From NCBI RefSeq assembly GCF_013366925.1, contig NZ_JAALDK010000001.1:3775165-3839164 (forward strand): a DNA stretch of 64,000 nt, given 5' to 3'. Below, piece by piece: positions 1 through 64,000 of the stretch. Origin of the DNA: Paraburkholderia youngii. Lineage in GTDB: Bacteria; Pseudomonadota; Gammaproteobacteria; Burkholderiales; Burkholderiaceae. A model generated the notes under the pieces. It searched no databases and had not been told where the DNA came from. It saw nothing but the letters and a program-made list of their open reading frames with translations. Position 1 is the stretch's first letter. Every line of letters starts with the position of its first letter. A program made the translations under genes and the position numbers.

Positions 1-93
1 GCAGTAACAATGCAATCAAGATTCTTTTCACTTTTATCGTTCCTTTGGTAACCAAATTGATTCGAGTCCATATTACGAAACTGAAGCGTGGGA

Positions 94-519
94 TTACACG
101 GCATATTCGCGAAAACAGACTTTGCTCGCGAGTATCATTCGATCCCAATTTGAGGGGAGAGCGTTCCGCTTGACACGTGGGCGAAATATCTCGTCGCCCT
201 TGAATATGGGATCGCCGCTGAGCGCGCACCTGGAGTCCCGCTTCGCGTACGTGAGGCGCCACGTCTGTTCGGCGTAGTGACCCGAACACGCGTCGCTCCA
301 TAGAACGGTCAGCGCGTGCGCGGATGGCTGCTCGAGAATGGAAACACGTCGCGGTGGAGGTTGACATGGCGCGGCAGCGACGCGTTGCGCGGCGCCCGCG
401 CGCCGCCTCACGCGTATCGTGAGCTCCCGTTCGTAGGCGTCGTTGGAGGCGTTGACGGCGCTCGGTGACAGCAGATTCACCAATGCGCGCTGAACGATAT
501 GTTCTTGCGTCTCTTGCAT
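94..519 (-). CDS. DUF3331-like hypothetical protein
   Basis: A 141-residue protein of unknown function. Its C-terminal half contains CALSGDPIFKGDEIFRPR and a nearby basic stretch, a style I associate with the DUF3331 proteins that are common in Burkholderia and relatives. The family name is from memory, not a search. The N-terminal half is rich in Arg and Ala and looks disordered. No signal peptide or membrane segment is visible. A GGGAGGA ribosome site lies about 8 bases upstream of the ATG. It is a single gene, read in the same direction as the LysR gene upstream of it. Confidence 0.6.
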   Translation of the reverse strand: MQETQEHIVQRALVNLLSPSAVNASNDAYERELTIRVRRRAGAAQRVAAAPCQPPPRRVSILEQPSAHALTVLWSDACSGHYAEQTWRLTYAKRDSRCALSGDPIFKGDEIFRPRVKRNALPSNWDRMILASKVCFREYAV

Positions 520-558
520 CTTCCATTCCTCCCGTAGCGAACTAGTGGTAACGCCATT

Positions 559-1581
559 TCAGGCAGCCGCTTCGCCGACTGCGACGACGAATGCGGAGAG
601 ATAGGTGGGGCACTCTGTTGGCACTATGTGGCAGGCACGCAGTGGCGCTTCGCTGATAAGTGGCACATGGATGGTTTCGCTACGTCGCCTGTGAGCTTCC
701 AGCTTATCGGCGGCCCAATCCATGAAAGCGCGCTGAGCCATCGGCGCGCGGCGATGGTTGGCGTACACGCCAGAGATTGGCAATGGCGATGGACGTCGAT
801 GCGCCAAGACTTCCTTGAGGCGCCCAGAGCGCAAATGCGGGAGTGCCATCAGGTAGCAGACCTGTGCCACTCCGGTCCCGTCGATCACACACTGCAGCAC
901 GGCCGCTGCATCGTTGACGCAAACCCGCTCAGGCATTTTGACAACGACATCTTCGCCCTCCGCGCGGAACCGCAGGTGTCTTGCGTTGCCGAAGCGCTTG
1001 GGTATGTAATGAACAACGACGTGTTCTTGCAGTGATTCTGGTTCGGATGGGATACCGTGTCTGGATAGGTAGTCGCGACTTGCGACGGTGACAGACTGAA
1101 AGACGCCTAGGTGGCGACTCTTGAGAGAGGAGTCGGACAGGTTTCCCACGACCACGGCGCAATCGACCCCGTTGTCGATGAGCCCGTCGGCGTCTCCGCC
1201 AATGGCGATTTTGAGTTGGACATCCGGATAGGCGGTTCTAAATTCGGAAATCGAAGGGAGCAGAACACTCGCCACTTCACGGTCGATGTCGACACAAAGA
1301 CGTCCTCTTGCGACGTTCTCCGTGTTTCTCATCGTTTGAGTCATCGCTTCGATTTCGCCTAGAACTCCGATGCAATGCTCGTAATATTGGGCACCCTCAG
1401 CGGTCAAACGCATTGCCCGAGTCGAACGCTGCAGCAGCGTGACATTGAGATAGGACTCGAGCTGCCGAATGGTAGTGCTGACCGAACCCGTGGCAACTCC
1501 GAGCGCATCGGCCGCTGCGGTGAAAGTTCCCAATCTCGCTACATAAGCGAAAACCGACATCGCGTGTAGAAACCGATCCAT
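559..1581 (-). CDS. LysR-family transcriptional regulator
   Basis: A 340-residue LysR-type DNA-binding regulator. The winged helix-turn-helix lies at about residues 5-60 (FAYVARLGTFTAAADALGVATGSVSTTI is the recognition region) and is followed by a substrate-binding-like effector domain. It is slightly longer than the usual 300 residues because of a tail after about residue 300. I chose the ATG at 1581 because GGAG sits 6 bases before it; a TTG five codons upstream has no such support. The target is unknown. LysR proteins usually regulate a divergent neighbour, but here the next gene upstream is a response regulator on the same strand, so only autoregulation is suggested. Confidence 0.9.
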   Translation of the reverse strand: MDRFLHAMSVFAYVARLGTFTAAADALGVATGSVSTTIRQLESYLNVTLLQRSTRAMRLTAEGAQYYEHCIGVLGEIEAMTQTMRNTENVARGRLCVDIDREVASVLLPSISEFRTAYPDVQLKIAIGGDADGLIDNGVDCAVVVGNLSDSSLKSRHLGVFQSVTVASRDYLSRHGIPSEPESLQEHVVVHYIPKRFGNARHLRFRAEGEDVVVKMPERVCVNDAAAVLQCVIDGTGVAQVCYLMALPHLRSGRLKEVLAHRRPSPLPISGVYANHRRAPMAQRAFMDWAADKLEAHRRRSETIHVPLISEAPLRACHIVPTECPTYLSAFVVAVGEAAA

Positions 1582-1673
1582 TTTGGACTCCGCCAAAGGT
1601 CAATCCGAATTGCTCTGGCGTATTCTATTTCCGGCAATTCCCTGACTCCATTGGACGGTGGACGATATTGATC

Positions 1674-1687
1674 TATACCTTTGTATA
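1674..1687. promoter_or_regulatory. Palindrome upstream of the LysR gene
   Basis: TATAC-CTTT-GTATA is a perfect 5+5 inverted repeat about 90 bases upstream of the LysR start, in an AT-rich stretch. LysR regulators bind T-N11-A type dyads, so this is a candidate autoregulatory site. The assignment rests only on symmetry and position. Confidence 0.4.
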
Positions 1688-1758
1688 TATTGGCACGATT
1701 GAAAAGATAGTCGTTGCTATTGAGTAGTCAGCGATGTTCGCTGGCAGGGGCGCGGTGA

Positions 1759-2139
1759 TTACGGTGTCCCTAGAATCGTAACGAGTAAAGCAGCGAGCTC
1801 GTCGGGCTCGATGGGCTTTTCCAGAAGCGGAGCATCGTAGCGTGAGATGACCAAGTGGTCATGGGCCGTCACGTGGCCCGATACGAAGATGAACGGGACC
1901 ACTTCTCCCAGCGTCCGCATATGGGAGAGCAACGCCGTCCCGGACATCCCACTCATCTGGATGTCGCAAACTAGACAGTCGATTCTTTCGGGAACGCCGG
2001 AGGTGAGAAAGTCTTCGGCGCAGGCGAATGCGTAAGCGTGATAGCCCAGGGAGCGGGCCATTGCCATTGTCGACTGCCTAATTGCCAGTTCGTCATCGAT
2101 TACGCAAACAGTTTTGGTCCGCACAGATTTCTCTCGCAT
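1759..2139 (-). CDS. Single-domain response regulator (receiver only)
   Basis: A 126-residue CheY-like receiver domain with no output domain. The acidic pair is in VCVIDDE, the phospho-acceptor Asp is in CLVCDIQMSG (about residue 60), a conserved Ser follows in VSG, and the Lys is in EKPI. It resembles the receiver half of FixJ/NarL-type regulators, but the chain stops right after the receiver fold. It is divergent from a histidine kinase that starts at 2342, about 200 bases away, and is presumably phosphorylated by it. It may act as a phosphate sink or relay, or bind a partner protein. No DNA-binding regulator for the pair is visible nearby. Confidence 0.88.
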   Translation of the reverse strand: MREKSVRTKTVCVIDDELAIRQSTMAMARSLGYHAYAFACAEDFLTSGVPERIDCLVCDIQMSGMSGTALLSHMRTLGEVVPFIFVSGHVTAHDHLVISRYDAPLLEKPIEPDELAALLVTILGTP

Positions 2140-2341
2140 AACGCCCGGCTCGCGGTCGGAATCAGGGGCGTGGCTGCATCTTGAGCAGACTAACGTGCTC
2201 GCGTGCGAGGCAACACTATCCTAAGGTATAGTTCTGGTTGTGCTTTGGAGCAGGATTTAGAAGTGCGTCCGGCAGTGTTTTAGGCAACCGTGCTTACCCC
2301 GGCCTCATGACTGGATTCTTAATTACCGGATTCCCAAAATA

Positions 2342-3598
2342 ATGAGTTTTCATCCCGCACGAGACGACGAGCGCTTTCAGGAGGGGCGATCACAGCCACT
2401 GGACGTCTCAAGCAACCAGCTTTTTCTTTCGGCGCCCATTCCTATCATGATCGAGGACTGGTCGAGGGTCTATGCGGCCATCATGGACCTGCGAGCCAAG
2501 GGCATAACCGATATTGATGCCTGGTTCGATGCGCACCCGTTCGCGGTCGCTGAACTGAGAATGCTGCATTCATTCGTGGAGGCCAACAACGCCGTTGTCG
2601 AGCTATTCGAGGCGGGAAGCAAAGCCGCATTTTTCGAGCGCGCGAAGCAACTTCTGCCAGCCGACAGGACGAGCAATATCGCCGTTTACCGCGCAATGTT
2701 CGAGGGCCGTAATGCCTGCCAGGGCGAGCGCACGCTGGTCACTTTCTCTGGTAAGCGGGTTCCTATCGTGTGGCGCTGTTCGCTACCTGGTCATGCGGAC
2801 GGGTATCGCAGGCTTTGCTTCTATGGATTCGACGTGACGGAGCAAAAGGAGAGCAACGACCGCATGCAGGCCATGCGCGCCGAGATGGCCCGTTCAGCCC
2901 GGGTCTCGCTATTTGGCGAAGTGGCGGCCTCGATTCTCCACGAAATCAGCCAGCCGCTTTCCGCCACGCGCACGTCCGCGGACGCGGCGTTGCGATGGCT
3001 TGGCAATGACACGCCGCATATTGCAGAAGCGACCGAATCTATCCGGGACGCAGCACGCTGGGCTCGTGACGCGACGGAGATTTGCAGGAGGATTCGCGGC
3101 TTTCTCGGCAAGGTGCCGGTCCGTTCGGTTTCGTCGTCGGTGAATGACGCCGTTGACGCGGCATTTTTCCTGGTTTCACCGGAAGCGAATTCGAAAGGGA
3201 TTGTCATCGAAAGCCATCTGGACGAGAACCTCGCGATTTTTGCTGACCCTGTGCAGATTCAGCAGGTTCTCGCCAACTTACTGTTAAACGGCATCCACGC
3301 AATCGACGCGCGCGACGGTGCGGAGCGGAATTTGACAGTTTTCGCCCGAAAAGCGGATTCCGGCGAAGCGCTATTCGAGGTGCGAGACACTGGCGCGGGC
3401 ATGTCGGGCGAAACTCTGGCGTCGCTGTTCCAGCCATTCTTTACAACTAAGGTGAACGGCATGGGGATGGGTCTGGTGGTAGCACGATCCATCGTCGAAG
3501 CGCACGGTGGGCGCATCTGGGCGGAAAGTGCGACGCAACTCGGAACGAGCTTTTTCTTTACGCTTCCTGTGTCCGACGCTTCTGAATCGGGCAACTAG
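2342..3598 (+). CDS. PAS-type sensor histidine kinase
   Basis: A 418-residue kinase with no clear membrane segments, so probably cytoplasmic. Residues about 35-160 form a sensory, PAS-like region. The H-box is VAASILHEISQPLSATRTS (about residue 200). The catalytic domain has an N-box (ANLLLNGIHAID), a G1-box (VRDTGAGMSG), an F-box (LFQPFFTTK) and a G2-box (GMGMGLVVA). This arrangement is typical of FixL/DctB-like kinases. The partner is probably the receiver-only protein encoded divergently at 1759-2139. The signal is unknown. Confidence 0.9.
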   Translation: MSFHPARDDERFQEGRSQPLDVSSNQLFLSAPIPIMIEDWSRVYAAIMDLRAKGITDIDAWFDAHPFAVAELRMLHSFVEANNAVVELFEAGSKAAFFERAKQLLPADRTSNIAVYRAMFEGRNACQGERTLVTFSGKRVPIVWRCSLPGHADGYRRLCFYGFDVTEQKESNDRMQAMRAEMARSARVSLFGEVAASILHEISQPLSATRTSADAALRWLGNDTPHIAEATESIRDAARWARDATEICRRIRGFLGKVPVRSVSSSVNDAVDAAFFLVSPEANSKGIVIESHLDENLAIFADPVQIQQVLANLLLNGIHAIDARDGAERNLTVFARKADSGEALFEVRDTGAGMSGETLASLFQPFFTTKVNGMGMGLVVARSIVEAHGGRIWAESATQLGTSFFFTLPVSDASESGN

Positions 3599-3637
3599 CC
3601 AGGCTCCCCCGCCGCAGTCGCGGCGCCTTCGCCACGT

Positions 3638-4954
3638 TTAGCGCATCGCGTGGTCGGGAGAGCGCTCCAACCGAGCTTGTGCAATGAGCGCAACCAGGGC
3701 GGCGAGAATCACATACAAGGCCGTTGCCCTGCCGGAGCCGGTGGCACGCGCAATCGCGGCCGCAATTAACGGGGCTGTCCCACCAAATAACGCGACACCG
3801 GTTGCGTACGAAAATGCGAGGCCCGTTGCCCTGTGGCGAGCGGGGAACTTGCGAAGAATGAATGCGATAGTCGGGCCGCCGCCGAGCGCTGACAACGCCG
3901 CAACGAGCGAAATCATCGCTGCGCTAACGATGGGCGAATGGTACGCCGAAAGCAGCGCGAAAACCGGGTAAACGGTGAGTGCCGTCGCGATTCGCGCGGC
4001 GACAATCACTTTGCCTATGCCGATTTTGTCTGCTATCGCACCACCGATCAGCCCCGCCAACATCGTCGCCAGGCCTACTGCCGAGGCAGTCGCAAACGAT
4101 GCCGAGGGCGAAGGCGGTCCTCCCGAGACGCCGAAAGCGGCAACATAGACTACGACATAGGTCGGAACGGTGCCACCGAAGATCATGCCGATTGCGCACA
4201 GCGCCTGGGTGAGCCAGTTTCGTGCCTCTTGCAGGCTACGACGGGTTTTGCCTTCGCTCGGCGGGATAAATTCCTGCACGGATCGTCTCAGGTAGAATTG
4301 GACGGGCAGCAACAGCGCCGCGAAAGCAAATGGCAGTCGCCAGCCCCACACCTGCAGGTCGTGCGCGGGAAGATACAGCACCAGCGCAAGGCCAGCGAGC
4401 CCCGCTAGAAGCTGAGCAACCCCTTGGCCAGCCATCTGGTAACCGCCTCCGGTAGCGGGTCGATTAGCGGGGCCTTGCTCCACTAGCAGCGCACTGACCG
4501 CCCCCAGTTCGCCGCCAATGGCAAAACCCTGAATCATCCGACACATCAGAACGAGCGATGAAGCCCACAGACCGATCGCATCGAAGGATGGCACCACGGC
4601 GATACCAATGCTGCCAAACGTGACGAGGCTTCCGGTGACCAGTGCGGCGCGTCTTCGCCCTCGTCGGTCGGCGTAGCGGCCCAGCGTCAGTGCGCCTAGC
4701 GGACGCGACAGATAGCCCGCGGCAAACGTTGCCAGAGAAAGTAGGGTACCGCCGAACGCCGTTCCCTGTGGGAAAAAGGTACGTCCAATATATGCCGCGA
4801 ACATGGCATACAAGAAGAAGTCAAAAAACTCGAGCGTGTTGGCCATGACAAGCCCAACTACGTTAAGTGGCGTGAGTGGCTTGATGGGGTTGTCACCCGC
4901 GAGGCGGCTCCGGTTCTTCGTCGCTACGCCTATGCGAGGCAGGTGCGTGCTCAT
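3638..4954 (-). CDS. MFS transporter, MHS (metabolite:H+ symporter) type
   Basis: A 438-residue inner-membrane carrier of the major facilitator superfamily with about 12 hydrophobic segments. The N-terminal region has EFFDFFLYAMFAAYIGRTFF, then the loop motif ADRRGRRRAA and the helix RMIQGFAIGGELGA, which are typical of the MHS family (citrate, proline/betaine, shikimate and similar). The likely role is proton-coupled uptake of an organic acid or osmolyte; the substrate is not predictable. It is convergent with the histidine kinase, with 39 bases between stop codons, and is a single gene. Its upstream region carries the 9-bp repeats TTTTGGACC (4972) and GGTCCAAAA (5025). Confidence 0.88.
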   Translation of the reverse strand: MSTHLPRIGVATKNRSRLAGDNPIKPLTPLNVVGLVMANTLEFFDFFLYAMFAAYIGRTFFPQGTAFGGTLLSLATFAAGYLSRPLGALTLGRYADRRGRRRAALVTGSLVTFGSIGIAVVPSFDAIGLWASSLVLMCRMIQGFAIGGELGAVSALLVEQGPANRPATGGGYQMAGQGVAQLLAGLAGLALVLYLPAHDLQVWGWRLPFAFAALLLPVQFYLRRSVQEFIPPSEGKTRRSLQEARNWLTQALCAIGMIFGGTVPTYVVVYVAAFGVSGGPPSPSASFATASAVGLATMLAGLIGGAIADKIGIGKVIVAARIATALTVYPVFALLSAYHSPIVSAAMISLVAALSALGGGPTIAFILRKFPARHRATGLAFSYATGVALFGGTAPLIAAAIARATGSGRATALYVILAALVALIAQARLERSPDHAMR

Positions 4955-5198
4955 TCTTTTGTGTTCGTTGATTTTGGACCTCCGAAGTCTACCAAGACCG
5001 TTAAGTCACGGTAATAGGTCTGTCGGTCCAAAAGCCTTTCCCAGCATTGAATCCAGGTGATTTTCAAATAAATACAGAAATAGTTTCTTCGAATTGGGAC
5101 TAAGCACTTTCCCGAATGAAAAGACGGCCCAGGGAAGCGGGTAACGAAGCAACGGCGGTCCCTCCGCACGCGTGTTGCCTCCCGGCCGCCATCGGGGC

Positions 5199-5567
5199 TT
5201 AGTGTCCCGGTTCTCCCGGAACGAGGTTGTTTGCCACGGAAGTCACACCAGCCACATGGCCAGCGGTGTCGCCGGCGAGCTGTACCTGTTCGTTGTCGGG
5301 CACGTATCCGATCAGGCTGACCGTTCCGCGGCGCGCCAGCACGGTGATGTTGATAGTCTCTAGCCCTTTCGTTTTCGTCAACGCCGAGCGAACCTGCTTC
5401 GAGAGCGCTCGGTCGGCGGCTCGCTGCGCCTTCTTCTGGCTCTTCGCACTGTCTTCATGCGCGACATGCGTCACGACGGGCGGCGTGTAGGTTTCTTCAA
5501 CGGCGTGGGCCGGAATGCCAAACGCGAGATAGCTTACGTACAGCACGGATGCAATCGTCTTTTTCAA
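5199..5567 (-). CDS. BON-domain periplasmic protein
   Basis: A 122-residue exported protein. The first 22 residues are a clear signal peptide (KKT at the start, a hydrophobic core, and cleavage probable after AHA). A linker rich in Lys, Ala and Gln follows. Residues about 55-115 form a BON domain (LSKQVRSALTKTKGLETINITVL, then GTVSLIGYVPDNEQ and ANNLVPG). BON proteins such as OsmY act in the periplasm in osmotic or envelope stress. The start is a TTG preceded by GGAG; no in-frame ATG would keep the signal peptide. It is a single gene. Confidence 0.85.
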   Translation of the reverse strand: MKKTIASVLYVSYLAFGIPAHAVEETYTPPVVTHVAHEDSAKSQKKAQRAADRALSKQVRSALTKTKGLETINITVLARRGTVSLIGYVPDNEQVQLAGDTAGHVAGVTSVANNLVPGEPGH

Positions 5568-6001
5568 TTGAGGCTCCGATATTTAAAGTGAATCAGAACT
5601 GCTAGCGGGTTGCATGCCCTGATAAATCGTACCCGTGGTGCTACGCACAACCAATACGGCAATCCGGAAAACAGCATTCACGCGCGCTTCGGAAATCAGT
5701 GAAGCAAGACCGCCAGACGATGTGTTTCACAAAAATCGGCGCGCAAAACTCGGCAGAACAGCCCAGGCTGGGTTGATGTCAACGGACGGATTGCCTGAAA
5801 TATAAATTGCACGTCGGGCCGATTCGCCATCGCTTCATTCTTTGGCGAAACTGAATTCTCTTTATGGGCGCAACTCGTTGATCTGGGCGACCGAGGAAAC
5901 ATAGACTGCAACGCACTGACTGACGAGTGAATCAGGACGGGAGCGCACGCTTTTATGTGCTGGTTCATCAGGTTTCGAAATCATCATGGAGAAGCAAGAT
6001 C
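5568..6001. other. Intergenic region, no gene seen
   Basis: This 434-base gap separates the BON gene (-) from the SDR gene (+) and must hold both promoters. A - strand open frame at 5696-5968 has no ribosome site or recognisable protein and overlaps the SDR leader, so I do not call it. No strong palindrome or repeat was found. Confidence 0.6.
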
Positions 6002-6802
6002 ATGACGCAAGCACATCAAGGCACCGCACTGATTACCGGCGCATCCTCCGGCATTGGCGCGCTCTATGCGGACCGGCTCGCACGTCGCGGATACGACCTC
6101 GTCCTCGTCGCGCGCAATCGCGAGAGACTCAGCAGTCTCGGGCGGCGCATCAACGATGAAACGGGGCAGAGCGTTCAGTTGCTCGAGGCCGATCTCGGCG
6201 ATCGTAGTGCGCTTGCCGCGATCGAAGCAAAACTACGCGAGGACGCCAGTATTAACCTGCTCGTCAACAATGCGGGCGTGGGCACGCACAAGCCGCTACT
6301 CGACAGCGACGTGGATGCCATGACGCGCATGATCGACTTGAATGTCACGGCACTGACCCGTCTTACTTACGCCGCGGTTCCGGGCTTCGTGTCACGTGGC
6401 GCCGGCGCGATTATCAATATTGCCTCTATCGCCGCAATCACGCCTGAACTGCTAAACGGTGTGTATGGAGGTAGCAAGGCGTTCGTGCTTGCGCTGAGCC
6501 AGTCGTTGCATCACGAACTGGCGGACAAGGGGGTGCGCGTGCAGGCCGTATTGCCGGGCGCGACGGCCACGGAATTCTGGGAAATCGGGGGGCTCCCCCT
6601 CAATAACCTGCCAAAAGAGATCGTCATGTCGGCGTCCGATATGGTGGATGCCGCCTTGAAGGGCTTTGACCTTGGCGAACGCGTGACGATTCCGTCACTG
6701 CATGACGCCAATTTGTGGGATCAACTGGAAGCAGCGCGAAGCGCGATGGGCCCTCACCTGTCCAGCAATTTGCCGGCGGCCCGCTATTTGACGTCAGTGT
6801 GA
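6002..6802 (+). CDS. Short-chain dehydrogenase/reductase (SDR)
   Basis: A 266-residue NAD(P)-dependent oxidoreductase of the DltE-like classical SDR type. The cofactor motif is TGASSGIG (about residue 13), followed by LVNNAGVG, the catalytic Ser in IINIASIAA, and the active-site pair Y-x3-K in YGGSK. I chose the ATG at 6002 because GGAG lies just before it; an upstream ATG at 5927 would add 25 residues unlike any SDR N-terminus. It starts a + strand series with an alpha/beta hydrolase (34 bases downstream), catalase and a flavoprotein. The substrate is unknown. Confidence 0.9.
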   Translation: MTQAHQGTALITGASSGIGALYADRLARRGYDLVLVARNRERLSSLGRRINDETGQSVQLLEADLGDRSALAAIEAKLREDASINLLVNNAGVGTHKPLLDSDVDAMTRMIDLNVTALTRLTYAAVPGFVSRGAGAIINIASIAAITPELLNGVYGGSKAFVLALSQSLHHELADKGVRVQAVLPGATATEFWEIGGLPLNNLPKEIVMSASDMVDAALKGFDLGERVTIPSLHDANLWDQLEAARSAMGPHLSSNLPAARYLTSV

Positions 6803-6836
6803 CTTCAGCAGAGCCTTTCATCTACGGAGCGAGCGC

Positions 6837-7682
6837 GTGAGTCACGACAATTTTGGCAGGGACACTGCGCTGCGCGCGCTGCTGGAGGAATTCGCGCGGC
6901 GTTTCATGGCAGTAAAGCGCAGGGAACCGCGAACGATTTCTCCTGACGTGGACACGGTCACGCTTTCGGTCGCGGCACCCCACAATTGGCCGGATGGTCG
7001 ACAAGTCGAGATTCGCGTTCACCGTCGGGGCAAAGGCCGGCGGGCGCTGCTTGTCCACGGGTGGCAAAGCCAGGCTGCGGAGCTTTCCACATTGTCAGGC
7101 GCGCTCGCCGACGAGGGATTCGAAGTCTGGATGCCGGATTTGCCGGGGCACGGATATTCGAGCGGCACCCATCTGAGCATACCGCTTGCCGCTGCCACGC
7201 TTGCTGCGGTTCAATCGCTCGTTGGCCCGTTTGCATATACGGTCGGACACTCATACGGTGGCGCTAGTGTCGTGCATGCGCTTGCGAAAAGACTCCGGGC
7301 GGACCGGGTCGCCATTCTGGCATCGCCGACGAACTATGGACACTTCGCGAGGCGTTTTGCGTCGGAGGCCGGGCTACCGCCGTCCGAGCTGCCACAGTGG
7401 CTCGAACTGTTGTCCGCCATGACGGGAACTCATCCAGACGAAATCAGTATGGAGCGACAAGCGCCCCACTTGTCTCTACCAGCGCTCCTGGTGCATGGGA
7501 CCAACGATCAAATCGTTCCCATTGAGCAAGCCAAGGCGGTTGCCACCCTTTGGCAATCCGCCGTCTGGCTGGCGCTGCCAGGTGTCGGACATTTTGATTT
7601 GCTCACTGATCCGAAAGCGCTCAAGCACGTGGTCGATTTCGGCTTGGGGAAGCCGCTCGATTTTGCCAAATTAACCGGATGA
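6837..7682 (+). CDS. Alpha/beta hydrolase
   Basis: A 281-residue alpha/beta-hydrolase. The oxyanion region is LLVHGWQSQ, the nucleophile Ser is in GHSYGG (about residue 138), the acid Asp is in HGTNDQIVP, and the catalytic His is in GVGHFDLL. The start is a GTG with ACGGAG a few bases upstream. It lies 34 bases after the SDR gene and is probably co-transcribed with it. It is most likely an esterase or lipase-type hydrolase; the substrate cannot be read from the sequence. Confidence 0.88.
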   Translation: MSHDNFGRDTALRALLEEFARRFMAVKRREPRTISPDVDTVTLSVAAPHNWPDGRQVEIRVHRRGKGRRALLVHGWQSQAAELSTLSGALADEGFEVWMPDLPGHGYSSGTHLSIPLAAATLAAVQSLVGPFAYTVGHSYGGASVVHALAKRLRADRVAILASPTNYGHFARRFASEAGLPPSELPQWLELLSAMTGTHPDEISMERQAPHLSLPALLVHGTNDQIVPIEQAKAVATLWQSAVWLALPGVGHFDLLTDPKALKHVVDFGLGKPLDFAKLTG

Positions 7683-7733
7683 TTCACGCTCACCGGTTCA
7701 ATTCCATTCGCTTTACCAACGAAATTGACGCAA

Positions 7734-9170
7734 ATGAACGACAAGGTGCTTACCACTGGTGCCGGTGCGCCGGTAGTCGATAACCAGAATTCGCTGACCG
7801 CCGGCCCACGCGGTCCTGTCATGCTGCAGGACGTGTGGCTGCTCGAAAAGCTCGCGCACTTCGACCGCGAAGTGATACCCGAGCGCCGCGTCCACGCCAA
7901 GGGCTCGGGCGCGTTCGGCACGCTCAAGGTCACGCACGACATCTCGCGCTACACGAAAGCCAAGGTGTTCAGCGATGTCGGCAAGGAAACGCCGCTCTTC
8001 ATCCGCTTTTCGACGGTGGCCGGCGAACGCGGCGCGGCGGACGCCGAGCGCGACGTGCGCGGCTTCTCGATCAAGTTCTACACGGAAGAGGGCAACTGGG
8101 ATGTCGTCGGCAACAACACGCCGGTGTTCTTCATTCGCGATCCGCTCAAGTTCCCCGACTTCATCCACACGCAAAAACGTGATCCGCGCACCAACCTGCG
8201 CAACAACGTGGCGGCGTGGGACTTCTGGTCGCGTCATCCGGAGTCGCTGCATCAGGTGACGATCCTCATGAGCGATCGCGGCATTCCGAAGAACTATCGC
8301 CAGCAGCACGGTTTCGGCTCGCACACGTTCTCGTTCATCAACGCGAACAACGAGCGTTTCTACGTGAAGTTCCACTTCAAGTCTGCGCAGGGCGTGGAGA
8401 ACTACAGCGATGCCGAAGCCGCGCAAGTGATTGCCCAGGACCGCGAATCGGCGCAGCGCGATCTCTTCAACGAGATCGAGAAGGGCAATTTCCCGAAGTG
8501 GCATTTCCGCATTCAGGTGATGCCCGAGGCCGATGCCGCAGAGGTGCCGTACAACCCGTTCGACATCACGAAGATCTGGCCGCACAAGGACTATCCGCTG
8601 ATCGACGTGGGCACGGTCGAGCTTAACCGGAATCCGGAGAACTATTTCGCCGATGTCGAGCAGGCCGCTTTCACGCCGGCGAACGTGGTGCCGGGCATCG
8701 GTTTCTCGCCGGATCGCTTGTTGCAGGGGCGTTTGTTCTCGTATGGCGACACGCAGCGCTATCGCCTCGGTGTGAACCATCACCAGATTCCGGTGAACGC
8801 GCCGCGCTGCCCGTTCCACTCGTTCCATCGCGACGGCGCGATGCGCTCCGACGGCAACCTGGGCGGCAACGTGAACTACGAACCGAGCCGTGTCGGCGAC
8901 TTCGCGCAGCATCCGCAAGCCGGTGAGCCGCCGCTCGCGGCCGGAGCGGTCGATCACTACGATCACCGCGAAGACGACGATTACTACAGCCAGCCGGGCG
9001 CGCTGTTCCGGCTGTTCGATGAAGCGCAGCGTGAGCGGCTCTTTGGCAACATCGCGCGCGCGATAAGCGGCGTTCCGCGGGACATCATCGACCGAATGCT
9101 TGCGCACTTCGAGCGGATCGACCCCGTCTATGGGGCTGGGGTGCGCAAAGCGATAGAGTTGGATTTGTAA
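7734..9170 (+). CDS. Monofunctional haem catalase (small-subunit, clade 3 type)
   Basis: A 478-residue catalase, H2O2 to water and O2. The distal His is in [12 protein letters not shown], the distal Asn in [16 protein letters not shown], and the proximal haem-ligand Tyr in [14 protein letters not shown]. The length fits small-subunit catalases of about 480 residues; no C-terminal flavodoxin-like extension is present. An upstream TTG at 7725 is in frame, but the ATG at 7734 gives a normal start. The gene lies 51 bases after the hydrolase and before a disulfide oxidoreductase, suggesting an oxidative-stress grouping. No OxyR gene is nearby. Confidence 0.96.
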
Positions 9171-9252
9171 CAGCTCGCGCACGACTTATGTTACATCGCG
9201 CGTTCGCCTGATCTGATGTTCAGGGCTCGCGCGACTCATTGAGGAGATTCAC

Positions 9253-10617
9253 ATGGCGGATATCAGGCACTTCGACTATTTGTTCCTCGGAGGCGGAAAA
9301 GGAGGCAAGTCCCTTGCCATGGATTTGGCGCGGAAGGGCAGGCGCGTAGCGGTCATCGAGCGCGGCATGATAGGCGGATCATGCATCAACGTGGCGTGCA
9401 TTCCCAGCAAAACCTTGATCCAGAATGCCCGAAACATGCACGTAAGGCGCGTCGCGTCGAGCGAGCCTGATCTACGGGCAGACATGGCTAGCGTTCATGC
9501 GAATGTCAACGGGGTTGTGACTGGCATGGTGGAGATCAATCGGCGCGCGCTTCAGCAGTCCGGGCTCGAACTCGTGATTGGGAGCGGCAGTTTCGTCGCG
9601 CCGCGGCGAATTCTCGTGCGAATGGACGACGGAAACGAACAACTGTTCTCGGGCGACAATGTATATATCAATACGGGCACGGTGGCCGCGATTCCAAATA
9701 TACCAGGTCTGCGTGACGCGAGTCCAATGACACACGTAGAGGCGCTGAGTCTCGACGTCCTCCCCGAGAATCTCATCGTGCTTGGCGGTGGATATATCGG
9801 GCTCGAAATGGCTCAGGCATTCCGGCGGCTCGGCAGCCAGGTCACACTCATACACGATTTGCCTCGCGTCGCGATGCGGGAGGATGAGGACATAAGCCTC
9901 GAAATCCAGCGCGCCTTCGTGGAAGATGGCATTGCCCTCAACCTTGCTTCGCGTGTCGTTCATGTCGAAGGCAAGTCTGGCGCCAAGGTCACGGTGAAGC
10001 TCAACGACGGACGCTTAATCGGGGGCACACACCTTCTGGTCGCAACCGGCCGGCGCCCGCAAACCGACGATATAGGGCTCGACCTTGCAGGCGTGGAGCG
10101 TAACGAGCGCGGCTATATCAAGGTCGACGACACGCTCGCGACATCTGCAGAGAACACGTGGGCAATCGGAGAAGTGGCGGGAACACCGATGTTCACGCAC
10201 GCTTCGTTCGATGACTTCCGCGTGCTGAAAGCGGGTATCGAAGGGCGTCGAGCCAGCACAGCATCGCGCATCGTGCCCTACGCGCTGTTCACGGATCCGG
10301 AACCTGGGCGCATAGGCATAAACGAAACGGACGCCAAGTCGCTCGATATCCCGGTTCGCGTCGCCAGGCTGCCCATGGCAGCGGTTCCGCGAGCGCGCAC
10401 CAATGGCACAACACGCGGCTTTATGAAAGCACTTGTAGCGCCCGATTCGGGGCAGATTCTTGGGTTTTCGATGGTCGGCTCGGGCGCCGGCGAGGTCACG
10501 TCTGTCGTGCAAATGGCGATGCTCGGCAGCGTGCCGCACACAGCGGTGCGCGACGCGATCATTGCCCACCCATTGCTTGCCGAGGGCCTGAATCTGCTCT
10601 TTGCCACGCTCGACTGA
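9253..10617 (+). CDS. FAD-dependent pyridine nucleotide-disulfide oxidoreductase
   Basis: A 454-residue flavoprotein of the dihydrolipoamide dehydrogenase/mercuric reductase/glutathione reductase group. An FAD-binding GGGKGGKSLA motif is near the start, the redox-active disulfide is in GGSCINVACIPSK (about residues 42-54), the NAD(P)-binding motif is LGGGYIGLEMAQ (about residue 177), and the C-terminal base region is AHPLLAEGLN. There is no N-terminal mercury-binding domain. It follows the catalase by 82 bases with its own GGAG site. It may reduce a low-molecular-weight thiol or quinone; the partner is unknown. Confidence 0.9.
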   Translation: MADIRHFDYLFLGGGKGGKSLAMDLARKGRRVAVIERGMIGGSCINVACIPSKTLIQNARNMHVRRVASSEPDLRADMASVHANVNGVVTGMVEINRRALQQSGLELVIGSGSFVAPRRILVRMDDGNEQLFSGDNVYINTGTVAAIPNIPGLRDASPMTHVEALSLDVLPENLIVLGGGYIGLEMAQAFRRLGSQVTLIHDLPRVAMREDEDISLEIQRAFVEDGIALNLASRVVHVEGKSGAKVTVKLNDGRLIGGTHLLVATGRRPQTDDIGLDLAGVERNERGYIKVDDTLATSAENTWAIGEVAGTPMFTHASFDDFRVLKAGIEGRRASTASRIVPYALFTDPEPGRIGINETDAKSLDIPVRVARLPMAAVPRARTNGTTRGFMKALVAPDSGQILGFSMVGSGAGEVTSVVQMAMLGSVPHTAVRDAIIAHPLLAEGLNLLFATLD

Positions 10618-10636
10618 GCGATATCTTCCAAAGCTC

Positions 10637-10677
10637 ATCCGGCGGCGGAAGCGCTTGTCGCAAGTCCGCCTCCGGAT
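10637..10677. terminator. Imperfect hairpin after the disulfide oxidoreductase
   Basis: A 13-base arm (10637-10649) and a 13-base arm (10665-10677) pair with one mismatch around a 15-base loop. It lies 20 bases after a stop codon and between convergent genes, so a terminator is plausible. There is no T-tract, so it may instead be an extragenic palindrome. Confidence 0.35.
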
Positions 10678-10768
10678 CTAGCTTCTTAGCTGTGGGTCGC
10701 CGGGTTTATTGTCATCGGCCACCTTGTTCAGAACGCGAGTGACCGATGTTCGGACCTGAAGTCGGCGA

Positions 10769-12478
10769 TTAGTCGCTCGTCGCCGGTTGTGTTGGCTTCA
10801 GTTGCGCAAGGTATTGATGTATCTGGGCAACCACTGAGGCGCCGTCGCCCACTGCTGCAGCAACGCGTTTTGCGGAGCCTTGGCGTACGTCTCCCGCGCA
10901 GAAAACGCCGCTGACGCTCGTCTCATGCTCCGCTGCGTGCGCCGACGCCGCAGTGCCAGTAAGCACAAAGCCGCTTGAATCAACTGCCACTCCGCATCCG
11001 GTCAGCCAGGACGTATTGGGAACAGCGCCGATAAAAAGAAAAAGGTGCTCCGTCGCGTACGTACGACGCTGTAACGTCTGGACAATTTCCACAGATTCGA
11101 GGTTACTCGAACCGTGAAGCGCGGTTATTTCGCTGTTGTACTGAACTTCGATATTCTCCAGTGACGCAATGCGCTCAACCAGGTACTGAGACATGCTGGC
11201 TTTCAGGCTGGGGCCCCTCACTATCATGCTAACTCGCCGTGCGTGGGATGCCAGATAGACCGCGGCCTGCCCAGCCGAATTGCCCGCTCCGACGAGAAAG
11301 ACGTCTTTCCCGGCGCACATTTTTGCTTCTACTGGCGACGCCCAGTAATACGCACCTCGCCCTTCGAAACGCGCAAGCCCTTCGATATCAGGTCTACGGT
11401 ACGCCGCGCCTGATGCGATTACCACAGTACGCGCACGGATAGCCGTCTGGTTGCCAAGCTGCAGCCGGAAGGGAGTCGATCCACAATCCAGGGCGTGTGC
11501 CTGCACCGGAATTGCGGTACGGGCTCCGAATTTTTGTGCTTGCACGAACGCGCGAGCGGTCAGTGCGTGGCCGGATATCCCTGTGGGAAAGCCAAAGAAG
11601 TTCTCGATTCGCGCACTCGCACCGGCCTGGCCGCCAGGTGCCTGGCGATCCAGGACCGCGACTCGAAGGCCTTCAGAGGCCGCGTAGACCGCCGTCGCCA
11701 AGCCGGCGGGACCGGCGCCGACCACTGCGACGTCGAGAACCTCATCGGAATCGAAGACTGGCAACCATCCTAACGCTTCGGCCAGTTGTGTTTCTGTGGG
11801 CGCGAGAAGGACAGAACCATCGGGACTAAGCACAACTGGGTAGTCCGATACATCTGGCGACCATTTCTTCAGGTACTGGGCGATTTCGGCATCCGCCTCT
11901 GCGTTGACCACAGTATGAGGGATATTGTTGCGCGAGAGAAATGCCTGCAGTGCATTTAATCTGGTGGTTTGGGAGTCCGTCACGAGGACAATGCCACTTC
12001 CTCCCTCGATGAGGCCGACGCGTCTGAGAATCAGTGCGCGCATGATGCGCTCACCTAGTTGTGCTTCAGCGATCAATAACGCGCGCAGTTGCTCTGGTCG
12101 AATATGAATCGCTCTGACGTCGCCAACGGCAAATCCATCTACGAGGCACCGTTCCCCGGAAATCTGCCCGACTTCCCCGACAAATTGTCCCGCCCCCTGC
12201 TCGTTGATCACAGCGGAGCGACCAAGTGCGTCGCGGCGGGTGACCCGTATCTCCCCAGCGAGCACGACATACAGTCCGAAGCCGGGATCACCGATTTTGA
12301 AGATGGACGATCCGTCTTGCCAGTGGCGCATCTCGCCGAAGCGTGCAATTCGGGTTAGATCCTCGTCGGGAAGCTCGGGATATATTTGTTCGCGGCGCCC
12401 CGAATCTGCGCCAGTTTTGCGTACCGACGATGTGCGCCGCGTACCGGGGAGTTCGTCGGGATCGAGCGGGGTTTGCAT
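10769..12478 (-). CDS. cNMP-binding-domain / thioredoxin-reductase-like flavoprotein
   Basis: A 569-residue three-part protein. Residues about 35-145 form a cyclic-nucleotide-binding-type beta-roll (GDPGFGLYVVLAGEIRVTRR). Residues about 155-235 look like a thioredoxin/glutaredoxin-fold domain without Cys. Residues about 245-560 form a thioredoxin-reductase-like module with FAD motif VVGAGPAGLATAVYA, GGQAGASARIENFFGFP, NAD motif LVGAGNSAGQAA and CAGDVRQGSAKRVA. The catalytic CxxC of true thioredoxin reductases is missing: the region reads AYYWASPVEAKMC. It is probably a ferredoxin-NAD(P)+ reductase-like or other flavin oxidoreductase. A perfect 24-bp palindrome lies 38 bases upstream. Confidence 0.88.
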   Translation of the reverse strand: MQTPLDPDELPGTRRTSSVRKTGADSGRREQIYPELPDEDLTRIARFGEMRHWQDGSSIFKIGDPGFGLYVVLAGEIRVTRRDALGRSAVINEQGAGQFVGEVGQISGERCLVDGFAVGDVRAIHIRPEQLRALLIAEAQLGERIMRALILRRVGLIEGGSGIVLVTDSQTTRLNALQAFLSRNNIPHTVVNAEADAEIAQYLKKWSPDVSDYPVVLSPDGSVLLAPTETQLAEALGWLPVFDSDEVLDVAVVGAGPAGLATAVYAASEGLRVAVLDRQAPGGQAGASARIENFFGFPTGISGHALTARAFVQAQKFGARTAIPVQAHALDCGSTPFRLQLGNQTAIRARTVVIASGAAYRRPDIEGLARFEGRGAYYWASPVEAKMCAGKDVFLVGAGNSAGQAAVYLASHARRVSMIVRGPSLKASMSQYLVERIASLENIEVQYNSEITALHGSSNLESVEIVQTLQRRTYATEHLFLFIGAVPNTSWLTGCGVAVDSSGFVLTGTAASAHAAEHETSVSGVFCAGDVRQGSAKRVAAAVGDGASVVAQIHQYLAQLKPTQPATSD

Positions 12479-12515
12479 CGCAAATTTCTGCCATTAAAGG
12501 GGAAGTTTGTCGGAG

Positions 12516-12539
12516 CGGCGTCACGCGCGCGTGACGCCG
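12516..12539. promoter_or_regulatory. Perfect 24-bp palindrome
   Basis: CGGCGTCACGCG is followed directly by its exact reverse complement. It lies between the stop of the quinone oxidoreductase gene (12561) and the start of the cNMP/flavoprotein gene (12478), both on the - strand. It could be an operator for the downstream gene or a terminator stem for the upstream one. No T-run follows on the - strand, so an operator is slightly favoured. Confidence 0.5.
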
Positions 12540-12560
12540 TTTGCATACGTTGGGATTTGC

Positions 12561-13568
12561 TCAGAAGCCTTCCAGCACAATCTTCCCCACCGCCTTATTT
12601 GTCTCCAGTAACGCGTGAGCTTTTCTCAAGTTGTCGGCGTTGATAGTGCCAGCATGTTCGCCTAGCGTTGTCCTGAGCACACCTTGGTCGATCAGGGCGG
12701 CCACGCGATTTAGCAACTGCTGCTGCTTCCCCATGTCGATCGTACGAAACATCGAGCGCGTGAACATGAATTCCCAGTGGAGAGAAATCGACTTGCGCTT
12801 GAGCGGCATTGCATCGAGCGCGGATGGGTCGTCGATGAGTGCGAGCTGGCCTTGCGGTTTCAGCAAATCGACGATTTGCTCGTAGTAGAGATCTGTGTGC
12901 GACAAACTGATGACGTGGTCGACCTGTTCGATACCCAACTCGAGCAATTGCGGGCGCAACGGTTTGCCGTGATCAATGACGTGATGGGCGCCGAGTTCGC
13001 GTACCCACGCTTGCGTGGTCGGGCGTGAGGCGGTGCCGCACACGGTCAGATCTGTCAGCTTCCTCGCCAACTGCACGAGGATCGATCCAACACCACCGCT
13101 CGCGCCTATGACAAGCAGGCTCTCGCCGCTCGCACCGCCTTCTGCGATCTTGAGACGCTCGAACAGCAGTTCCCACGCCGTGATAGCGGTGAGCGGCAGT
13201 GCGGCCGCCTGGGCGACGGGAAGCGTAACTGGCCGATGGCCGGCTATGCGCTCGTCGACGGTGCTGTATTCGGCGTAGCTGCCGGGACGCGTCATGTCCC
13301 CCGCATACCAGACCGCGTCGCCCGGCTTGAACGTCGATACCTCGGCGCCAATGGCTTCGACCGTTCCGACGGCATCCCAACCGAGGATGCGCGGACCGCC
13401 AGGCTGCACGCCAAGGCGCAATTTGCTGTCGACGGGATTGACCGAAATCGCTTCGATTTTAACGAGCAGATCGCGCGGACCGGGCTCAGGTCTCGGCACC
13501 TCGACCTCATACAGTGCTCGCGCGTCATCGATAGGCAGCCCCGCCTGAGCATAAACGATTGCTTTCAT
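12561..13568 (-). CDS. Zinc-independent medium-chain alcohol dehydrogenase / quinone oxidoreductase
   Basis: A 335-residue MDR-superfamily NADPH oxidoreductase. The N-terminus MKAIVYAQAGLPIDD and GHRPVTLPVAQAAALPLTAITAWELL are typical of ZADH1/quinone-oxidoreductase-like enzymes. The Rossmann motif is VIGASGGVGSILVQLAR (about residue 153). The zinc-ligand Cys/His set of true alcohol dehydrogenases is absent. It is the last gene of a - strand operon, 45 bases after an alpha/beta hydrolase. It probably reduces an enone or quinone made by the operon. Confidence 0.88.
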   Translation of the reverse strand: MKAIVYAQAGLPIDDARALYEVEVPRPEPGPRDLLVKIEAISVNPVDSKLRLGVQPGGPRILGWDAVGTVEAIGAEVSTFKPGDAVWYAGDMTRPGSYAEYSTVDERIAGHRPVTLPVAQAAALPLTAITAWELLFERLKIAEGGASGESLLVIGASGGVGSILVQLARKLTDLTVCGTASRPTTQAWVRELGAHHVIDHGKPLRPQLLELGIEQVDHVISLSHTDLYYEQIVDLLKPQGQLALIDDPSALDAMPLKRKSISLHWEFMFTRSMFRTIDMGKQQQLLNRVAALIDQGVLRTTLGEHAGTINADNLRKAHALLETNKAVGKIVLEGF

Positions 13569-13613
13569 GAACAGATCCCCAGGAATGTGAGTGCGATTCT
13601 CGGCGGGTGAATC

Positions 13614-14468
13614 TTATTGACCGCGCAGAAACTCGCGTACGTGCGCGACGTAGGTCTGCGCGTACTGGAACAAAGCGCCATGGCCAGCGTTCGGATAGAG
13701 GATCAGCGTTGCGTTTGGCAGAGCTTCCGCCAGCACGATGCTGTTTTGCGTGGGGATCATCGCGTCGTTGTCGCCGTTGGTGACGAGCACCGGATGGTTG
13801 ATCTTCGCAAGCTTCTGGCGCAAGTCGCCTTGCCAGTTCGCCCAGGCAATCATGGCCTGCAATTGCGTCCCTGCCACTTCAGGACCTGGTGGCAGATCGC
13901 GATCGCTTTGGCGAGCGTCGAGACGGTTGATAAACGCAGCCGCGGCAGCGTGGCCTTGCGGCGTATCGGGAAAGAACAGACGCTTGAGTTTCTCGTTCAT
14001 CGGCATGGCGCTGTCGGTGTAGATCGCGACCAGTTCGGGCCGGTCCATGCCCGCGCCTTTTCCGCCTTCGGGCGCGCTGCCCGAGAGGATGATGCTTGCC
14101 ACGCGATCCGGCACGGCGATGGCGATTTCCTGGGCGAGAAAGCCACCCAGCGAGAAACCGAGGATGTGGACTTTGGGCAACTCGAGCGCGTCCATGAAGC
14201 GTATGGCGTGAGCCGCCATCTCGGCAATGGTTGCGGGAACCGCTCCGGTTGAACGGCCCACGCCGGCGTTCTCGAAGAGGATGACCTCACGGTCTTCGGC
14301 GAGCGCATCGACGATCGCCGGGTCCCAGTTGTCAAGCGTGCCGGTGAAGTGCTGCAAGCAAAGCAGGGGTAGTCCGCCGTTGCGATTGCCGAACCGGCGC
14401 ATTGCATACCGGATGCCGGATACGTCGACAAAGCGGGTTTCCACGTCTGATGCATGTGTGGCGCTCAT
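13614..14468 (-). CDS. Alpha/beta hydrolase (operon copy B)
   Basis: A 284-residue alpha/beta hydrolase. The substrate loop region is LLCLQHFTGTLDNWDP, the nucleophile Ser is in LGFSLGGFLAQE (about residue 105), the acid region is VTNGDNDAMIP and the His is in NAGHGALFQYA. It lies 46 bases after one copy of the 239-residue unknown protein. A second, clearly related hydrolase (17108-17983) lies beside the other copy. FSLGG in place of the usual GxSxGG keeps the nucleophile elbow. The substrate is unknown, perhaps an ester or lactone. Confidence 0.87.
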   Translation of the reverse strand: MSATHASDVETRFVDVSGIRYAMRRFGNRNGGLPLLCLQHFTGTLDNWDPAIVDALAEDREVILFENAGVGRSTGAVPATIAEMAAHAIRFMDALELPKVHILGFSLGGFLAQEIAIAVPDRVASIILSGSAPEGGKGAGMDRPELVAIYTDSAMPMNEKLKRLFFPDTPQGHAAAAAFINRLDARQSDRDLPPGPEVAGTQLQAMIAWANWQGDLRQKLAKINHPVLVTNGDNDAMIPTQNSIVLAEALPNATLILYPNAGHGALFQYAQTYVAHVREFLRGQ

Positions 14469-14514
14469 GGCTATTTTCCTTCTGGGCGCGCGATGCGCCC
14501 GGTCATGGTGATGG

Positions 14515-15234
14515 TCAGACCAGGGAAATGTTGCTCAGGTCGATCGAGACGACGAGCGGTTCGGGAAGCGAGGCGCCGTCGGGCTGCCGGGGGAAAATGC
14601 GACGCTTCGTTGGAATGCGGATGCCAGAAACTGTGGTGTAGTCGCTGACATAGTGCGCGCCGGGTGTGTTACCCGCGATCTCCACGTCGTAATCAAGTCG
14701 TCGAACCAGGTGGTCTGGACCCACGTAAATCGCCTGGACCTTGCTGAAGACTTCGAGTGAGTCGGGGTAACGCACAAGGACTTTACGCCAGACCTCGTTC
14801 TGCTCGTTCCATTCGCCGGCGTCTTCGCATTCCACACCGGGCCATGCAAGCACGAACGGCGTATTCAAATAAGTCCACATGGCGCATCCGGCAAAAAACG
14901 CGAGCTGCAACGCGTCCCAGGGTGTCTCGAGCGTGTGCCCATCGAAGGAAGTGCGTGGATGGTCGCGTGTTTCGATAACACGCCCGGACGTATCCTGAAG
15001 CGAGATGCGATTGCCGGTAAATTCGCTGCGCTCTGCGAGCGTGCCAAAGGGGGCATGAGAGGCCCATTGACGGTCAGTCGCTACGGTAACCGTGGTCTGG
15101 TCGAGCACGCCGGCTTGACCTTTCAAAGACCATAGCGCGCCGCCTTGCGCGAGATCCGCGCGGATCTGGCCAAACTTGCGCCACTGCGCGAGTCCGCCAT
15201 GGGCCTCGATGATCGTGTTCGCGAGGGAATTCAT
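14515..15234 (-). CDS. Unrecognised 239-residue protein, paralogue B
   Basis: I do not recognise a named family. The protein is the same length as, and clearly related to, the product of 16287-17006. Shared blocks are near residue 10 (AHGGL/AAGGL), TPWxxxQLAFFAG, MWTYLxxPFxL, LLRRxDYxVEI, YVSDYxTVxGIRxPT and PLVVSIDLS. The alternating beta-strand pattern and the 'HY..DY..V.GI..PT' C-terminal half suggest a LolA-like open barrel, which is inference. There is no signal peptide. Its ATG overlaps the stop of the alcohol dehydrogenase gene (ATGA), implying translational coupling. Confidence 0.8.
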   Translation of the reverse strand: MNSLANTIIEAHGGLAQWRKFGQIRADLAQGGALWSLKGQAGVLDQTTVTVATDRQWASHAPFGTLAERSEFTGNRISLQDTSGRVIETRDHPRTSFDGHTLETPWDALQLAFFAGCAMWTYLNTPFVLAWPGVECEDAGEWNEQNEVWRKVLVRYPDSLEVFSKVQAIYVGPDHLVRRLDYDVEIAGNTPGAHYVSDYTTVSGIRIPTKRRIFPRQPDGASLPEPLVVSIDLSNISLV

Positions 15235-16277
15235 GCATTGGCTCCGGAATGTTGGGGGTTCATTACAAGGACTGCGCGGAAGCGTGCATTCCCGCGCATC
15301 ATGTGGTCGTATGCCGCTTGGGCTTGATCCAGCGGGAAGGTCTCGATCAGCGGGCGAATGTTGCGCAGTTGCGCGAACGCGAGCGTTTGTTCGTTGTCTG
15401 CGACGGTGCCGGTCAGCGCGCCCACGACTGCGCGGCCGCCGAACACGAGGTCAATCGCATTTACCGTAATGGGTTCGCTGGCGATCGCCACGACGACCAG
15501 CTTGCCGCGAGGCGACAGGCCGGGTACGGTCTCCGACATGCCCGGGCCCGTGGGCGCGGTGGCAAGCACGACCTTCGCTCCGCCTAGACTGCGAAGGACC
15601 TCCGCCACGTTTTCGGTCTTGGCATCGATGTAGCGATGGGCACCGAGTTCGCGCGCGAGAGAAGCCTTGTCGGCACCACGTGCAATGGCGACAGTGTGGA
15701 AGCCCATATTGTTCGCAAACTGCACGGCCAGATGGCCGAGGCCGCCAAGGCCGTGGATCGCCACCACGTCGCCGGGGCGAGCCCCCGCGTTACGCAGCGC
15801 GTTGAAGGTCGTGAGTCCTGCGCACAGCAGCGGGGCAGCTTGCGCAGCATCCAGTTCCTCCGGCACACGAACGAGGCCGCGTGCTTCCGCGAGCATAATC
15901 TCGGCGTAGCCACCGTCGACTGTCATGCCGGTGATGACCGGGTTCTCGCAATTGACGTGATCTCCGTTGCGGCATGAGGGGCAGCTTCCGTCCTCACCCG
16001 CGAGAAACCCCACGCCTACGCGTTGGCCGAGTGACCACCCTTGCACGCCCTCACCAAGCGCCTCGATGCGTCCCACGACCTCGTGTCCGGGCACCCGCGC
16101 CGCGGCGCTCCCCGCCTTGGCTTTCTCCACGGTGGCGCTATCGGAGTGGCAGACGCCGCACGCCTCGACGCGAATGCGAACCTGTCCGTAGTGCGGTTGC
16201 GGAACCCGACGCTCGACGATCTCAAGTTTGCCGGGGCCAGTGGCCAGCGCGGCGCGATAAGTTGCTGGTTGGGTCAT
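15231..16277 (-). CDS. Zinc-dependent alcohol dehydrogenase
   Basis: A 348-residue zinc alcohol dehydrogenase of the AdhP type. The catalytic-zinc Cys/His are in EACGVCHSDS and GHEVVGRIEALGEGV. The structural-zinc Cys cluster is in CPSCRNGDHVNC. The NAD site is GLGGLGHLAVQFA (about residue 173). It oxidises a primary alcohol or reduces an aldehyde. It is in the middle of the - strand operon, 9 bases after paralogue A of the 239-residue protein and overlapping paralogue B by 4 bases. All zinc ligands expected for an active enzyme are visible. Confidence 0.93.
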   Translation of the reverse strand: MTQPATYRAALATGPGKLEIVERRVPQPHYGQVRIRVEACGVCHSDSATVEKAKAGSAAARVPGHEVVGRIEALGEGVQGWSLGQRVGVGFLAGEDGSCPSCRNGDHVNCENPVITGMTVDGGYAEIMLAEARGLVRVPEELDAAQAAPLLCAGLTTFNALRNAGARPGDVVAIHGLGGLGHLAVQFANNMGFHTVAIARGADKASLARELGAHRYIDAKTENVAEVLRSLGGAKVVLATAPTGPGMSETVPGLSPRGKLVVVAIASEPITVNAIDLVFGGRAVVGALTGTVADNEQTLAFAQLRNIRPLIETFPLDQAQAAYDHMMRGNARFRAVLVMNPQHSGANA

Positions 16278-16286
16278 AGGGTGTTC

Positions 16287-17006
16287 TCACTCGAAGCGGA
16301 AATCGGAAAGATCCACGCCCACGATTAGCGGCTCGGGCAGCGCCACGTTGTCGGGCGTGCGGGGGTAGATGCGAAAGCGCGTCGGCATGCGTATGCCCTG
16401 CACGGTCACGTAGTCGCTCAGATAGCGCGCCGCCGCATTGCGCCCCTGGATGTCGACTTCATAGTCGTGCCGGCGAAGGAGACCGTCCGCGTCGAAATAG
16501 AAGGTCTGCACTGCACTGTGCGTGGCGATGTGGGGAGCAAACTCGACGTGAAGGCGTCGCCAAGGAAGACCATCGACGATCCAGGGCTCGATCTCCGTCG
16601 CTTCGACGCCGGGATAATGCAGAAGGAACGGCGAGGTCAGATAAGTCCACATGGTGTAACCGGCGAAGTAGGCCAGTTGCGCATTGGACCAGGGTGTTTC
16701 CATCTCATAGCCTGCGAATGACGAACGCGGCTCGACCAGTGATTCCGCGAGGGAATTGTCCTGCCGTCGGATCTCTACGCGTGACGGCGTGTAGATCGAA
16801 TGGTCCGACGAGGGCGCGAACGGTCCATGCGACACACGTTGTTCATGCAGGTCTACGGTGACACGCGAGTGGGTCAACACGCCTTCGCACCGTTTGAGTC
16901 TCCAAAGTGCACCGGTGTGGTGTAGGAGGGCGGAGACGCTACGAAAGCTGTGGAACCGCTCAAGTCCGCCAGCGGCGTCTATTGCTTTCTCGATTAGGTC
17001 TGTCAT
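16287..17006 (-). CDS. Unrecognised 239-residue protein, paralogue A
   Basis: A sister of the product of 14515-15234, of identical length and colinear over its whole length. Distinct blocks are GYEMETPWSNAQLAYFAGYT, WTYLTSPFLLHYPG, GLLRRHDYEVDIQG and YLSDYVTVQGIRMPTRFRI. No catalytic motif, signal peptide or membrane helix is visible. The soluble beta-rich pattern could bind a hydrophobic ligand; this is inference. The gene sits 9 bases before the alcohol dehydrogenase and 101 bases after an alpha/beta hydrolase. Duplication within one operon suggests two related substrates or a two-part binding protein. Confidence 0.8.
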   Translation of the reverse strand: MTDLIEKAIDAAGGLERFHSFRSVSALLHHTGALWRLKRCEGVLTHSRVTVDLHEQRVSHGPFAPSSDHSIYTPSRVEIRRQDNSLAESLVEPRSSFAGYEMETPWSNAQLAYFAGYTMWTYLTSPFLLHYPGVEATEIEPWIVDGLPWRRLHVEFAPHIATHSAVQTFYFDADGLLRRHDYEVDIQGRNAAARYLSDYVTVQGIRMPTRFRIYPRTPDNVALPEPLIVGVDLSDFRFE

Positions 17007-17107
17007 TAGTTATCCAGATGAATCTGATTCGAAACCATCGCCTGAGGTAGCGCCTTCGAAAGCCTGGAGGTCGTCGCGCCGCCTAACGGGCGCGCGAGCG
17101 CCGCGAG

Positions 17108-17983
17108 TTATTCCACAAATGCGGCGATGTGCATTGCCGCAGCGTGTGGGAACTGAAGATGAGGTCCGTGCCCCGAGCGTGGAAATGTGATCAGTTGCAG
17201 TGTCGGCAGTTGGCCGTTGAGGGCGTACCAGTTTTCGACCGGAAAAACGATGTCGTGGTCACCGCCGAGGTGCAAGACGGGAATCGAAGTGGTTTTCAAC
17301 GCCTGGAGTACGGCATCCGCCGGGAAGGCCGGGTTTTTCGGGCCCTCGCCTAGTTGTTCTGCCGCCCACTGCCAGGGTACCTGAGGGCTAACATCGGATT
17401 GCCGAGCCGCGAGCCGCATCGACGATGCTTCGGCGGCCGTCCGGCTGGCTGGCGAAGTCGGCTCGAAGAAGAGGCTGACGAAGTCCTCGAAGTCGTTTTC
17501 GCGCTTGGCGAGCGTATAGAACAAAGGTTCGCCTGTCCTGGACAGTGGGCCGGGCGGCGTGGTCGCGATGAGCACGGCGTGGCTCACGAGCTGTGGGGCT
17601 TGCGCCAGGACGATCTGCGCCGCCATTCCGCCGACCGACCATCCAGCGATGATCACGCGCCTGATTCCAAGTGCAGTAATCAGCTCAATCGCGTCACGCG
17701 CGAGCGAAGCAGGATGATAGGTTCGCTCGCCCGTGGATTGCCCGAGACCGCTGTAGTCGAAGACGGTGACCTCGAATCCCTGTGCCACGAGGCTATCGAG
17801 GAACAAGGGATCCCAGGAGTCCATCGTGCCCCGGAAGCGCACGCAGAGCACGATGGGCCTGCCGCTGCCAAAGCGTCGATAGGCGAGTCTACGGCCCGGT
17901 AAATCGGCAAACTGAGTCGCAGAGTGGCTCGAAGGGGAATCGTTGGCAAGAGTTTTGGTCATCAAATTCACCTGTTCATTCAC
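17108..17983 (-). CDS. Alpha/beta hydrolase (operon copy A)
   Basis: A 291-residue alpha/beta hydrolase, possibly a C-C or ester hydrolase. The oxyanion region is VLCVRFRGTMDSWDP, the nucleophile Ser is in IAGWSVGGMAAQI (about residue 118), the acid Asp is in HLGGDHDIVFP and the His is in RSGHGPHLQFP. GWSVGG is a normal nucleophile elbow. It is related to copy B at 13614 and also adjoins a 239-residue paralogue. It is 15 bases downstream of the truncated SDR, so both are probably on the same message. Confidence 0.87.
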   Translation of the reverse strand: MNEQVNLMTKTLANDSPSSHSATQFADLPGRRLAYRRFGSGRPIVLCVRFRGTMDSWDPLFLDSLVAQGFEVTVFDYSGLGQSTGERTYHPASLARDAIELITALGIRRVIIAGWSVGGMAAQIVLAQAPQLVSHAVLIATTPPGPLSRTGEPLFYTLAKRENDFEDFVSLFFEPTSPASRTAAEASSMRLAARQSDVSPQVPWQWAAEQLGEGPKNPAFPADAVLQALKTTSIPVLHLGGDHDIVFPVENWYALNGQLPTLQLITFPRSGHGPHLQFPHAAAMHIAAFVE

Positions 17984-17998
17984 GCGCGTTCACAAACG

Positions 17999-18460
17999 CT
18001 ACACCGGACCGGGCCCGTTATTGACACGGCCGGCAGCGGTAAGGACAACGCTCACGCGGGAGATGCTCGCGTTAGCACCATGCGACGAAAATTTTCTGAT
18101 TGCAGCGCACGACACCTCACACTCCAGGCCCACGGCCTTGATCAGGGCGTTGGCCTGCGTCGGAGAAAGCGCTTCATGTACGCCTTCCTCCGAAATGCTG
18201 ACAACAAGGACTATGCTGGCATCTCGGTCTATCTTCTCCGTGATCTCGGCGAGATCGACGGTAGTCCCGCGATCTACCGCAACGACTTCGACGGCGCGAC
18301 GTGTGCGCGTGGTCAGAGCTCGCGCAAGGGCGTTAAGACTCGCGCGGTCTTGATCGACAAGGATGAGGTCATGACCACTCGTCGCGAGAAATTCGGCATA
18401 CGCCAGACCAATAACTGATAGTGCGCCGCTCACAACGGCCGTTCCCTGCAATAAGGTCAT
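17999..18460 (-). CDS. Truncated SDR-like protein
   Basis: A 153-residue protein matching only the N-terminal Rossmann half of DltE-type SDRs, which are about 260 residues. The glycine motif is altered to SGALSVIG (compare TGASSGIG at 6002). The NNAG block is replaced by VLVVSIS, and the catalytic Tyr-x3-Lys region is absent. It cannot be an active dehydrogenase by family rules. It is the first gene of the - strand operon and faces the GlxA-type regulator. It may be a decayed gene that still carries the operon promoter, or a repurposed cofactor-binding protein. Confidence 0.6.
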   Translation of the reverse strand: MTLLQGTAVVSGALSVIGLAYAEFLATSGHDLILVDQDRASLNALARALTTRTRRAVEVVAVDRGTTVDLAEITEKIDRDASIVLVVSISEEGVHEALSPTQANALIKAVGLECEVSCAAIRKFSSHGANASISRVSVVLTAAGRVNNGPGPV

Positions 18461-18509
18461 TTTTGTATCCGTCCCGGCGTGCAGCGTTTCACGTCAGGTG
18501 TCTATGATC

Positions 18510-18524
18510 CACGTGATTCACGTG
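18510..18524. promoter_or_regulatory. CACGTGA-T-TCACGTG operator candidate
   Basis: A perfect 15-bp palindrome sits in the 118-base gap between the divergent operon (starts 18460, -) and the GlxA-type regulator (starts 18579, +). A related half-site TTTCACGT occurs at 18487. Symmetry and position suggest a control site for one or both units. AraC-type regulators more often bind direct repeats, so the binder may be a different protein. Confidence 0.5.
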
Positions 18525-18578
18525 TTTCTCAAACGACATTTATAATCAGGTTTTCGGACATGACGCGCGGTGAGAGCG

Positions 18579-19550
18579 ATGCATCGAATCGGCTATTTTT
18601 TGACGGACGGCTTCCAGGTCATGGCGATCGGGACACAAACTGTTTTCGAAATCGCCAATGTGGTGGCACGCGAGCGGCTTTATAGCGTCACGAATTACTC
18701 TCTCGCCGGTGGGGAGACCCGAGCCTCGCTAGGAGTGTCCGTCATAACTCAAAAGGCAGACTCGACGACCGTGGCTGACACGTGGATGGTCAGCGGTGTG
18801 GTGGACCCCACTGGCCGCTCCACCGCTCCGGAAGAACTCCGGTTTTTGAATGAAGCTTCGGTGCGCTCGCGCCGCACCGCGGGCCTTTGTACCGGTGCAT
18901 TTGTGCTTGGCGAAGCCGGTCTGCTTGACGGGCGGCGCGTGACGACACATTGGGCGTTCGCAAAGGCGCTGCAGGCGCGCTGCCCCGACGCTCGCGTTGA
19001 GGCGGACCGGATCTTTATCGTCGATGGCGCGATATGGACTTCGGCTGGACTAACTGCCGCGATGGATCTTGCTCTCGGTATGGTGGAAAAGGACCGCGGC
19101 CCGGAGTTCGCAAACTCGGTCGCCCGAGCGCTCGTCATGCATCATCGGAGATCAGGTGGCCAGTCGCAGCATTCACAAATGCTTGCGCTCGCACCAAAAT
19201 CGGACAGGATTCAAATGGCGCTCGAATATGCGCGCGTAAACCTGTCGAAGCCCCTGCGTGTTGACGACCTGGCAAAGGCAGCACATCTCAGTACACGGCA
19301 GTTCGGCCGTATTTTCCTTTCGGAAACAGGGGAGTCTCCCGCTAAGGCTATCGAGCGACTTCGCCTTGAAGCGGCGAAACATATGGTAGAGCAGGGCCGA
19401 CATTCCCTGGAAGTCATCGCCCGTGAAACAGGATTTCGCGACAGGCGCCATCTGCGTGAAGTATTTGTCCGAGGATACGGTGTGGCGCCCCAGGCGTTGA
19501 GGAGGGACGCTCGTAGCAATGAAGCGTCTGAGCCTATTGAGCAAATTTAA
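18579..19550 (+). CDS. GlxA/AraC-family transcriptional regulator (DJ-1/PfpI + HTH)
   Basis: A 323-residue regulator. Residues about 1-180 form a DJ-1/PfpI-like amidotransferase domain with the elbow Cys in GLCTGAFVLGEAGLLDG. Residues about 210-310 form an AraC HTH (LRVDDLAKAAHLSTRQFGR and LEVIARETGFRDRRHLREVF). I chose the ATG at 18579 with GGTGAGAG just upstream; the GTG at 18570 adds three residues only. It is divergent from the hydrolase/dehydrogenase operon and likely controls it. A strong terminator follows at 19725. Confidence 0.92.
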   Translation: MHRIGYFLTDGFQVMAIGTQTVFEIANVVARERLYSVTNYSLAGGETRASLGVSVITQKADSTTVADTWMVSGVVDPTGRSTAPEELRFLNEASVRSRRTAGLCTGAFVLGEAGLLDGRRVTTHWAFAKALQARCPDARVEADRIFIVDGAIWTSAGLTAAMDLALGMVEKDRGPEFANSVARALVMHHRRSGGQSQHSQMLALAPKSDRIQMALEYARVNLSKPLRVDDLAKAAHLSTRQFGRIFLSETGESPAKAIERLRLEAAKHMVEQGRHSLEVIARETGFRDRRHLREVFVRGYGVAPQALRRDARSNEASEPIEQI

Positions 19551-19724
19551 AGCTGGTGTGAGCGGCGAAGCAGACCGAATCAAATTGTTCACAAGGCCTA
19601 TTCGGGAAGACGGTAGTTGTATTGACAACTTTAGAAGTCAGGGACAAAAAAAGGCATCCGAATTGCTAAGTGCGGCGGCGTCGAGCGGCGGATCTGCATC
19701 GTTCGACGCGCTGCCGGGAAATAC

Positions 19725-19754
19725 AAATAAGCCCGCCAGAGCGGGCTTATTTTT
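19725..19754. terminator. Bidirectional intrinsic terminator
   Basis: A perfect 12-base stem (AAATAAGCCCGC with its complement) closes a CAGA loop and is flanked by A- and T-tracts, so it works in both directions. It lies 175 bases after the regulator stop on the + strand and overlaps the stop codon of the - strand hydrolase gene at 19753. Confidence 0.85.
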
Positions 19755-20595
19755 AGGATTGCACGAACGCCAGCAAATCTGCGTTAAGGGTATCCGCGTT
19801 GATTGTCAGCATGCCGTGCGAGAAGCCGGGGTAGGTCTTGAGCGTGCCGTTCTTGAGCAACTTGATGGACTTAAGCGCCGCATCGCCGATGGGTACGATC
19901 TGATCGTCTTCGCCATGCAGAACGAGCGTCGGGACGGTGATGGCCTTCAGGTCTTCGGTTTGGTCCGTCTCCGAAAATGCCTTGATGCCTTCGTAGTGCG
20001 CTTTTGCGCCACCCATCATCCCTTGCCGCCACCAGTTCTGGATCACGCCTTGGTGCACCGTTGCGCCGGCACGGTTGAACCCATAAAAAGGACCCGCCGG
20101 AACGTCGAGGAAGAATTGAGCGCGATTGTCGGCGAGGGCCTTGCGGAAGCCGTCGAAAACTTCGATGGGCAAGCCTTCGGGATTCGCTTCGGTCTTGAGC
20201 ATGAGCGGAGGGACCGCGCTCACTAGAACGGCCTTCGCGACACGCCCTGCGGGTTCACCATGCTTCGCTACGTAACGTGCCACCTCGCCACCGCCGGTTG
20301 AGTGACCAATATGCACCGCATTGCGAAGGTCGAGCGCTTCGGCCACGGCAAACGCGTCCGCGGCGTAATGGTCCATGTCGTGCCCTTCGGAGACCTGCGA
20401 CGACCGTCCGTGGCCGCGCCGGTCATGCGCAACAACGCGGTAGCTTTTCTGGACGAAGAAGAGCATTTGAGCGTCCCAGTCGTCCGAAGACAAAGGCCAG
20501 CCGTGATGGAAGACGATGGGCTGCGCATCCTTGGGGCCCCAGTCCTTGTAGAAAATTTCGACGTTGTCCTTCGTAGTGACGTACGGCATGGTCAT
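19753..20595 (-). CDS. Alpha/beta hydrolase, non-haem chloroperoxidase-like
   Basis: A 280-residue cofactor-free alpha/beta hydrolase of the chloroperoxidase/aryl-esterase group. Markers are IVFHHGWPLSSDDWDAQM, HDRRGHGRSS, nucleophile Ser in IGHSTGGGEVARY (about residue 100), acid Asp in LHGEDDQIVPI and His in GFSHGML. Such enzymes hydrolyse esters and can make peracids from carboxylates and H2O2. AGAGGA lies just before the ATG. Transcription ends in the shared hairpin that overlaps its stop codon. It is probably a single gene. Confidence 0.92.
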   Translation of the reverse strand: MTMPYVTTKDNVEIFYKDWGPKDAQPIVFHHGWPLSSDDWDAQMLFFVQKSYRVVAHDRRGHGRSSQVSEGHDMDHYAADAFAVAEALDLRNAVHIGHSTGGGEVARYVAKHGEPAGRVAKAVLVSAVPPLMLKTEANPEGLPIEVFDGFRKALADNRAQFFLDVPAGPFYGFNRAGATVHQGVIQNWWRQGMMGGAKAHYEGIKAFSETDQTEDLKAITVPTLVLHGEDDQIVPIGDAALKSIKLLKNGTLKTYPGFSHGMLTINADTLNADLLAFVQS

Positions 20596-20854
20596 TTTCC
20601 TCTTGAGGTTGCATTGAAAGTTGGCCGGCCATCATCTTCCAGCATTCGTCCAACGGCTTTCATTCTCGATAAGTCAGCTATGAGAAGTTAGTCAAAGGCG
20701 CCGCACAGTGGCGTCGCTTTACCGGAATCATCAGATAGATCGCACAATACAAAAAGCATCAGGCAGTGAATTCATCTTCAAAGAAATCATTGGTAATCCC
20801 GCTGCCATAACGAATGTGGCCGGTGTGCGTCCCGTGTCATGTGCGATTTTCCCT

Positions 20855-21142
20855 TCATGCAATCCTGACGAGATGCGAGACTTCGAGCGTCGCGCGGCCC
20901 TCCAGCGTGCTCGCGAGTTTTCTGAACGCGGGTGCATTTGCGTGTTGTGCAAGCGCGCCGGCATCGCTCCAGCGCTCGATCATGACGAAGCGGTTGGGGT
21001 CGTTCGTATCGCGATGAAGATCGTACTGTTCGCAGCCGGGCTCTTCCCGCACGGCGCGTACCGCTTCTTCAAGTGCCTGCATAACGGTAGCGGCATGCTC
21101 GGGCGCCGCGGCAATAGTGGCAACGATGATCTTGGCAGTCAT
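20855..21142 (-). CDS. ABM-domain (quinol monooxygenase-like) protein
   Basis: A 95-residue ferredoxin-fold protein of the antibiotic-biosynthesis-monooxygenase (ABM/YgiN) family. The core is VMQALEEAVRAVREEPGCEQ, YDLHRDTNDPNRFVMIERWSD and LAQHANAPAFRKL, covering the whole family domain of about 95 residues. Such dimers oxidise quinols or degrade haem or other ligands without metal. It is a single gene between two - strand genes. No partner is visible, so the function is family-level only. Confidence 0.88.
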   Translation of the reverse strand: MTAKIIVATIAAAPEHAATVMQALEEAVRAVREEPGCEQYDLHRDTNDPNRFVMIERWSDAGALAQHANAPAFRKLASTLEGRATLEVSHLVRIA

Positions 21143-21176
21143 GGAATACTTTAGAGAAGTTTAAAGAAAGACGTCG

Positions 21177-21614
21177 TCATACGCGATCCAGCCAGATGTC
21201 CGCGGCTTCGAGCGGAGATTTGCCTTCGCGGCAGATAAGAAAATCGAGTTCACTCACCACATCGTTGGCGAGATTTAGCTTGGTCAGTGTCTCGACTAGC
21301 GTTGGCGAGATGCGCGCAACGCAGTCCTCATGCGCGATGAGGGTCGCCCGGTCACTGCCGCGCAATAGACCTCGGGGTTCCGCTAGCTCGCGGATCCGGT
21401 AGCGATAGTGGAGAAACTGCGGCTTCCAAAGCGGCACTACGATCCAAGCGCCCTCTGCGACGGCTGCCTCGAAACGGCCGTAGTACGCCTCCTTGGTTCC
21501 GGTTTCCAAGTGATAGCCTAGCGGGTCGAGTCCGTACTGCTGCACGATCTCCACGGAGAAGCGGCTGAATCCGAGAATCACGCTGAGAGAGCCGTCCAGC
21601 GAGGAAAATATCAA
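21177..21614 (-). pseudogene. Truncated glycine-betaine-type ABC substrate-binding protein
   Basis: A 145-residue frame corresponding to the C-terminal half of an OpuAC-type substrate-binding protein (family length about 280-300). GAWIVVPLWKPQFLHYRYRI and the following region RELAEPRGLLRGSDRATLI match that family's style. There is no signal peptide and the N-terminal lobe is missing. Upstream DNA (21615-21720) is AT-rich and non-coding. The first half has been lost, so binding is unlikely. No OpuA ATPase or permease gene is nearby. Confidence 0.65.
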
Positions 21615-21944
21615 AACATCATAGGCAGCTTTTAGGAAAATACACTCAGAATCTCGCGTATTTTACATAATTGTTTTTAGCGACTTTTATGTCGTAATCC
21701 TAAGTAAATTTTTCGAAATGAGGAGTTCGCTTGAGAGTAGCGAACACGGCGATCGGGGCTTGGGATGTCATGACCTGTACCAGCGCAATCAGGCAAGGCG
21801 ATATATCCGCGAGTGTCAGCGCACCGGCAATTGGTTGTGCTGGCCTAGCTCCGCCACATGGAAGCTCTCCACGTCTGCGTGAGGTAGCGTGGGACCCGGC
21901 TTGCACACCGCCGTCGCACGGCGTGTTTGTCTCTGGCCCCCGCG
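21615..21944. other. Intergenic region at the edge of the accessory segment
   Basis: These 330 bases begin with an unusually AT-rich stretch (21615-21720) and then return to GC-rich sequence without a convincing gene. A frame at 21700-21948 (-) has no recognisable protein. The composition change coincides with the start of the island-type genes, so a junction is possible. No attachment-site repeat was identified. Confidence 0.45.
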
Positions 21945-22190
21945 TCAAAGACCAGCCGCCTTGAGAAGCCTAGATGGCGAAATGTCCAGCGCATCAGCAA
22001 TCCGGATGAGGTTAAGGATCGACAGATTGCGCTCCCCGCGCTCGATTCGCCCCATATGACTTCGATCGATTCCAGTTGCGTGGGCAAGCGCTTCCTGGGA
22101 GACCCCGAATTCCTGACGGCGCGCGCGCACTGTCGCGCCGATGGCCGCCAGATGTCCCGAATCGTCCAGTTTGACCGATACCCTTTGCAT
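21945..22190 (-). CDS. XRE-family (Cro/CI-type) transcriptional regulator
   Basis: An 81-residue single-domain HTH protein: IGATVRARRQEFGVSQEALAHATGIDRSHMGRIERGERNLSILNLIRIADAL forms the five-helix XRE fold (recognition helix around GIDRSHMGRIE). The ATG at 22190 gives the usual length; longer frames upstream give non-conserved residues. The ribosome site is weak. It is divergent from the small hypothetical gene at 22280, 89 bases away, as expected for a regulator of an accessory module. Confidence 0.82.
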   Translation of the reverse strand: MQRVSVKLDDSGHLAAIGATVRARRQEFGVSQEALAHATGIDRSHMGRIERGERNLSILNLIRIADALDISPSRLLKAAGL

Positions 22191-22279
22191 CCTACGATGG
22201 TCGCGGTATGATGACCATTTGGCCACGGCATTTACGACCCATTTCTCCAATTGCTGTTGGTCTTCCGGATCTTTTGCAT

Positions 22280-22738
22280 ATGTTTTTGATTCAGGCTGAG
22301 AACGTCCTTCCGCTTCAATCGGCAGTGGCTGGGGCAGATGTGTGTGCGGTAGCGGAGCAGTGGACTCCGGGTGACCTGTTGGTCCTACGCGTGGCGAGTA
22401 CAGGGGCTCGGGAGATGCCGAGCGTGATCTGGATGGATCTGACGGCCGGTGCAGGTTCACTGGACCAGTTCGTTGACGGAGAAGCCACAGTACGTGGGGC
22501 CGCGCTGGTGAGCACGCGGCTCTCACGGCCGGCTGAGGAGTGGTATCTCGAACCGCTCAGCGAGATCCGCATCGGGGCGACGGAATTCAGTGAGCAGGAC
22601 AGGAAGCTGTTTTCGGTGACGCAATTCACCACGGCAGCGGGACGCAAATTCTCAGTCCCATATGCCGTCGCGACGCGCCCGGCGCGCGGCAGGCGAGTTT
22701 GGCGCGCGAAAGCGCAGGGGGCCCAGGCCAACTGCTGA
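22280..22738 (+). CDS. Hypothetical protein of an island type
   Basis: A 152-residue soluble protein that I do not recognise. The N-terminus MFLIQAENVLPLQ and central VIWMDLTAGAGSL look like ordinary folded protein, while the last 25 residues are rich in Arg and Ala. The ATG at 22280 was chosen because upstream residues look non-coding. It is divergent from the XRE regulator and starts a row of same-strand small genes (22280-26585). A role in an integrative element or plasmid-derived module is inference from context. Confidence 0.5.
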   Translation: MFLIQAENVLPLQSAVAGADVCAVAEQWTPGDLLVLRVASTGAREMPSVIWMDLTAGAGSLDQFVDGEATVRGAALVSTRLSRPAEEWYLEPLSEIRIGATEFSEQDRKLFSVTQFTTAAGRKFSVPYAVATRPARGRRVWRAKAQGAQANC

Positions 22739-22991
22739 GCGGGGCTGGCAGTGGACGCGCATCGGCACACGAGATCGGGCATGGCCATTCAGGAAATGGA
22801 CAGCGGTGTGCCGCGACCATCTGGTGCAGACTGATCCAGTGCTTGGCATGAGTGCGCTGGCAGTCCTCACAAAATTGCAGATGCAGCTAGCCGCAATGTG
22901 CAGGCCGGACGCAAGCTGGCCGTGATAATCCGCCTTATCGCGGCCAGCGTGTACTCGCCGCCTCCAAAGGGGCATCCCCCAGGAAAATGAC

Positions 22992-23243
22992 ATGAGTCGA
23001 CGCAGCAAACGGCCGGCGCTGCTGCCCGACGAAACCGGGCAGTTGCGCGCGCGGCTGCGGCGCTTCGCGCTCGCGACCTGCGACGACGCCACCCGCGCCT
23101 CCAGAACCGCGACGATCCCGTTTCCGGAGCACGTGAGCGTACTCGCCGGTCCGCTGCGCCGCGTGCGTCCGCCGGGTACGGAGCCGGCGCGGGCTCACAG
23201 CAACGCCGGAGAGCCAGGCCAGGATGACGAGGACAGTCAATGA
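22992..23243 (+). CDS. Small Arg-rich hypothetical protein
   Basis: An 83-residue basic protein (SRRSKRPALLPDETGQLRARLRR at the N-terminus) with an acidic tail (GEPGQDDEDSQ). No known domain was recognised. AGGAAAATGAC precedes the ATG. A charged, low-complexity composition like this is common in island cargo genes. It could be a small DNA-associated protein, but nothing in the sequence proves that. Confidence 0.4.
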   Translation: MSRRSKRPALLPDETGQLRARLRRFALATCDDATRASRTATIPFPEHVSVLAGPLRRVRPPGTEPARAHSNAGEPGQDDEDSQ

Positions 23244-23406
23244 AGCACCCCAACGCGGGGGCGACGGTCATTGGCGCGGATCACACCGTGCGGGGCTGTC
23301 TAGGCCGGTTCAATCTAAGCAGGAGCAAACAGATGCTGAATGTCGAATGGACCGGCCACGGCGATGGGCCGGTGCGTCCCGGTCACGCGAGGATGCGCGC
23401 GCGGCC

Positions 23407-23940
23407 ATGACCGATACCCGCTATCACGGCGCGCTGGTGTATCCCATCCCGACCGGGGATGCCCCCAGCTGGGACAACCGCTACTTCATCGACACCGAGT
23501 TCACCGATTTCCAGCGTTGCCAGCTGATCAGTCTCGCGGTCGTCGGCGAGAACGGGAACGAGTTCTATGGCGAGCGTACCGATTTAGACCGGACACTGTG
23601 CAGCGACTTTGTCCGCACCGTGGTGCTGCCGCAACTCGGCGAGTTCGAGGGGCGCGCAATGCCGTTCGCAGCACTGCGCGAGGCATTGCGCGCCTGGCTC
23701 GCGGACATCCCGGGCGATGGGGCGCCGTTGCTCTGTTACGACTACGGGACGGACCTGAACCTGTTCCGGTTTCTGCTGGGTGGCCCGCTACCGCGCGGCT
23801 GGCGGATCGAGAATATCGCGGACCGTCGCGACCGGGAGCGGCGCGCCGCCTATTTCGTCCAGCAGGGCGGCGAACATCACGCGCTGCATGACGCGCGGGC
23901 CAATGCGTACGCCTTTGCCGGCGGAAGGCGGCGGATGTGA
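23407..23940 (+). CDS. DEDDh-type 3'-5' exonuclease-like protein
   Basis: A 177-residue RNase H-fold nuclease resembling Rv2179c-type exoribonucleases. Exo I is FIDTEFTDF (Asp and Glu), exo II is LLCYDYGTDLNLF (Asp), and exo III is HHALHDARANAYAF (His and Asp), so all four metal ligands and the general-base His are visible. I chose the ATG at 23407; the frame is open further upstream but reads as non-conserved residues. It lies in the island gene row and may process RNA or single-stranded DNA, possibly in element maintenance or defence. Confidence 0.75.
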   Translation: MTDTRYHGALVYPIPTGDAPSWDNRYFIDTEFTDFQRCQLISLAVVGENGNEFYGERTDLDRTLCSDFVRTVVLPQLGEFEGRAMPFAALREALRAWLADIPGDGAPLLCYDYGTDLNLFRFLLGGPLPRGWRIENIADRRDRERRAAYFVQQGGEHHALHDARANAYAFAGGRRRM

Positions 23941-24025
23941 TGTGGCCGCGGGAGGGCCATGTGCATGCAGCCGGACACATGCCTCGTATCTGCGAACATT
24001 GCAGGGACTACGGCAGGAGATCAGG

Positions 24026-25037
24026 ATGACCGGGGAGCGCGAGTGGGTTCCGCGAACCGACGCGGCTCAGATTGCGCAGCGCCTGCGTGAACGCCGGGAA
24101 GCGTCGGGGATGACGCAGCCCGAACTCGCACGCAAGGTGGGCGTGGCCAGATCGACCTACGTGCACTGGGAGAGGGGAAGGCTGCCTGGCACCCTTGCGA
24201 CAGCGACGGTGAACGCCCTGGAAGCCGCCCTGCAGGTGCCGCAAGGATGGTTGCTCCGCCATGGGATGCTGCCGTTCCCGGACCTGGGGTTCGACGCGGC
24301 AAATGCGGCGCCCCACGAAAGTGGGCGGGATCTCCTGCAGGCGCGGATTCCCCGGGCCCGGTGCCAGGAGCTCGGCCCGCACGCACGGCGGCTGGGCGAG
24401 GAACTGGGCTTGACCGTTGCGGAGGTGGCGCGAGCTTGTGCAGTGAGCCATCCCACGCTGTCGCAGTGGGAGCAGGCGACGTTTCCCAAGGTGCTCACCG
24501 CGCAGCGCCTTCGCGCCTGGGAGCGTGCACTCCTGCTTGCGCCAGGGGAATTGCTCGCGCCTCCGGCGTCGCATCCCCGGTTTGCGATGGCCGGTGGCGC
24601 GTGCTCAACGAGGCTCAAACGCTCGAAGCCGCGATCCATGGCGTTGCGGCCTGTCTGGCCACGCGCGGCCGCAACCTGGTCGGGCCGGAACAGCCGCTGG
24701 ACAAGGCAGCCAGCCGGAATGCCGACCTGCTTGGTCACCGCTATGGCATTGGCGCGCACCGCCACTGGCCCCTGGTCGACGTCGCCGTCTCGTACGGAAT
24801 GGCGCGCGCGGATGTACACAAAGCCGTGCACGCCTGATCGCGCGGTCGGCGCAGTTCGCGTTCGAGATCCCGGTGCTGGACTCCATCATTGGGGCGGGGG
24901 GCTTTTCGTCAGCGAGTGCAGCCGTCGATGACCGCGTGCGTGAGCTGCTGGGGCCGTCGCTGTCGATGGCGCGCGCTGCGGCATTCGCCGACGAGATATT
25001 GTCCCGGCGGACCACCGGCGCTGATCTCAGTAGGTCG
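24026..25037 (+). pseudogene. Double-HTH (XRE) protein gene broken by two frameshifts
   Basis: The start region codes for two tandem XRE helix-turn-helix domains: residues about 15-70 (IAQRLRERREASGMTQPELA) and about 125-185 (LGEELGLTVAEVARACAVSH). Recognisable coding then moves to the next frame near 24570-24605 (RWRVLNEAQTLEAAIHGVA) and again near 24822-24836 (RLIARSAQFAFEIPVLDSI). Each change is consistent with a one-base deletion. The first frame alone runs on to 24931 but with nonsense residues. An ancestral protein of about 330 residues is likely. GGAGATCAGG precedes the ATG. Confidence 0.55.
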
Positions 25038-25263
25038 GTGAGCTGCGCCAGCATCACGACGCAATCGGCGAAGGCTCCGCTGGTCCAGGGTGTCCTGCCT
25101 GAAGTGCAGGAACGTGGCCTCGACATATCGCACGTGGCGGAAGCTGCAGTTGGCAGGGTCGCGGCCGAAAAGCGCGCGGCGGAATGGCTGAAGGAGAACG
25201 CGGAAGCGATCGAAAGCTCCAACGCTTACGTGGAACAGCACGGGCTTCCACTTGAAATGTACC
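25038..25263 (+). pseudogene. CcdA-like antitoxin remnant without stop codon
   Basis: About 75 residues resemble type II CcdA antitoxins: PLVQGVLPEVQERGLDIS as the DNA-binding region, then AAEKRAAEWLKENAEAIESS and YVEQHGLPLEMYRKF at the C-terminus. CcdA proteins normally end right after this Phe. Here the next codon is CGA where a TGA would be expected, and the frame stays open to about 25500. The only start codon nearby is a GTG at 25038. No CcdB toxin follows in any frame I examined, so this is an orphan and probably non-functional. Confidence 0.5.
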
Positions 25264-25417
25264 GGAAGTTCCGAGGGAGCCTTCCGCTGTCTTTCCGGAT
25301 GCACGGGGTGGAGTGGCCGCCTGGTATTGCGCCGATCGCGACGCATGTATCAGGTCTCTCGATGTCAGTCCGCGGGACAGCGGCGCCGGATGAGACGGTT
25401 ACCAAAAGGAGAGGCGG

Positions 25418-25864
25418 ATGCTTCGAATCACTGTTGAATTGCTGCCCGGCGGACAGGAAAAGGGAAAGCGCGTCATCGCGACGGCGGATATCGCGCGGGT
25501 GAGCGACGGGCCGTTTGGGGCACTCGCGGACTACCGGGTCACCCTGGCGGATGCGATGCTCGGTGAGGTCGGCGAGCGCGCCGTTGTGCGCAGTTATCCA
25601 CGATTTGCGGGGAGCGTGTGGGACCTCGTGGCCCGCGGGATTGCTGCTGCACTGAACCAGGACACTGAAGCGTTGCCCGCCCGACCGGCGAAACCGGAGG
25701 TGCCAGTTCACACCAACGAAGCAGGCTTCCGGTACGTGCGTCTGGAGGAAATCCCCGAGCCGACCCGAACATTCTTTGACCGGAAGCTCGCCGGTTCGGG
25801 CATTCCCGATCACGGCTGCGCCTACGCGCATGACTGGTTCGACTTTCTCAACGGTCAGCGCTGA
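25418..25864 (+). CDS. Hypothetical protein of an island type
   Basis: A 148-residue protein with a good AGGAG site before its ATG. The N-terminal half is beta-rich (MLRITVELLPGGQEKGKRVI, then VSDGPFGALADYRVTLAD); the C-terminal half has WDLVARGIAAALNQ and the conserved-looking YVRLEEIPEPTRTFFDRKLAGSG. I do not recognise a family. Good codon usage and a clean frame suggest it is intact, unlike its upstream neighbours. Confidence 0.55.
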   Translation: MLRITVELLPGGQEKGKRVIATADIARVSDGPFGALADYRVTLADAMLGEVGERAVVRSYPRFAGSVWDLVARGIAAALNQDTEALPARPAKPEVPVHTNEAGFRYVRLEEIPEPTRTFFDRKLAGSGIPDHGCAYAHDWFDFLNGQR

Positions 25865-25991
25865 TGCCAGAGCCCCATGCGAAAATGACGCGGGGCAGTC
25901 TGTGACGCTGCTGACCGCATCCAGTATCTGCAGTGATTGGCCGCCGACAATTAAGGCATCGGCTCAACGCTCCCAAGAGGAGTGGGGATTC

Positions 25992-26243
25992 ATGAGTACC
26001 AGGAACCACATCAGGTATCAGTCGAGAGAGGGAGATCAGCCCGGCTGGGATCTCTACACCGAGATTCTTGAGGCGGAGGACGTTGTGTATCTCGAGCTCG
26101 ACGGTGTTGCCGCTGAAGTCACGATGCTCGGGAACATGGAGCGCGGGCCGGGCACGGTGCTGTTGCGCCTGCCGGTCGACACTGCGAAGCAGCTTGGTCT
26201 CGTGCCGCCGGACTGGGAAACGTCGGACTGGGGAAAGGGATAG
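25992..26243 (+). CDS. Small acidic hypothetical protein
   Basis: An 83-residue acidic protein: GWDLYTEILEAEDVVYLELD, then a strand-rich middle (VTMLGNMERGPGTVLLRLPVD) and a WETSDWGKG end. AGGAG and GGGGA precede the ATG at 25992. It is 3 bases upstream of the next gene, so the two are surely co-transcribed. No family or function was recognised. Confidence 0.5.
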   Translation: MSTRNHIRYQSREGDQPGWDLYTEILEAEDVVYLELDGVAAEVTMLGNMERGPGTVLLRLPVDTAKQLGLVPPDWETSDWGKG

Positions 26244-26246
26244 GTC

Positions 26247-26585
26247 ATGCGTGAATACCAGGACAGGACGGTGCGGGAGGTCGCGGCTTGCACATGCGAC
26301 CGCTGCGGCCGGCGCATGACACCTGTTGATGACCAGTGGGAGTGGTACGAAAAGGTGTCGCTCGACTGGCGTGGTGGCTTTGGCTCGGTTTTCGGCGATG
26401 GCGCCCATATGAGCCTTGATCTTTGCCAGCAGTGCGTACGCGATACGCTGGGACCGTGGCTACGGGTCGATCCGCCTTCCGCACCGGACGGCTCAATTCA
26501 GGCCCTGAAAGGCGTCGTGCCCCGACCCGATGCACCGGTGTCTGTCGACCGGATGAATCCCTGGGACTTCCACGAGCACGAATAG
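26247..26585 (+). CDS. Putative zinc-ribbon hypothetical protein
   Basis: A 112-residue protein with two Cys pairs, CTCDRCGRRM (residues about 15-24) and CQQCV (about 60-64), that could bind one zinc. Trp- and acid-rich segments lie between them (DDQWEWYEKVSLDWRGGFG). It follows its neighbour by 3 bases. It is the last intact gene of the island row before the transposase and intron remains. The partner and function are unknown. Confidence 0.55.
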   Translation: MREYQDRTVREVAACTCDRCGRRMTPVDDQWEWYEKVSLDWRGGFGSVFGDGAHMSLDLCQQCVRDTLGPWLRVDPPSAPDGSIQALKGVVPRPDAPVSVDRMNPWDFHEHE

Positions 26586-26908
26586 AGGTCTTACCGCCCG
26601 ATGCGGCTTCGCGCGCCGCTCAGACTGCCGATCGTGGATTGCCGTTTCTCACGGGGCGTCTCGAACTCATCGTCGAGACGCTCAGGCGGCTGGTTACCTT
26701 CGGTTGGACAAGTTAGCCCTATCGCTCAACGAGTCTTGTCGACCGCATCGCCGCCGGTGCGACGTGGGGGGTTTAAGCGCAGGTAACAAGATGAACCGGT
26801 CGTTTCGTGACGGCGCCCCAGAGGCAGCAGGTCGGCCAAAGCCGACGCTCGCCGAACCGGCAGTGTGCGGCGGGTCCAGGCCGCTTTGCTGACCTCTGTT
26901 GATGCGCC
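26586..26908. other. Non-coding or decayed segment before the intron remnant
   Basis: I see no supported gene in these 323 bases. Short frames on both strands have no recognisable content. The segment ends exactly where recognisable group II maturase sequence begins, so it probably contains the breakpoint at which the rest of the intron was lost. Confidence 0.45.
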
Positions 26909-27217
26909 TTGAAGCGGATGCGGCAGACTGTGCGAAGGTGGCGGCTGAATAGACAGACCCATGTCCCGATTGCCGACCTGGCGATGCTATACATCCCAGT
27001 GATACAAGGGTGGTGGAACTACTATGGTGCGTTTTACCAGACGGCCGTGCTTCGTTTCTTTCAGCACATCGATCGTGCGCTTGAACGTTGGGCGCGGCGA
27101 AAGTACAAGGCTCTTCACGGTCGCCATCGACGTAGTGTGGAGTGCGTGCGCAAGATGCAGGTCGCCAGCCCAACGTTGTTCCATCATTGGCGTGTCGCCG
27201 GACCAAAGGTTGGATAA
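26909..27217 (+). pseudogene. Group II intron maturase, C-terminal remnant
   Basis: 102 residues matching the end (maturase domain X onwards) of a group II intron-encoded reverse transcriptase: RQTVRRWRLNRQTHVPIADL, then PVIQGWWNYYGAFY and ALERWARRKYKALHGRHRR and FHHWRVAG. Full proteins are about 420-500 residues; the whole reverse transcriptase part is missing. The stop codon at 27215 lies 3 bases before intron domain V, the normal arrangement. It has no intact upstream frame and cannot be functional. Confidence 0.85.
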
Positions 27218-27220
27218 CGG

Positions 27221-27293
27221 GAGCCGTATGACGCGAGAGTGTCACGTACGGTTCTGCGAGAGGCTCGGGGTGGGACTCCCCGAGCCTACTCAC
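27221..27293 (+). ncRNA. Group II intron domains V and VI (3' end)
   Basis: Positions 27221-27254 form a classic 34-nt domain V hairpin: GAGCCGTATGAC pairs with GTCACGTACGGTTC around a GCGAGAGT loop. Positions 27261-27287 form a domain VI hairpin (GGCTCGGGG with CCCCGAGCC). The intron probably ends in CTACTCAC at 27293, since transposase coding resumes at the next base (HFGMKAHIGVD). The 5' domains are absent, so it cannot splice. Confidence 0.85.
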
Positions 27294-27737
27294 CACTTTG
27301 GGATGAAAGCGCACATTGGCGTGGACCAAGAGTCGGGCCTAGTCCATACCGTGATCGGCACAGCGGCCAACGTTCATGACATCAATGCGGCCGAAGCGTT
27401 GTTGCACGGCCGAGAAACGGATGTGTCCGCCGACGCCGGCTACCGAGGTATCGAAAAGCGCTGCCAGGAGAACCCGGTTCGCTGGCATGTCGCGATGCGA
27501 CCAGGCAGGCGTAGACAACTGGACCTGAACGATCGTCTGGACGCGATATTCGACCAGATTGATCGCCTGAAGGCCGGCATCCGCGCCAAGGTTGAACATC
27601 CGTTCCGCGTGCTCAAGCAGCAGTTTGGCTATACGAAGACCCGGTACCGAGGGTTGATGAAGAACACCGCGCAGATCACGACACTGTTTGCGCTGGGCAA
27701 CCTGTGGATGGCACGCAAGGCTTTACGCAAAGCTTGA
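27294..27737 (+). pseudogene. IS5-family transposase, 3' part
   Basis: 147 codons of the DDE domain of an IS5-type transposase: HFGMKAHIGVDQESGLVHTV, then DVSADAGYRGIEKR and VEHPFRVLKQQFGYTKTRYRG with the usual Y/R/E signature, ending NLWMARKALRKA. The sequence upstream is a group II intron end, not the N-terminal half, so the intron inserted into the transposase gene at the position between Trp and His of the 'WHFGMKAHIGVD' block. The 5' exon is not present in this window. Confidence 0.85.
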
Positions 27738-27872
27738 AACGCTCGGGGATTAAGGCCGCGAGTCTCGGCAAACAGAGGTCGTCATGCTTGGAAAGCCGGA
27801 CGCCCAACCTGCCAGCAGACTCTTACGGCAGATACGACCAAAGTGGCAAAAGATCAGTGCTCCGAAAACGAG

Positions 27873-27891
27873 TTGTGCAGAACTTCCTTAG
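27873..27891. repeat. Probable IS5-type terminal repeat and target site
   Basis: TTGTGCAGAACTTCC followed by TTAG lies 135 bases after the transposase stop. It resembles the ends of IS5-group elements, which insert at YTAR sites. The other end is missing, so it cannot be confirmed by pairing. Confidence 0.4.
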
Positions 27892-28126
27892 CACTTTGCC
27901 CCTTCGTTCATGGCCATCGCCGTTTATCGTTTGCCTGATTCTGGGATCCCGGCGCCGCATGAAGGGGCGACTACAGCTTGTAGATCATCCGTTCGTTCAT
28001 TCTCGAACTGGTACAACGCCATGAGCGCGCCCTCAGCGAGATAGCGACCGCCTTGAGGACTGGGCGACCTTCGGCAACGAGCAAAAACCGGCAGGGCGAG
28101 AACCTTGGGCGGGCTGACGCGGTTCG

Positions 28127-29224
28127 TCAAAACCACGCGAACCTAGGGCTGTTGAGTATCCCCGATGGCGACAACTGAGTCTCATTGAGCGCGCCCGTCT
28201 CTGGGTCAACAAAAATCAGTCGGCCGTCTTGTGTTCCGACGACCACGCCCCCCCAGCCATATGCAATCGGATCCGTGACCGTCTCGCCTGATCCAGTGTT
28301 GAGCGAGCCCGAAGTCCAGACATGAGCGCCCGTTTTCGCATCGAGCCCCACCATAAAGACGTCTCCCGTGCTGCCTTGTCCAGCGGCGAAAACGACCACT
28401 TTTGGTTCGTAACTTGGGTTGTGAAGTAGGGGGACGCCAGGAAAAACGATTGGGGACGAGACCTTCCACAAAATCTCTCCCCCTGTCGCATCAAAGGCGT
28501 AGACGTTGCTGTCGAAACCTGTGGCATAAACAACATTGCCGGCGACGAACGGGCGATTGAAATTGTCATGGGCGACGTTGACGCTCTCCCAAACTAGCGA
28601 ACCGTCGACGACAGACCTGGCGCGCAAACTGTTGGTATTCAAGTCGGCGTAGTAGACGGTCTCACCAATTACCGTATGTCCGGTGAGAGGATATTCGTCT
28701 AGGCTCCAAATCAGCGCACCCGTTTGCGGGTCCAAGGCCTGAAGAGATGGTGCGTCGATCGTTCCGACAATCAAGCGATACGGTTGGCCCAGTTGGAAGG
28801 CAAGCGATGCTCGAAACTGCACGCTACCGCCCATTTGCCTCACCCACTTGACGGCGCCGGTGTCGTCGTCAAGTGCGAACATCGATCCCTGTCCGGGTGG
28901 TGTCCAGTCTGTGCCTGTGCCGACGTACAGAACGCCATCCGCGTGTGCCAACTCGCCCGTCATCGCCTCGCCAACGCTAAATATCGCAGGATCCGATAGA
29001 GGGACCCCGGGCACCAGTTCGGTAATAACAGGAGGGCCGAACTTATAGATCGTGCCATCGGCTGCACCGGCATAGACCCGATGGTACGGTTCGCTCGATC
29101 GTCCAACAGGGCGAGGTGACGCAACAAGCCCAAAGTCGTTGCTTGCGTGAGTATCGCCAAAGTCGACGTTGTCCAGAAAAAGGCGACCGCTCGTGATATA
29201 CAGAAAGCCGGATATATGCGCCAT
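28127..29224 (-). CDS. PQQ-like beta-propeller repeat protein
   Basis: A 365-residue protein of six or so beta-propeller blades. Repeated units include SMFALDDDTGAVKWV, LQALDPQTGALIWSL, VYAFDATGGEILWKV, VFMVGLDAKTGAHVW and LIFVDPETGALN, the typical 'D..TG...W' PQQ-enzyme-like repeat. No signal peptide is seen, although most such proteins are exported. PQQ-binding and calcium residues were not identified, so it may be only structural. AAGGAG precedes the ATG. It stands alone between mobile-element remains. Confidence 0.8.
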   Translation of the reverse strand: MAHISGFLYITSGRLFLDNVDFGDTHASNDFGLVASPRPVGRSSEPYHRVYAGAADGTIYKFGPPVITELVPGVPLSDPAIFSVGEAMTGELAHADGVLYVGTGTDWTPPGQGSMFALDDDTGAVKWVRQMGGSVQFRASLAFQLGQPYRLIVGTIDAPSLQALDPQTGALIWSLDEYPLTGHTVIGETVYYADLNTNSLRARSVVDGSLVWESVNVAHDNFNRPFVAGNVVYATGFDSNVYAFDATGGEILWKVSSPIVFPGVPLLHNPSYEPKVVVFAAGQGSTGDVFMVGLDAKTGAHVWTSGSLNTGSGETVTDPIAYGWGGVVVGTQDGRLIFVDPETGALNETQLSPSGILNSPRFAWF

Positions 29225-29517
29225 AATCGCTCTCCTTGCCTGCTAACGTCGCTCAATACTTCCGACGCATTGTTACGGTTCTCGCGAATCGACGGTACAG
29301 TAATTCAACGCTCCCTTCGGCTGGAGCAAAGACTAGGCTGCACTCAGGATAGGTCATTCTCGACGGAGTAGAGAGAGATGGACGGATTGGCGCTGGATCC
29401 TGGCGAACGTGGCGCACTCCGTTAGTGCTGCAGGTACACGTCTGTCGGTGGGCGGGCGTCACACTCGTTCGAACAGTCGCCCTCCAGAGGCACAGAGTGC
29501 GAAAGCCGCTTCGGATT

Positions 29518-29958
29518 TCAAACTGCAGCTATCCACAATGGATAGCCGAATAGCGCGTAGCCAGGTCGGGGTTCGTCGGTCCCTCCGGCATGAGCGGGAC
29601 CGACTTCCCGCATGCGATAGAGCGTTTCGATTTTCCTGGGCGACGATGCCACGCAGCCCAGTTCCTTTGTCGCAAGTATCGGGTCAGAAGCGAAGGCATG
29701 CCACTCGGGAGACCAATCAAGCGCATCGGAATCCAGCGAGTTGTCGCGGTCGGAACCGACGCGTAAGCCAAGCACTTTCAGTTTCGCCACAAGCGAACTG
29801 GCGAGTAGTTTGTCGCGGGCACAATGAACGAACGCCTCCAACAACGTATATCCGGTGGTGCCCTCATCGTTAGTCCAAACTGGCTTGTCAGGGGCGGACA
29901 CGTCCTCCAGAAGCCAAAGCGTGTCGCTACGCTGTTCTTCGATGACTGTGTAAGACAC
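29518..29958 (-). CDS. Hypothetical protein
   Basis: A 146-residue soluble protein, not recognised. It starts with GTG (SYTVIEEQRSDTLWLLEDVS) and contains GYTLLEAFVHCARDKLLASSLVAKLK, which looks helical. The upstream ribosome site is poor. The gene sits in low-density accessory DNA; it could be a small immunity or regulatory protein, but there is no direct evidence. Confidence 0.4.
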   Translation of the reverse strand: MSYTVIEEQRSDTLWLLEDVSAPDKPVWTNDEGTTGYTLLEAFVHCARDKLLASSLVAKLKVLGLRVGSDRDNSLDSDALDWSPEWHAFASDPILATKELGCVASSPRKIETLYRMREVGPAHAGGTDEPRPGYALFGYPLWIAAV

Positions 29959-30583
29959 CCATAAGATGAGGCTTTCGCCGCTCTCGGCGGTACCGGGCGG
30001 CCTTCATGTAAGGCAGAACAGTCACGACGATAAGCACAAACAGGCGCTTATAGAATCGCGGCGGCTCAAAACAAGCTGGGTGTAGGTTTCCAGGACTGGA
30101 CGATCCGCTTTGTCCTCCCGCCATTGGTCAGCTATTCATGGGTTCTCCTCGATAACAGTCGCCGTGATCGCGTGACCGGCATTCTGATTTGTGGCCCTCC
30201 AGATTCCTGTCTTACGAAGCTATGTGCGCGTGATCGCGTTTAACTCCTGCCGGTCAGCGAGCAGGGAAACATGCCGTTGGAGCGGCTGCATTACTACCCG
30301 CAAGCTGACAGACGGGGCTACGTGCACAATTCGGCCAAAGCTGACATTTGGTGCGCACTGGGATTCATGTCAGTAATCCGGCGGATTGCCGACTGTGGAG
30401 GCATCGAGCGGCCACGCGGCAGCTTGCCGGATCAGCAAACTCACACTCCCGATCGACAACGGCCGGCCCGCAGCGAACCCGACGACAGCTGGCGGGTAGT
30501 GCAGCCAATCCAGCGGGGATTGCCGGCGGCCTGGGAGTCATATCCCGTTCAAAATCCCGCAAAACAACAAGCAAGAAAGGTGA
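29959..30583. other. Gene-poor segment
   Basis: 625 bases without a supported gene. Short overlapping frames (for example 30271-30633 +) have no domain, ribosome site or coding pattern. The segment ends at the relocated stop codon of the split EamA gene (30584). Confidence 0.5.
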
Positions 30584-30718
30584 CTACTGGCCTCGAGGTG
30601 AGGCATGCACGACCATTGTGCCGATTCCACTGATCGCGATTACAGCCATCCCTACGATAGTCCACAAGTCTGGAATCTTGACCTTGCCCCCGTTTGACGA
30701 ATCCCATAGCTGAGGGAA

Positions 30719-31609
30719 TTATGCGGCTTCGCCTTGCTGAGCCGCGAACCAGTTCTTCTCGAAATTCATGGGGCTGACGTAGTCGAGTGTCGAGTGCAAC
30801 CGTCGTGCATTGTAAAAGCCCAGCCAATCAATTACTTCATCCATTGCGGCACGCCGTGTAGCGAAGTGCCGGCCATGCATGCGTGCTACCTTCAGCGAAC
30901 CCCACAGACTTTCGGTCGGCGCGTTATCCCAACAATCGCCGCGTCGGCTCATCGACGAGCGCATGCCATAGGCCTTCAAGGTGTCCTGAAACAGGCCGCT
31001 GCAATACTGGGCGCCCCTGTCGCTATGTACAATTACGCCAGCTTCCGGGCGGCGCCGGAACCACGCCATGCGCAATGCGTCCGTGACCAGTTCCGCCTTC
31101 ATGTGCGGCTGCATCGACCAGCCCACCACCTGTCGGCTGAACAGGTCAATGATAACCGCGAGGTACACCCAGCCCTCGGCTGTCGCCAGATAGGTGATAT
31201 CGCTCGTCCAGACCTGATTCGGGGCAGTTGCAGTGAAGTTGCGCGCAAGCAGATTGGGCGCCACCGGCAAATCGTGGTTCGAGTTCGTCGTCGCGATGTA
31301 TTTGCGCTTGTGGCGGGCTCGAATGCCATGCCGGGCCATCAGCTTGCGAACCCGCTCCTTGCCCACGCGCACGCCATGCGTGAGTAGTTCCTTCCACATT
31401 CGAGGCCAGCCATATTCGCCCCTGACCTGCGCGTGAATCGCCTTGATGTGCGCGACCAGCGCGTCGTCGCTCACGCGACTTCGGTACGGTTTGTCCTGCG
31501 CGGTGCGTTGTCGATGCTGATGATATCCGCTGGGACTAACTTCCAGCACTTCGCATAGTACAGAGACCGGCCATTGGCGTCGATTGCGCTCGATGAACGC
31601 GTACTTCAC
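30719..31609 (-). CDS. IS3-family transposase OrfB (integrase-like)
   Basis: A 296-residue DDE transposase with an rve domain. The catalytic residues are in VWTSDITYLA (D), VIVHSDRGAQYCS (D) and DNAPTESLWGSLK (E), all present. The N-terminus YAFIERNRRQWPVSVLCEVLEVSPSGYH is the usual HTH_21-type region. Translation probably comes from a -1 frameshift on an A7 run at 31639-31645 in orfA, producing an OrfAB fusion; orfB's own ATG overlaps the orfA stop. It acts at the element's 27-bp ends. Confidence 0.96.
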   Translation of the reverse strand: MKYAFIERNRRQWPVSVLCEVLEVSPSGYHQHRQRTAQDKPYRSRVSDDALVAHIKAIHAQVRGEYGWPRMWKELLTHGVRVGKERVRKLMARHGIRARHKRKYIATTNSNHDLPVAPNLLARNFTATAPNQVWTSDITYLATAEGWVYLAVIIDLFSRQVVGWSMQPHMKAELVTDALRMAWFRRRPEAGVIVHSDRGAQYCSGLFQDTLKAYGMRSSMSRRGDCWDNAPTESLWGSLKVARMHGRHFATRRAAMDEVIDWLGFYNARRLHSTLDYVSPMNFEKNWFAAQQGEAA

Positions 31610-31902
31610 ATCGACTCCTTGGCGAAGTACGCGGCCGCTTTTTTTAAAATATCTCGCTCCATCTTCAGGCGAGCCACTTCGGCACGCAGCCGCGCCAGTT
31701 CCATCTGCTCCGGGCTCACAGGCTTCGTGCCTGCTCCCGCCAACTTGCCTTCCCGGTCAGCCTTCACCCAGTTGTACAGCGTCTGTTCAACCACCCCCAG
31801 TGTCCCCGCCACCGCCGCCATGCTTTGCCCGGCCTTGACCAGTCGCACCGCTTCCAGCTTGAACTCGAGCGTGTACTGCGCTCGCTTTGCCTTGCTCGTC
31901 AT
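31606..31902 (-). CDS. IS3-family transposase OrfA
   Basis: A 98-residue DNA-binding protein: YTLEFKLEAVRLVKAGQSMA is an HTH_8-type region, and a leucine-zipper region follows (MELARLRAEVARLKMERDIL). It ends KKAAAYFAKESM, with the slippery A-run coding for Lys-Lys just before the end. The stop overlaps orfB (ATGA). It provides end recognition for the fused transposase. Confidence 0.95.
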   Translation of the reverse strand: MTSKAKRAQYTLEFKLEAVRLVKAGQSMAAVAGTLGVVEQTLYNWVKADREGKLAGAGTKPVSPEQMELARLRAEVARLKMERDILKKAAAYFAKESM

Positions 31903-32785
31903 CGTTCTTCTTCTCCTTGCTTGAGTTTACCTGCTCAGCAAGGGATTCGTTTTTCGGGGGCAAGCTCATCTTACCGAACAGCAGCCAGCTAAAAAACGTG
32001 GCGAAGGCAAGCTGCGCATAGCCGAACGGAGTCAGCACAGCAAGCGGCGTTCTTCGCAAGGCCTGAAGCATAAGGAGATGACCCGAAGTGGCAAGCGACG
32101 CCATCAAAATGACCAATAGCCAGCCTCCCGCCCTTACGTCATGAATTGCGGGAAGAAGAGCAGCTTGATCGACCCATAAAAGCGACGCTAGTGCGATGCT
32201 CGCTATCAGGGCTGTGAAGAAATTGGTTGTAACAGGGTCGCCAGCCATCGACAACTTGCTTGAGACAACCTGAAAACACGCAAAAGTTGTGGCAGCCCCT
32301 ATAGGAAATGCCACTGCCCAACTGAACTGACCGCTTCCGGGCCTGACGACGATCAGCATCCCAATGAAGCCAAGCGTAACCATGAACCACTTTGCCTTGG
32401 ACACTTCTTCGTTGAGCAGAGTCGCCGCGAGCAGCGTTGAAATGAGTGGTGCCATCATCGCCAGCGACGTGGCGACCGGTAATGCCAACAGGCGCAATCC
32501 GGCAAATGTGCAGGCTGAATTGAGAAGCAGGAGAAACGCACGCAACACCTGGAGCCGCAGCGTGCCGATGTGCCCGAAACGACTAATGCCGTGTCTGGCC
32601 TGCCAGGCGCCAAGGGCGATTGCCTGAAAGATGTAGCGTCCAAGAAGAATTGCTGTCAACGGGACCGCTGTGCCAATGATCTTGACGACGGAATCACCTG
32701 CAGCGAAAGTCGCAGTCGTGACTACCATGAGAGCGACGCCAGCTTCGGCTGTCATGGGGACGTTTGCTAAGCGGCTGAGAACCAT

Positions 32786-33157
32786 ACAATCTTCGATGCG
32801 GGATGTCTGACGGCGGCGCGTGAGGCCTTGGGAACCTTAAGTCTAGCAGTCCCAAGGGCCTAACCCAATGGGTGAGGGCAGCGGCCGCTGTCGTCGTTGC
32901 GCTCAAAGTCGGCCAGCAGCAGGAGTGGGCCGCGGTTACCTGTCTGCATGAAGTGAAAGCTGACGTTTGCCGACGCCAAAGTGCGAATGTCGGCAGAGCG
33001 CCCAGAGTCCTGCGAGAAGTCCGTGGGCCCGAAGTGCGGTCACTGATCGAGCAAGATCGACGATAGAACATTCCGCGCGAATTGTGCCTTCGAGGGGGGC
33101 CACAAGAAGCGCCGAAGCGAAAGACAATCCCTCAGCAATTCGTCACCCTTTCCTAAC
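32786..33157. other. Intergenic region, no gene seen
   Basis: 372 bases between the EamA start and the prpF-like stop, both on the - strand. Only short frames without recognisable products are present. It should hold the EamA promoter. No strong repeat was seen. Confidence 0.5.
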
Positions 33158-34340
33158 TCAATCGCGATTCGGTCGACGCGAGGTCGTCGAAGACGCCACC
33201 AGTACGAACCCTTCCATTAGGCGTCGCGCACTGCGGCTCATACTCGCTTTGGTGACCGTCCATGCGCCGTCCTTCTGCTGGGCTTCCGCGCCCACTTCGA
33301 GACTGCCCGACGGATGCCCGAAGCGCACCGAAGCCTTAGATCGCGGCACGAGCCGGTTGACGACGGTACCGGGAATACCCGCCGCGACGGCGATCGCCAC
33401 CGCGCCGGTACCGGTCATCGCGTGATGCAGCTTGCCGATCGAGAAGATGCGGGCGTTGATGTCGAGCGTGTCCGCGTCGATCGGCTTGCCGCTCGATGCG
33501 ACATAGCTCGCGGGCTTCGAGACGAACGCGAGTTTCGGCGTGTGCGGGCGCAACTGCGTCGCTTCCTCGGCGGTCGCAGTGAGCCCCATGCGCACGGACG
33601 CGTGCGAGCGGATCGCCTCCACTTTCTGGAGCAGGGCGCTGTCGCCGTTCACGTCGTGCTGCAATTCGCTGCCTTGCAGTCCGAGCGATGCCGCGTCGAT
33701 GAAAATGGCCGGATTGCCCGCGTTGATCATCGTCATTTCAATGGGCCCGACGCCGGGCACATCGAGCACGTCGATCGCGTTGCCGGTCGGGAACATCGCG
33801 CCGCGGGCATCGTCACTATCGCCGCCGGGGTCGAGGAATTCGATCTTGATCTCCGCAGCCGGAAATGTCACCCCGTCCAGTTCGAAATTGCCTTCCTCGA
33901 CGACTTCGCCGTTTCTCATCGGCACATGTGCGACGATTTTTGTGCTGATGTTCGCCTGCCAAATCCGCACGATGGCGATGCCATCGCGTGGAGCATCGAC
34001 GAGGCCTTGTGCAATGGCGAACGGGCCGACGGCGGACGTGAGGTTGCCGCAGTCGCCGGACCAGTCAAGCACCGGTTTTGTCGATCGCGACCTGCCCGAA
34101 GCGATAGTCCACGTCGCAATCCCCGCGCGACGATGCCCCGACGATCACGACCTTGCTCGTGCTCGACGTCGCGCCGCCCATGCCGTCCATCTGCTGGCCG
34201 TACGGATCAGGGCTGCCGGTCACGCGCATCAGAATTCGGTCGCGCGATGCGACGTCGACGGGCAACCAGTCGTCGCGGAAGAAGCCCCCTTTGCTGGTGC
34301 CCCCACGCATGTAGACTGCCTGAATTTTCGATTGACTCAA
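33158..34340 (-). pseudogene. PrpF-family isomerase gene broken by a one-base insertion
   Basis: PrpF-type proteins isomerise tricarboxylate-like double bonds (2-methylaconitate, 4-oxalomesaconate). The first 91 residues (VYMRGGTSKGGFF, GSPDPYGQQMDGMGGATSSTSKVV) read from 34340 and stop at 34068. The rest (LDWSGDCGNLTSAVGPFAIA, MINAGNPAIFIDA, GKLHHAMTGTGAVA) reads in another frame to 33158. An A-run of four (34076-34079 as T) would restore 'AIDKPVLDWSG' if it were three. The combined length, about 390 residues, fits the family. It lies 25 bases after the TetR gene. It could be a sequencing error rather than a real mutation. Confidence 0.88.
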
Positions 34341-34365
34341 CGTTGCTCACCAGTGATATCGCGAT

Positions 34366-35019
34366 TCACGAAGTCGTCTTGCCGAGCGCAGTCCACACGA
34401 CGCCTGTCGCCTTGCGAAACGCGGCCAGGTCAGGAGCGTTCCTCCCCGAGCGACGCAGGAAAACGATTAGGCCCTGCCAATGCGAGTAGATCAGCGCACC
34501 CCTTATGCGGCACTCCTGCGCGGGTAGATCGGGATTGATCTGGGCGACCAGGCCACTGAAGAGCGACTGGTATTTCTCGCTCACTTCCTCCATCAGTTCC
34601 CTTACTTCCGGATGATGTTCGGCGAGGCACCAGCATTCGAGAGCGAACGGACTGATGAGATTGCCGGGGCTAACGAGCGTATTGAATGTCTCATCGAGCA
34701 CGGCGTGAAGGCGCGCTTCGGGCGTGAGCCGGGCATCTTCTCCCAATTCATGAAAGCGCCTCAGATAGCGTTGTGCTAGTTCCTCGATGGTTGCCTTGAG
34801 CAGGGAATCGCGGCTGCCGAAGTAGTGTTGAAGCGTGGCGAGCCGGATGTTCGCCGCCGCTGCGACACCCCGCTGCGTGAACCCGTCGTTTCCCGCGGCC
34901 GCGAACACGCTGATCGCCGCCTCGAGGATTTCCGGCACGCGCGTTTCGCGTCGTCCGCGTGGCGCCCCCTTTTTACCCGGTCCCGCCACGTCCGATAGCG
35001 CGATCGTCAAATCTTTCAT
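34366..35019 (-). CDS. TetR-family transcriptional regulator
   Basis: A 217-residue TetR repressor. The HTH lies at about residues 30-75 (ILEAAISVFAAAGNDGFTQRGVAAAANIRLATLQHYFGSRDSLL). The ligand-binding domain follows with hydrophobic helices. It is just upstream of the broken prpF-like gene on the same strand and faces the + strand catabolic units. Three TTGGTC-N4-GACCAA sites lie in the 218-base region upstream of its start, the first 58 bases from the ATG, so autoregulation and control of the island are likely. The ligand is unknown. Confidence 0.93.
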   Translation of the reverse strand: MKDLTIALSDVAGPGKKGAPRGRRETRVPEILEAAISVFAAAGNDGFTQRGVAAAANIRLATLQHYFGSRDSLLKATIEELAQRYLRRFHELGEDARLTPEARLHAVLDETFNTLVSPGNLISPFALECWCLAEHHPEVRELMEEVSEKYQSLFSGLVAQINPDLPAQECRIRGALIYSHWQGLIVFLRRSGRNAPDLAAFRKATGVVWTALGKTTS

Positions 35020-35076
35020 GGTTTCGTCCCGTGTAGTCGCCAGACTGAGTTCCGAAGTGCGTTTGACCTAGAAAGG

Positions 35077-35210
35077 TTGGTCTTATGACCAATTTCGTTA
35101 GATTTTATACCCTGCCAGCTGAAGTTTTAACGGGATTTAGTGGTAAACGCCTAGTCGCAAATTCCTTGTTTGTTGGTCAGTTGACCACTAATATTTGGTC
35201 ATTGGACCAA
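35077..35210. promoter_or_regulatory. Three TetR-type operators (TTGGTC-N4-GACCAA)
   Basis: Copies lie at 35077-35092 (perfect), 35173-35188 (last base differs) and 35195-35210 (perfect). The spacers are TTAT, AGTT and ATTG. Three copies of one 16-bp dyad in the region between the TetR gene and a + strand small gene strongly suggest the binding site of the adjacent TetR protein. Confidence 0.8.
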
Positions 35211-35236
35211 TAACGTTACGGTCCGGGAGTCGCAAA

Positions 35237-35473
35237 ATGAACGATCGGTCGATGACGTTGCATGGCCTCGTCGAGAAATGGCTGGCGCCGTACCTTGCGG
35301 CTCCAGCCCGGGTAGTGCGCCTTGCGCGTGAAGAAGCTGGTTCGCATCGCTGCGTGCGCGTGGAGATCAGCCGCACGTCGCGCAACCTGTCGATGCTGTT
35401 TTTTCGCCATGACGATGGCTCCTGGCAGGTCTATCCCCCGCAAAAGGCGCGTCCCTCCATCAATGCGCAGTAA
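35237..35473 (+). CDS. Small conserved-looking hypothetical protein
   Basis: A 78-residue protein (SMTLHGLVEKWLAPYLAAPA, then CVRVEISRTSRNLSMLFFRH and DDGSWQVYPP). It looks like a small folded domain of unknown family. The ATG at 35237 follows the third TetR-type operator by 27 bases, so its transcription is probably under the same repressor. No function can be given. Confidence 0.55.
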   Translation: MNDRSMTLHGLVEKWLAPYLAAPARVVRLAREEAGSHRCVRVEISRTSRNLSMLFFRHDDGSWQVYPPQKARPSINAQ

Positions 35474-35877
35474 GTTGCGCCCGGCGCATACGCCGCGGCC
35501 ATCGCAACTCCATGCGGCAAAAGCCTTTTGACCGTCGCTAGATTTTTCGTCTCAATGGATCGGAAAAACGTATTGGTCGCCTCATGCGCTCGCGCATAAG
35601 CTAACGACAGACAACGTATCCAGACAGAACGAAATGCGCGCGGCATGACGCCCGAGCCGCGCATGACCCTCAGCGAGCCAATCCGAACGCACGGACCACG
35701 AGCAATGTATTCGCGGCCCGGGGTGCACGGTCGTCTTCGCGATTGGCGTGAGACCGGCGCGACACTGTCGCCGCGCGGCCCGCTTTCGACTCCTGCCTGA
35801 CGCTTGCAATGCCGCCATGAAGAAGCGGTGAAAGAACGGTCGACAAGTGCCCAATTACTCTCACTAGTGAGGAGACG
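35474..35877. other. Long leader region of the first catabolic operon
   Basis: This 404-base stretch has no supported gene. It carries the shared 27-bp element at 35550-35576, about 300 bases before the MFS start, so the message may have a long untranslated leader. I did not identify a terminator or a clear riboswitch fold. Confidence 0.5.
35550..35576 (+). promoter_or_regulatory. Shared 27-bp element, copy E1
   Basis: This copy begins TCTCAATGGATCGG and ends GTATTGG, and it is identical over 27 bases to copy E2 on the opposite strand at 44450-44476. Related copies lie at 44511 and 57192. It is followed by TCGC, making TTGGTC, the half-site of the TetR-type operators. It precedes the MFS-P450-SDR unit. 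Confidence 0.7.
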
Positions 35878-37248
35878 ATGCAACTCAACCCAGTCGCGCA
35901 AGGTCCCGAACGGTCCGACATGCATGCCGCCATCGAACGGAAGATTTTCCGGAAGGTGACGATGCGGATAGTACCGATCCTCATTTTGTGTTTCTTCATC
36001 AACTATATCGATCGCGCCAACCTCGGCGTTCTATTTTCCCCCATCTCCAAAGAACTGCATCTCACGGCGTCCGCTTTCGGTTTCGCCGCAGGTATCTTCT
36101 TTCTCGGCTACCTCGTGTTCGAAGTGCCATCGAACATGGCGATCGTGCGCTTCGGCGCGAGACGCTGGATCGCGCGGATCATGATTAGCTGGGGTATCGT
36201 CACTTGCCTGCTCGCGGCAACGCACAGCGTGCCGATGCTGTACACGCTGCGCTTTGTTCTTGGTGCCGCCGAAGCAGGGTTCTTTCCCGGCGTGCTGTTT
36301 TACCTAACTTTTTGGTATCCGCGACATCTGCTCGGCCAGGCCTATTTGACGCTCGAACTAAGCGTGCCCGTTTCGCTCGCGCTCGGCTCTGTCGTGACTG
36401 CCGGACTTCTTCTGATGGAGGGCGTAGCAGGCATCGCCGGTTGGCGCTGGGCCTTCGCGCTGGAAGGGATTCCCGCCATAGTGATGGGCTTCCTGGTCCT
36501 TTTCATTCTGCCGGATGGACCGAAGCAGGCAAAATGGCTGACGCAGGAAGAGCAAGACTATTTACTCTTGAGAACCGTTTCGGATCACGGACATTCAAAA
36601 GCGAGCCTGAGCGAATTCAAGGCCGTCGTATGCAACCCGCTGACATGGCTCTTTATCGCGCTCGAGTTCTCGATCATCATCGGCTTCTGGGCCGTCACAT
36701 ACTTCCTGCCAAAGATCGTGCAGGAGCGCTTTCACGTCGATCCCGTCCATGCGGGCCTGATCTCCTCGATTCCATGGTTGGCAGCTGTCGCCGGCATCGC
36801 GCTCGTGGCATGGACTTCGCGCAAGACCGGCGACCGGAAATGGCACTTGCTGATCGTCTTGCTGCTCTCTGCGGTCGGCCTGTGGATCACGGCGCGCGTC
36901 GATTCGCCCGTCGTCGGCCTGATCGGCATTTGTATCAGTGCTGCTGGCGTGCAGGCGGCGGTGCCGCTGTTCTGGACCATTCCCGCGATGTCCTTCAGTG
37001 GTGCGCGCGCGGCGATAGCAATTGCCTTTATCAACTCAGTCGCAAGTACAGCAGGACTCGTCGGGCCGTGGATTCTCGGCATTTCGCAGGATCTGACGGG
37101 AACCAGCCGGACCGGACTTTATGTGATGTCGGCCTTCTTCCTCATATCGGCATTTCTTGCTTTCCAGGTCAGTCAATCGCGTTCGAAAGCGGAGGTGGGA
37201 CGCGGCACGTCTGGCGTTTCGGCAGCGGGCAACGTCGGCTTGGAATAA
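35878..37248 (+). CDS. MFS transporter, anion:cation symporter (ACS) type
   Basis: A 456-residue inner-membrane carrier. INYIDRANLGVLFSPISKELHLT near residue 40 and the 'GYLVFEVPSNMAIVRFGARRWIAR' motif are typical of ACS-family aromatic- or organic-acid symporters (MhpT, PcaK-like, phthalate carriers). GAGGAG lies just before the ATG. It heads a + strand operon with a P450 (26 bases away) and an SDR. It probably imports the aromatic or terpenoid acid that the island degrades. Confidence 0.93.
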   Translation: MQLNPVAQGPERSDMHAAIERKIFRKVTMRIVPILILCFFINYIDRANLGVLFSPISKELHLTASAFGFAAGIFFLGYLVFEVPSNMAIVRFGARRWIARIMISWGIVTCLLAATHSVPMLYTLRFVLGAAEAGFFPGVLFYLTFWYPRHLLGQAYLTLELSVPVSLALGSVVTAGLLLMEGVAGIAGWRWAFALEGIPAIVMGFLVLFILPDGPKQAKWLTQEEQDYLLLRTVSDHGHSKASLSEFKAVVCNPLTWLFIALEFSIIIGFWAVTYFLPKIVQERFHVDPVHAGLISSIPWLAAVAGIALVAWTSRKTGDRKWHLLIVLLLSAVGLWITARVDSPVVGLIGICISAAGVQAAVPLFWTIPAMSFSGARAAIAIAFINSVASTAGLVGPWILGISQDLTGTSRTGLYVMSAFFLISAFLAFQVSQSRSKAEVGRGTSGVSAAGNVGLE

Positions 37249-37274
37249 CGGTTTTATATCGTGGAGTTAGACGC

Positions 37275-38507
37275 ATGCGAAAGGATGGGGATGTGACGGA
37301 TCACGACCACGTCGGACGCGACTTTCCGTTTCAACGGCCAGGCGGCCCGCTCAGCCCACCGCTCGAATACGCACGGCTGCGTGAGGAACAGCCGCTCAGC
37401 AAGGTCAGGCTTTGGGACGGCTCGACAGCCTGGATCGCGACCCGCTGGGAGGACGTGCGCGCGATCCTCGGAAGCCCGCATTTCAGCGTCGATCCGTTTC
37501 GTCCGGGCTATCCGTCGGTTTCGCCGGCACGCGCCGTGCAAGCACGATCGCGTCAGGCGTTCATCAACATGGACGACCCCGATCATGCGCGCTTCCGGCG
37601 GATGCTGACGAAAGACTTTATGCAGAAGCGCATGAGCGACCTGCGTCCGATGGTCCGCGAGCTCATCGACGAGCTAGTCGACAAGATGCTCCAGCATGGA
37701 CCGCCGCTTGATTTCGTCGAGCATTTTTCGCAGCCGCTTCCTTCGATGGTCATCTCCGCGCTGCTCGGCGTGCCGTACGAGGATCACGCGAAACTGGGCA
37801 CATGGAGTACGACGCGTAACGATCACACCGCGTCGCCGGAAACCGTGCAGGAGGCGGTGCGCAGTATGGAAGCGCATCTGGACCGGATCATCGCTCAGAA
37901 GGAGGTCGATCCCGGCGAGGGGCGCGACATGCTGAGCCGCCTGGTCATCGAGCAGATTCGTCCCGGACACGTGACACGTGAGGAAGTGGTGCGGATCGCC
38001 TCACTGTTGTATTCAGCCGGGCACGGCACCACGGGCAGTCAGATCGGTCTTGGCACGCTATCGTTGCTGATGCACCCCGAGCAGCGCGCCGAACTCGATG
38101 CCGATCCTTCGTTGCTCGCAAGCGCCATCGAAGAGATGCTGCGTTTTCACACGATTGCGCACTTCAATTCGGCACGCGTGGCGACGGTGGATGTGGTTGT
38201 CGGAGAAAACCTGATTCGCGCCGGTGAAGGCGTCTACCCGCTGATCTTCGCTGCCAATCGCGATCCCGATGTATTTCCAAACCCTGATACGTTCGATATC
38301 CACCGCAACCCGCAGGAGCATGTAGCTTTCGCCTACGGCATCCATCAGTGTCTAGGGCAACCGCTTGCGCGCCTCGAGCTGCAGACGGTGTTCAGCATGC
38401 TGTTCAGGCGTCTGCCTGGATTGCGGCTCGCGGTGCCGGTCGAGACGCTGACGTTCAACAGCACGTCTCAGGTTTATCGGCTGGAAGCCTTGCCCGTCAC
38501 ATGGTGA
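37275..38507 (+). CDS. Cytochrome P450 (first copy; altered I-helix)
   Basis: A 410-residue soluble bacterial P450. The ExxR motif is EEMLRFHTIAH (about residue 290), and the haem-Cys loop is FAYGIHQCLGQPLARLEL (about residue 357). The I-helix reads SAGHGTTGSQI: the acid of the usual AG-x-(D/E)-T-T is replaced by Gly. It is paralogous to the P450 at 58069, which has the canonical AGHETT. Electrons probably come from one of the ferredoxin/reductase pairs of the island. The gene overlaps the SDR start by 7 bases. The substrate is unknown. Confidence 0.95.
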   Translation: MRKDGDVTDHDHVGRDFPFQRPGGPLSPPLEYARLREEQPLSKVRLWDGSTAWIATRWEDVRAILGSPHFSVDPFRPGYPSVSPARAVQARSRQAFINMDDPDHARFRRMLTKDFMQKRMSDLRPMVRELIDELVDKMLQHGPPLDFVEHFSQPLPSMVISALLGVPYEDHAKLGTWSTTRNDHTASPETVQEAVRSMEAHLDRIIAQKEVDPGEGRDMLSRLVIEQIRPGHVTREEVVRIASLLYSAGHGTTGSQIGLGTLSLLMHPEQRAELDADPSLLASAIEEMLRFHTIAHFNSARVATVDVVVGENLIRAGEGVYPLIFAANRDPDVFPNPDTFDIHRNPQEHVAFAYGIHQCLGQPLARLELQTVFSMLFRRLPGLRLAVPVETLTFNSTSQVYRLEALPVTW

Positions 38508-39265
38508 GCGCACCCGAGACACCGCGCTTTGCTGGCAAAGTCGCGTTGATCACCGGCGGCGCCTCGGGCATTGGCCGTGCAACGGCGGAACTGCTGGCAC
38601 GCGAAGGGGCGCGTGTCGTCATCGCGGACCGGTGCCGCGAGGAGGGGAATGCGCTCGGCTCACGTCTGCGTCGCGACCACGGCGATGCCCTGTTCATCGA
38701 GACCGATGTCACCTGCCCGGACTCCATCGAAGCGATGGTCACACGCACCTTGCGCGAACACGGCCGCATCGATTGCGCCGTCAACAATGCCGGCTTGTCC
38801 GAGACGCCGATCGATCTGACCGACGCCACGCCCCAACATTGGACGCGTCTCATGTCGGTCAACCTGCGCGGCGTATTTCTTTCGATGCAGCACGAGATCC
38901 AGGCCATGCTGGAAAGCGGTGGTGCGATCGTCAACGTGTCGTCGCGCACGGGCCTGGTGGGCAAGCCGCGCCACGCGATCTATACGGCCGGCAAGCATGG
39001 CGTGCTCGGACTGACGCGATCGGCTGCCGTCGATTACGCGCGACACGGCATACGCGTCAACGCCGTCTGCCCGGGACTCGTGCGCACCCCTTTCGTCGAG
39101 CGAAAGCTCGGTGACCGCCTGGGTGAGCTGGCAGCTACGATGAATCCAATGGGACGCATCGGCGAGCCCGAAGAGATCGCTGAATGCATCGCGTGGCTGT
39201 GTTCCGATGCGGCGAGCTTCGTCACGGGCATCGCCTTGCCGGTGGATGGGGGCGCGGTGGCCTGA
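38501..39265 (+). CDS. Short-chain dehydrogenase/reductase
   Basis: A 254-residue classical SDR: cofactor motif TGGASGIGRATAELL, DVTCPDS, NNAGLSET, Ser in VNVSSRTGLVG, active site YTAGK, and PVDGGAVA at the end. It overlaps the P450 stop (ATGGTGA), so the two are translationally coupled and the SDR probably oxidises the alcohol formed by the P450. The SDR stop is convergent with the MmgE/PrpD gene, 21 bases away. Confidence 0.94.
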   Translation: MVSAPETPRFAGKVALITGGASGIGRATAELLAREGARVVIADRCREEGNALGSRLRRDHGDALFIETDVTCPDSIEAMVTRTLREHGRIDCAVNNAGLSETPIDLTDATPQHWTRLMSVNLRGVFLSMQHEIQAMLESGGAIVNVSSRTGLVGKPRHAIYTAGKHGVLGLTRSAAVDYARHGIRVNAVCPGLVRTPFVERKLGDRLGELAATMNPMGRIGEPEEIAECIAWLCSDAASFVTGIALPVDGGAVA

Positions 39266-39286
39266 TCACGCCGCGCCCGCCGCCCC

Positions 39287-40765
39287 TCATGCTTGCGTGA
39301 CCTGCGTGCGCATTGACAGGAACAAGGCGCTGAGACTCGCGGTGAGCCGTTCGACCGGCAATTCGTCGAGCGCCATGACCACGTCCGTCACTTCGCGCAC
39401 CGCGCGCTGAAGTTCCTCCGGGCCGCCGCCTGCCGCATCGAGCCCGGCCATCACGCCGAACTTGCTGCGGACTTGCGCGTCCGAGAAACGCGTCGTGTCG
39501 GTCCAGGGGTCGCCCGTCGCGTTATCGGCGGTCGCGCTGAAGACGGTGCCGCGCGCATGAATATCGACGCCGCCAGGCACCCCGCGCCATTGTCCGCCCG
39601 TCATCCATTCTGCGATGTTCGAAGAAGAGGGCTCGGCGGTGACCGTCACGCGTTCGCGGAACGCCGCGATGCGCGAGTCATTCATTGTTGTCGATTCGTA
39701 CCAGCGTGGACCCGGCGGAATCGCGTGGGCGAGGGCGGCGAGTGCGTGCGCATGGCTGAACTCGGCGCTGAGAAGATCCTTCGGCTGCTGTTCACGGAAG
39801 ATGGACGTGAGCGAGAACGGATTCGCCCGCACTACGACACGCGTGATTTCATCGGGCCGCAGCGCGTGCTGTTCCAGCAGTTGCGCGAACGCGGTCAGGG
39901 GGTGGTGGATCCAGCGGCAGCACGGCCAGGGCTTGTAGGTCGTATTGAGAATCTGCCAGTCGTCGCCGAGGCCGGCGAGTAGCGCGCGATCGTCGTGGCC
40001 CGGCGAGCCGTAGAACTTCCAGAATGCATTTTCGCCGTCGAGTATGTCCGTGAACCCCGTGCTGCCGAGTCGCGCAAGCAACGCGGACGATACGCCGATT
40101 TCCGCGCACCAACCGGCATCGGCGTATTTGTACATCGGCTGCTCGACGGATTCCGCCCATTTGCGCAGCGTAGGCTGCGGCGAATTGCTGCCGCCGATGC
40201 CGAACGCGTGATTGGCCTGCCTACCGTCCAGACGCGCGATGTGCACCGACGTGCCGATAGCTGCCCAGGTGATGGTGGCGGCAGGTCCGCCGAGCTCGTT
40301 CCAGCCGATCACCTTGCCGTTTTCGATCTGCATCGGCGCGCCCATCCAGCTGCCGATCCGTGCGCCGACATCGAAGCCCACGGCGATCGCGCCGAGCAGA
40401 TCGCGGCCGCTGCGGCTGTCGAGCTCGGCCAGCGCTAGCGCGGAGAACACGGTGGCGTTGCCGAAGTGCGTCGACGTGGGGAAAGTGTCGTCGGCGTCGA
40501 GCACGTTGGCGAGTCGCGCGTTGGCGTACGCCGCCGCCGTCGCCGAGCTGCGCCGTGCCGAGCCGACGACGCTCGCATGCGGCGCGCCACCGAGCATGTC
40601 GACATAGTCGAGCGCGATTTTTCCGCTTGGCGTATCGACAGCGCCGAGCGCGCAGCCGATCGTATCGAGCAGCAGGCGTTTCGTTTCATGCACGACGGGC
40701 TCGGGAAGATCTTCGAAGCGCGTCTGCACCGTGAAATCGGCCAATGTCTGCGTGAGCGAGGTCAT
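39287..40765 (-). CDS. MmgE/PrpD-family protein
   Basis: A 492-residue protein of the MmgE/PrpD family (2-methylcitrate dehydratase and relatives, also cis-aconitate decarboxylase-like). Typical blocks are ETKRLLLDTIGCALGAVDTP, ANARLANVLDADDTFPTSTH, NAFGIGGSNSPQPTLRKW and KPWPCCRWIHHP. It is the last gene of the MFS-etfBA-mmgE unit on the - strand. No methylcitrate synthase or isocitrate lyase is nearby, so it probably dehydrates or decarboxylates another intermediate. AGGAG precedes the ATG. Confidence 0.9.
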   Translation of the reverse strand: MTSLTQTLADFTVQTRFEDLPEPVVHETKRLLLDTIGCALGAVDTPSGKIALDYVDMLGGAPHASVVGSARRSSATAAAYANARLANVLDADDTFPTSTHFGNATVFSALALAELDSRSGRDLLGAIAVGFDVGARIGSWMGAPMQIENGKVIGWNELGGPAATITWAAIGTSVHIARLDGRQANHAFGIGGSNSPQPTLRKWAESVEQPMYKYADAGWCAEIGVSSALLARLGSTGFTDILDGENAFWKFYGSPGHDDRALLAGLGDDWQILNTTYKPWPCCRWIHHPLTAFAQLLEQHALRPDEITRVVVRANPFSLTSIFREQQPKDLLSAEFSHAHALAALAHAIPPGPRWYESTTMNDSRIAAFRERVTVTAEPSSSNIAEWMTGGQWRGVPGGVDIHARGTVFSATADNATGDPWTDTTRFSDAQVRSKFGVMAGLDAAGGGPEELQRAVREVTDVVMALDELPVERLTASLSALFLSMRTQVTQA

Positions 40766-40801
40766 GCGAAAACTCCTGAATGAACGATGAACAAACGCGC
40801 G

Positions 40802-41731
40802 TCAAAGCGCGTCCTGCAGTTGCGGCAGCGCCTCGAACAGATCGCCGACGAGGCCATAGTCCGCTACTTGGAAGATCGGCGCGTCGGCATCCTTATTGAT
40901 CGCGACGATCACCTTCGAGTCTTTCATCCCGGCGAGATGCTGGATCGCGCCCGAGATGCCGATGGCGACATACAGTTGCGGCGCAACGATCTTTCCGGTC
41001 TGCCCGACCTGCAGATCGTTCGGCGCGAAACCCGCATCGACGGCCGCACGCGACGCCCCTACGGCGGCGCCTAACTTGTCCGCGAGCGGATAGAGCAGTT
41101 CGAACAGCTCCGCGCTGCGCATGCCGCGCCCGCCGCTCACCACGATGTCCGCAGCGCTGAGGTCCGGGCGATCCGAGCGCGCCATTTTCTCGCCAACGAA
41201 GACTGAGGTGCCGCTATCCACAGCGCCCGTGACGGGCACGATGTCGGCGCTTCCGCCGGTTGCATCGACGGGCGTGAAGGCAGTCGCGCGCACGGTTGCG
41301 CATTTGATCGCCGCGCCCGACTGTACGGTCGCGATCGCGTTGCCCGCATGAATGGGGCGCTTGAACGTGTCGGCGGAAAGGACCGCGACAATATCGGAAA
41401 CGGGGTCCGAGTCAAGCAACGCGGCGATGCGCGGCAGCAGGTTCTTTCCGTGGGAGCTCGCCGCACACAGGACGTGGCTGAAGCCGACTGCCAGCGACAC
41501 GACGAGCGGTGCGAGGTTTTCCGGCAACTGATGCGCATACTCAGAATGATCGGCGATGAGCACGGTTTTCACATGTGCGATGCAGCGGGCTTGCGCCGCC
41601 AAGTCCTGCACTAAGTGCCCGGCCACGAGCAGCGTGATGTCGCCGCCGATCTCCCGAGCGGCCGCGACCGTGTTCAATGTAGCCGCGCCGAGCGCGCCGT
41701 TTGAATGTTCTGCGATTACGAGAATGGCCAT
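40802..41731 (-). CDS. etfA: Electron transfer flavoprotein, alpha subunit
   Basis: A 309-residue EtfA. The C-terminal FAD-binding signature is complete: [35 protein letters not shown], and [20 protein letters not shown], followed by [10 protein letters not shown]. It forms a heterodimer with the EtfB encoded just upstream (the ATG overlaps the etfB stop by one base). It takes electrons from acyl-CoA dehydrogenases to the ETF-ubiquinone oxidoreductase. It is probably dedicated to the acyl-CoA dehydrogenase at 48238. Confidence 0.97.
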
Positions 41732-42486
41732 CAGATCACCTTTGCTTCGGTCTTGAGCTTGTCGACGAGTTGCGCGACGGACGTCACCTTTACGCCGCCC
41801 TTGCGTTCGGCGGGCGGCTCGACACGCAGTGTTTCGAGCGTCGTCCCGACGGAAACGCCGAGCGCGCTCGCCGCGAGCGTCTCGAATGGCTTCTTCTTCG
41901 CCTTCATGATGCTGGGTAGCGTCGTGTAACGTGGCTCGTTAAGACGCAAGTCGGCCGTGACGACGGCGGGCAGTCGCAGCGTTACCGTCTGCAGGCCACC
42001 GTCCACTTCGCGCGTTACTGTCACGCGTTGCGCGTCGACGTCGACGTCGACGCTCGAGGCAAACGTGCCTTGCGGCCAGTTCGTGAGCGCGGCAAGCATC
42101 TGGCCCGTCTGATTGTTGTCGCTGTCGATCGCCTGCTTGCCGAGCAGGACGAGCTGCGGTGCTTCGCGTTCGACGACCGCCTTCAACAGCTTCGCGACGG
42201 CGAGCGCGCCGGGCGTCCCGGTCGTCTCGACCAGAATCGCCCGGTCCGCGCCGATCGCGAGCGCCGTGCGCAATTGCTCCTGTGCAGCGGCGGGGCCGAC
42301 TGACACCGCGACGATTTCTGTCGCGATACCTTTTTCCTTCAGACGAACGGCCTCTTCGACGGCGATTTCACAGAACGGATTGATCGACATCTTCACGTTG
42401 TCGAGTTCGACGCCGCTATGATCGGATTTGACGCGCACCTTCACGTTGTGATCGACGGCGCGTTTGACCGTAACCAATACCTTCAT
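41731..42486 (-). CDS. etfB: Electron transfer flavoprotein, beta subunit
   Basis: A 251-residue Etf[21 protein letters not shown], then [55 protein letters not shown] and [19 protein letters not shown] are all family signatures. It is normal in length. It forms the ETF dimer with EtfA and lies 71 bases after an MFS carrier. A pair located inside a catabolic island is probably an additional, pathway-specific copy of etfAB. Confidence 0.97.
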
Positions 42487-42557
42487 GCTGATGACCTCAT
42501 TACCTGATTCCTTATCGACGGGATAGCGAAACTGAAAAGCGAGCGGAGTACGGAGGC

Positions 42558-44213
42558 TCAGTGCGTCAACTGTGGACCGCCGACTTCCACGTAACCGTCA
42601 CCGCGCGTTTCGGCATTGAAGCGCTCGAGCTCCGCATGGGCATCTGCTTCGCCCTGCAACAGCGAGCGGCTCGCGAACAGCAGCGCGCCGATCGAAACGG
42701 GCAGCACACCGATCGCGATGAGAATCGCGAGTCTCAGATCGCCAGATGCATCGCTGACGATGCCGACGAAGTACGGCCCGAGCCCCAGCCCGAAGATGTT
42801 CGGCCCGAGCGAAAATGCGGCGAACGCCGTGCCGCGCAGTCGCGGAATGACGAGATCCTGCGTGGTCGCCTGAAGTGGACCGAACCACATCGGGACGAAG
42901 AATGTCGCGACTGCATAGGCGCAATAGAACACCGTGACGTTTTGCGTCAGGTACTGCACCATGCTCGCCGCGCTGAACGCGGTCGCGGTCACGCAGACGA
43001 AATAAAGGCGGCCGAATGCGTGCTTGCGCTTGGCCCAGTCGCACAGGTAGCCGCTCACGCTGATGCCCGATCCGCCCGCAATGATCGCGATAATGCCCAG
43101 ATGCAGGCCGGCGCTCGCGGTCAGGCCGAGCGTGCGGCTCGCGTAGACGAACACGAAGGCGTTGACGGCATTCATCGCGAACGCGAGGAAAGCGCCCGCG
43201 ACGGTGACGGCCGCGAAGGTCCGCGATCCCGTGATGAGGCGGTGCGCGTACGCGTCGCTGAGCCGCGTGGCCTGATACCAGTTGGAGCACACGTAAAACG
43301 CAACCGCGATGGCAACCCATTGCACGAGGTTACTCGTGATATCGAAGCCGCCGACCGTCGCGATCACGGCCTTGCGGCCTGCCGAAAGCACTTGGTTCGT
43401 GCCCCACGTGGCCACGATCACGAGCGCGACGGAGATGAGCAGATAGACGAAGTTGCGCGCGTATTCGCGGCGCGGGGCGCCAAGCGCCTGAAGCCGCAGC
43501 CAGCTCCATGGCGGAATCATCGAGCCGAGATCCCGCACGGCGCTCGCGAACGGATGCGGGTCCTTCCTGGCAGGCACGGCGTCGAGCCGGCCGCGCATCG
43601 GCTCGCGAACCGTCAGCATCACGATCAGCGCGAACAGCATGCCCGGCACGCCCACGCCGATGAAGGACGCCTGCCAGCCCGTCAGTCCGAGCGGCGCATT
43701 GCCGTGCCCGAAGGCGCGTTCCCATGCCGACACGATCGATCCGCCAATCGCGAGCGATGCGCCCGCACCGACATACACGCCGACGGAATAGAGCGCGAGC
43801 ACCGTACCGCGCCGCGCGCGCTCGAAGTAGTCGCCGAGCAGCGAGACGGCGGCAGGCGTGGCGCTTGCCTCGCCGATGCCCACCCCGATGCGCGCCGTGC
43901 CCAGTTGCACGAAGCTGCGCGACAACCCGGACAGCGCCGTCATCAGCGACCAGAACGACAGACCGAGCGCGAGCGTGCGCACGCGGCTCCAGCCGTCGGC
44001 GAGACGCGCGAGCGGAATGCCGAACACGCAATAGAACAGCGCAAAAGATGTGCCGTAGAGCAGGCCGAGCTGCGCGTCGGACACGCCCAGATCCTTCTTC
44101 AGATAGGGCGCGAGGATGGTCACGATCTGCCGGTCGATGTAACCGAAGGCGTAGATCAGCGTCAGGATGAACAGCACATACCAGCGATACCAGGGACGTT
44201 CAGGGGTGGTCAT
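42558..44213 (-). CDS. MFS transporter (spinster-like, long form)
   Basis: A 551-residue carrier. [26 protein letters not shown] near the start, [16 protein letters not shown] and [19 protein letters not shown] are typical of spinster-type MFS proteins. It is about 100 residues longer than usual because of a central loop insertion (residues about 215-300). The open frame reaches 44645, but the ATG at 44213 begins a normal N-terminus. It heads a - strand unit with etfBA and mmgE/prpD and has the shared 27-bp element 237 bases upstream. Confidence 0.9.
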
Positions 44214-44449
44214 GGTGAACCTTTGAAATGCGGCGCCGCAAACGGAAAATGCGCGGCGCGGATGCGAATCGACGGCCATGCGTCCGGACTTGCGGACAGA
44301 CCGCCGTCGTTGAAGAGCCGTCGCGAGGCGATTATTCGGTGCGGATGGCGGGCATGGTGTCGTGTCTCCTGATGTTGGCTTTTGTCGGCTGCCGAAGCGT
44401 CTCGGCCTATCGGCTGCTTCACAGGATAGCCACGCATATGGGCCAGAAA

Positions 44450-44476
44450 CCAATACGTTTTTCCGATCCATTGAGA
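44450..44476 (-). promoter_or_regulatory. Shared 27-bp element, copy E2
   Basis: On the - strand it is identical over 27 bases to E1, starting TCTCAATGGATCGG and ending GTATTGG. It lies 237 bases upstream of the MFS start. A perfect copy near the promoter of a second unit implies shared control. Confidence 0.7.
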
Positions 44477-44510
44477 GGAAGAAACTTGGGTGCATATCAG
44501 AGGGAAATCC

Positions 44511-44537
44511 TCTGAATTCCTCTGCAAACAGTATTGG
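44511..44537 (+). promoter_or_regulatory. Shared 27-bp element, copy E3
   Basis: This copy begins TCTGAATTCCTCTG and ends GTATTGG. It aligns without gaps to E1, E2 and E4, and TCG follows to make TTGGTC. It lies 115 bases upstream of the FAD hydroxylase start. Confidence 0.6.
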
Positions 44538-44651
44538 TCGAGGCACGGGGGTGCTTGCTAGAGTGGCTTCACATCGAGGTGCCGCTGTCGAAAAGCAAGG
44601 CGGTGCGACGTAGGTTCTAACGACACGTGGAGCATGATGGAGCATTCAGCT

Positions 44652-46331
44652 ATGGCGCAAATCGAAGCGAGCGGGCACGCCCCGGTCGTCATTATTGGAG
44701 CGGGGCCGATCGGCCTCTCCCTCGCAGGCGATCTCGGGTGGCGAGGCATTCCTTGCGTGCTCATCGAACGCAGCGACGGCACCGTGTCCCAGCCCAAGAT
44801 GGACATGGTCGGCATCCGCACAATGGAATTCTGCCGCCGCTGGGGCATCGTCGAAGATGTCGAGAACGCGGGCTACAACCGGGACTATCCGCAGGACTAC
44901 GCCTGGGTGTCGCAACTGGCGGGCGGCTATGAATTCGGCCGCGAGCGGTTTCCGAGCGTGCGGGATGAGGCGCGCCCCGAGCAGAGCCCGCAAAAGCGCG
45001 AGCGCTGCCCGCAGAATTTCTTCGACCCCGTGCTGACGCGCTTCGCGCAGAAGACGGGTAAGGTGCAGTTCCGCTATTGCACCGAATACGTATCGCATGA
45101 AGAGCATGACGACGGCGTTTCCGTGACCGTGCGCGACCTGGCATCGGGCAAGGAAGATACGATCGAGTGCCAATATCTCGTCGGTTGCGACGGCGGCGCG
45201 AGCCGCGTGAAGGAGAACCTCGGGATCCGCATGACCGGTACGCCCGCGCTGACTTATACAACCAACGCGATTATCGAATGCAAGGGGCTCGAAGCCCTGC
45301 ACGACAAGAAGCCTGGCTATCGCTACATCTTCATCGGACCAGAAGGCACATGGAGCACGGTGGTCGCGATCAATGGACGCGACCAGTGGCGCTTTTCAAT
45401 CGTCGGCGACGGCACGATGCGCACGCTCTCAGAAGAGGATGTGGCGAAGGCTTTCCGGCGCGCTGTAGGCCGCGATGACTTCAATTTCAGGATTTTGTCG
45501 GTGATGCCGTGGATTCGCCGCCAGCTTGTCGCGGACAACTACGGCACCGCACGCGTGAAGATCGCCGGCGACGCCGCCCACCTGACTTCACCCACTGGGG
45601 GCTTCGGCATGAATATGGGCATCCAGGACTCCGTGGACCTCGGCTGGAAGCTGCAGGCGATGGTCGAGGGGTGGGGCGGCGAACATCTGCTCGATACCTA
45701 CGAGTTTGAACGCCGTCCGGTTGCCATCCGCAACGTCAACGAGGCGACCAACAATCTCAAGCTCATGCTCGCGCCACGCAAGAATCTGAGCCCCGCCGTG
45801 TTCGAGTCGGGCGAAGCGGGCGATGAGGCGCGCCGTGTTTTCGGCGATGCCTACACGGCGATGATGAAGCGCGAGTGGTACACGATCGGTATTCATTTGG
45901 GCTTCCGGTACGAAGGCTCGTCGATCGTTGTGCCCGATGGCACGCCGGAGCCCGAGGACACGATCAGCACCTATGTGCAGACTTCGCGTCCGGGCCATCG
46001 CGCGCCACACGTGTGGCTCGCGCCCGGCCGCTCCACGCTCGACCTGTTCGGCCAGAGCTTCGTGCTGCTGCGCTTCGACGCATCGCTCGATGTGGAAACG
46101 CTGCGCGACGCGGCGCAACGCGCGGGCGTGCCTTTCACGGTCGTCGATATCGGCGATGACGCGGCACGTGCCGTGTACGAGCGCGCACTCGTGCTCGTGC
46201 GTCCGGATGGGCACGTGGCATGGCGCGCCGACGCGGCACCCGAAGATGCGCAGGCGTTGATCGACGTGATTCGCGGCGTGTATCCCGTGAGGCCCGAGGC
46301 GGTCGTCACCGAAGAGGTGGCCACGCGATGA
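44652..46331 (+). CDS. FAD-dependent aromatic hydroxylase (PheA/TfdB/MhpA type)
   Basis: A 559-residue flavin monooxygenase. The FAD Rossmann motif is VVIIGAGPIGLSLAGDLGWRG, the second FAD motif is VGCDGGASRVKENLG (about residue 175), and the GD motif is KIAGDAAHLTSPTGGFGMN. A thioredoxin-like C-terminal domain ends LVRPDGHVAWRADAAP. It probably hydroxylates a phenol or aromatic acid to a diol. GGAG lies 9 bases before the ATG at 44652; earlier ATGs at 44634 and 44637 have worse spacing. It is the first gene of the main operon and its stop overlaps the next gene. Confidence 0.92.
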   Translation: MAQIEASGHAPVVIIGAGPIGLSLAGDLGWRGIPCVLIERSDGTVSQPKMDMVGIRTMEFCRRWGIVEDVENAGYNRDYPQDYAWVSQLAGGYEFGRERFPSVRDEARPEQSPQKRERCPQNFFDPVLTRFAQKTGKVQFRYCTEYVSHEEHDDGVSVTVRDLASGKEDTIECQYLVGCDGGASRVKENLGIRMTGTPALTYTTNAIIECKGLEALHDKKPGYRYIFIGPEGTWSTVVAINGRDQWRFSIVGDGTMRTLSEEDVAKAFRRAVGRDDFNFRILSVMPWIRRQLVADNYGTARVKIAGDAAHLTSPTGGFGMNMGIQDSVDLGWKLQAMVEGWGGEHLLDTYEFERRPVAIRNVNEATNNLKLMLAPRKNLSPAVFESGEAGDEARRVFGDAYTAMMKREWYTIGIHLGFRYEGSSIVVPDGTPEPEDTISTYVQTSRPGHRAPHVWLAPGRSTLDLFGQSFVLLRFDASLDVETLRDAAQRAGVPFTVVDIGDDAARAVYERALVLVRPDGHVAWRADAAPEDAQALIDVIRGVYPVRPEAVVTEEVATR

Positions 46332-47233
46332 AGCTCGTCACATTCGATCAAGGCCGTATCGGCATCGTGGACGGCGAGCGTGTCATCGATATCACCGATC
46401 TCGCGGGCGCAGAACCGGGCACATGGCCGCCCGTCGGCATGGTGCGCCTGATCGCCGACTGGCAGGCGCGCAGCCCCGCGCTGCACGATGCAGTGACACG
46501 ACGCGAAAGCAGGCCGCTCGCCGAGGCTCGGCTCGAAGCGCCCGTGCAGTGGCCGAACAAGATCATCGCGTTTCCCGCGAACTATCACGCGCATATCGAC
46601 GAGATGAAGCATGGCTCCGGCAGCGGCGTGATCTCGACCTACAAGGCGAGCGGCCAGGGCTTCTTCCTGAAGGCGAACTCTAGTCTGAGCGGTCCCGCGG
46701 ACGACATCGTCCTGCCGCCGCTCGCAGGCCGCGAGATTCATCACGAGTGCGAGCTCGGCGTTGTGATCGGCAGGCGAGGGCGCGGCGTGACGCGGGCCGA
46801 TGCGCGCGACTATGTGTTCGGCTTCACGTGTCTGCTCGACATGGTCGTGCGCGGCAAGGAGGAGCGTGTGATGCGCAAGTCCTTCGACACGTTCTGCCCG
46901 ACCGGGCCGTGGATCACGACCGCCGATGAAATCGCCGATTTCGACAACATCGAGATGCGTCTCTTCGTGAACGGCGAGGAACGTCAGTCGGCTTCGACGC
47001 GCAATCTGATCGTCGACATTCCCGAGATGATCGCGATGTCCTCGGCCGTGATGACGCTCGAACCGGGCGACATCATCGCGAGCGGCACGCCGGCTGGCGT
47101 CGGTCCCGTCGAGGACGGCGACGTGCTGGAAATCGTGATCGACGGCGTCGGCTCGATGACGCTCGACGTGCGTCAGGGTGAACTCGGCATGCACGCCGTG
47201 TGGGACGAGGCGAAAGCCGGTCTGGCGGTATAA
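46328..47233 (+). CDS. Fumarylacetoacetate hydrolase-family protein
   Basis: A 301-residue C-C hydrolase of the FAH family. The metal ligands are the two Glu residues in EIHHECELGVVIG and the Asp in FTCLLDMVVRGKEE. SFDTFCPTGPWITT and GDIIASGTPAGVGPV are conserved FAH blocks. It cleaves acylpyruvates such as fumaryl- or maleylpyruvate, which fits the gentisate-type dioxygenase beside it. The ATG overlaps the hydroxylase stop (ATGA). Confidence 0.93.
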   Translation: MKLVTFDQGRIGIVDGERVIDITDLAGAEPGTWPPVGMVRLIADWQARSPALHDAVTRRESRPLAEARLEAPVQWPNKIIAFPANYHAHIDEMKHGSGSGVISTYKASGQGFFLKANSSLSGPADDIVLPPLAGREIHHECELGVVIGRRGRGVTRADARDYVFGFTCLLDMVVRGKEERVMRKSFDTFCPTGPWITTADEIADFDNIEMRLFVNGEERQSASTRNLIVDIPEMIAMSSAVMTLEPGDIIASGTPAGVGPVEDGDVLEIVIDGVGSMTLDVRQGELGMHAVWDEAKAGLAV

Positions 47234-47274
47234 CGCGCGCCGCTTTTATGCAGACAAACGAACAGGGAACAGCA

Positions 47275-48213
47275 ATGTCGCACACGGTCACACAGGCGCC
47301 CGCCGCGCCTCAAGGTTACTTTGATGACTTGCAGGCCCGCGCGCTCTCGCCGGGCTGGGCGAAAAAAGTGCCGCAGATGTGGCCGGCGCCACGGCCGCGT
47401 TTCGTGCCCGCCGTGTGGCGCTATGCCGATGCCCGCGCCGCGCTCGATGCCGCGTGCGCCTTCGTCTCGCCCGAGCAGGCGGAGCGCCGCAATCTGATCA
47501 TGGTCGATCCGATTGCCGACAACATCTACCCGACCTGCCGCAATCTGGTGGCCGCGTATCAGCTTGTGCTGCCCGGCGAGACCGCGCGTTCGCACCGGCA
47601 TTCGCCCAACGCGCTGCGCCTGATTCTCGATGCGGGTGAGCGCACTTTCACGATCGTCAACGGCGTGCAGATCGACGTTGCGCCGGGCGATGTAGTGCTC
47701 ACACCGTCGTGGCACTGGCACGGCCACAGCAACTTCGGCGACGAGCCCGCTTTCTGGATCGACTTTCTCGATGTGCCGCTGGTGCAGAACCTCGAATGCA
47801 TGTTCTTCGAGGATCATCCGCGGCGCAACGAACCGGTGACGTCGCACGAACCAGATTCGCCGATGCGTCACAAGCGCGCCGACCTGGAGCGCGGCGCGCG
47901 CGAACACGGCACTTTCGAACTCGCCACCGATTGCCTGAAGACTATCGGCGTGCAGTCGATCGGCCTGGCGCGTGGCGCTCGGGAGGAACAGCGACCGCGC
48001 ATCGACAACAACCTGTACACGGTCATGAGCGGACACGTGCGGATCACCGTCGAGCCGCTGGGCGCCGTCGAGCTCACGCGCGGCGATGTGATCGCCATTC
48101 CCTGCTGGCACGCGTTCACGATCGAGAGCCTGTCCGAACAGGCGCAACTGATTTGCGTGAGCGACGAGCCCGCGATGCGCGCGCTCGGCTTTCGCGACGT
48201 GACGCTGCCGTAA
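47275..48213 (+). CDS. Bicupin ring-cleavage dioxygenase, gentisate 1,2-dioxygenase type
   Basis: A 312-residue Fe(II) bicupin. The first cupin has the gentisate-dioxygenase motif RSHRHSPNALRLILDAG and later LTPSWHWHGHSNFGDEP; the second has YTVMSGHVRITV and GDVIAIPCWHAF. DDLQARALSPGW and the WIDFLDVPLVQ block are also typical. It should open gentisate or a related 1,4-diol to a maleylpyruvate-type product. AGGGA precedes the ATG at 47275; an ATG at 47248 would give nine extra residues. No maleylpyruvate isomerase gene is near. Confidence 0.9.
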   Translation: MSHTVTQAPAAPQGYFDDLQARALSPGWAKKVPQMWPAPRPRFVPAVWRYADARAALDAACAFVSPEQAERRNLIMVDPIADNIYPTCRNLVAAYQLVLPGETARSHRHSPNALRLILDAGERTFTIVNGVQIDVAPGDVVLTPSWHWHGHSNFGDEPAFWIDFLDVPLVQNLECMFFEDHPRRNEPVTSHEPDSPMRHKRADLERGAREHGTFELATDCLKTIGVQSIGLARGAREEQRPRIDNNLYTVMSGHVRITVEPLGAVELTRGDVIAIPCWHAFTIESLSEQAQLICVSDEPAMRALGFRDVTLP

Positions 48214-48237
48214 TGCAAGGCATATGAGGAGAACAAG

Positions 48238-49380
48238 GTGAAGTTCAGCGAAGAACAGGAAATGCTGCGCGACATGGTGCGCAGGGTCGCGGACGAACAG
48301 GTGCGCCCGCTCGTCGCGGAAATGGAGGAGACGCGTGATTTTCCGGATGTGCTCGTCGAAGTGTTCGGCGATCTCGGCCTCTTGCAGATGTGGGTACCGG
48401 AGGAATACGGCGGACCGGGGGGCAATCTGACCTCGGTGTGCATCGCGAAGGAGGAGATCGGCAAGGTGTCGCTGGCCGCCTCGACGCTGTGTGCGAACAA
48501 CTCGATCGGCCTCATCCTGCCGTTGCTGCATTTCGGCACCGACGCACAAAAGGCGCGCTATCTGCCGGAAGCCGCGAAGGGCCGCACGATCTCGTCGGTC
48601 GCGATCACGGAGCCGGAGGCCGGTTCCGACGTCTCCGCGATCCGCACCACGGCCCGCCGCGACGGCGCGTCGTATGTGATCGACGGACAGAAGAGCTGGA
48701 TAACGTGGGCCGCGCAAGCGCACTTCATGCTCGTTTTCGCGCGTACGTCGGAAGGGCGCGGGCACGAGGGCATCAGCGTGTTCCTCGTCGATACGAAGAC
48801 GCCGGGCCTCAAGGTCGGCCGCAAGGAAGTGAAGATGGGCCGCCACGGCTCGCCGACCTATCAGGTGTTCTTCGAGAACATGCGCGTCGATGCCGATTGC
48901 CTGCTCGGCGAGGAAGGCCACGGATTCAAGGCCTGCATGCGGATTCTCGACCTGAACCGGCCTTCGGTCGCGGCGTCGTCGCTCGGGCTCGCGCAGGCGG
49001 CGCTCGACGAGTCGGTGCAATACGCGAAGGACCGCCGCCAGTTCGGCAAGCGGATCGGCGACTTTCAGGCGATCCAGTTCAAGCTCGCCGACATGGCGAT
49101 GAAGATCGAGGCCGCGCGCACGCTGCTCTACACGAGCACGCAGGAAATCGACGCGGGCGACACGAGCCGCCTCACGCTGCTTTCGTCGATGGCGAAGTGC
49201 TATGTCACCGACGTCGCCATGGAAGCCGCGCTCGAAGCTGTGCAGGTGCACGGCTCATACGGCTACTCGACCGAATATCCCGTCGAGCGCTTCATGCGCG
49301 ACGCGAAGCTGAACCAGATTCTCGAAGGCACCAACGAGATTCATCGGCTGATCATCGCGCGGCAGCTGCTCGGCAAGTGA
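48238..49380 (+). CDS. Acyl-CoA dehydrogenase
   Basis: A 380-residue FAD acyl-CoA dehydrogenase. Blocks are [69 protein letters not shown] and [20 protein letters not shown]. The catalytic Glu lies in [12 protein letters not shown] at the end. It starts with GTG after AGGAG. Its electrons would leave through EtfAB (40802-42486). It introduces a double bond in an acyl-CoA side-chain intermediate. Confidence 0.96.
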
Positions 49381-49416
49381 CGTGGGACAACGACATTGAC
49401 CATGAAGGACACTGAC

Positions 49417-50916
49417 ATGACGACGAGTTTTCATCCGGCGCTGGGTGAGGCGGCCCGCGACTTCCTTTCGCGCGAACACGGACTGCTGATCGACGGCCGC
49501 ATGATCGCATCCGATGGAGGCAAGCGCACCGACATCCTCGATCCCGCGACGGGCGAAGTGATCGCCACGGTCGCGGAAGCGACCGCCACCGACGTGGATC
49601 GCGCCGTCGAAGCCGCACGTCGCGCGCTGGAAGGACCGTGGCGCAAGATCACACCATCGGAACGCACGCGCATGATGCTGCGCTTCGCCGATCTGATTGA
49701 AGCGCACGGCGACGAGCTCGCGCAGCTCGAATGCATCAACAGCGGCAAGCCGCTGCCGTTCTGCCGCAACGGTGACGTGGTGGGCATCATCGAGATGCTG
49801 CGCTACATGGCCGGCTGGACCACCAAGATGAGCGGCGAGACACCGAACGTGTCGCTCCCGGGCGAATGGCACGCATACACGCTGCGCGAACCGGTGGGCG
49901 TGGTTGGGCAGATCATTCCGTGGAATTTTCCGCTCAACATGGCGATGTGGAAGATCGCGCCCGCCCTCGCAGCGGGTTGCGTGGTCGTTATGAAGCCGTC
50001 GGAGCAGACCCCTCTCACGGCGCTCAGGCTCGGCGAACTCGCGCTGGAAGCAGGGATTCCGCCAGGCGTGCTGAACATCGTGACTGGCTTCGGCAATCCT
50101 GTCGGCTCCGCGATCGCCGCTCATCCGGGCATCGACAAGGTCGCGTTCACCGGCTCCGGCGAGACGGGACGGCGCATTTTGCAGGCAGCGAGCGGCAACC
50201 TCAAGCGCGTCTCACTGGAACTGGGCGGCAAGTCTCCCGTGATCGTCTTTCCCGACGCGAACCTCGAAGCCGCGGCCGCGGGCGTGTGCTCGTCGATCTT
50301 CTTTCATGCCGGGCAGATTTGCGCGGCGGGTTCGCGACTCTACGTCCACGAACGCGCGTTCGAGCCGATGCTGGAGCTCATCGCCAAGCGCGCGAACGGC
50401 ATGAAGATGGGCCACGGCCTCGACGCTGGCACGGACATGGGTCCCGTCATCTCGCGGCGCCAGCTCGATCGCGTCGCGGGCTACATCCACAGCGGACAGG
50501 AAGAGGGCGCAACGCTCTACGCGGGTGGCGGCTCGTCGGGCGAACGCGGCTACTTCGTGCAACCCACCGTGCTGACCGGCGTCAAGCCCGGCATGAAGGT
50601 GCATGACGAGGAAATCTTCGGGCCGGTGCTGTGCGCGATGTCCTTCGACGACGACGACCTCGAGCGCATTGCTGCGACCGCGAATGCGTCGACGTACGGG
50701 CTCGCGGCCAGCATCTGGACGAAGGACATCGGCCGCGCGCACAAGATGGCGCGCCGCATGCAGGCGGGCATCGTCAACGTGAACGCGCTCTCGTCGCCCG
50801 ACGCGACCCTGCCCTACGGCGGCTACAAGCAATCGGGCTGGGGCCGCGAACGCGGCTTCGAGGCGATCGAGCTCTACACCGAGGTCAAGGCGGTCGCGAT
50901 CAATCTGAACAACTGA
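49417..50916 (+). CDS. Aldehyde dehydrogenase (NAD-dependent)
   Basis: A 499-residue ALDH-superfamily enzyme. The cofactor region is GQIIPWNFPLNMAMWKIAPAL, the NAD loop is FTGSGETGRRI, the general-base Glu is in LELGGKSPVIVF, and the nucleophile Cys is in HAGQICAAGSRLYV (about residue 300). A gating motif follows: EEIFGPVLC. It oxidises an aldehyde to the acid. AAGGA before the ATG at 49417 decides the start. It probably follows a P450/SDR pair that makes an aldehyde. Confidence 0.96.
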   Translation: MTTSFHPALGEAARDFLSREHGLLIDGRMIASDGGKRTDILDPATGEVIATVAEATATDVDRAVEAARRALEGPWRKITPSERTRMMLRFADLIEAHGDELAQLECINSGKPLPFCRNGDVVGIIEMLRYMAGWTTKMSGETPNVSLPGEWHAYTLREPVGVVGQIIPWNFPLNMAMWKIAPALAAGCVVVMKPSEQTPLTALRLGELALEAGIPPGVLNIVTGFGNPVGSAIAAHPGIDKVAFTGSGETGRRILQAASGNLKRVSLELGGKSPVIVFPDANLEAAAAGVCSSIFFHAGQICAAGSRLYVHERAFEPMLELIAKRANGMKMGHGLDAGTDMGPVISRRQLDRVAGYIHSGQEEGATLYAGGGSSGERGYFVQPTVLTGVKPGMKVHDEEIFGPVLCAMSFDDDDLERIAATANASTYGLAASIWTKDIGRAHKMARRMQAGIVNVNALSSPDATLPYGGYKQSGWGRERGFEAIELYTEVKAVAINLNN

Positions 50917-50945
50917 TGCAGACCACACAGGACAGGAGAATACCC

Positions 50946-51812
50946 ATGACAGGCAGCATCGACTACATCGCGAAGGACGGCCGGGCCTACATCACGATCA
51001 ACCGCCCGGAGAAGAAAAACGCGATGACGAGCGCCATGCTCGATCAACTCATGGACGGCTACGACCGGGCCGAAGCCGACGACGACGTGCGCGTGGTCGT
51101 GCTGCAAGGCGCTGGCGAAGACTTCACGACCGGCCACGATCTGGCTGAAGTCGGCACCGAATACGGAGAGACCACGTACGACGACAACGGTCGTCCGCGC
51201 AAGCCGAGCCAGCGCGCGCGACTGTTGCACGACAAGCGCTATATCGAACGCTTTGAGCGGATTTTCAAGTTTCTCAAACCAACGCTGTCGCTGGTCAAGG
51301 GCTATTGCCTCGGCGGCGGTTTGTACCTGGCCGAAGCGTCGGATCTCGTCATCGCGGCTGACACCGCGAAGATGGGACATCCGGAGCAGAAGCTCGGGCT
51401 GTCAGGCGCCGCCTATTTCGCCGCCTGGGAGATGATGACGCTCGGTCCGCGCAAGGCGCGCGAACTACTGCTGATGGCTGAGGTCTGGGACGCGCAAACC
51501 TGTCTCGCGAACGGTTTCGTCAACAAGGTCGTGCCACGCGCGTCGCTCGTCGAAGCGGGCGAGGAATGGGCGGAGCGCATCGTACGTTTGCCACGCGACG
51601 GCATCGTAATGGGCAAGGCCGCGACGAATCTGGCAATGAATGCGCTCGGCATCGACGCCCAGTTCTCCTACGGTCACGTTCTGCATACACTCGCCACCAA
51701 CGTGCGTTACGAAGCCGACGAGTACAACTTCATGAAGCAGCGCCGCGACAAGGGCGTGCGTGCGTCGAACCACGAGCGCGAAGCGTTCTACACCGAAAAG
51801 GACAAAGCATGA
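50946..51812 (+). CDS. Enoyl-CoA hydratase/isomerase family protein
   Basis: A 288-residue crotonase. Blocks are ITINRPEKKNAMTSAMLDQL, FTTGHDLAEVG, KPTLSLVKGYCLGGGLYLA and GHPEQKLGLSGAAYF. Both catalytic acids of the family seem kept: the Glu in GHPEQ and the Glu in KARELLLMAE. It hydrates the double bond made by the acyl-CoA dehydrogenase. AGGAG precedes the ATG. Its stop overlaps the CoA-transferase start (ATGA). Confidence 0.94.
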   Translation: MTGSIDYIAKDGRAYITINRPEKKNAMTSAMLDQLMDGYDRAEADDDVRVVVLQGAGEDFTTGHDLAEVGTEYGETTYDDNGRPRKPSQRARLLHDKRYIERFERIFKFLKPTLSLVKGYCLGGGLYLAEASDLVIAADTAKMGHPEQKLGLSGAAYFAAWEMMTLGPRKARELLLMAEVWDAQTCLANGFVNKVVPRASLVEAGEEWAERIVRLPRDGIVMGKAATNLAMNALGIDAQFSYGHVLHTLATNVRYEADEYNFMKQRRDKGVRASNHEREAFYTEKDKA

Positions 51813-52972
51813 AGACGGCGCTGCAGGGCCTGAAGGTGCTCGATTTCACCCAGATGATGACCGGCCCGTTCGCGACGATGATGCTCGGCGATTGCGGCGC
51901 CGACGTGATCAAGGTCGAGCAGCCGGAAGGCGATCCGTTCCGCCGCTCTGGCGAGACAACGCTCAACGGCGACGGCGCGTTCTTTCTTGGCGTGAATCGC
52001 AACAAGCGCGGCATCGTGCTCGATCTGAAGACGGAGGAAGGACAGGCTGCCGCGCGTGCGCTCGCCGCCGAGGCCGACGTGCTGGTTGAAAATTTTCGGC
52101 CGGGCTTTACGGAACGCGTCGGCATCGGCTATGAAGCGCTACGCGAACTGAACCCGCGCCTCGTCTACTGCTCGATCTCGGGCTTCGACCGCAACGGCCC
52201 CGACCGCAATCGCCCGGCGCTCGATATGATCATTCAGGCCATCTCGGGCGTCATGCAGGTCACGGGTACGCAAGAATCCGGCCCGCTCAAGACGGGATTT
52301 CCCTTCTCGGATCTTGTTACCGCGCTGCTAGCGGCGATCGGCATGCTCACCGCGTTGCAGGCGCGCGAGCGCACAGGCGAAGGACAACGCGTCGATCTGT
52401 CAATGCTCGACGCGAGCATATTCAGCCAGGTGCCGCGCGATGTGTATTTCGATCTGACTTCGAAGACGCCCTTGCGCATGGGCAACCAGCACTGGGACAT
52501 CGTGCCGAACAACACGTACGCGACGTCCGACGGCCGCGACATCATGATCATCACGATCAACGACAAGTTCTGGCAGGTGCTGTGCGACGCGCTCGATGCA
52601 CCGGAGCTCAAGACCGACGAGCGCTTCGCGACGAAGGCTGCGCGTCTTGCGAATCGTGAACCCGTGAACGACCGGCTCGCCGCGATTTTCGCGACCCGCG
52701 ATCTCGACGCGTGGGAAGCGCGACTGTCTGCGGCGGGCGCGATCTACGGCGCGGTGCGCACGTGGCCCGAAGTTTTCAGCGATCCGCACGTCGTCGACAA
52801 CTTGTTGAAGACGCTGCCGCACCCGAAGGGCGGCGAATTCAAGATCATCAATAATCCGCTGAACTTCTCCGCCACGCCGACGCGGATCGACCGCTCGCCG
52901 CCGATGCTTGGCGAACACAACGAGGAAGTGCTAAAGCAGCACGGCGGCGCATGGCCTGTGGTGGTCGCATGA
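51809..52972 (+). CDS. CaiB/BaiF-family CoA-transferase (copy 1)
   Basis: A 387-residue class III CoA-transferase. LKVLDFTQMMTGPFATMMLGDCGADVIKVEQ is the family start, and the catalytic Asp is in RPALDMIIQAISGVMQVTG (about residue 140). YCSISGFDRNGPDRN and RTGEGQRVDLSMLDASIF are conserved. It moves CoA from one acyl-CoA to another acid. It is coupled to the hydratase gene by a 4-base overlap. It is paralogous to the transferase at 60844. Confidence 0.94.
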   Translation: MKTALQGLKVLDFTQMMTGPFATMMLGDCGADVIKVEQPEGDPFRRSGETTLNGDGAFFLGVNRNKRGIVLDLKTEEGQAAARALAAEADVLVENFRPGFTERVGIGYEALRELNPRLVYCSISGFDRNGPDRNRPALDMIIQAISGVMQVTGTQESGPLKTGFPFSDLVTALLAAIGMLTALQARERTGEGQRVDLSMLDASIFSQVPRDVYFDLTSKTPLRMGNQHWDIVPNNTYATSDGRDIMIITINDKFWQVLCDALDAPELKTDERFATKAARLANREPVNDRLAAIFATRDLDAWEARLSAAGAIYGAVRTWPEVFSDPHVVDNLLKTLPHPKGGEFKIINNPLNFSATPTRIDRSPPMLGEHNEEVLKQHGGAWPVVVA

Positions 52973-53001
52973 GACGGGATCGGCAATAGCAAGGAGGCAT
53001 C

Positions 53002-54231
53002 GTGGAAAGGACCTGCATCATCGTCGGCGCGAGCCATGCGGCGGCGCAACTTGCGCCGAGCCTTCGGCAAGAAGGGTGGGAAGGGCGCATCATTGTGGTC
53101 GGCGACGAGGCCCATTTGCCGTATCATCGGCCGCCATTGTCGAAGGCGTATTTGCTGGGCGAAAAGAGCAGCAACGATCTGCTGATCCGGGCCGAGGACG
53201 CTTACGGCAAACTCGGCATCGAGTTTTGTCTGGGCGAGCGGGTCGTCGCGATCGATCGGGAACGCAAGTCAGTGATGCTGCGCGATGGCGCATCGCTCGC
53301 CTACGACAAGCTCGCGCTCTGCACCGGTACACGTGTGCGGACCGTTGCGCTCCCCGGCGCGCGACTCGAAGGCGTACATTACCTGCGCGGCATCGCAGAC
53401 ATCGATCGCATTCGCCGCCACGTGCAGCCGGGCGGGTACGCTGCAATTGTCGGCGGCGGCTACATCGGGCTGGAGACGGCGGCTGTGCTCAGGCGTCTCG
53501 GTATGCATGTAACCGTGCTCGAAATGGCGCCGCGCGTGCTCGCGCGTGTCACGGCGCCGGAGGTGTCTGGCTTCTTCGAGCGCGTGCATCGGGAAGAGGG
53601 CGTCGATATCCGCACGAGTGTCACCGTCGATCGTTTCGAGGGCGACGGGCACGTCAAGCGGATCGTCCTGAACGACGGCACGGCGCTCCCTGCGAGCCTG
53701 GTCGTGATCGGGGTCGGCGTGGTGCCTAACGTCGAGCTGGCGCAAGCGGCCGGGCTCGAGGTCGATAACGGCATCGTCGTCGATGAGTGTGCGCGGACCT
53801 CAGACCCGGACATCGTCGCGGCGGGCGACTGCACGCTACATCCGTCGCCGTACTACGGCCGCATCCGACTTGAATCGGTCCCCAACGCGACTGAACAGGC
53901 GAAAGCAGCCGCCGCGGCGCTGTGCGGCAAGGATAAGCCGTATCGTGCGACACCGTGGTTCTGGTCCGACCAATACGACATCAAGCTGCAGATTGCGGGC
54001 CTCAACACGGGTTACGACCAGGTCGTTGTGCGCGGGACGCGCGACACAGGCCGCAGTTTCAGCGCCTTCTACCTGAAGGAAGACCGGCTCCTCGCAGTCG
54101 ATTGCATCAATCGCGCGCAGGATTTTATGCTCAGCAAGCGCGTGATCGCCGAAGCCGTGCCACTCAATCCGGCATGCTTGGCCGACGAAGCGTTTTCATT
54201 GAAGTCGCTGTTCGAAACGGCGCAACACTAG
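53002..54231 (+). CDS. Ferredoxin reductase (putidaredoxin-reductase type)
   Basis: A 409-residue FAD/NADH ferredoxin reductase. FAD site IVGASHAAAQLAPSLRQEGW, NAD site IVGGGYIGLETAAVLRRLG (about residue 150), and the conserved SDPDIVAAGDCTLHP. It starts with GTG after AAGGAGG. It is followed by a [2Fe-2S] ferredoxin 30 bases away, so the pair forms one P450 redox chain. A second reductase/ferredoxin pair occurs at 59324-60819. Confidence 0.95.
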   Translation: MERTCIIVGASHAAAQLAPSLRQEGWEGRIIVVGDEAHLPYHRPPLSKAYLLGEKSSNDLLIRAEDAYGKLGIEFCLGERVVAIDRERKSVMLRDGASLAYDKLALCTGTRVRTVALPGARLEGVHYLRGIADIDRIRRHVQPGGYAAIVGGGYIGLETAAVLRRLGMHVTVLEMAPRVLARVTAPEVSGFFERVHREEGVDIRTSVTVDRFEGDGHVKRIVLNDGTALPASLVVIGVGVVPNVELAQAAGLEVDNGIVVDECARTSDPDIVAAGDCTLHPSPYYGRIRLESVPNATEQAKAAAAALCGKDKPYRATPWFWSDQYDIKLQIAGLNTGYDQVVVRGTRDTGRSFSAFYLKEDRLLAVDCINRAQDFMLSKRVIAEAVPLNPACLADEAFSLKSLFETAQH

Positions 54232-54260
54232 TCCGATCAAGTTAGACAGAGAGGTGTGCA

Positions 54261-54572
54261 ATGCCAGTCATCAAATACGTACAGGTAAGCGGTGAGGCCA
54301 CGGAAGTCGACGTGCCGCTCGGCAGTTCCGTGATGCAGGGTGCCGTCGACAACATGATCGCGGGCATCGTCGCCGAATGCGGCGGCGCGTGCAGTTGCGC
54401 GACCTGCGAAGTCTATGTCGACGATGCGTGGATGGGCGTGGTCGGCGAAGCGTGCGATGTCGAGCGCGAAATGCTCGAAGGTCTCGGAGAGCCGCGCAGC
54501 AATAGCCGCCTGAGCTGCCAGATCGAGATCACGCCGGAGCTGGACGGCCTCGTCGTCGCGATTCCTGGCTGA
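54261..54572 (+). CDS. [2Fe-2S] ferredoxin, adrenodoxin/putidaredoxin type
   Basis: A 103-residue plant/vertebrate-type ferredoxin. The cluster Cys residues are in AECGGACSCATCEVY (C-x5-C-x2-C) and, after about 37 residues, in RLSCQIEI. It ends in a short hydrophobic tail. It is the electron carrier for a P450, fed by the reductase encoded just upstream. A good GAGGTG site precedes the ATG. Confidence 0.95.
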   Translation: MPVIKYVQVSGEATEVDVPLGSSVMQGAVDNMIAGIVAECGGACSCATCEVYVDDAWMGVVGEACDVEREMLEGLGEPRSNSRLSCQIEITPELDGLVVAIPG

Positions 54573-54583
54573 CGGGAGGGCGT

Positions 54584-55456
54584 ATGGCGCTGACGGTGAG
54601 CGATCTGCTGTCGGTCCTTCGGGTGCGCGAGGAAAGTCGTCACATATTCGCGGGCGATTCGCTCTTCGATGGCGTGCGGCGCATTTACGGCGGACAAATG
54701 CTCGCCCAGTCGATCATGGCGATGGGGCGAACCGTGCGCGAGGCGCACGGCCTGCATTCGATGCAGGGTTATTTCGTACACCCTGGAGACGTGTCGAAGC
54801 GCATCCGCTTCGACGTGCAACTGGTGCGCGATGGCCGCAGCTTCAGCACGCGCCGGGTGACCGTCACGCAGAACGAGCACGTGGTGTTCATCGGCGCGGC
54901 CTCGTTTCAGGCGGCAGAGGGCGATCACGAGCGTCTCGCACGGATGCCGGACGTGCCATCGCCCGAACACATGCCCGCCGAAGCGGAGTTTTACGCGCGC
55001 GAATCACATCTGCTGGAACGACGCCGCTCCCACGTATCGACAATCATGACGCTCTTCGAGAGGCGCAGCGAGCTGTGGCGGCCTTGGCTCGATCCGGGCG
55101 TAATGGCGCCCGCCAACGGGCTTTGGTGCCGGTTGCGCGAGCCGTGCGGCGACGATCCTCTGCTCTGTCACGCCGTGCTAGCCTATGCTTGCGATCTCGA
55201 CCTGATGACCACCGCGATGCGTCCGCGCGGCCACGGCACGATGGACCGCCGCGCTCGCTCGGCGAGCCTCGATCACGCGATGTGGTTCCATGCGCCCGTG
55301 CGCCCCGATGCGTGGTTCTACTACGACATGAGCGGGCCGTGCGCGACAAACAATCGCGGGCTTGGCGCGGGCGCGTTGTATCAGGACGGGCGGCGGATCG
55401 GTACGGCGATGCAGGAAGGGCTGATGCGCGTCAATGAGGATGGGAGTCTTGCGTGA
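54584..55456 (+). CDS. Acyl-CoA thioesterase II (TesB type)
   Basis: A 290-residue double-hotdog thioesterase. IYGGQMLAQSIMAMGRTV and SMQGYFVHPGDVSKRIRFDV, RDGRSFSTRRVTVTQ and SLDHAMWFHAPVRPDAWFYY match TesB. It releases free acid and CoA, perhaps protecting the CoA pool or finishing a side-chain reaction. GGGAGG precedes the ATG, 11 bases after the ferredoxin. It closes the first part of the operon. Confidence 0.93.
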   Translation: MALTVSDLLSVLRVREESRHIFAGDSLFDGVRRIYGGQMLAQSIMAMGRTVREAHGLHSMQGYFVHPGDVSKRIRFDVQLVRDGRSFSTRRVTVTQNEHVVFIGAASFQAAEGDHERLARMPDVPSPEHMPAEAEFYARESHLLERRRSHVSTIMTLFERRSELWRPWLDPGVMAPANGLWCRLREPCGDDPLLCHAVLAYACDLDLMTTAMRPRGHGTMDRRARSASLDHAMWFHAPVRPDAWFYYDMSGPCATNNRGLGAGALYQDGRRIGTAMQEGLMRVNEDGSLA

Positions 55457-55498
55457 CGCCGTCGCGCAACCTATGAATGAATCAGGGTGAGCGACACG

Positions 55499-57154
55499 AT
55501 GGGTCAGTGGGATGACAAGTTCGAACGCGCTGCGCGGAGATGGGCCGAATGGAGGATGCACGAATATGCGCAGACCGAGCGCGTGATCGGCCATATCATC
55601 GAGGACAAGGCGCGGCGATATCCGCATCATGAAGTGTTCCGGTTTCGCGACCGGACCGTTACGTTCGACGAGCTGAACGCATCGTCGAATCGCGCGGCGA
55701 ATGGCTTTCGCGCGCTCGGCATCGAGCCTGGCGACAATGTCGCGCTGATGCTTTCGAACCGCGTCGAGTTCCTGTTCGCGTGGTTCGGGCTTAATAGAAT
55801 TGGTGCGGTTTGCGTGCCGATCAACGTCGCGCTGAAAGGCGAAGGCCTCGCGTATCAGATCGATCATGCAGATTGCGTTGCGCTCGTCGCCGAGCCCGCC
55901 TACGCCGGGACGCTAGGCGCGATCGCGGACCGGCTGCCGAAGCTGAACCACACGATTGTCGTGGATGCGGGCATGACGCCGCATCTCGCAGACTGGCCTG
56001 GGCGCGAAGCGCTGCACTTCGACGAACTAATGTCCCGCGCGGAGACCGCGCCCGGCGTTGCGGTGGACTTCAGGCAGTTATCGACCATCTCGTACACATC
56101 CGGCACGACGGGGCGCTCGAAGGGCGTGCTGATCAGCCATCACTATTGGTACGAAATCTGGTCGCAGGCGGTGAAGTACTCGCGCTATACAGACGAAGAC
56201 GTTCTCTACACCGGCCTGCCGTTCTTTCACACGAGCGCGCACGGGACGACCGGTCCCGCAATCCTTGCCGATGCGCAGGCGGTGTTCGTCGATCGCTTCT
56301 CGGCGAGCCGCATGCTCGACGATTGCCGCCGGTGGAATTGCACGTCGGCGAAATTCATCGGCGGGATGCTGTCGATCCTGATGAAGCAGGCGCCATCGCC
56401 GCTCGATGCCGACAATCCGCTTCGCTTGATGGTGGGTGCCGCCGCGCCGCCGCATCTTTGGCATGCTTTCGAGGCGCGCTTCAACACGCGCTTGCTTGAA
56501 CTGTACGGCATGACCGAATGCAGCAGCTGTCTGGTGAATCCGTACGACGACCGCCGCGCGGGCGCGTGTGGAAGGGCGATCACGGGCTACGACGTACGTA
56601 TCGTGGATGATTTGGACAATGAAGTAGAACGCGGCACGACCGGCGAATTGATCGTGAGACCGCAACGCCCGTTTCTCGGCACGAGCGGCTATTACAAGGA
56701 CCCCGCCGCGACGCTCGATCTGTTCCGGAATCTATGGATTCACACGGGCGACCTCGCGCGACAGGACGATGACGGTTATTTCCACTTCGTCGACAGAAAG
56801 AAGCAGGCGCTACGAAGGCGCGGTGAAAACATCTCGTCGTTCGAGGTTGAAGCCGTCATCGGGGCACATCCGGCGGTGCTCGAATCATGCGTGGTGGGCG
56901 TACCAGCCGAGATGGGCGAAGACGACGTGAAGGTGGTCATCGTGCTCAGACACGGCGAGCGACTCACGGAAGCGGAGCTGATTCGCTGGTGCGAGCCGCG
57001 TCTCGCGTATTTCGCCATTCCCCGTTATGTCGCGTTTCGCGACAGCCTGCCGAAAACGCCGAGCCAGCGCGTCGAGAAGTATCGGCTGCGCGCGGAAGGC
57101 GTCACCGACGACTGTTGGGATCGCGAACGCGCAGGCATCGTCATTCAGCGCTGA
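55499..57154 (+). CDS. Acyl-CoA synthetase (AMP-forming, CaiC-like)
   Basis: A 551-residue adenylate-forming ligase. The P-loop is ISYTSGTTGRSKGVLISH, the A5 motif is LELYGMTECSSC, the A7 region is HTGDLARQDDDGYFHF, and the A8 motif is RKKQALRRRGENISSFEVE. The catalytic Lys lies near KTPSQRVEKYRLR. It activates a carboxylic acid to its CoA thioester, the entry to the acyl-CoA steps. A GTG at 55487 is in frame, but AGGGTGAG fits the ATG at 55499 well. The gap of about 170 bases after it holds element E4. Confidence 0.94.
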   Translation: MGQWDDKFERAARRWAEWRMHEYAQTERVIGHIIEDKARRYPHHEVFRFRDRTVTFDELNASSNRAANGFRALGIEPGDNVALMLSNRVEFLFAWFGLNRIGAVCVPINVALKGEGLAYQIDHADCVALVAEPAYAGTLGAIADRLPKLNHTIVVDAGMTPHLADWPGREALHFDELMSRAETAPGVAVDFRQLSTISYTSGTTGRSKGVLISHHYWYEIWSQAVKYSRYTDEDVLYTGLPFFHTSAHGTTGPAILADAQAVFVDRFSASRMLDDCRRWNCTSAKFIGGMLSILMKQAPSPLDADNPLRLMVGAAAPPHLWHAFEARFNTRLLELYGMTECSSCLVNPYDDRRAGACGRAITGYDVRIVDDLDNEVERGTTGELIVRPQRPFLGTSGYYKDPAATLDLFRNLWIHTGDLARQDDDGYFHFVDRKKQALRRRGENISSFEVEAVIGAHPAVLESCVVGVPAEMGEDDVKVVIVLRHGERLTEAELIRWCEPRLAYFAIPRYVAFRDSLPKTPSQRVEKYRLRAEGVTDDCWDRERAGIVIQR

Positions 57155-57191
57155 TGCGCGCCGTCACGAAGCGGCAACGATAGGAAATCGG

Positions 57192-57218
57192 TCTCACTTT
57201 CTCGCAAAACAGTATTGG
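57192..57218 (+). promoter_or_regulatory. Shared 27-bp element, copy E4
   Basis: This copy begins TCTCACTTTCTCGC and ends GTATTGG, followed by ACC. It aligns without gaps to E1-E3 and shares 20 of 27 bases with E1. It lies 104 bases before the SDR start at 57322. Confidence 0.6.
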
Positions 57219-57321
57219 ACCTGCATCGCGAGCCGGGCGAATCTTGAGCCTGAGCCGCTCGACGTGGAGCGTGCATGAAGATGATCCGGGTTCAAGACCA
57301 TATCGTGAGAAGAGGTGACAC

Positions 57322-58017
57322 ATGACGACTAGCGTTGCAGTTGTTACGGGCTCGAACGGCCTGACGGGACAAGCCATTTGCAAGAACTTGAGTGAGCGCG
57401 GCTACAAGGTCGTCGGACTCGACATCGCCGAGTCGGGCAAGGGCGAGTACGCCTACCACAAGTGCGACGTCACAGATATCGAACAGATTCGCGCGGCCGT
57501 GGAAGCGATCGACGCGGAGCACGGCACGATCCGCGTGCTCATCAACAATGCGGGCGTCTGGCACGGCAAAACATTCTTCGACATTTCTCCTGCCGACTAC
57601 GACTTCACGTACGGCGTCAACGCACGCGCGCCGTTCTTTCTGAGCCAGGAAGTGGCGAAGCGTCTCGTGAAGGCGGGCGGCGGCGGCGTGATCGTGAATC
57701 TCGCGTCGATCGTGGCGACGGCGGGCAGCGGCGTGACCGACTACGGCGGTTCGAAGGCGGCGGTCATCAACCTGACGAAGAGCCTCGCAAAACCCCTTGG
57801 CCCGCATGGCATTCGCGTCACGGCCGTCTCGCCGGGGACCATCAACACCGCAATGGGCGAAAAGGTGCCCAAGGAGATCCGTGACAAACTCATCGCGGGC
57901 TCAGGCCTGCAGCGCGCCGCGGAACCGGAAGAGATCGCGTCGGCCGTTGGCTTTCTCGTGAGTGACGACGCTCGCTACGTCACCGGCGCAACACTCGACG
58001 TCAATGGCGGTCTGTAA
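57322..58017 (+). CDS. Short-chain dehydrogenase/reductase
   Basis: A 231-residue SDR. The cofactor motif is VTGSNGLTGQAI, slightly unusual for a classical SDR. INNAGVWHGK, Ser in VNLASIVATAGS, active site YGGSK and VTGATLDVNGGL follow. It is the first gene of the fourth unit and is followed by P450, ferredoxin, reductase and CoA-transferase genes. It probably oxidises a hydroxylated product. Confidence 0.94.
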   Translation: MTTSVAVVTGSNGLTGQAICKNLSERGYKVVGLDIAESGKGEYAYHKCDVTDIEQIRAAVEAIDAEHGTIRVLINNAGVWHGKTFFDISPADYDFTYGVNARAPFFLSQEVAKRLVKAGGGGVIVNLASIVATAGSGVTDYGGSKAAVINLTKSLAKPLGPHGIRVTAVSPGTINTAMGEKVPKEIRDKLIAGSGLQRAAEPEEIASAVGFLVSDDARYVTGATLDVNGGL

Positions 58018-58068
58018 ACGGCTTGCCGACATGAACTCAAGCATTCAATTGATCTGACGGGAGGCGCG

Positions 58069-59280
58069 ATGTCTGGATGTCCTTTCAGCAAGCCGGCGTT
58101 CCCCATGCCACGGCAACGTCCTTTCGTTCCGCCCGCAGAGTACCGTGATTTTCAGCAGCAGCCGGGACCGGTAAAGGTGCAGATGTGGGATGGCCGGGAC
58201 GCCTGGCTGTTCACGCGTTACCACGATGTGCGCGCCGTGCTCGGCGATAACCGCTTCAGCGGCGATCCGCATGTAAGCGGCTTCCCGAGCCTCTCGCCCG
58301 CGCGCAATGCCGTCCTCGATCTGGAGCCCGCGTTCATTCGCATGGACCCGCCGCAGCACGGCCACTATCGGCGCATGCTGACGAAAGAATTCATGATCAA
58401 ACGGGTAAGCGAGCTTCGTCCGCGCATCGATTCGATTTTTAATCGACTCATTGATGAACTGCTCGAAAAGGGACCGCCCGCTAATCTGGTCGAAGACCTC
58501 TTCCTGCCGCTGACGTCGGAAGTAATCGCCGGCCTGCTCGATGTACCCGCGAGCGATCATGGCTTCTTTCAGGAACAAAGTCGGCTCAAGGTGCTGCTCG
58601 ACGTCGATCCGTCGATTCCGAAGGCGGCGTCAGACCGCATCCTCGCGTATCTCGACCGGCTAATCACCGAGCGTGCGAAAGATGCGGAAAACCGCACGGA
58701 CCTGCTGAGCCGGCTCATCGTCGAGCAGGTGCGGCCGGGGCATCTGACCCATCGCGAACTGGTGATCATGGCTGAGCTGCTGCTGATGGCCGGCCACGAA
58801 ACGACCGCGAACCAGATGGCGCTCGGCGTGTTCAGCTTCCTCACCAACCCAGACCAGCTGCGCTTGCTGCGTGAGAATCCTTCGCTGCTGCGCAATGCGG
58901 TCGAGGAAATGCTGCGCTTTCATACTATCGTTCACTACAACGCGTTCCGGGTCGCAACGGAAGACGTCGAAGTGGCGGGGCAGATGATCCGCAAGGGCGA
59001 GGGCGTAATCGCGCTGATTTCCGGTGCGAATCACGACGCCACGGCGTTCGAGCAGCCGGATCGCTTCGACATCACGCGCAAGGCCGATCATCACGTCGCG
59101 TTCAGCTACGGCATTCACCAGTGTCTAGGCCAGCCCCTTGCGCGCGTCGAGTTGCAGGTCGTGTTCGCGACGCTCTTCGAACGCATGCCGAGCTTGCGCT
59201 TTGCCGTGCCGCTCGAAGAGATCAAGGGCAAGGGCGATCATTTCGTGCAAGGCCTCGAAGCCTTGCCGGTTACCTGGTAA
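58069..59280 (+). CDS. Cytochrome P450 (second copy; canonical I-helix)
   Basis: A 403-residue soluble P450 paralogous to the one at 37275. The I-helix is LMAGHETTANQM (canonical acid-alcohol pair), the ExxR motif is EEMLRFHTIVH, and the haem-Cys loop is FSYGIHQCLGQPLARVEL. MSGCPFSKPAFPMPRQRPFVPP at the N-terminus is typical of such soluble bacterial P450s. It is followed at once by its own ferredoxin and reductase. It hydroxylates or dealkylates an unknown substrate. Confidence 0.96.
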   Translation: MSGCPFSKPAFPMPRQRPFVPPAEYRDFQQQPGPVKVQMWDGRDAWLFTRYHDVRAVLGDNRFSGDPHVSGFPSLSPARNAVLDLEPAFIRMDPPQHGHYRRMLTKEFMIKRVSELRPRIDSIFNRLIDELLEKGPPANLVEDLFLPLTSEVIAGLLDVPASDHGFFQEQSRLKVLLDVDPSIPKAASDRILAYLDRLITERAKDAENRTDLLSRLIVEQVRPGHLTHRELVIMAELLLMAGHETTANQMALGVFSFLTNPDQLRLLRENPSLLRNAVEEMLRFHTIVHYNAFRVATEDVEVAGQMIRKGEGVIALISGANHDATAFEQPDRFDITRKADHHVAFSYGIHQCLGQPLARVELQVVFATLFERMPSLRFAVPLEEIKGKGDHFVQGLEALPVTW

Positions 59281-59323
59281 TCAACTGGAGCGCGCTCATT
59301 GTAGCGATGAAGGAGAGTAGGGC

Positions 59324-59575
59324 ATGGCAAACGGAAACTTCAAACTGCGCGTCGCAGTGGATCAGGACGTGTGTGTCGGCGCGGGACTTTGCGTGCTGTC
59401 GACTGCCGAGGTGTTCGACCAGCGCGACGAGGACGGTGTCGTGAAGCTGTTGCAGACAGAACCGGACGAGGCACTCTATGAAAAGGTGCTCGGCGCGGCA
59501 CGCAAATGCCCGTCAAAGGCGATCAAGGTCGAGAAGTTGACCGACGATGCAGACACGCAGGAGAGCGGGCAGTGA
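59324..59575 (+). CDS. P450-type ferredoxin ([3Fe-4S]-like)
   Basis: An 83-residue small ferredoxin with VDQDVCVGAGLCVLSTAEVF and, later, AARKCPSKAIKVEK. The Cys pattern C-x5-C...CP has Ala at the central position of the usual C-x2-(C/H/x)-x2-C motif, as in P450-linked [3Fe-4S] or atypical [4Fe-4S] ferredoxins. It sits between the P450 and its reductase, whose GTG overlaps its stop codon. It is the direct electron donor to the P450. Confidence 0.92.
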   Translation: MANGNFKLRVAVDQDVCVGAGLCVLSTAEVFDQRDEDGVVKLLQTEPDEALYEKVLGAARKCPSKAIKVEKLTDDADTQESGQ

Positions 59576-60819
59576 ACGCGCGGCCCGAATCGGTGGTGAT
59601 CGTCGGCGCGGGGCAGGCCGGGCTGCAGACCGCGGCCTCCTTGCGCGACGAAGGGTACGAAGGCGCGATCCGGCTCATCGGCGACGAAACGGGGCTGCCG
59701 TATCAAAGGCCGCCATTGTCCAAGAGCTTCCTGACCGGTGATGTCGCGGCGGACGAACTGAGTCTCGAGGAATCCCACTGGTTCGACAATGCGCGCATCG
59801 AGCTGCTGGCCGGCGAGCGCGTCGGCTCGATCGATCGCCGGCGTCAGAGGCTTTCGTTGCTGTCAGGGCGCATCGTGCCCTACGATCATCTCGTCCTCGC
59901 GACGGGATCGCGCAACCGCTCCCTACCATTTGCGATACAACCGGCGCACGGCGTCGTGTCGCTGCGCTCGGTGTGCGATGCGCAACTGCTCAAAGCGCGC
60001 CTCGGCGATGCGCGGCGCGTCGTCGTGATCGGCGCGGGATTTCTCGGCCTGGAGGTCGCGAGCATCGCGGCGGCGCGCGGCTGCGACGTGCATGTCGTCG
60101 AATCCGTGGATCGCGTGATGAAGCGCGCGATTTCCGCGGAAATGTCGGCTGCGTACGGCGCGCATCATCAGGCGTCGGGCGTGCGCTTTTTCTTCAATGC
60201 GCGCGTTGAGCGCATCCGCTGCCGCGATGATCAAGTCTGCGCTGTCGAACTGGCGGACGGCACGCGGCTCGACGCCGATCTCGTGCTCGTGGCCGCCGGC
60301 GTAGTGCCGAACAGCGAACTCGCGGCCGCGTGCGGCCTGTCAGGGTTCAACGGCGTCATCGTCGATGAGCGCCTGCGCACATCGGATCCGGCGATCTCCG
60401 CCATCGGCGATTGCGCGGCGTTTCCATACGCGTTCGACGGCGGCGATCTGCTGCGCCTCGAATCGGTGCAGAACGCGGTCGATCAGGCGCGCCATGTGGC
60501 GCGCGCTCTGCTCGGCGATGCGGCGCCCTACAACCAGACGCCTGTCTTCTGGAGCGATCAAGGCGGCGCGCGGCTGCAGATAGCGGGCGTCGCACGCAGG
60601 CTTGACAGCAGCGTCGTGCGCGGCGATCCCGAGTCCGGCGCGTTTTCGGTGTTCCGCTACCGGCATCACCGGCTGACCGGCGTCGAATCGTGCAACCGAC
60701 CCGCCGAACATATGGCCGCGCGGCGGTTGTTGCAAAGGCGTATCAGTCCGACGCGCGAGCAGGCCGCGGATCCTTCGTTCGATCTGAAGCTGTTGCTGAC
60801 GCTTGAGGAAGCGGTCTGA
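59572..60819 (+). CDS. Ferredoxin reductase (second copy)
   Basis: A 415-residue FAD/NAD(P)H reductase. FAD site VIVGAGQAGLQTAASLRDEG, NAD site VIGAGFLGLEVASIAAARG and SAIGDCAAFPYA, with the C-terminal domain RHHRLTGVESCNRP. I chose the GTG at 59572 with AGGAG upstream; it overlaps the ferredoxin stop. It passes electrons to the small ferredoxin and then to the P450 at 58069. It resembles the reductase at 53002 but is clearly a different protein. Confidence 0.95.
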   Translation: MNARPESVVIVGAGQAGLQTAASLRDEGYEGAIRLIGDETGLPYQRPPLSKSFLTGDVAADELSLEESHWFDNARIELLAGERVGSIDRRRQRLSLLSGRIVPYDHLVLATGSRNRSLPFAIQPAHGVVSLRSVCDAQLLKARLGDARRVVVIGAGFLGLEVASIAAARGCDVHVVESVDRVMKRAISAEMSAAYGAHHQASGVRFFFNARVERIRCRDDQVCAVELADGTRLDADLVLVAAGVVPNSELAAACGLSGFNGVIVDERLRTSDPAISAIGDCAAFPYAFDGGDLLRLESVQNAVDQARHVARALLGDAAPYNQTPVFWSDQGGARLQIAGVARRLDSSVVRGDPESGAFSVFRYRHHRLTGVESCNRPAEHMAARRLLQRRISPTREQAADPSFDLKLLLTLEEAV

Positions 60820-60843
60820 AATCCGTTGCGGAGAAAGACATTC

Positions 60844-62019
60844 ATGGCTGCATCGCCCATTCTCGACGGCATCCGCATTCTCGACATGACGTCGGTGATC
60901 TTCGGCCCGTATTGCACGGCGACACTTGCCGAAATGGGCGCGGATGTCATCAAGGTCGAGCCACTCGGCGGCGACGAGATCAGGCGCGTCGGGCGGCCCG
61001 CGAAGACGCGCGGCATGGGACCGGCGCACATGACGCTCAATCGCGGCAAACGCTCCGTCGTATGGGACCTGAAGACGCCGCGCGGGAAGGCATCGCTGTT
61101 GCGTCTGCTTGCCCGCTGCGACGTGTTCATTCATAACCTGCGGCGGGAGGCGATCGAGCGGCTCGGCCTGGGCTATGATGCGATCCGCACCCTGCATCCT
61201 CGTCTCGTCTATGTGCATTGCACGGGCTTCGGTGAAGGCGGTCCGTACTCAGGCCGGCCCGCGTACGACGACATCATCCAGGCTGCATCGGGGGCGGCAA
61301 GCCTTCTTCCGCGCGCCGACGGCAACCCCGCGCCGCGCTATCTCCCGATGGCGATGGCCGACAAGGTCGCCGGCCTGCATGCGACGTACGCCGTGCTCGG
61401 CGCATTGCTGCATCGGGAGCGGACCGGGCACGGGCAGGCCGTCGAGGTGCCCATGTTCGAGAGCTTTACGCATTTCCTGTTGCAGGAGCATCTCTATGGC
61501 CGTGCGTTCATTCCGCCGACCGATGCCGCTGGCTACCCGCGCCAGCTCGATCCGCTGCGCCAGCCGCTGAAGTGTCTCGACGGCTATATCGCAGTCGCGC
61601 CTTACACGGACGAGCGCTGGGTGCGCTTCTTCGGCGTGACGGGGCATGCGGACTTCCTCGAACAGGAAAAGCTATGCACGGCGCGCGAGCGCTTCCTCGC
61701 GCTCGACCGAATGCACGCGGAAATGGCCCGCATCGTGGCGGACAAGCCGTTGCGCCACTGGCTCGTGCTCTTTGCCGAATGCGATATCCCCGCGTCAGAG
61801 GTCCGGGATCTCGAAGGTGTACTCGCGGATCCTCATCTGATGTCGGTGGGCTTCTTTGAGCAAAGAACACATCCGTCGGAGGGTGGCACGTTGCAGATGC
61901 GCCTGCCGGTGCGCTTTCACGACACTCGGCCGGCCGAGATGCACGCAGCCCCCTGTCTCGGCGAGCACAGCGAAGAGATAGAGGCCTGGTTGCAGCAGGA
62001 GGGCGACACGCCGCGCTGA
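60844..62019 (+). CDS. CaiB/BaiF-family CoA-transferase (copy 2)
   Basis: A 391-residue class III CoA-transferase. IRILDMTSVIFGPYCTATLAEMGADVIKVE is the family start, the catalytic Asp is in RPAYDDIIQAASGAASLL (about residue 145), and RTGHGQAVEVPMFESF is also conserved. The ATG at 60844 follows GGAG; an in-frame TTG at 60826 is less likely. It is the last gene of the P450 unit and converges on the LysR gene, 5 bases from its stop. It probably activates an acid made by the second P450 branch. Confidence 0.93.
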   Translation: MAASPILDGIRILDMTSVIFGPYCTATLAEMGADVIKVEPLGGDEIRRVGRPAKTRGMGPAHMTLNRGKRSVVWDLKTPRGKASLLRLLARCDVFIHNLRREAIERLGLGYDAIRTLHPRLVYVHCTGFGEGGPYSGRPAYDDIIQAASGAASLLPRADGNPAPRYLPMAMADKVAGLHATYAVLGALLHRERTGHGQAVEVPMFESFTHFLLQEHLYGRAFIPPTDAAGYPRQLDPLRQPLKCLDGYIAVAPYTDERWVRFFGVTGHADFLEQEKLCTARERFLALDRMHAEMARIVADKPLRHWLVLFAECDIPASEVRDLEGVLADPHLMSVGFFEQRTHPSEGGTLQMRLPVRFHDTRPAEMHAAPCLGEHSEEIEAWLQQEGDTPR

Positions 62020-62024
62020 GCGCG

Positions 62025-62984
62025 TCAGGCCGCGGCAGCTTCGACGAGACTTGGCGACGATGTATCGATGAAGTACTGTGGATGGCGCGCGATCAGTTGC
62101 GCCGCGTTCGCGCGCGCGGCCTCGCGCCATGCGTTGAGAAGGGGGGGCACGCGATCCTTGTGCCAGGCGAGCGACAGCGAGACGCCCGCGGTTTCGACGG
62201 CGAGCGGCCGATAGGCGACGCCGTGCGGCTGCATCAGTTGCATGATGGCGGGGACGACCGCAACGCCCACACCTGCCGCGACGAGACACGCGGACGTATG
62301 CATGTCGTAGGCCTCTTTTGCGATGTTGGGCTTGAGGTTCGCGTCCTCAAAGATGTCGAGAATCTTGTCGCCGTAACCGCGCTCCGTCGCCGTGCCACGC
62401 GCGACGGCGATGAGCGGCCACTTCGCGAGATCGCGCAGATTGACGGGTCCGGCAACGTCATATTCGCTTCCGGCGGGCACGGCCACCACAAGCAACTCGC
62501 GATAGAGCAGCTCGGTCACGATGTTGTGATCGAATACATGGCCGCGCACAAGCCCGACTTCGATCAGGCCTTCCTTGAGGCCCGCGATCTGCTGAGATAT
62601 GGTCATTTCCTGCAGGCTCACGTCCGAGTTCGGTGCGAGCGTGTTGAAGATCCGCAGCGTGTTCGGCAGAAAGCAGTAGATCGCCGTGTAGATCGAGCCG
62701 ACGATCAGATGCGCGCGCGCCCCGCGGCCCGATGCACGCACCGCCGCGATGGCCGCCGACGCCGTGTTGAGCACGCGCTGCGCGTGCTCGACGAGAATTT
62801 CCCCAGCCGGCGTGAGCAATACTTTGCGTTTCTCGCGCGTGAAAAGCGGTGTGCCCAGTTCGTCTTCAAGAGCGATGATCTGTGCGCTCAACGCGGGCTG
62901 GGCGATGTTCACGCGCTCGGAAGCGCGCGTGAAGTTCAGCTCGGCGGCCACGGCGAGGAAATACTGGAGTTGGCGCATGTTCAT
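62025..62984 (-). CDS. LysR-family transcriptional regulator
   Basis: A 319-residue LysR regulator: MRQLQYFLAVAAELNFTRASERVNIAQPALSAQIIALEDELGTPLFTR is the winged HTH, followed by the ligand domain (PVNLRDLAKWPLIAVA). I chose the ATG at 62984, preceded by AAGGA; the frame is open further upstream but those residues look non-coding. It closes the island on the - strand and may activate the catabolic units. The ligand is unknown. Confidence 0.93.
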   Translation of the reverse strand: MNMRQLQYFLAVAAELNFTRASERVNIAQPALSAQIIALEDELGTPLFTREKRKVLLTPAGEILVEHAQRVLNTASAAIAAVRASGRGARAHLIVGSIYTAIYCFLPNTLRIFNTLAPNSDVSLQEMTISQQIAGLKEGLIEVGLVRGHVFDHNIVTELLYRELLVVAVPAGSEYDVAGPVNLRDLAKWPLIAVARGTATERGYGDKILDIFEDANLKPNIAKEAYDMHTSACLVAAGVGVAVVPAIMQLMQPHGVAYRPLAVETAGVSLSLAWHKDRVPPLLNAWREAARANAAQLIARHPQYFIDTSSPSLVEAAAA

Positions 62985-63211
62985 GTCAGCGTTCCTTCCT
63001 TGCTGTTCGCGCGTATGCGATCGCGACGATCGGTCCACGCAGATTCGATTCCAGCTCGCCGAGATATCGGGCGACCAGGCGCTCGTCGGTGCCTTGGCGG
63101 ATCGGGTCGGTCATATACAGGGCGAGGGTGAGCGCGTGCGTCAGGCGACGCGCGAACGTCGATGTTTCGCCGCGCCTGTTCGTCGCTCGCATCGGGTCAC
63201 CGCGTTCGCGT

Positions 63212-64000
63212 TCAGTGGACGCCGCGCCATGCGAGCGTGCCGGCGTCGACGCTGAAGGTGCCGCCTGTCGAGAACGACGCTTCGTCGGACGCGAGGAAGC
63301 ACACTAGCTTCGCGACTTCATCGGGACGTCCCAGACGTTTGAGCAGATGTGTGCCCCACAGACGCGCGCGGGCCTTCTCGCGGTCCTGCGCGTGCTCGAC
63401 GCTGCGGGACAGCATCGGCGTGTCGATCGCCCCTGGCGCGTAGGCGTTGCAGCGAATGCCGGCGTCGGCGAGATCGAGTGCGATCGCCTTGGTCAGCATC
63501 ACGACGCCGCCTTTGCTCGCCGCATACGCGGGCAAACCCGGATAGGCGACGCTGCCGGCGACGGACGCGCCATTAACGATGGCGGGACCCTTGGTGGATT
63601 TCCGCAGCCACGGCGCGGCAAACTTGCTCGCAAGCCACATCGCCTTGAGATTCACGTTCATGACCGTGTCCCATACGGCTTCGGGCAGGTCTTCGATCGT
63701 CGGGGCGCGGCCGGTCAGTCCGTCGTCGGTGACGCCGGCGTTGTTGACGAGGACGTCGATGCCACCCGCGAGGCGCGCGGTCTCGTCGATCATGTGGCGG
63801 ATCGCGTCCGTGTCTGACAGATCCGTGCGGATAAAGCAGGCTTTCGCGCCGGCCTCTTCGACCTCGTGCGCGGCCGTCGTGCCGCGGTCCTCCTGCAGGT
63901 CCGCGAGCGTGACCCATGCGGCACCCTGGAGCGCTGCCTCGATCGCGATTGCGCGGCCCATTCCCTGCGCCGCGCCTGTGACCACGACGACTCGATCCTT
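63212..64000 (-). CDS. Short-chain dehydrogenase, cut by the window end
   Basis: A classical SDR lacking only its first few residues, which lie past the window edge; in frame, KDRVVVVTGAAQGMG begins at the border. Then NNAGVTDDGLTG, Ser in NGASVAGSVAYPG, active site YAASK, and ASFSTGGTFSVDAGTL. It is on the same strand as the LysR gene, about 230 bases upstream of it, and may belong to the same island or its neighbour. Confidence 0.92.
   Translation of the reverse strand, partial: KDRVVVVTGAAQGMGRAIAIEAALQGAAWVTLADLQEDRGTTAAHEVEEAGAKACFIRTDLSDTDAIRHMIDETARLAGGIDVLVNNAGVTDDGLTGRAPTIEDLPEAVWDTVMNVNLKAMWLASKFAAPWLRKSTKGPAIVNGASVAGSVAYPGLPAYAASKGGVVMLTKAIALDLADAGIRCNAYAPGAIDTPMLSRSVEHAQDREKARARLWGTHLLKRLGRPDEVAKLVCFLASDEASFSTGGTFSVDAGTLAWRGVH

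Follow-up and report, generated by a model that had tools for sequence, protein, structure and literature searches.

A conserved promoter element heads four catabolic operons of Paraburkholderia youngii and probably serves a LysR-type regulator

Promoters under the control of LysR-type regulators are described, in part of the text of PMC8407307, as carrying a dyad near -65 plus a box at -35. For BenM, a passage of PMC6628147 places a site over the -35 region, with a run of A and a GTAT half-site. BenM and CatM act on operator-promoters of aromatic catabolism (PbenA and PcatB), and together with CbnR they are the closest solved proteins to a LysR-type regulator encoded in the DNA considered here. 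This window, by which is meant the whole stretch of 64,000 nucleotides analysed, holds a gene cluster with two P450s, an FAD monooxygenase, a gentisate-dioxygenase-like cupin, an FAH-like hydrolase and CoA enzymes. The cupin homologues bear generic names among the best 120 of 2375. Four transcription units of the cluster are each headed by one copy of a 27-bp core, named E1 to E4 (Table 1).

Table 1. Positions of the elements, the units that they head, the associated promoter features and the two candidate regulators
Feature	Position in window	Strand	Remarks
E1, 27-bp core	35550..35576	+	heads unit 1; TCTCAATGGATCGGAAAAACGTATTGG
E2, 27-bp core	44450..44476	-	heads unit 2; TCTCAATGGATCGGAAAAACGTATTGG, same as E1
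E3, 27-bp core	44511..44537	+	heads unit 3; TCTGAATTCCTCTGCAAACAGTATTGG
E4, 27-bp core	57192..57218	+	heads unit 4; TCTCACTTTCTCGCAAAACAGTATTGG
Unit 1	MFS 35878, P450 37275-38507, SDR to 39265		downstream of E1
Unit 2	MFS 44213-42558, two ETF-like genes, MmgE/PrpD-like 40765-39287		downstream of E2
Unit 3	FAD monooxygenase 44634 to acyl-CoA ligase 57154		downstream of E3
Unit 4	SDR 57322, P450 58069, ferredoxin reductase 59506, CoA-transferase to 62019		downstream of E4
-10-like hexamer TAAGCT	35597..35602	+	18 bp after TTGGTC (E1)
-10-like hexamer TATCCT	44423..44428	-	19 bp after TTGGTT (E2)
-10-like hexamer TAGAGT	44559..44564	+	19 bp after TTGGTC (E3)
-10-like hexamer AATCTT	57240..57245	+	19 bp after TTGGAC (E4); weak consensus match, conserved in orthologues
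Proposed upstream (recognition) box of E1	35538..35552	+	putative; element positions -11 to 3, A(-9) and TCT(1-3) conserved
Proposed upstream box of E2	44474..44488	-	putative; weak dyad
Proposed upstream box of E3	44499..44513	+	putative; AGAGGGAAATCCTCT, clear dyad centred near -65; class score 0.87
Proposed upstream box of E4	57180..57194	+	putative; best E4 dyad 3 bases off, centre -7
TetR-type regulator	34366..35019	-	considered unlikely to bind E1-E4
Three TetR-type dyads	35077..35210 (35077-35092, 35173-35188, 35195-35210)		TTGGTC-N4-GACCAA type; proposed operators of TetR itself
LysR-type regulator	62025..63038	-	HTH_1 and LysR_substrate domains; proposed binder of E1-E4

The preliminary description of this DNA had reported E1 and E2 to match each other at all 27 bases, and E3 and E4 to align with them without gaps, to end in the same GTATTGG and to share 17 of the 27 positions with both. 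Every one of these details is borne out, the invariant positions being 1-3, 5, 7, 11, 12, 16-18 and 21-27. Its statement that each copy faces its own downstream unit also holds. The distances to the first genes are 302 bp for E1, 237 bp for E2, 97 bp for E3 and 104 bp for E4. The 27-bp element is real as it was described, but it is not the whole unit: conservation extends over a longer promoter, of which these bases form the core. Identity of E1 and E2 over the 27 bp is also seen in genomes G270 and G374.

Four matches at two mismatches or fewer are present in the window, against none in 100 dinucleotide-preserving shuffles. The element is not a product of chance, because in the whole genome (9.49 Mb) the 17-position pattern has just four exact matches, namely E1 to E4. 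When up to three mismatches are allowed the matches number nine; the additional five, with 2-3 mismatches and located elsewhere, are attributed to chance and rejected as true copies, given the three matches of the reversed control pattern at the same threshold. Locus L067, the site of one such distant match, has no cluster homologue. The reading as a shared site withstood the search for an equal density of the motif at unrelated loci, exact copies being found only in the cluster.

Outside this genome, the distribution of the element follows that of the cluster. At one mismatch or fewer, 8 of 144 genomes of the genus give a match (24 sites), against 0/144 for the reversed control, and in 16 of the 20 family genomes having a match at this threshold it adjoins genes of the same cluster. 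The remaining four have one match each, a chance-like number, and possess neither cluster genes beside the match nor an orthologue of the LysR-type regulator. These four aside, the searches made found the element only in cluster-bearing genomes, where the copies track the operon heads through rearrangement. This includes Pseudomonas bohemica and Vreelandella titanicae, two gammaproteobacteria of very different backgrounds. All four elements are carried by genome G047; in G129, which is 84% complete, the LysR orthologue is present and the best element match has three mismatches.

The LysR orthologue accompanies the element in 23 of the 23 genomes tested that carry both element and cluster, and in all 16 family genomes with a cluster-adjoining match, with identities of 80% in Pseudomonas bohemica and 69% in V. 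titanicae. Within the genus, the eight element genomes all fall among the nine of 144 that have the orthologue (Fisher p 2.4e-12, with no correction for kinship). This co-occurrence does not tell LysR apart from the other genes of the cluster.

The promoter structure was studied on a profile of 55 element rows, with the four gammaproteobacterial rows given apart and the four rows without a classed downstream gene left out of the classes; the 50 rows scoring 24 or more were taken as strong sites. Conservation starts about 14 bases upstream of the core. Each core would span about -60 to -34 relative to the predicted start, with the closing TTGG as a -35-like motif, and the conserved block would run from about -75 to -34. 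A -10-like hexamer follows TTGG after 18-19 bp; it is clear for E1 to E3 and weaker for E4, whose spacing is not sharp (score 4.9 at 19 bp versus 4.3 at 16 bp). The hexamers are poor sigma-70 matches, and a strict sigma-70 scan of 44300-44660, which covers the E2 and E3 promoters, returned no promoter. The comparison supports the proposal that the units of one regulon have the element in common as promoter or activator site: in this genome exact copies occur only in the cluster, copies stand at operon heads across rearrangements and a -10-like hexamer is present. The site would serve for activation, with LysR as its probable binder.

Regarding the contacts of the regulator, 49/50 strong sites have A at -9, a position that the search pattern does not include; the search did not favour this base, whereas it did favour TCT, AAA and GTATTGG. 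Positions 10-24 are conserved and overlap TTGG. T11 occurs with A23, in T-N11-A spacing, in 45/50 sites, a count favoured by the matrix selection, and the dyad score there is moderate. At -65 a clear dyad is seen in E3 only, E2 and E4 being poor at that centre, and the dyad of all classes together is matched by column shuffles at a frequency of 0.24 over all centres and of 0.0175 at the -65 centre, which had already been noticed in E3. Strong-site counts, dyad scores and shuffles do not clearly reveal a canonical T-N11-A box at -65.

It is likely that E1 to E4 are four co-regulated promoter cores, each bound by LysR as a tetramer and activated by an inducer, and a single LysR-type regulator very probably switches all four operons together. 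We infer the following arrangement. The LysR of the cluster would bind every promoter as a tetramer: the first dimer would occupy element positions -11 to 3, a box with its centre near -65, and the second would take positions 10-24 (T11, AAA, GTAT), overlapping the -35 hexamer. In the presence of an inducer, which is probably an intermediate of the pathway, LysR would recruit RNA polymerase, and the outcome would be the joint production of transporters, P450s, ring-cleavage enzymes and CoA enzymes.

This arrangement resembles the BenM/CatM operator-promoters in that the site overlaps -35 and contains a run of A together with GTAT as the 3' half-site, in line with what that passage of PMC6628147 gives for BenM. 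On the other hand, ATAC-N7-GTAT is not seen in E1 to E4: the left half is not ATAC and the GTAT half stands alone, being present in 50/50 strong sites, partly by construction of the search. The cluster also differs in having four promoters and a distant regulator gene. The cluster LysR keeps Pro30, a residue that according to part of PMC12609908 makes contact with the T of T-N11-A; the specificity residue 34, which is Arg in BenM, is Ala here and Gln in Pseudomonas bohemica, G062 and V. titanicae. With the general LysR-type promoter the locus shares the extent of the conserved block and the E3 dyad; it departs from it in the unclear T-N11-A at -65 and in the placement of lysR, which is not transcribed divergently from a target gene. 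At promoters of the general type the regulator protects 50-60 bp and responds to an inducer. The region upstream of lysR in the window shows no element at matrix score 9, and 14 lysR upstream regions have nothing in common but a ribosome-binding-like stretch.

The non-canonical character of the -65 box as a LysR box would also suit a regulator encoded outside the cluster. This is improbable, given that in the searches made the element is confined to genomes with the cluster and is retained in two gammaproteobacteria of such different background; moreover, none of 10 relatives was found to have the AraC gene of the window (18570) next to the cluster.

Repression of the four promoters by the TetR-type regulator through E1 to E4 is still less probable. 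Its gene, with palindromic operators, lies 0.34-0.53 kb from E1 (the gene itself at 0.53 kb), an orthologue exists in 10/11 genomes tested, and the TTGGTC of E1 and E3 is identical to a half of the TetR dyad. However, that half is missing from E2 (TTGGTT) and E4 (TTGGAC), the second half is in none of the elements, and these are not palindromes of that kind. In the window, only the three dyads beside the TetR gene reach 12/14 or better, with none at E1 to E4, and such dyads are conserved upstream of TetR orthologues. Furthermore, three genomes that carry the element yielded no TetR, namely G047 (E<=1e-30), Pseudomonas bohemica and V. titanicae (both at E<=1e-15, in a search without positive control). 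Of the two regulators, the sequence data favour LysR.

A further reading, which the identity of E1 and E2 in the window, G270 and G374 might suggest, takes the elements for strong core promoters or recent duplicates without a common regulator. It is equally hard to credit. The orthologues of E1 and E2 differ from one another in G047 and G135, which rejects recent duplication as the origin of the copies, and the spacers drift while the core stays constant. The conserved block also extends beyond -35 by about 25-40 bases in the upstream direction, and the hexamers fit sigma-70 poorly.

The control proposed for the cluster, a LysR-type switch of several operons for degradation, is of an ordinary type. 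No published description of the regulon or pathway was found in the open-access literature on LysR, P450 and gentisate clusters, Paraburkholderia and Caballeronia; nothing on GTATTGG with LysR appeared by title among the open-access papers listed, and the bark-beetle literature gave no lead on the pathway among the matches listed.

The element makes regulon membership for a degradation pathway definable by sequence and singles out a candidate regulator. The motif is specific enough to flag accessory genes absent from the window: an OprD porin in Pseudomonas bohemica, a porin and a GMC oxidoreductase in P. nodosa, and TRAP transporter genes in V. titanicae. In addition, some 50 naturally occurring versions of a single LysR-type operator would offer a good base for contact analysis. 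More tentatively, and with considerable doubt, the operator of this regulon may be a near-invariant promoter cassette that fuses the regulator contacts with the -35 hexamer, instead of a variable T-N11-A box, and that moves with the cluster between Betaproteobacteria and Gammaproteobacteria, standing upstream of whichever gene comes first in an operon there. If so, the catabolic cluster would carry its own portable control signal.

The four copies of the 27-bp element (E1-E4) each head a catabolic operon (units 1-4) of one gene cluster, with unit contents assigned by family scans. The preliminary description is borne out by the sequence reading: E1 and E2 are identical over 27 bases on opposite strands, and E3 and E4 form a gap-free alignment with them, with 17 positions invariant and GTATTGG at the end of all four. 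The element does lie upstream of all four units, at a distance of 97-302 bp. When the 17 invariant positions were used as a pattern with up to two mismatches, four matches were obtained in the window versus none in 100 shuffles. A genome-wide motif search had also been called for, and in the own 9.49-Mb genome the four exact matches are E1-E4 alone, with five further matches at two or three mismatches and three for the reversed pattern used as control; a second, partly degenerate pattern recovered E1-E4 again, with no control matches.

Features of the catabolic cluster and its surroundings (window positions)
Feature	Position	Strand	Content or context
TetR gene	34366-35019	-	ahead of unit 1
Three TetR-type dyads	35077-35210		between TetR gene and divergent 78-aa ORF; kept upstream of TetR orthologues
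Divergent 78-aa ORF	35237-35473		part of ORF listed at 35195-35473
E1	35550-35576	+	heads unit 1
Unit 1		+	MFS, P450, SDR
E2	44450-44476	-	heads unit 2
Unit 2		-	MFS, two ETF-like proteins, MmgE/PrpD-like protein
E3	44511-44537	+	heads unit 3
Unit 3		+	FAD monooxygenase, FAH-like protein, gentisate-dioxygenase-like cupin, acyl-CoA dehydrogenase, aldehyde dehydrogenase, enoyl-CoA hydratase, CoA-transferase, ferredoxin reductase, thioesterase, acyl-CoA ligase
E4	57192-57218	+	heads unit 4
Unit 4		+	SDR, P450, ferredoxin reductase, CoA-transferase
LysR gene	62025-63038	-	after unit 4

With one mismatch allowed, the pattern occurs in 8 of the 144 genus genomes (24 sites, all within cluster-bearing regions) and its reversed control in none. 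At the family level, 20 of 398 genomes carry a match; 16 of them have a LysR orthologue (10 of 14 tested at E<=1e-90, plus the own genome, G060, G088, G250, G270 and G374, known earlier), and all 16 hold at least one match adjoining cluster homologues. The LysR-less genomes (G155, G188, G282 and G451) have a single one-mismatch match each, with no close cluster homologue found nearby (a 31% FAH-like match in G155). These four stray matches are about the number expected by chance, since the reversed control gives one match in each of three of the same 398 genomes (G222, G380 and G432). An exact match in G250 (L144; G250:C5:502329-502355) is located about 14 kb from two matches adjoining cluster homologues, and no cluster homologue was found within its 3-kb locus. 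The element is also present in 12 of 12 named relatives, from the Betaproteobacteria and two gammaproteobacteria (five Caballeronia species, P. nodosa, P. oxyphila, two strains filed as Burkholderia sp., a Paraburkholderia MAG, Pseudomonas bohemica and Vreelandella titanicae). At a score of at least 9 it is absent from four more distant homologue loci (L063-L066). In one of these, L063 from a Rhodococcus MAG, the cupin, FAH-like protein and FAD monooxygenase of unit 3 have homologues (43-51%) that are encoded close together with no copy of the element, and by sequence this is a putative related ring-cleavage module in Actinobacteria.

The cluster itself is found in few genomes (the cupin in 6/299 of the family), and its proteins (35550-63985) are closer to those of Caballeronia (86-98%) than to their counterparts in WSM2230, a genome of the same genus (67-95%; comparison with G270, G374 and G088). 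The cluster has probably been exchanged between genera. A few kb ahead of it are an IS3-type transposase (30719-31609) and a DDE transposase-like ORF (27024-27737).

The element tracks operon heads rather than particular genes. In P. nodosa (G060; L035 and L036), where the cluster is naturally rearranged, five good copies precede genes for an enoyl-CoA hydratase, an MFS protein, the FAD monooxygenase, a ferredoxin reductase and a porin with a GMC oxidoreductase after it; two MFS genes flank a degenerate divergent pair (three mismatches each). Other copies face an aldehyde dehydrogenase (G210, G378), an SDR-MFS pair (G461, G465) and, in P. bohemica, an OprD porin and the SDR-P450 unit. Two V. 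titanicae copies on another contig, for which the motif was found first and the neighbouring genes were read afterwards, face TRAP transporter genes of the DctQ and DctP types; the second sits between cluster SDR and ferredoxin-reductase homologues, and the first, 13 kb away, was assigned to the cluster on the basis of that distance. Weak matches mean little in this genome, since up to three mismatches yield 10 matches versus 14 for the reversed control.

A class alignment of 51 rows (E1, 5; E2, 14; E3, 15; E4, 13; gammaproteobacteria, 4), with four weak rows set aside, revealed that conservation starts about 14 bases upstream of the element, falls in the spacer and rises again at a -10-like hexamer. 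With TTGGNN taken as the -35 hexamer, spacing is optimal at 18 bp in E1 and at 19 bp in the three other classes (E2-E4) and the gammaproteobacterial rows, the preference being slight in E4. If the -10 hexamer is assumed to end at -7, position 1 of the core falls near -60 and core position -4 near -65. Counting from the same position 1, an A at -9, which the search pattern does not cover, occurs in 49/50 strong sites; in P. bohemica and V. titanicae it is found in all six cluster-assigned sites and in none of four other matches, one of which (L124) lies close to a 63% EtfA homologue and is perhaps not entirely a chance match. The E3 copies contain a clear dyad, AGAGGGAAATCCTCT, and the three P. 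bohemica copies at L061 retain both AGA (-11 to -9) and TCT (1-3). Taken over all classes, the dyad is no more than suggestive: the proportion of column shuffles reaching it is 0.24 over all centres and 0.0175 at the centre already noticed beforehand.

Two regulators encoded beside the units are candidate binders of E1-E4. LysR orthologues (69-97%) occur in 10 cluster-bearing relatives, P. bohemica, V. titanicae and 10 further family genomes, so that LysR accompanies element and cluster in 23/23 genomes examined, the own genome included; within the genus they are found in 9/144 genomes, namely the eight with the element and G129 (an assembly 84% complete, in 610 contigs). Less probably, TetR could bind the element, given its orthologue in 10 of 11 genomes tested and the TTGGTC in E1 and E3. 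However, TTGGTC is one half of the conserved dyads of the TetR promoters themselves (TTGGTC-N4-GACCAA type), three of which lie beside the TetR gene and none at E1-E4; that region looks like a separate TetR-controlled divergent promoter. Moreover, the TetR orthologue was not found in G047, which carries all four elements, nor, in a search run without a positive control, in P. bohemica or V. titanicae. Co-occurrence thus sets LysR apart from TetR, but not from other cluster genes.

The closest solved proteins to the cluster LysR are CbnR, BenM and CatM. According to PMC8407307, LysR-type regulators are tetramers covering 50-60 bp, with an activation site at -35 and a recognition site that often lies near -65. 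For BenM, PMC6628147 describes a site that overlaps -35, its half-sites separated by an A-run and GTAT being the canonical 3' half-site. The element would fit this geometry, with a proposed box near -65 and, after it, T11, AAA and a GTAT that leads into TTGG. In the cluster LysR, Pro30, for which PMC12609908 describes contact with the T of T-N11-A, is kept, and the specificity residue Arg34 of BenM is replaced by Ala. The BenM/CatM pattern ATAC-N7-GTAT is absent, and therefore the element is considered to work like a LysR-type site without being classed as a BenM/CatM site. By analogy, a pathway intermediate acting as inducer would activate the four promoters via LysR, as suggested by the habit of the family, the weak core hexamers and the overlap with -35.

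Control of several catabolic operons by a single LysR-type regulator is familiar. No published account of this regulon or pathway was found in the literature searched; the regulon would constitute a further case of known LysR-type control.
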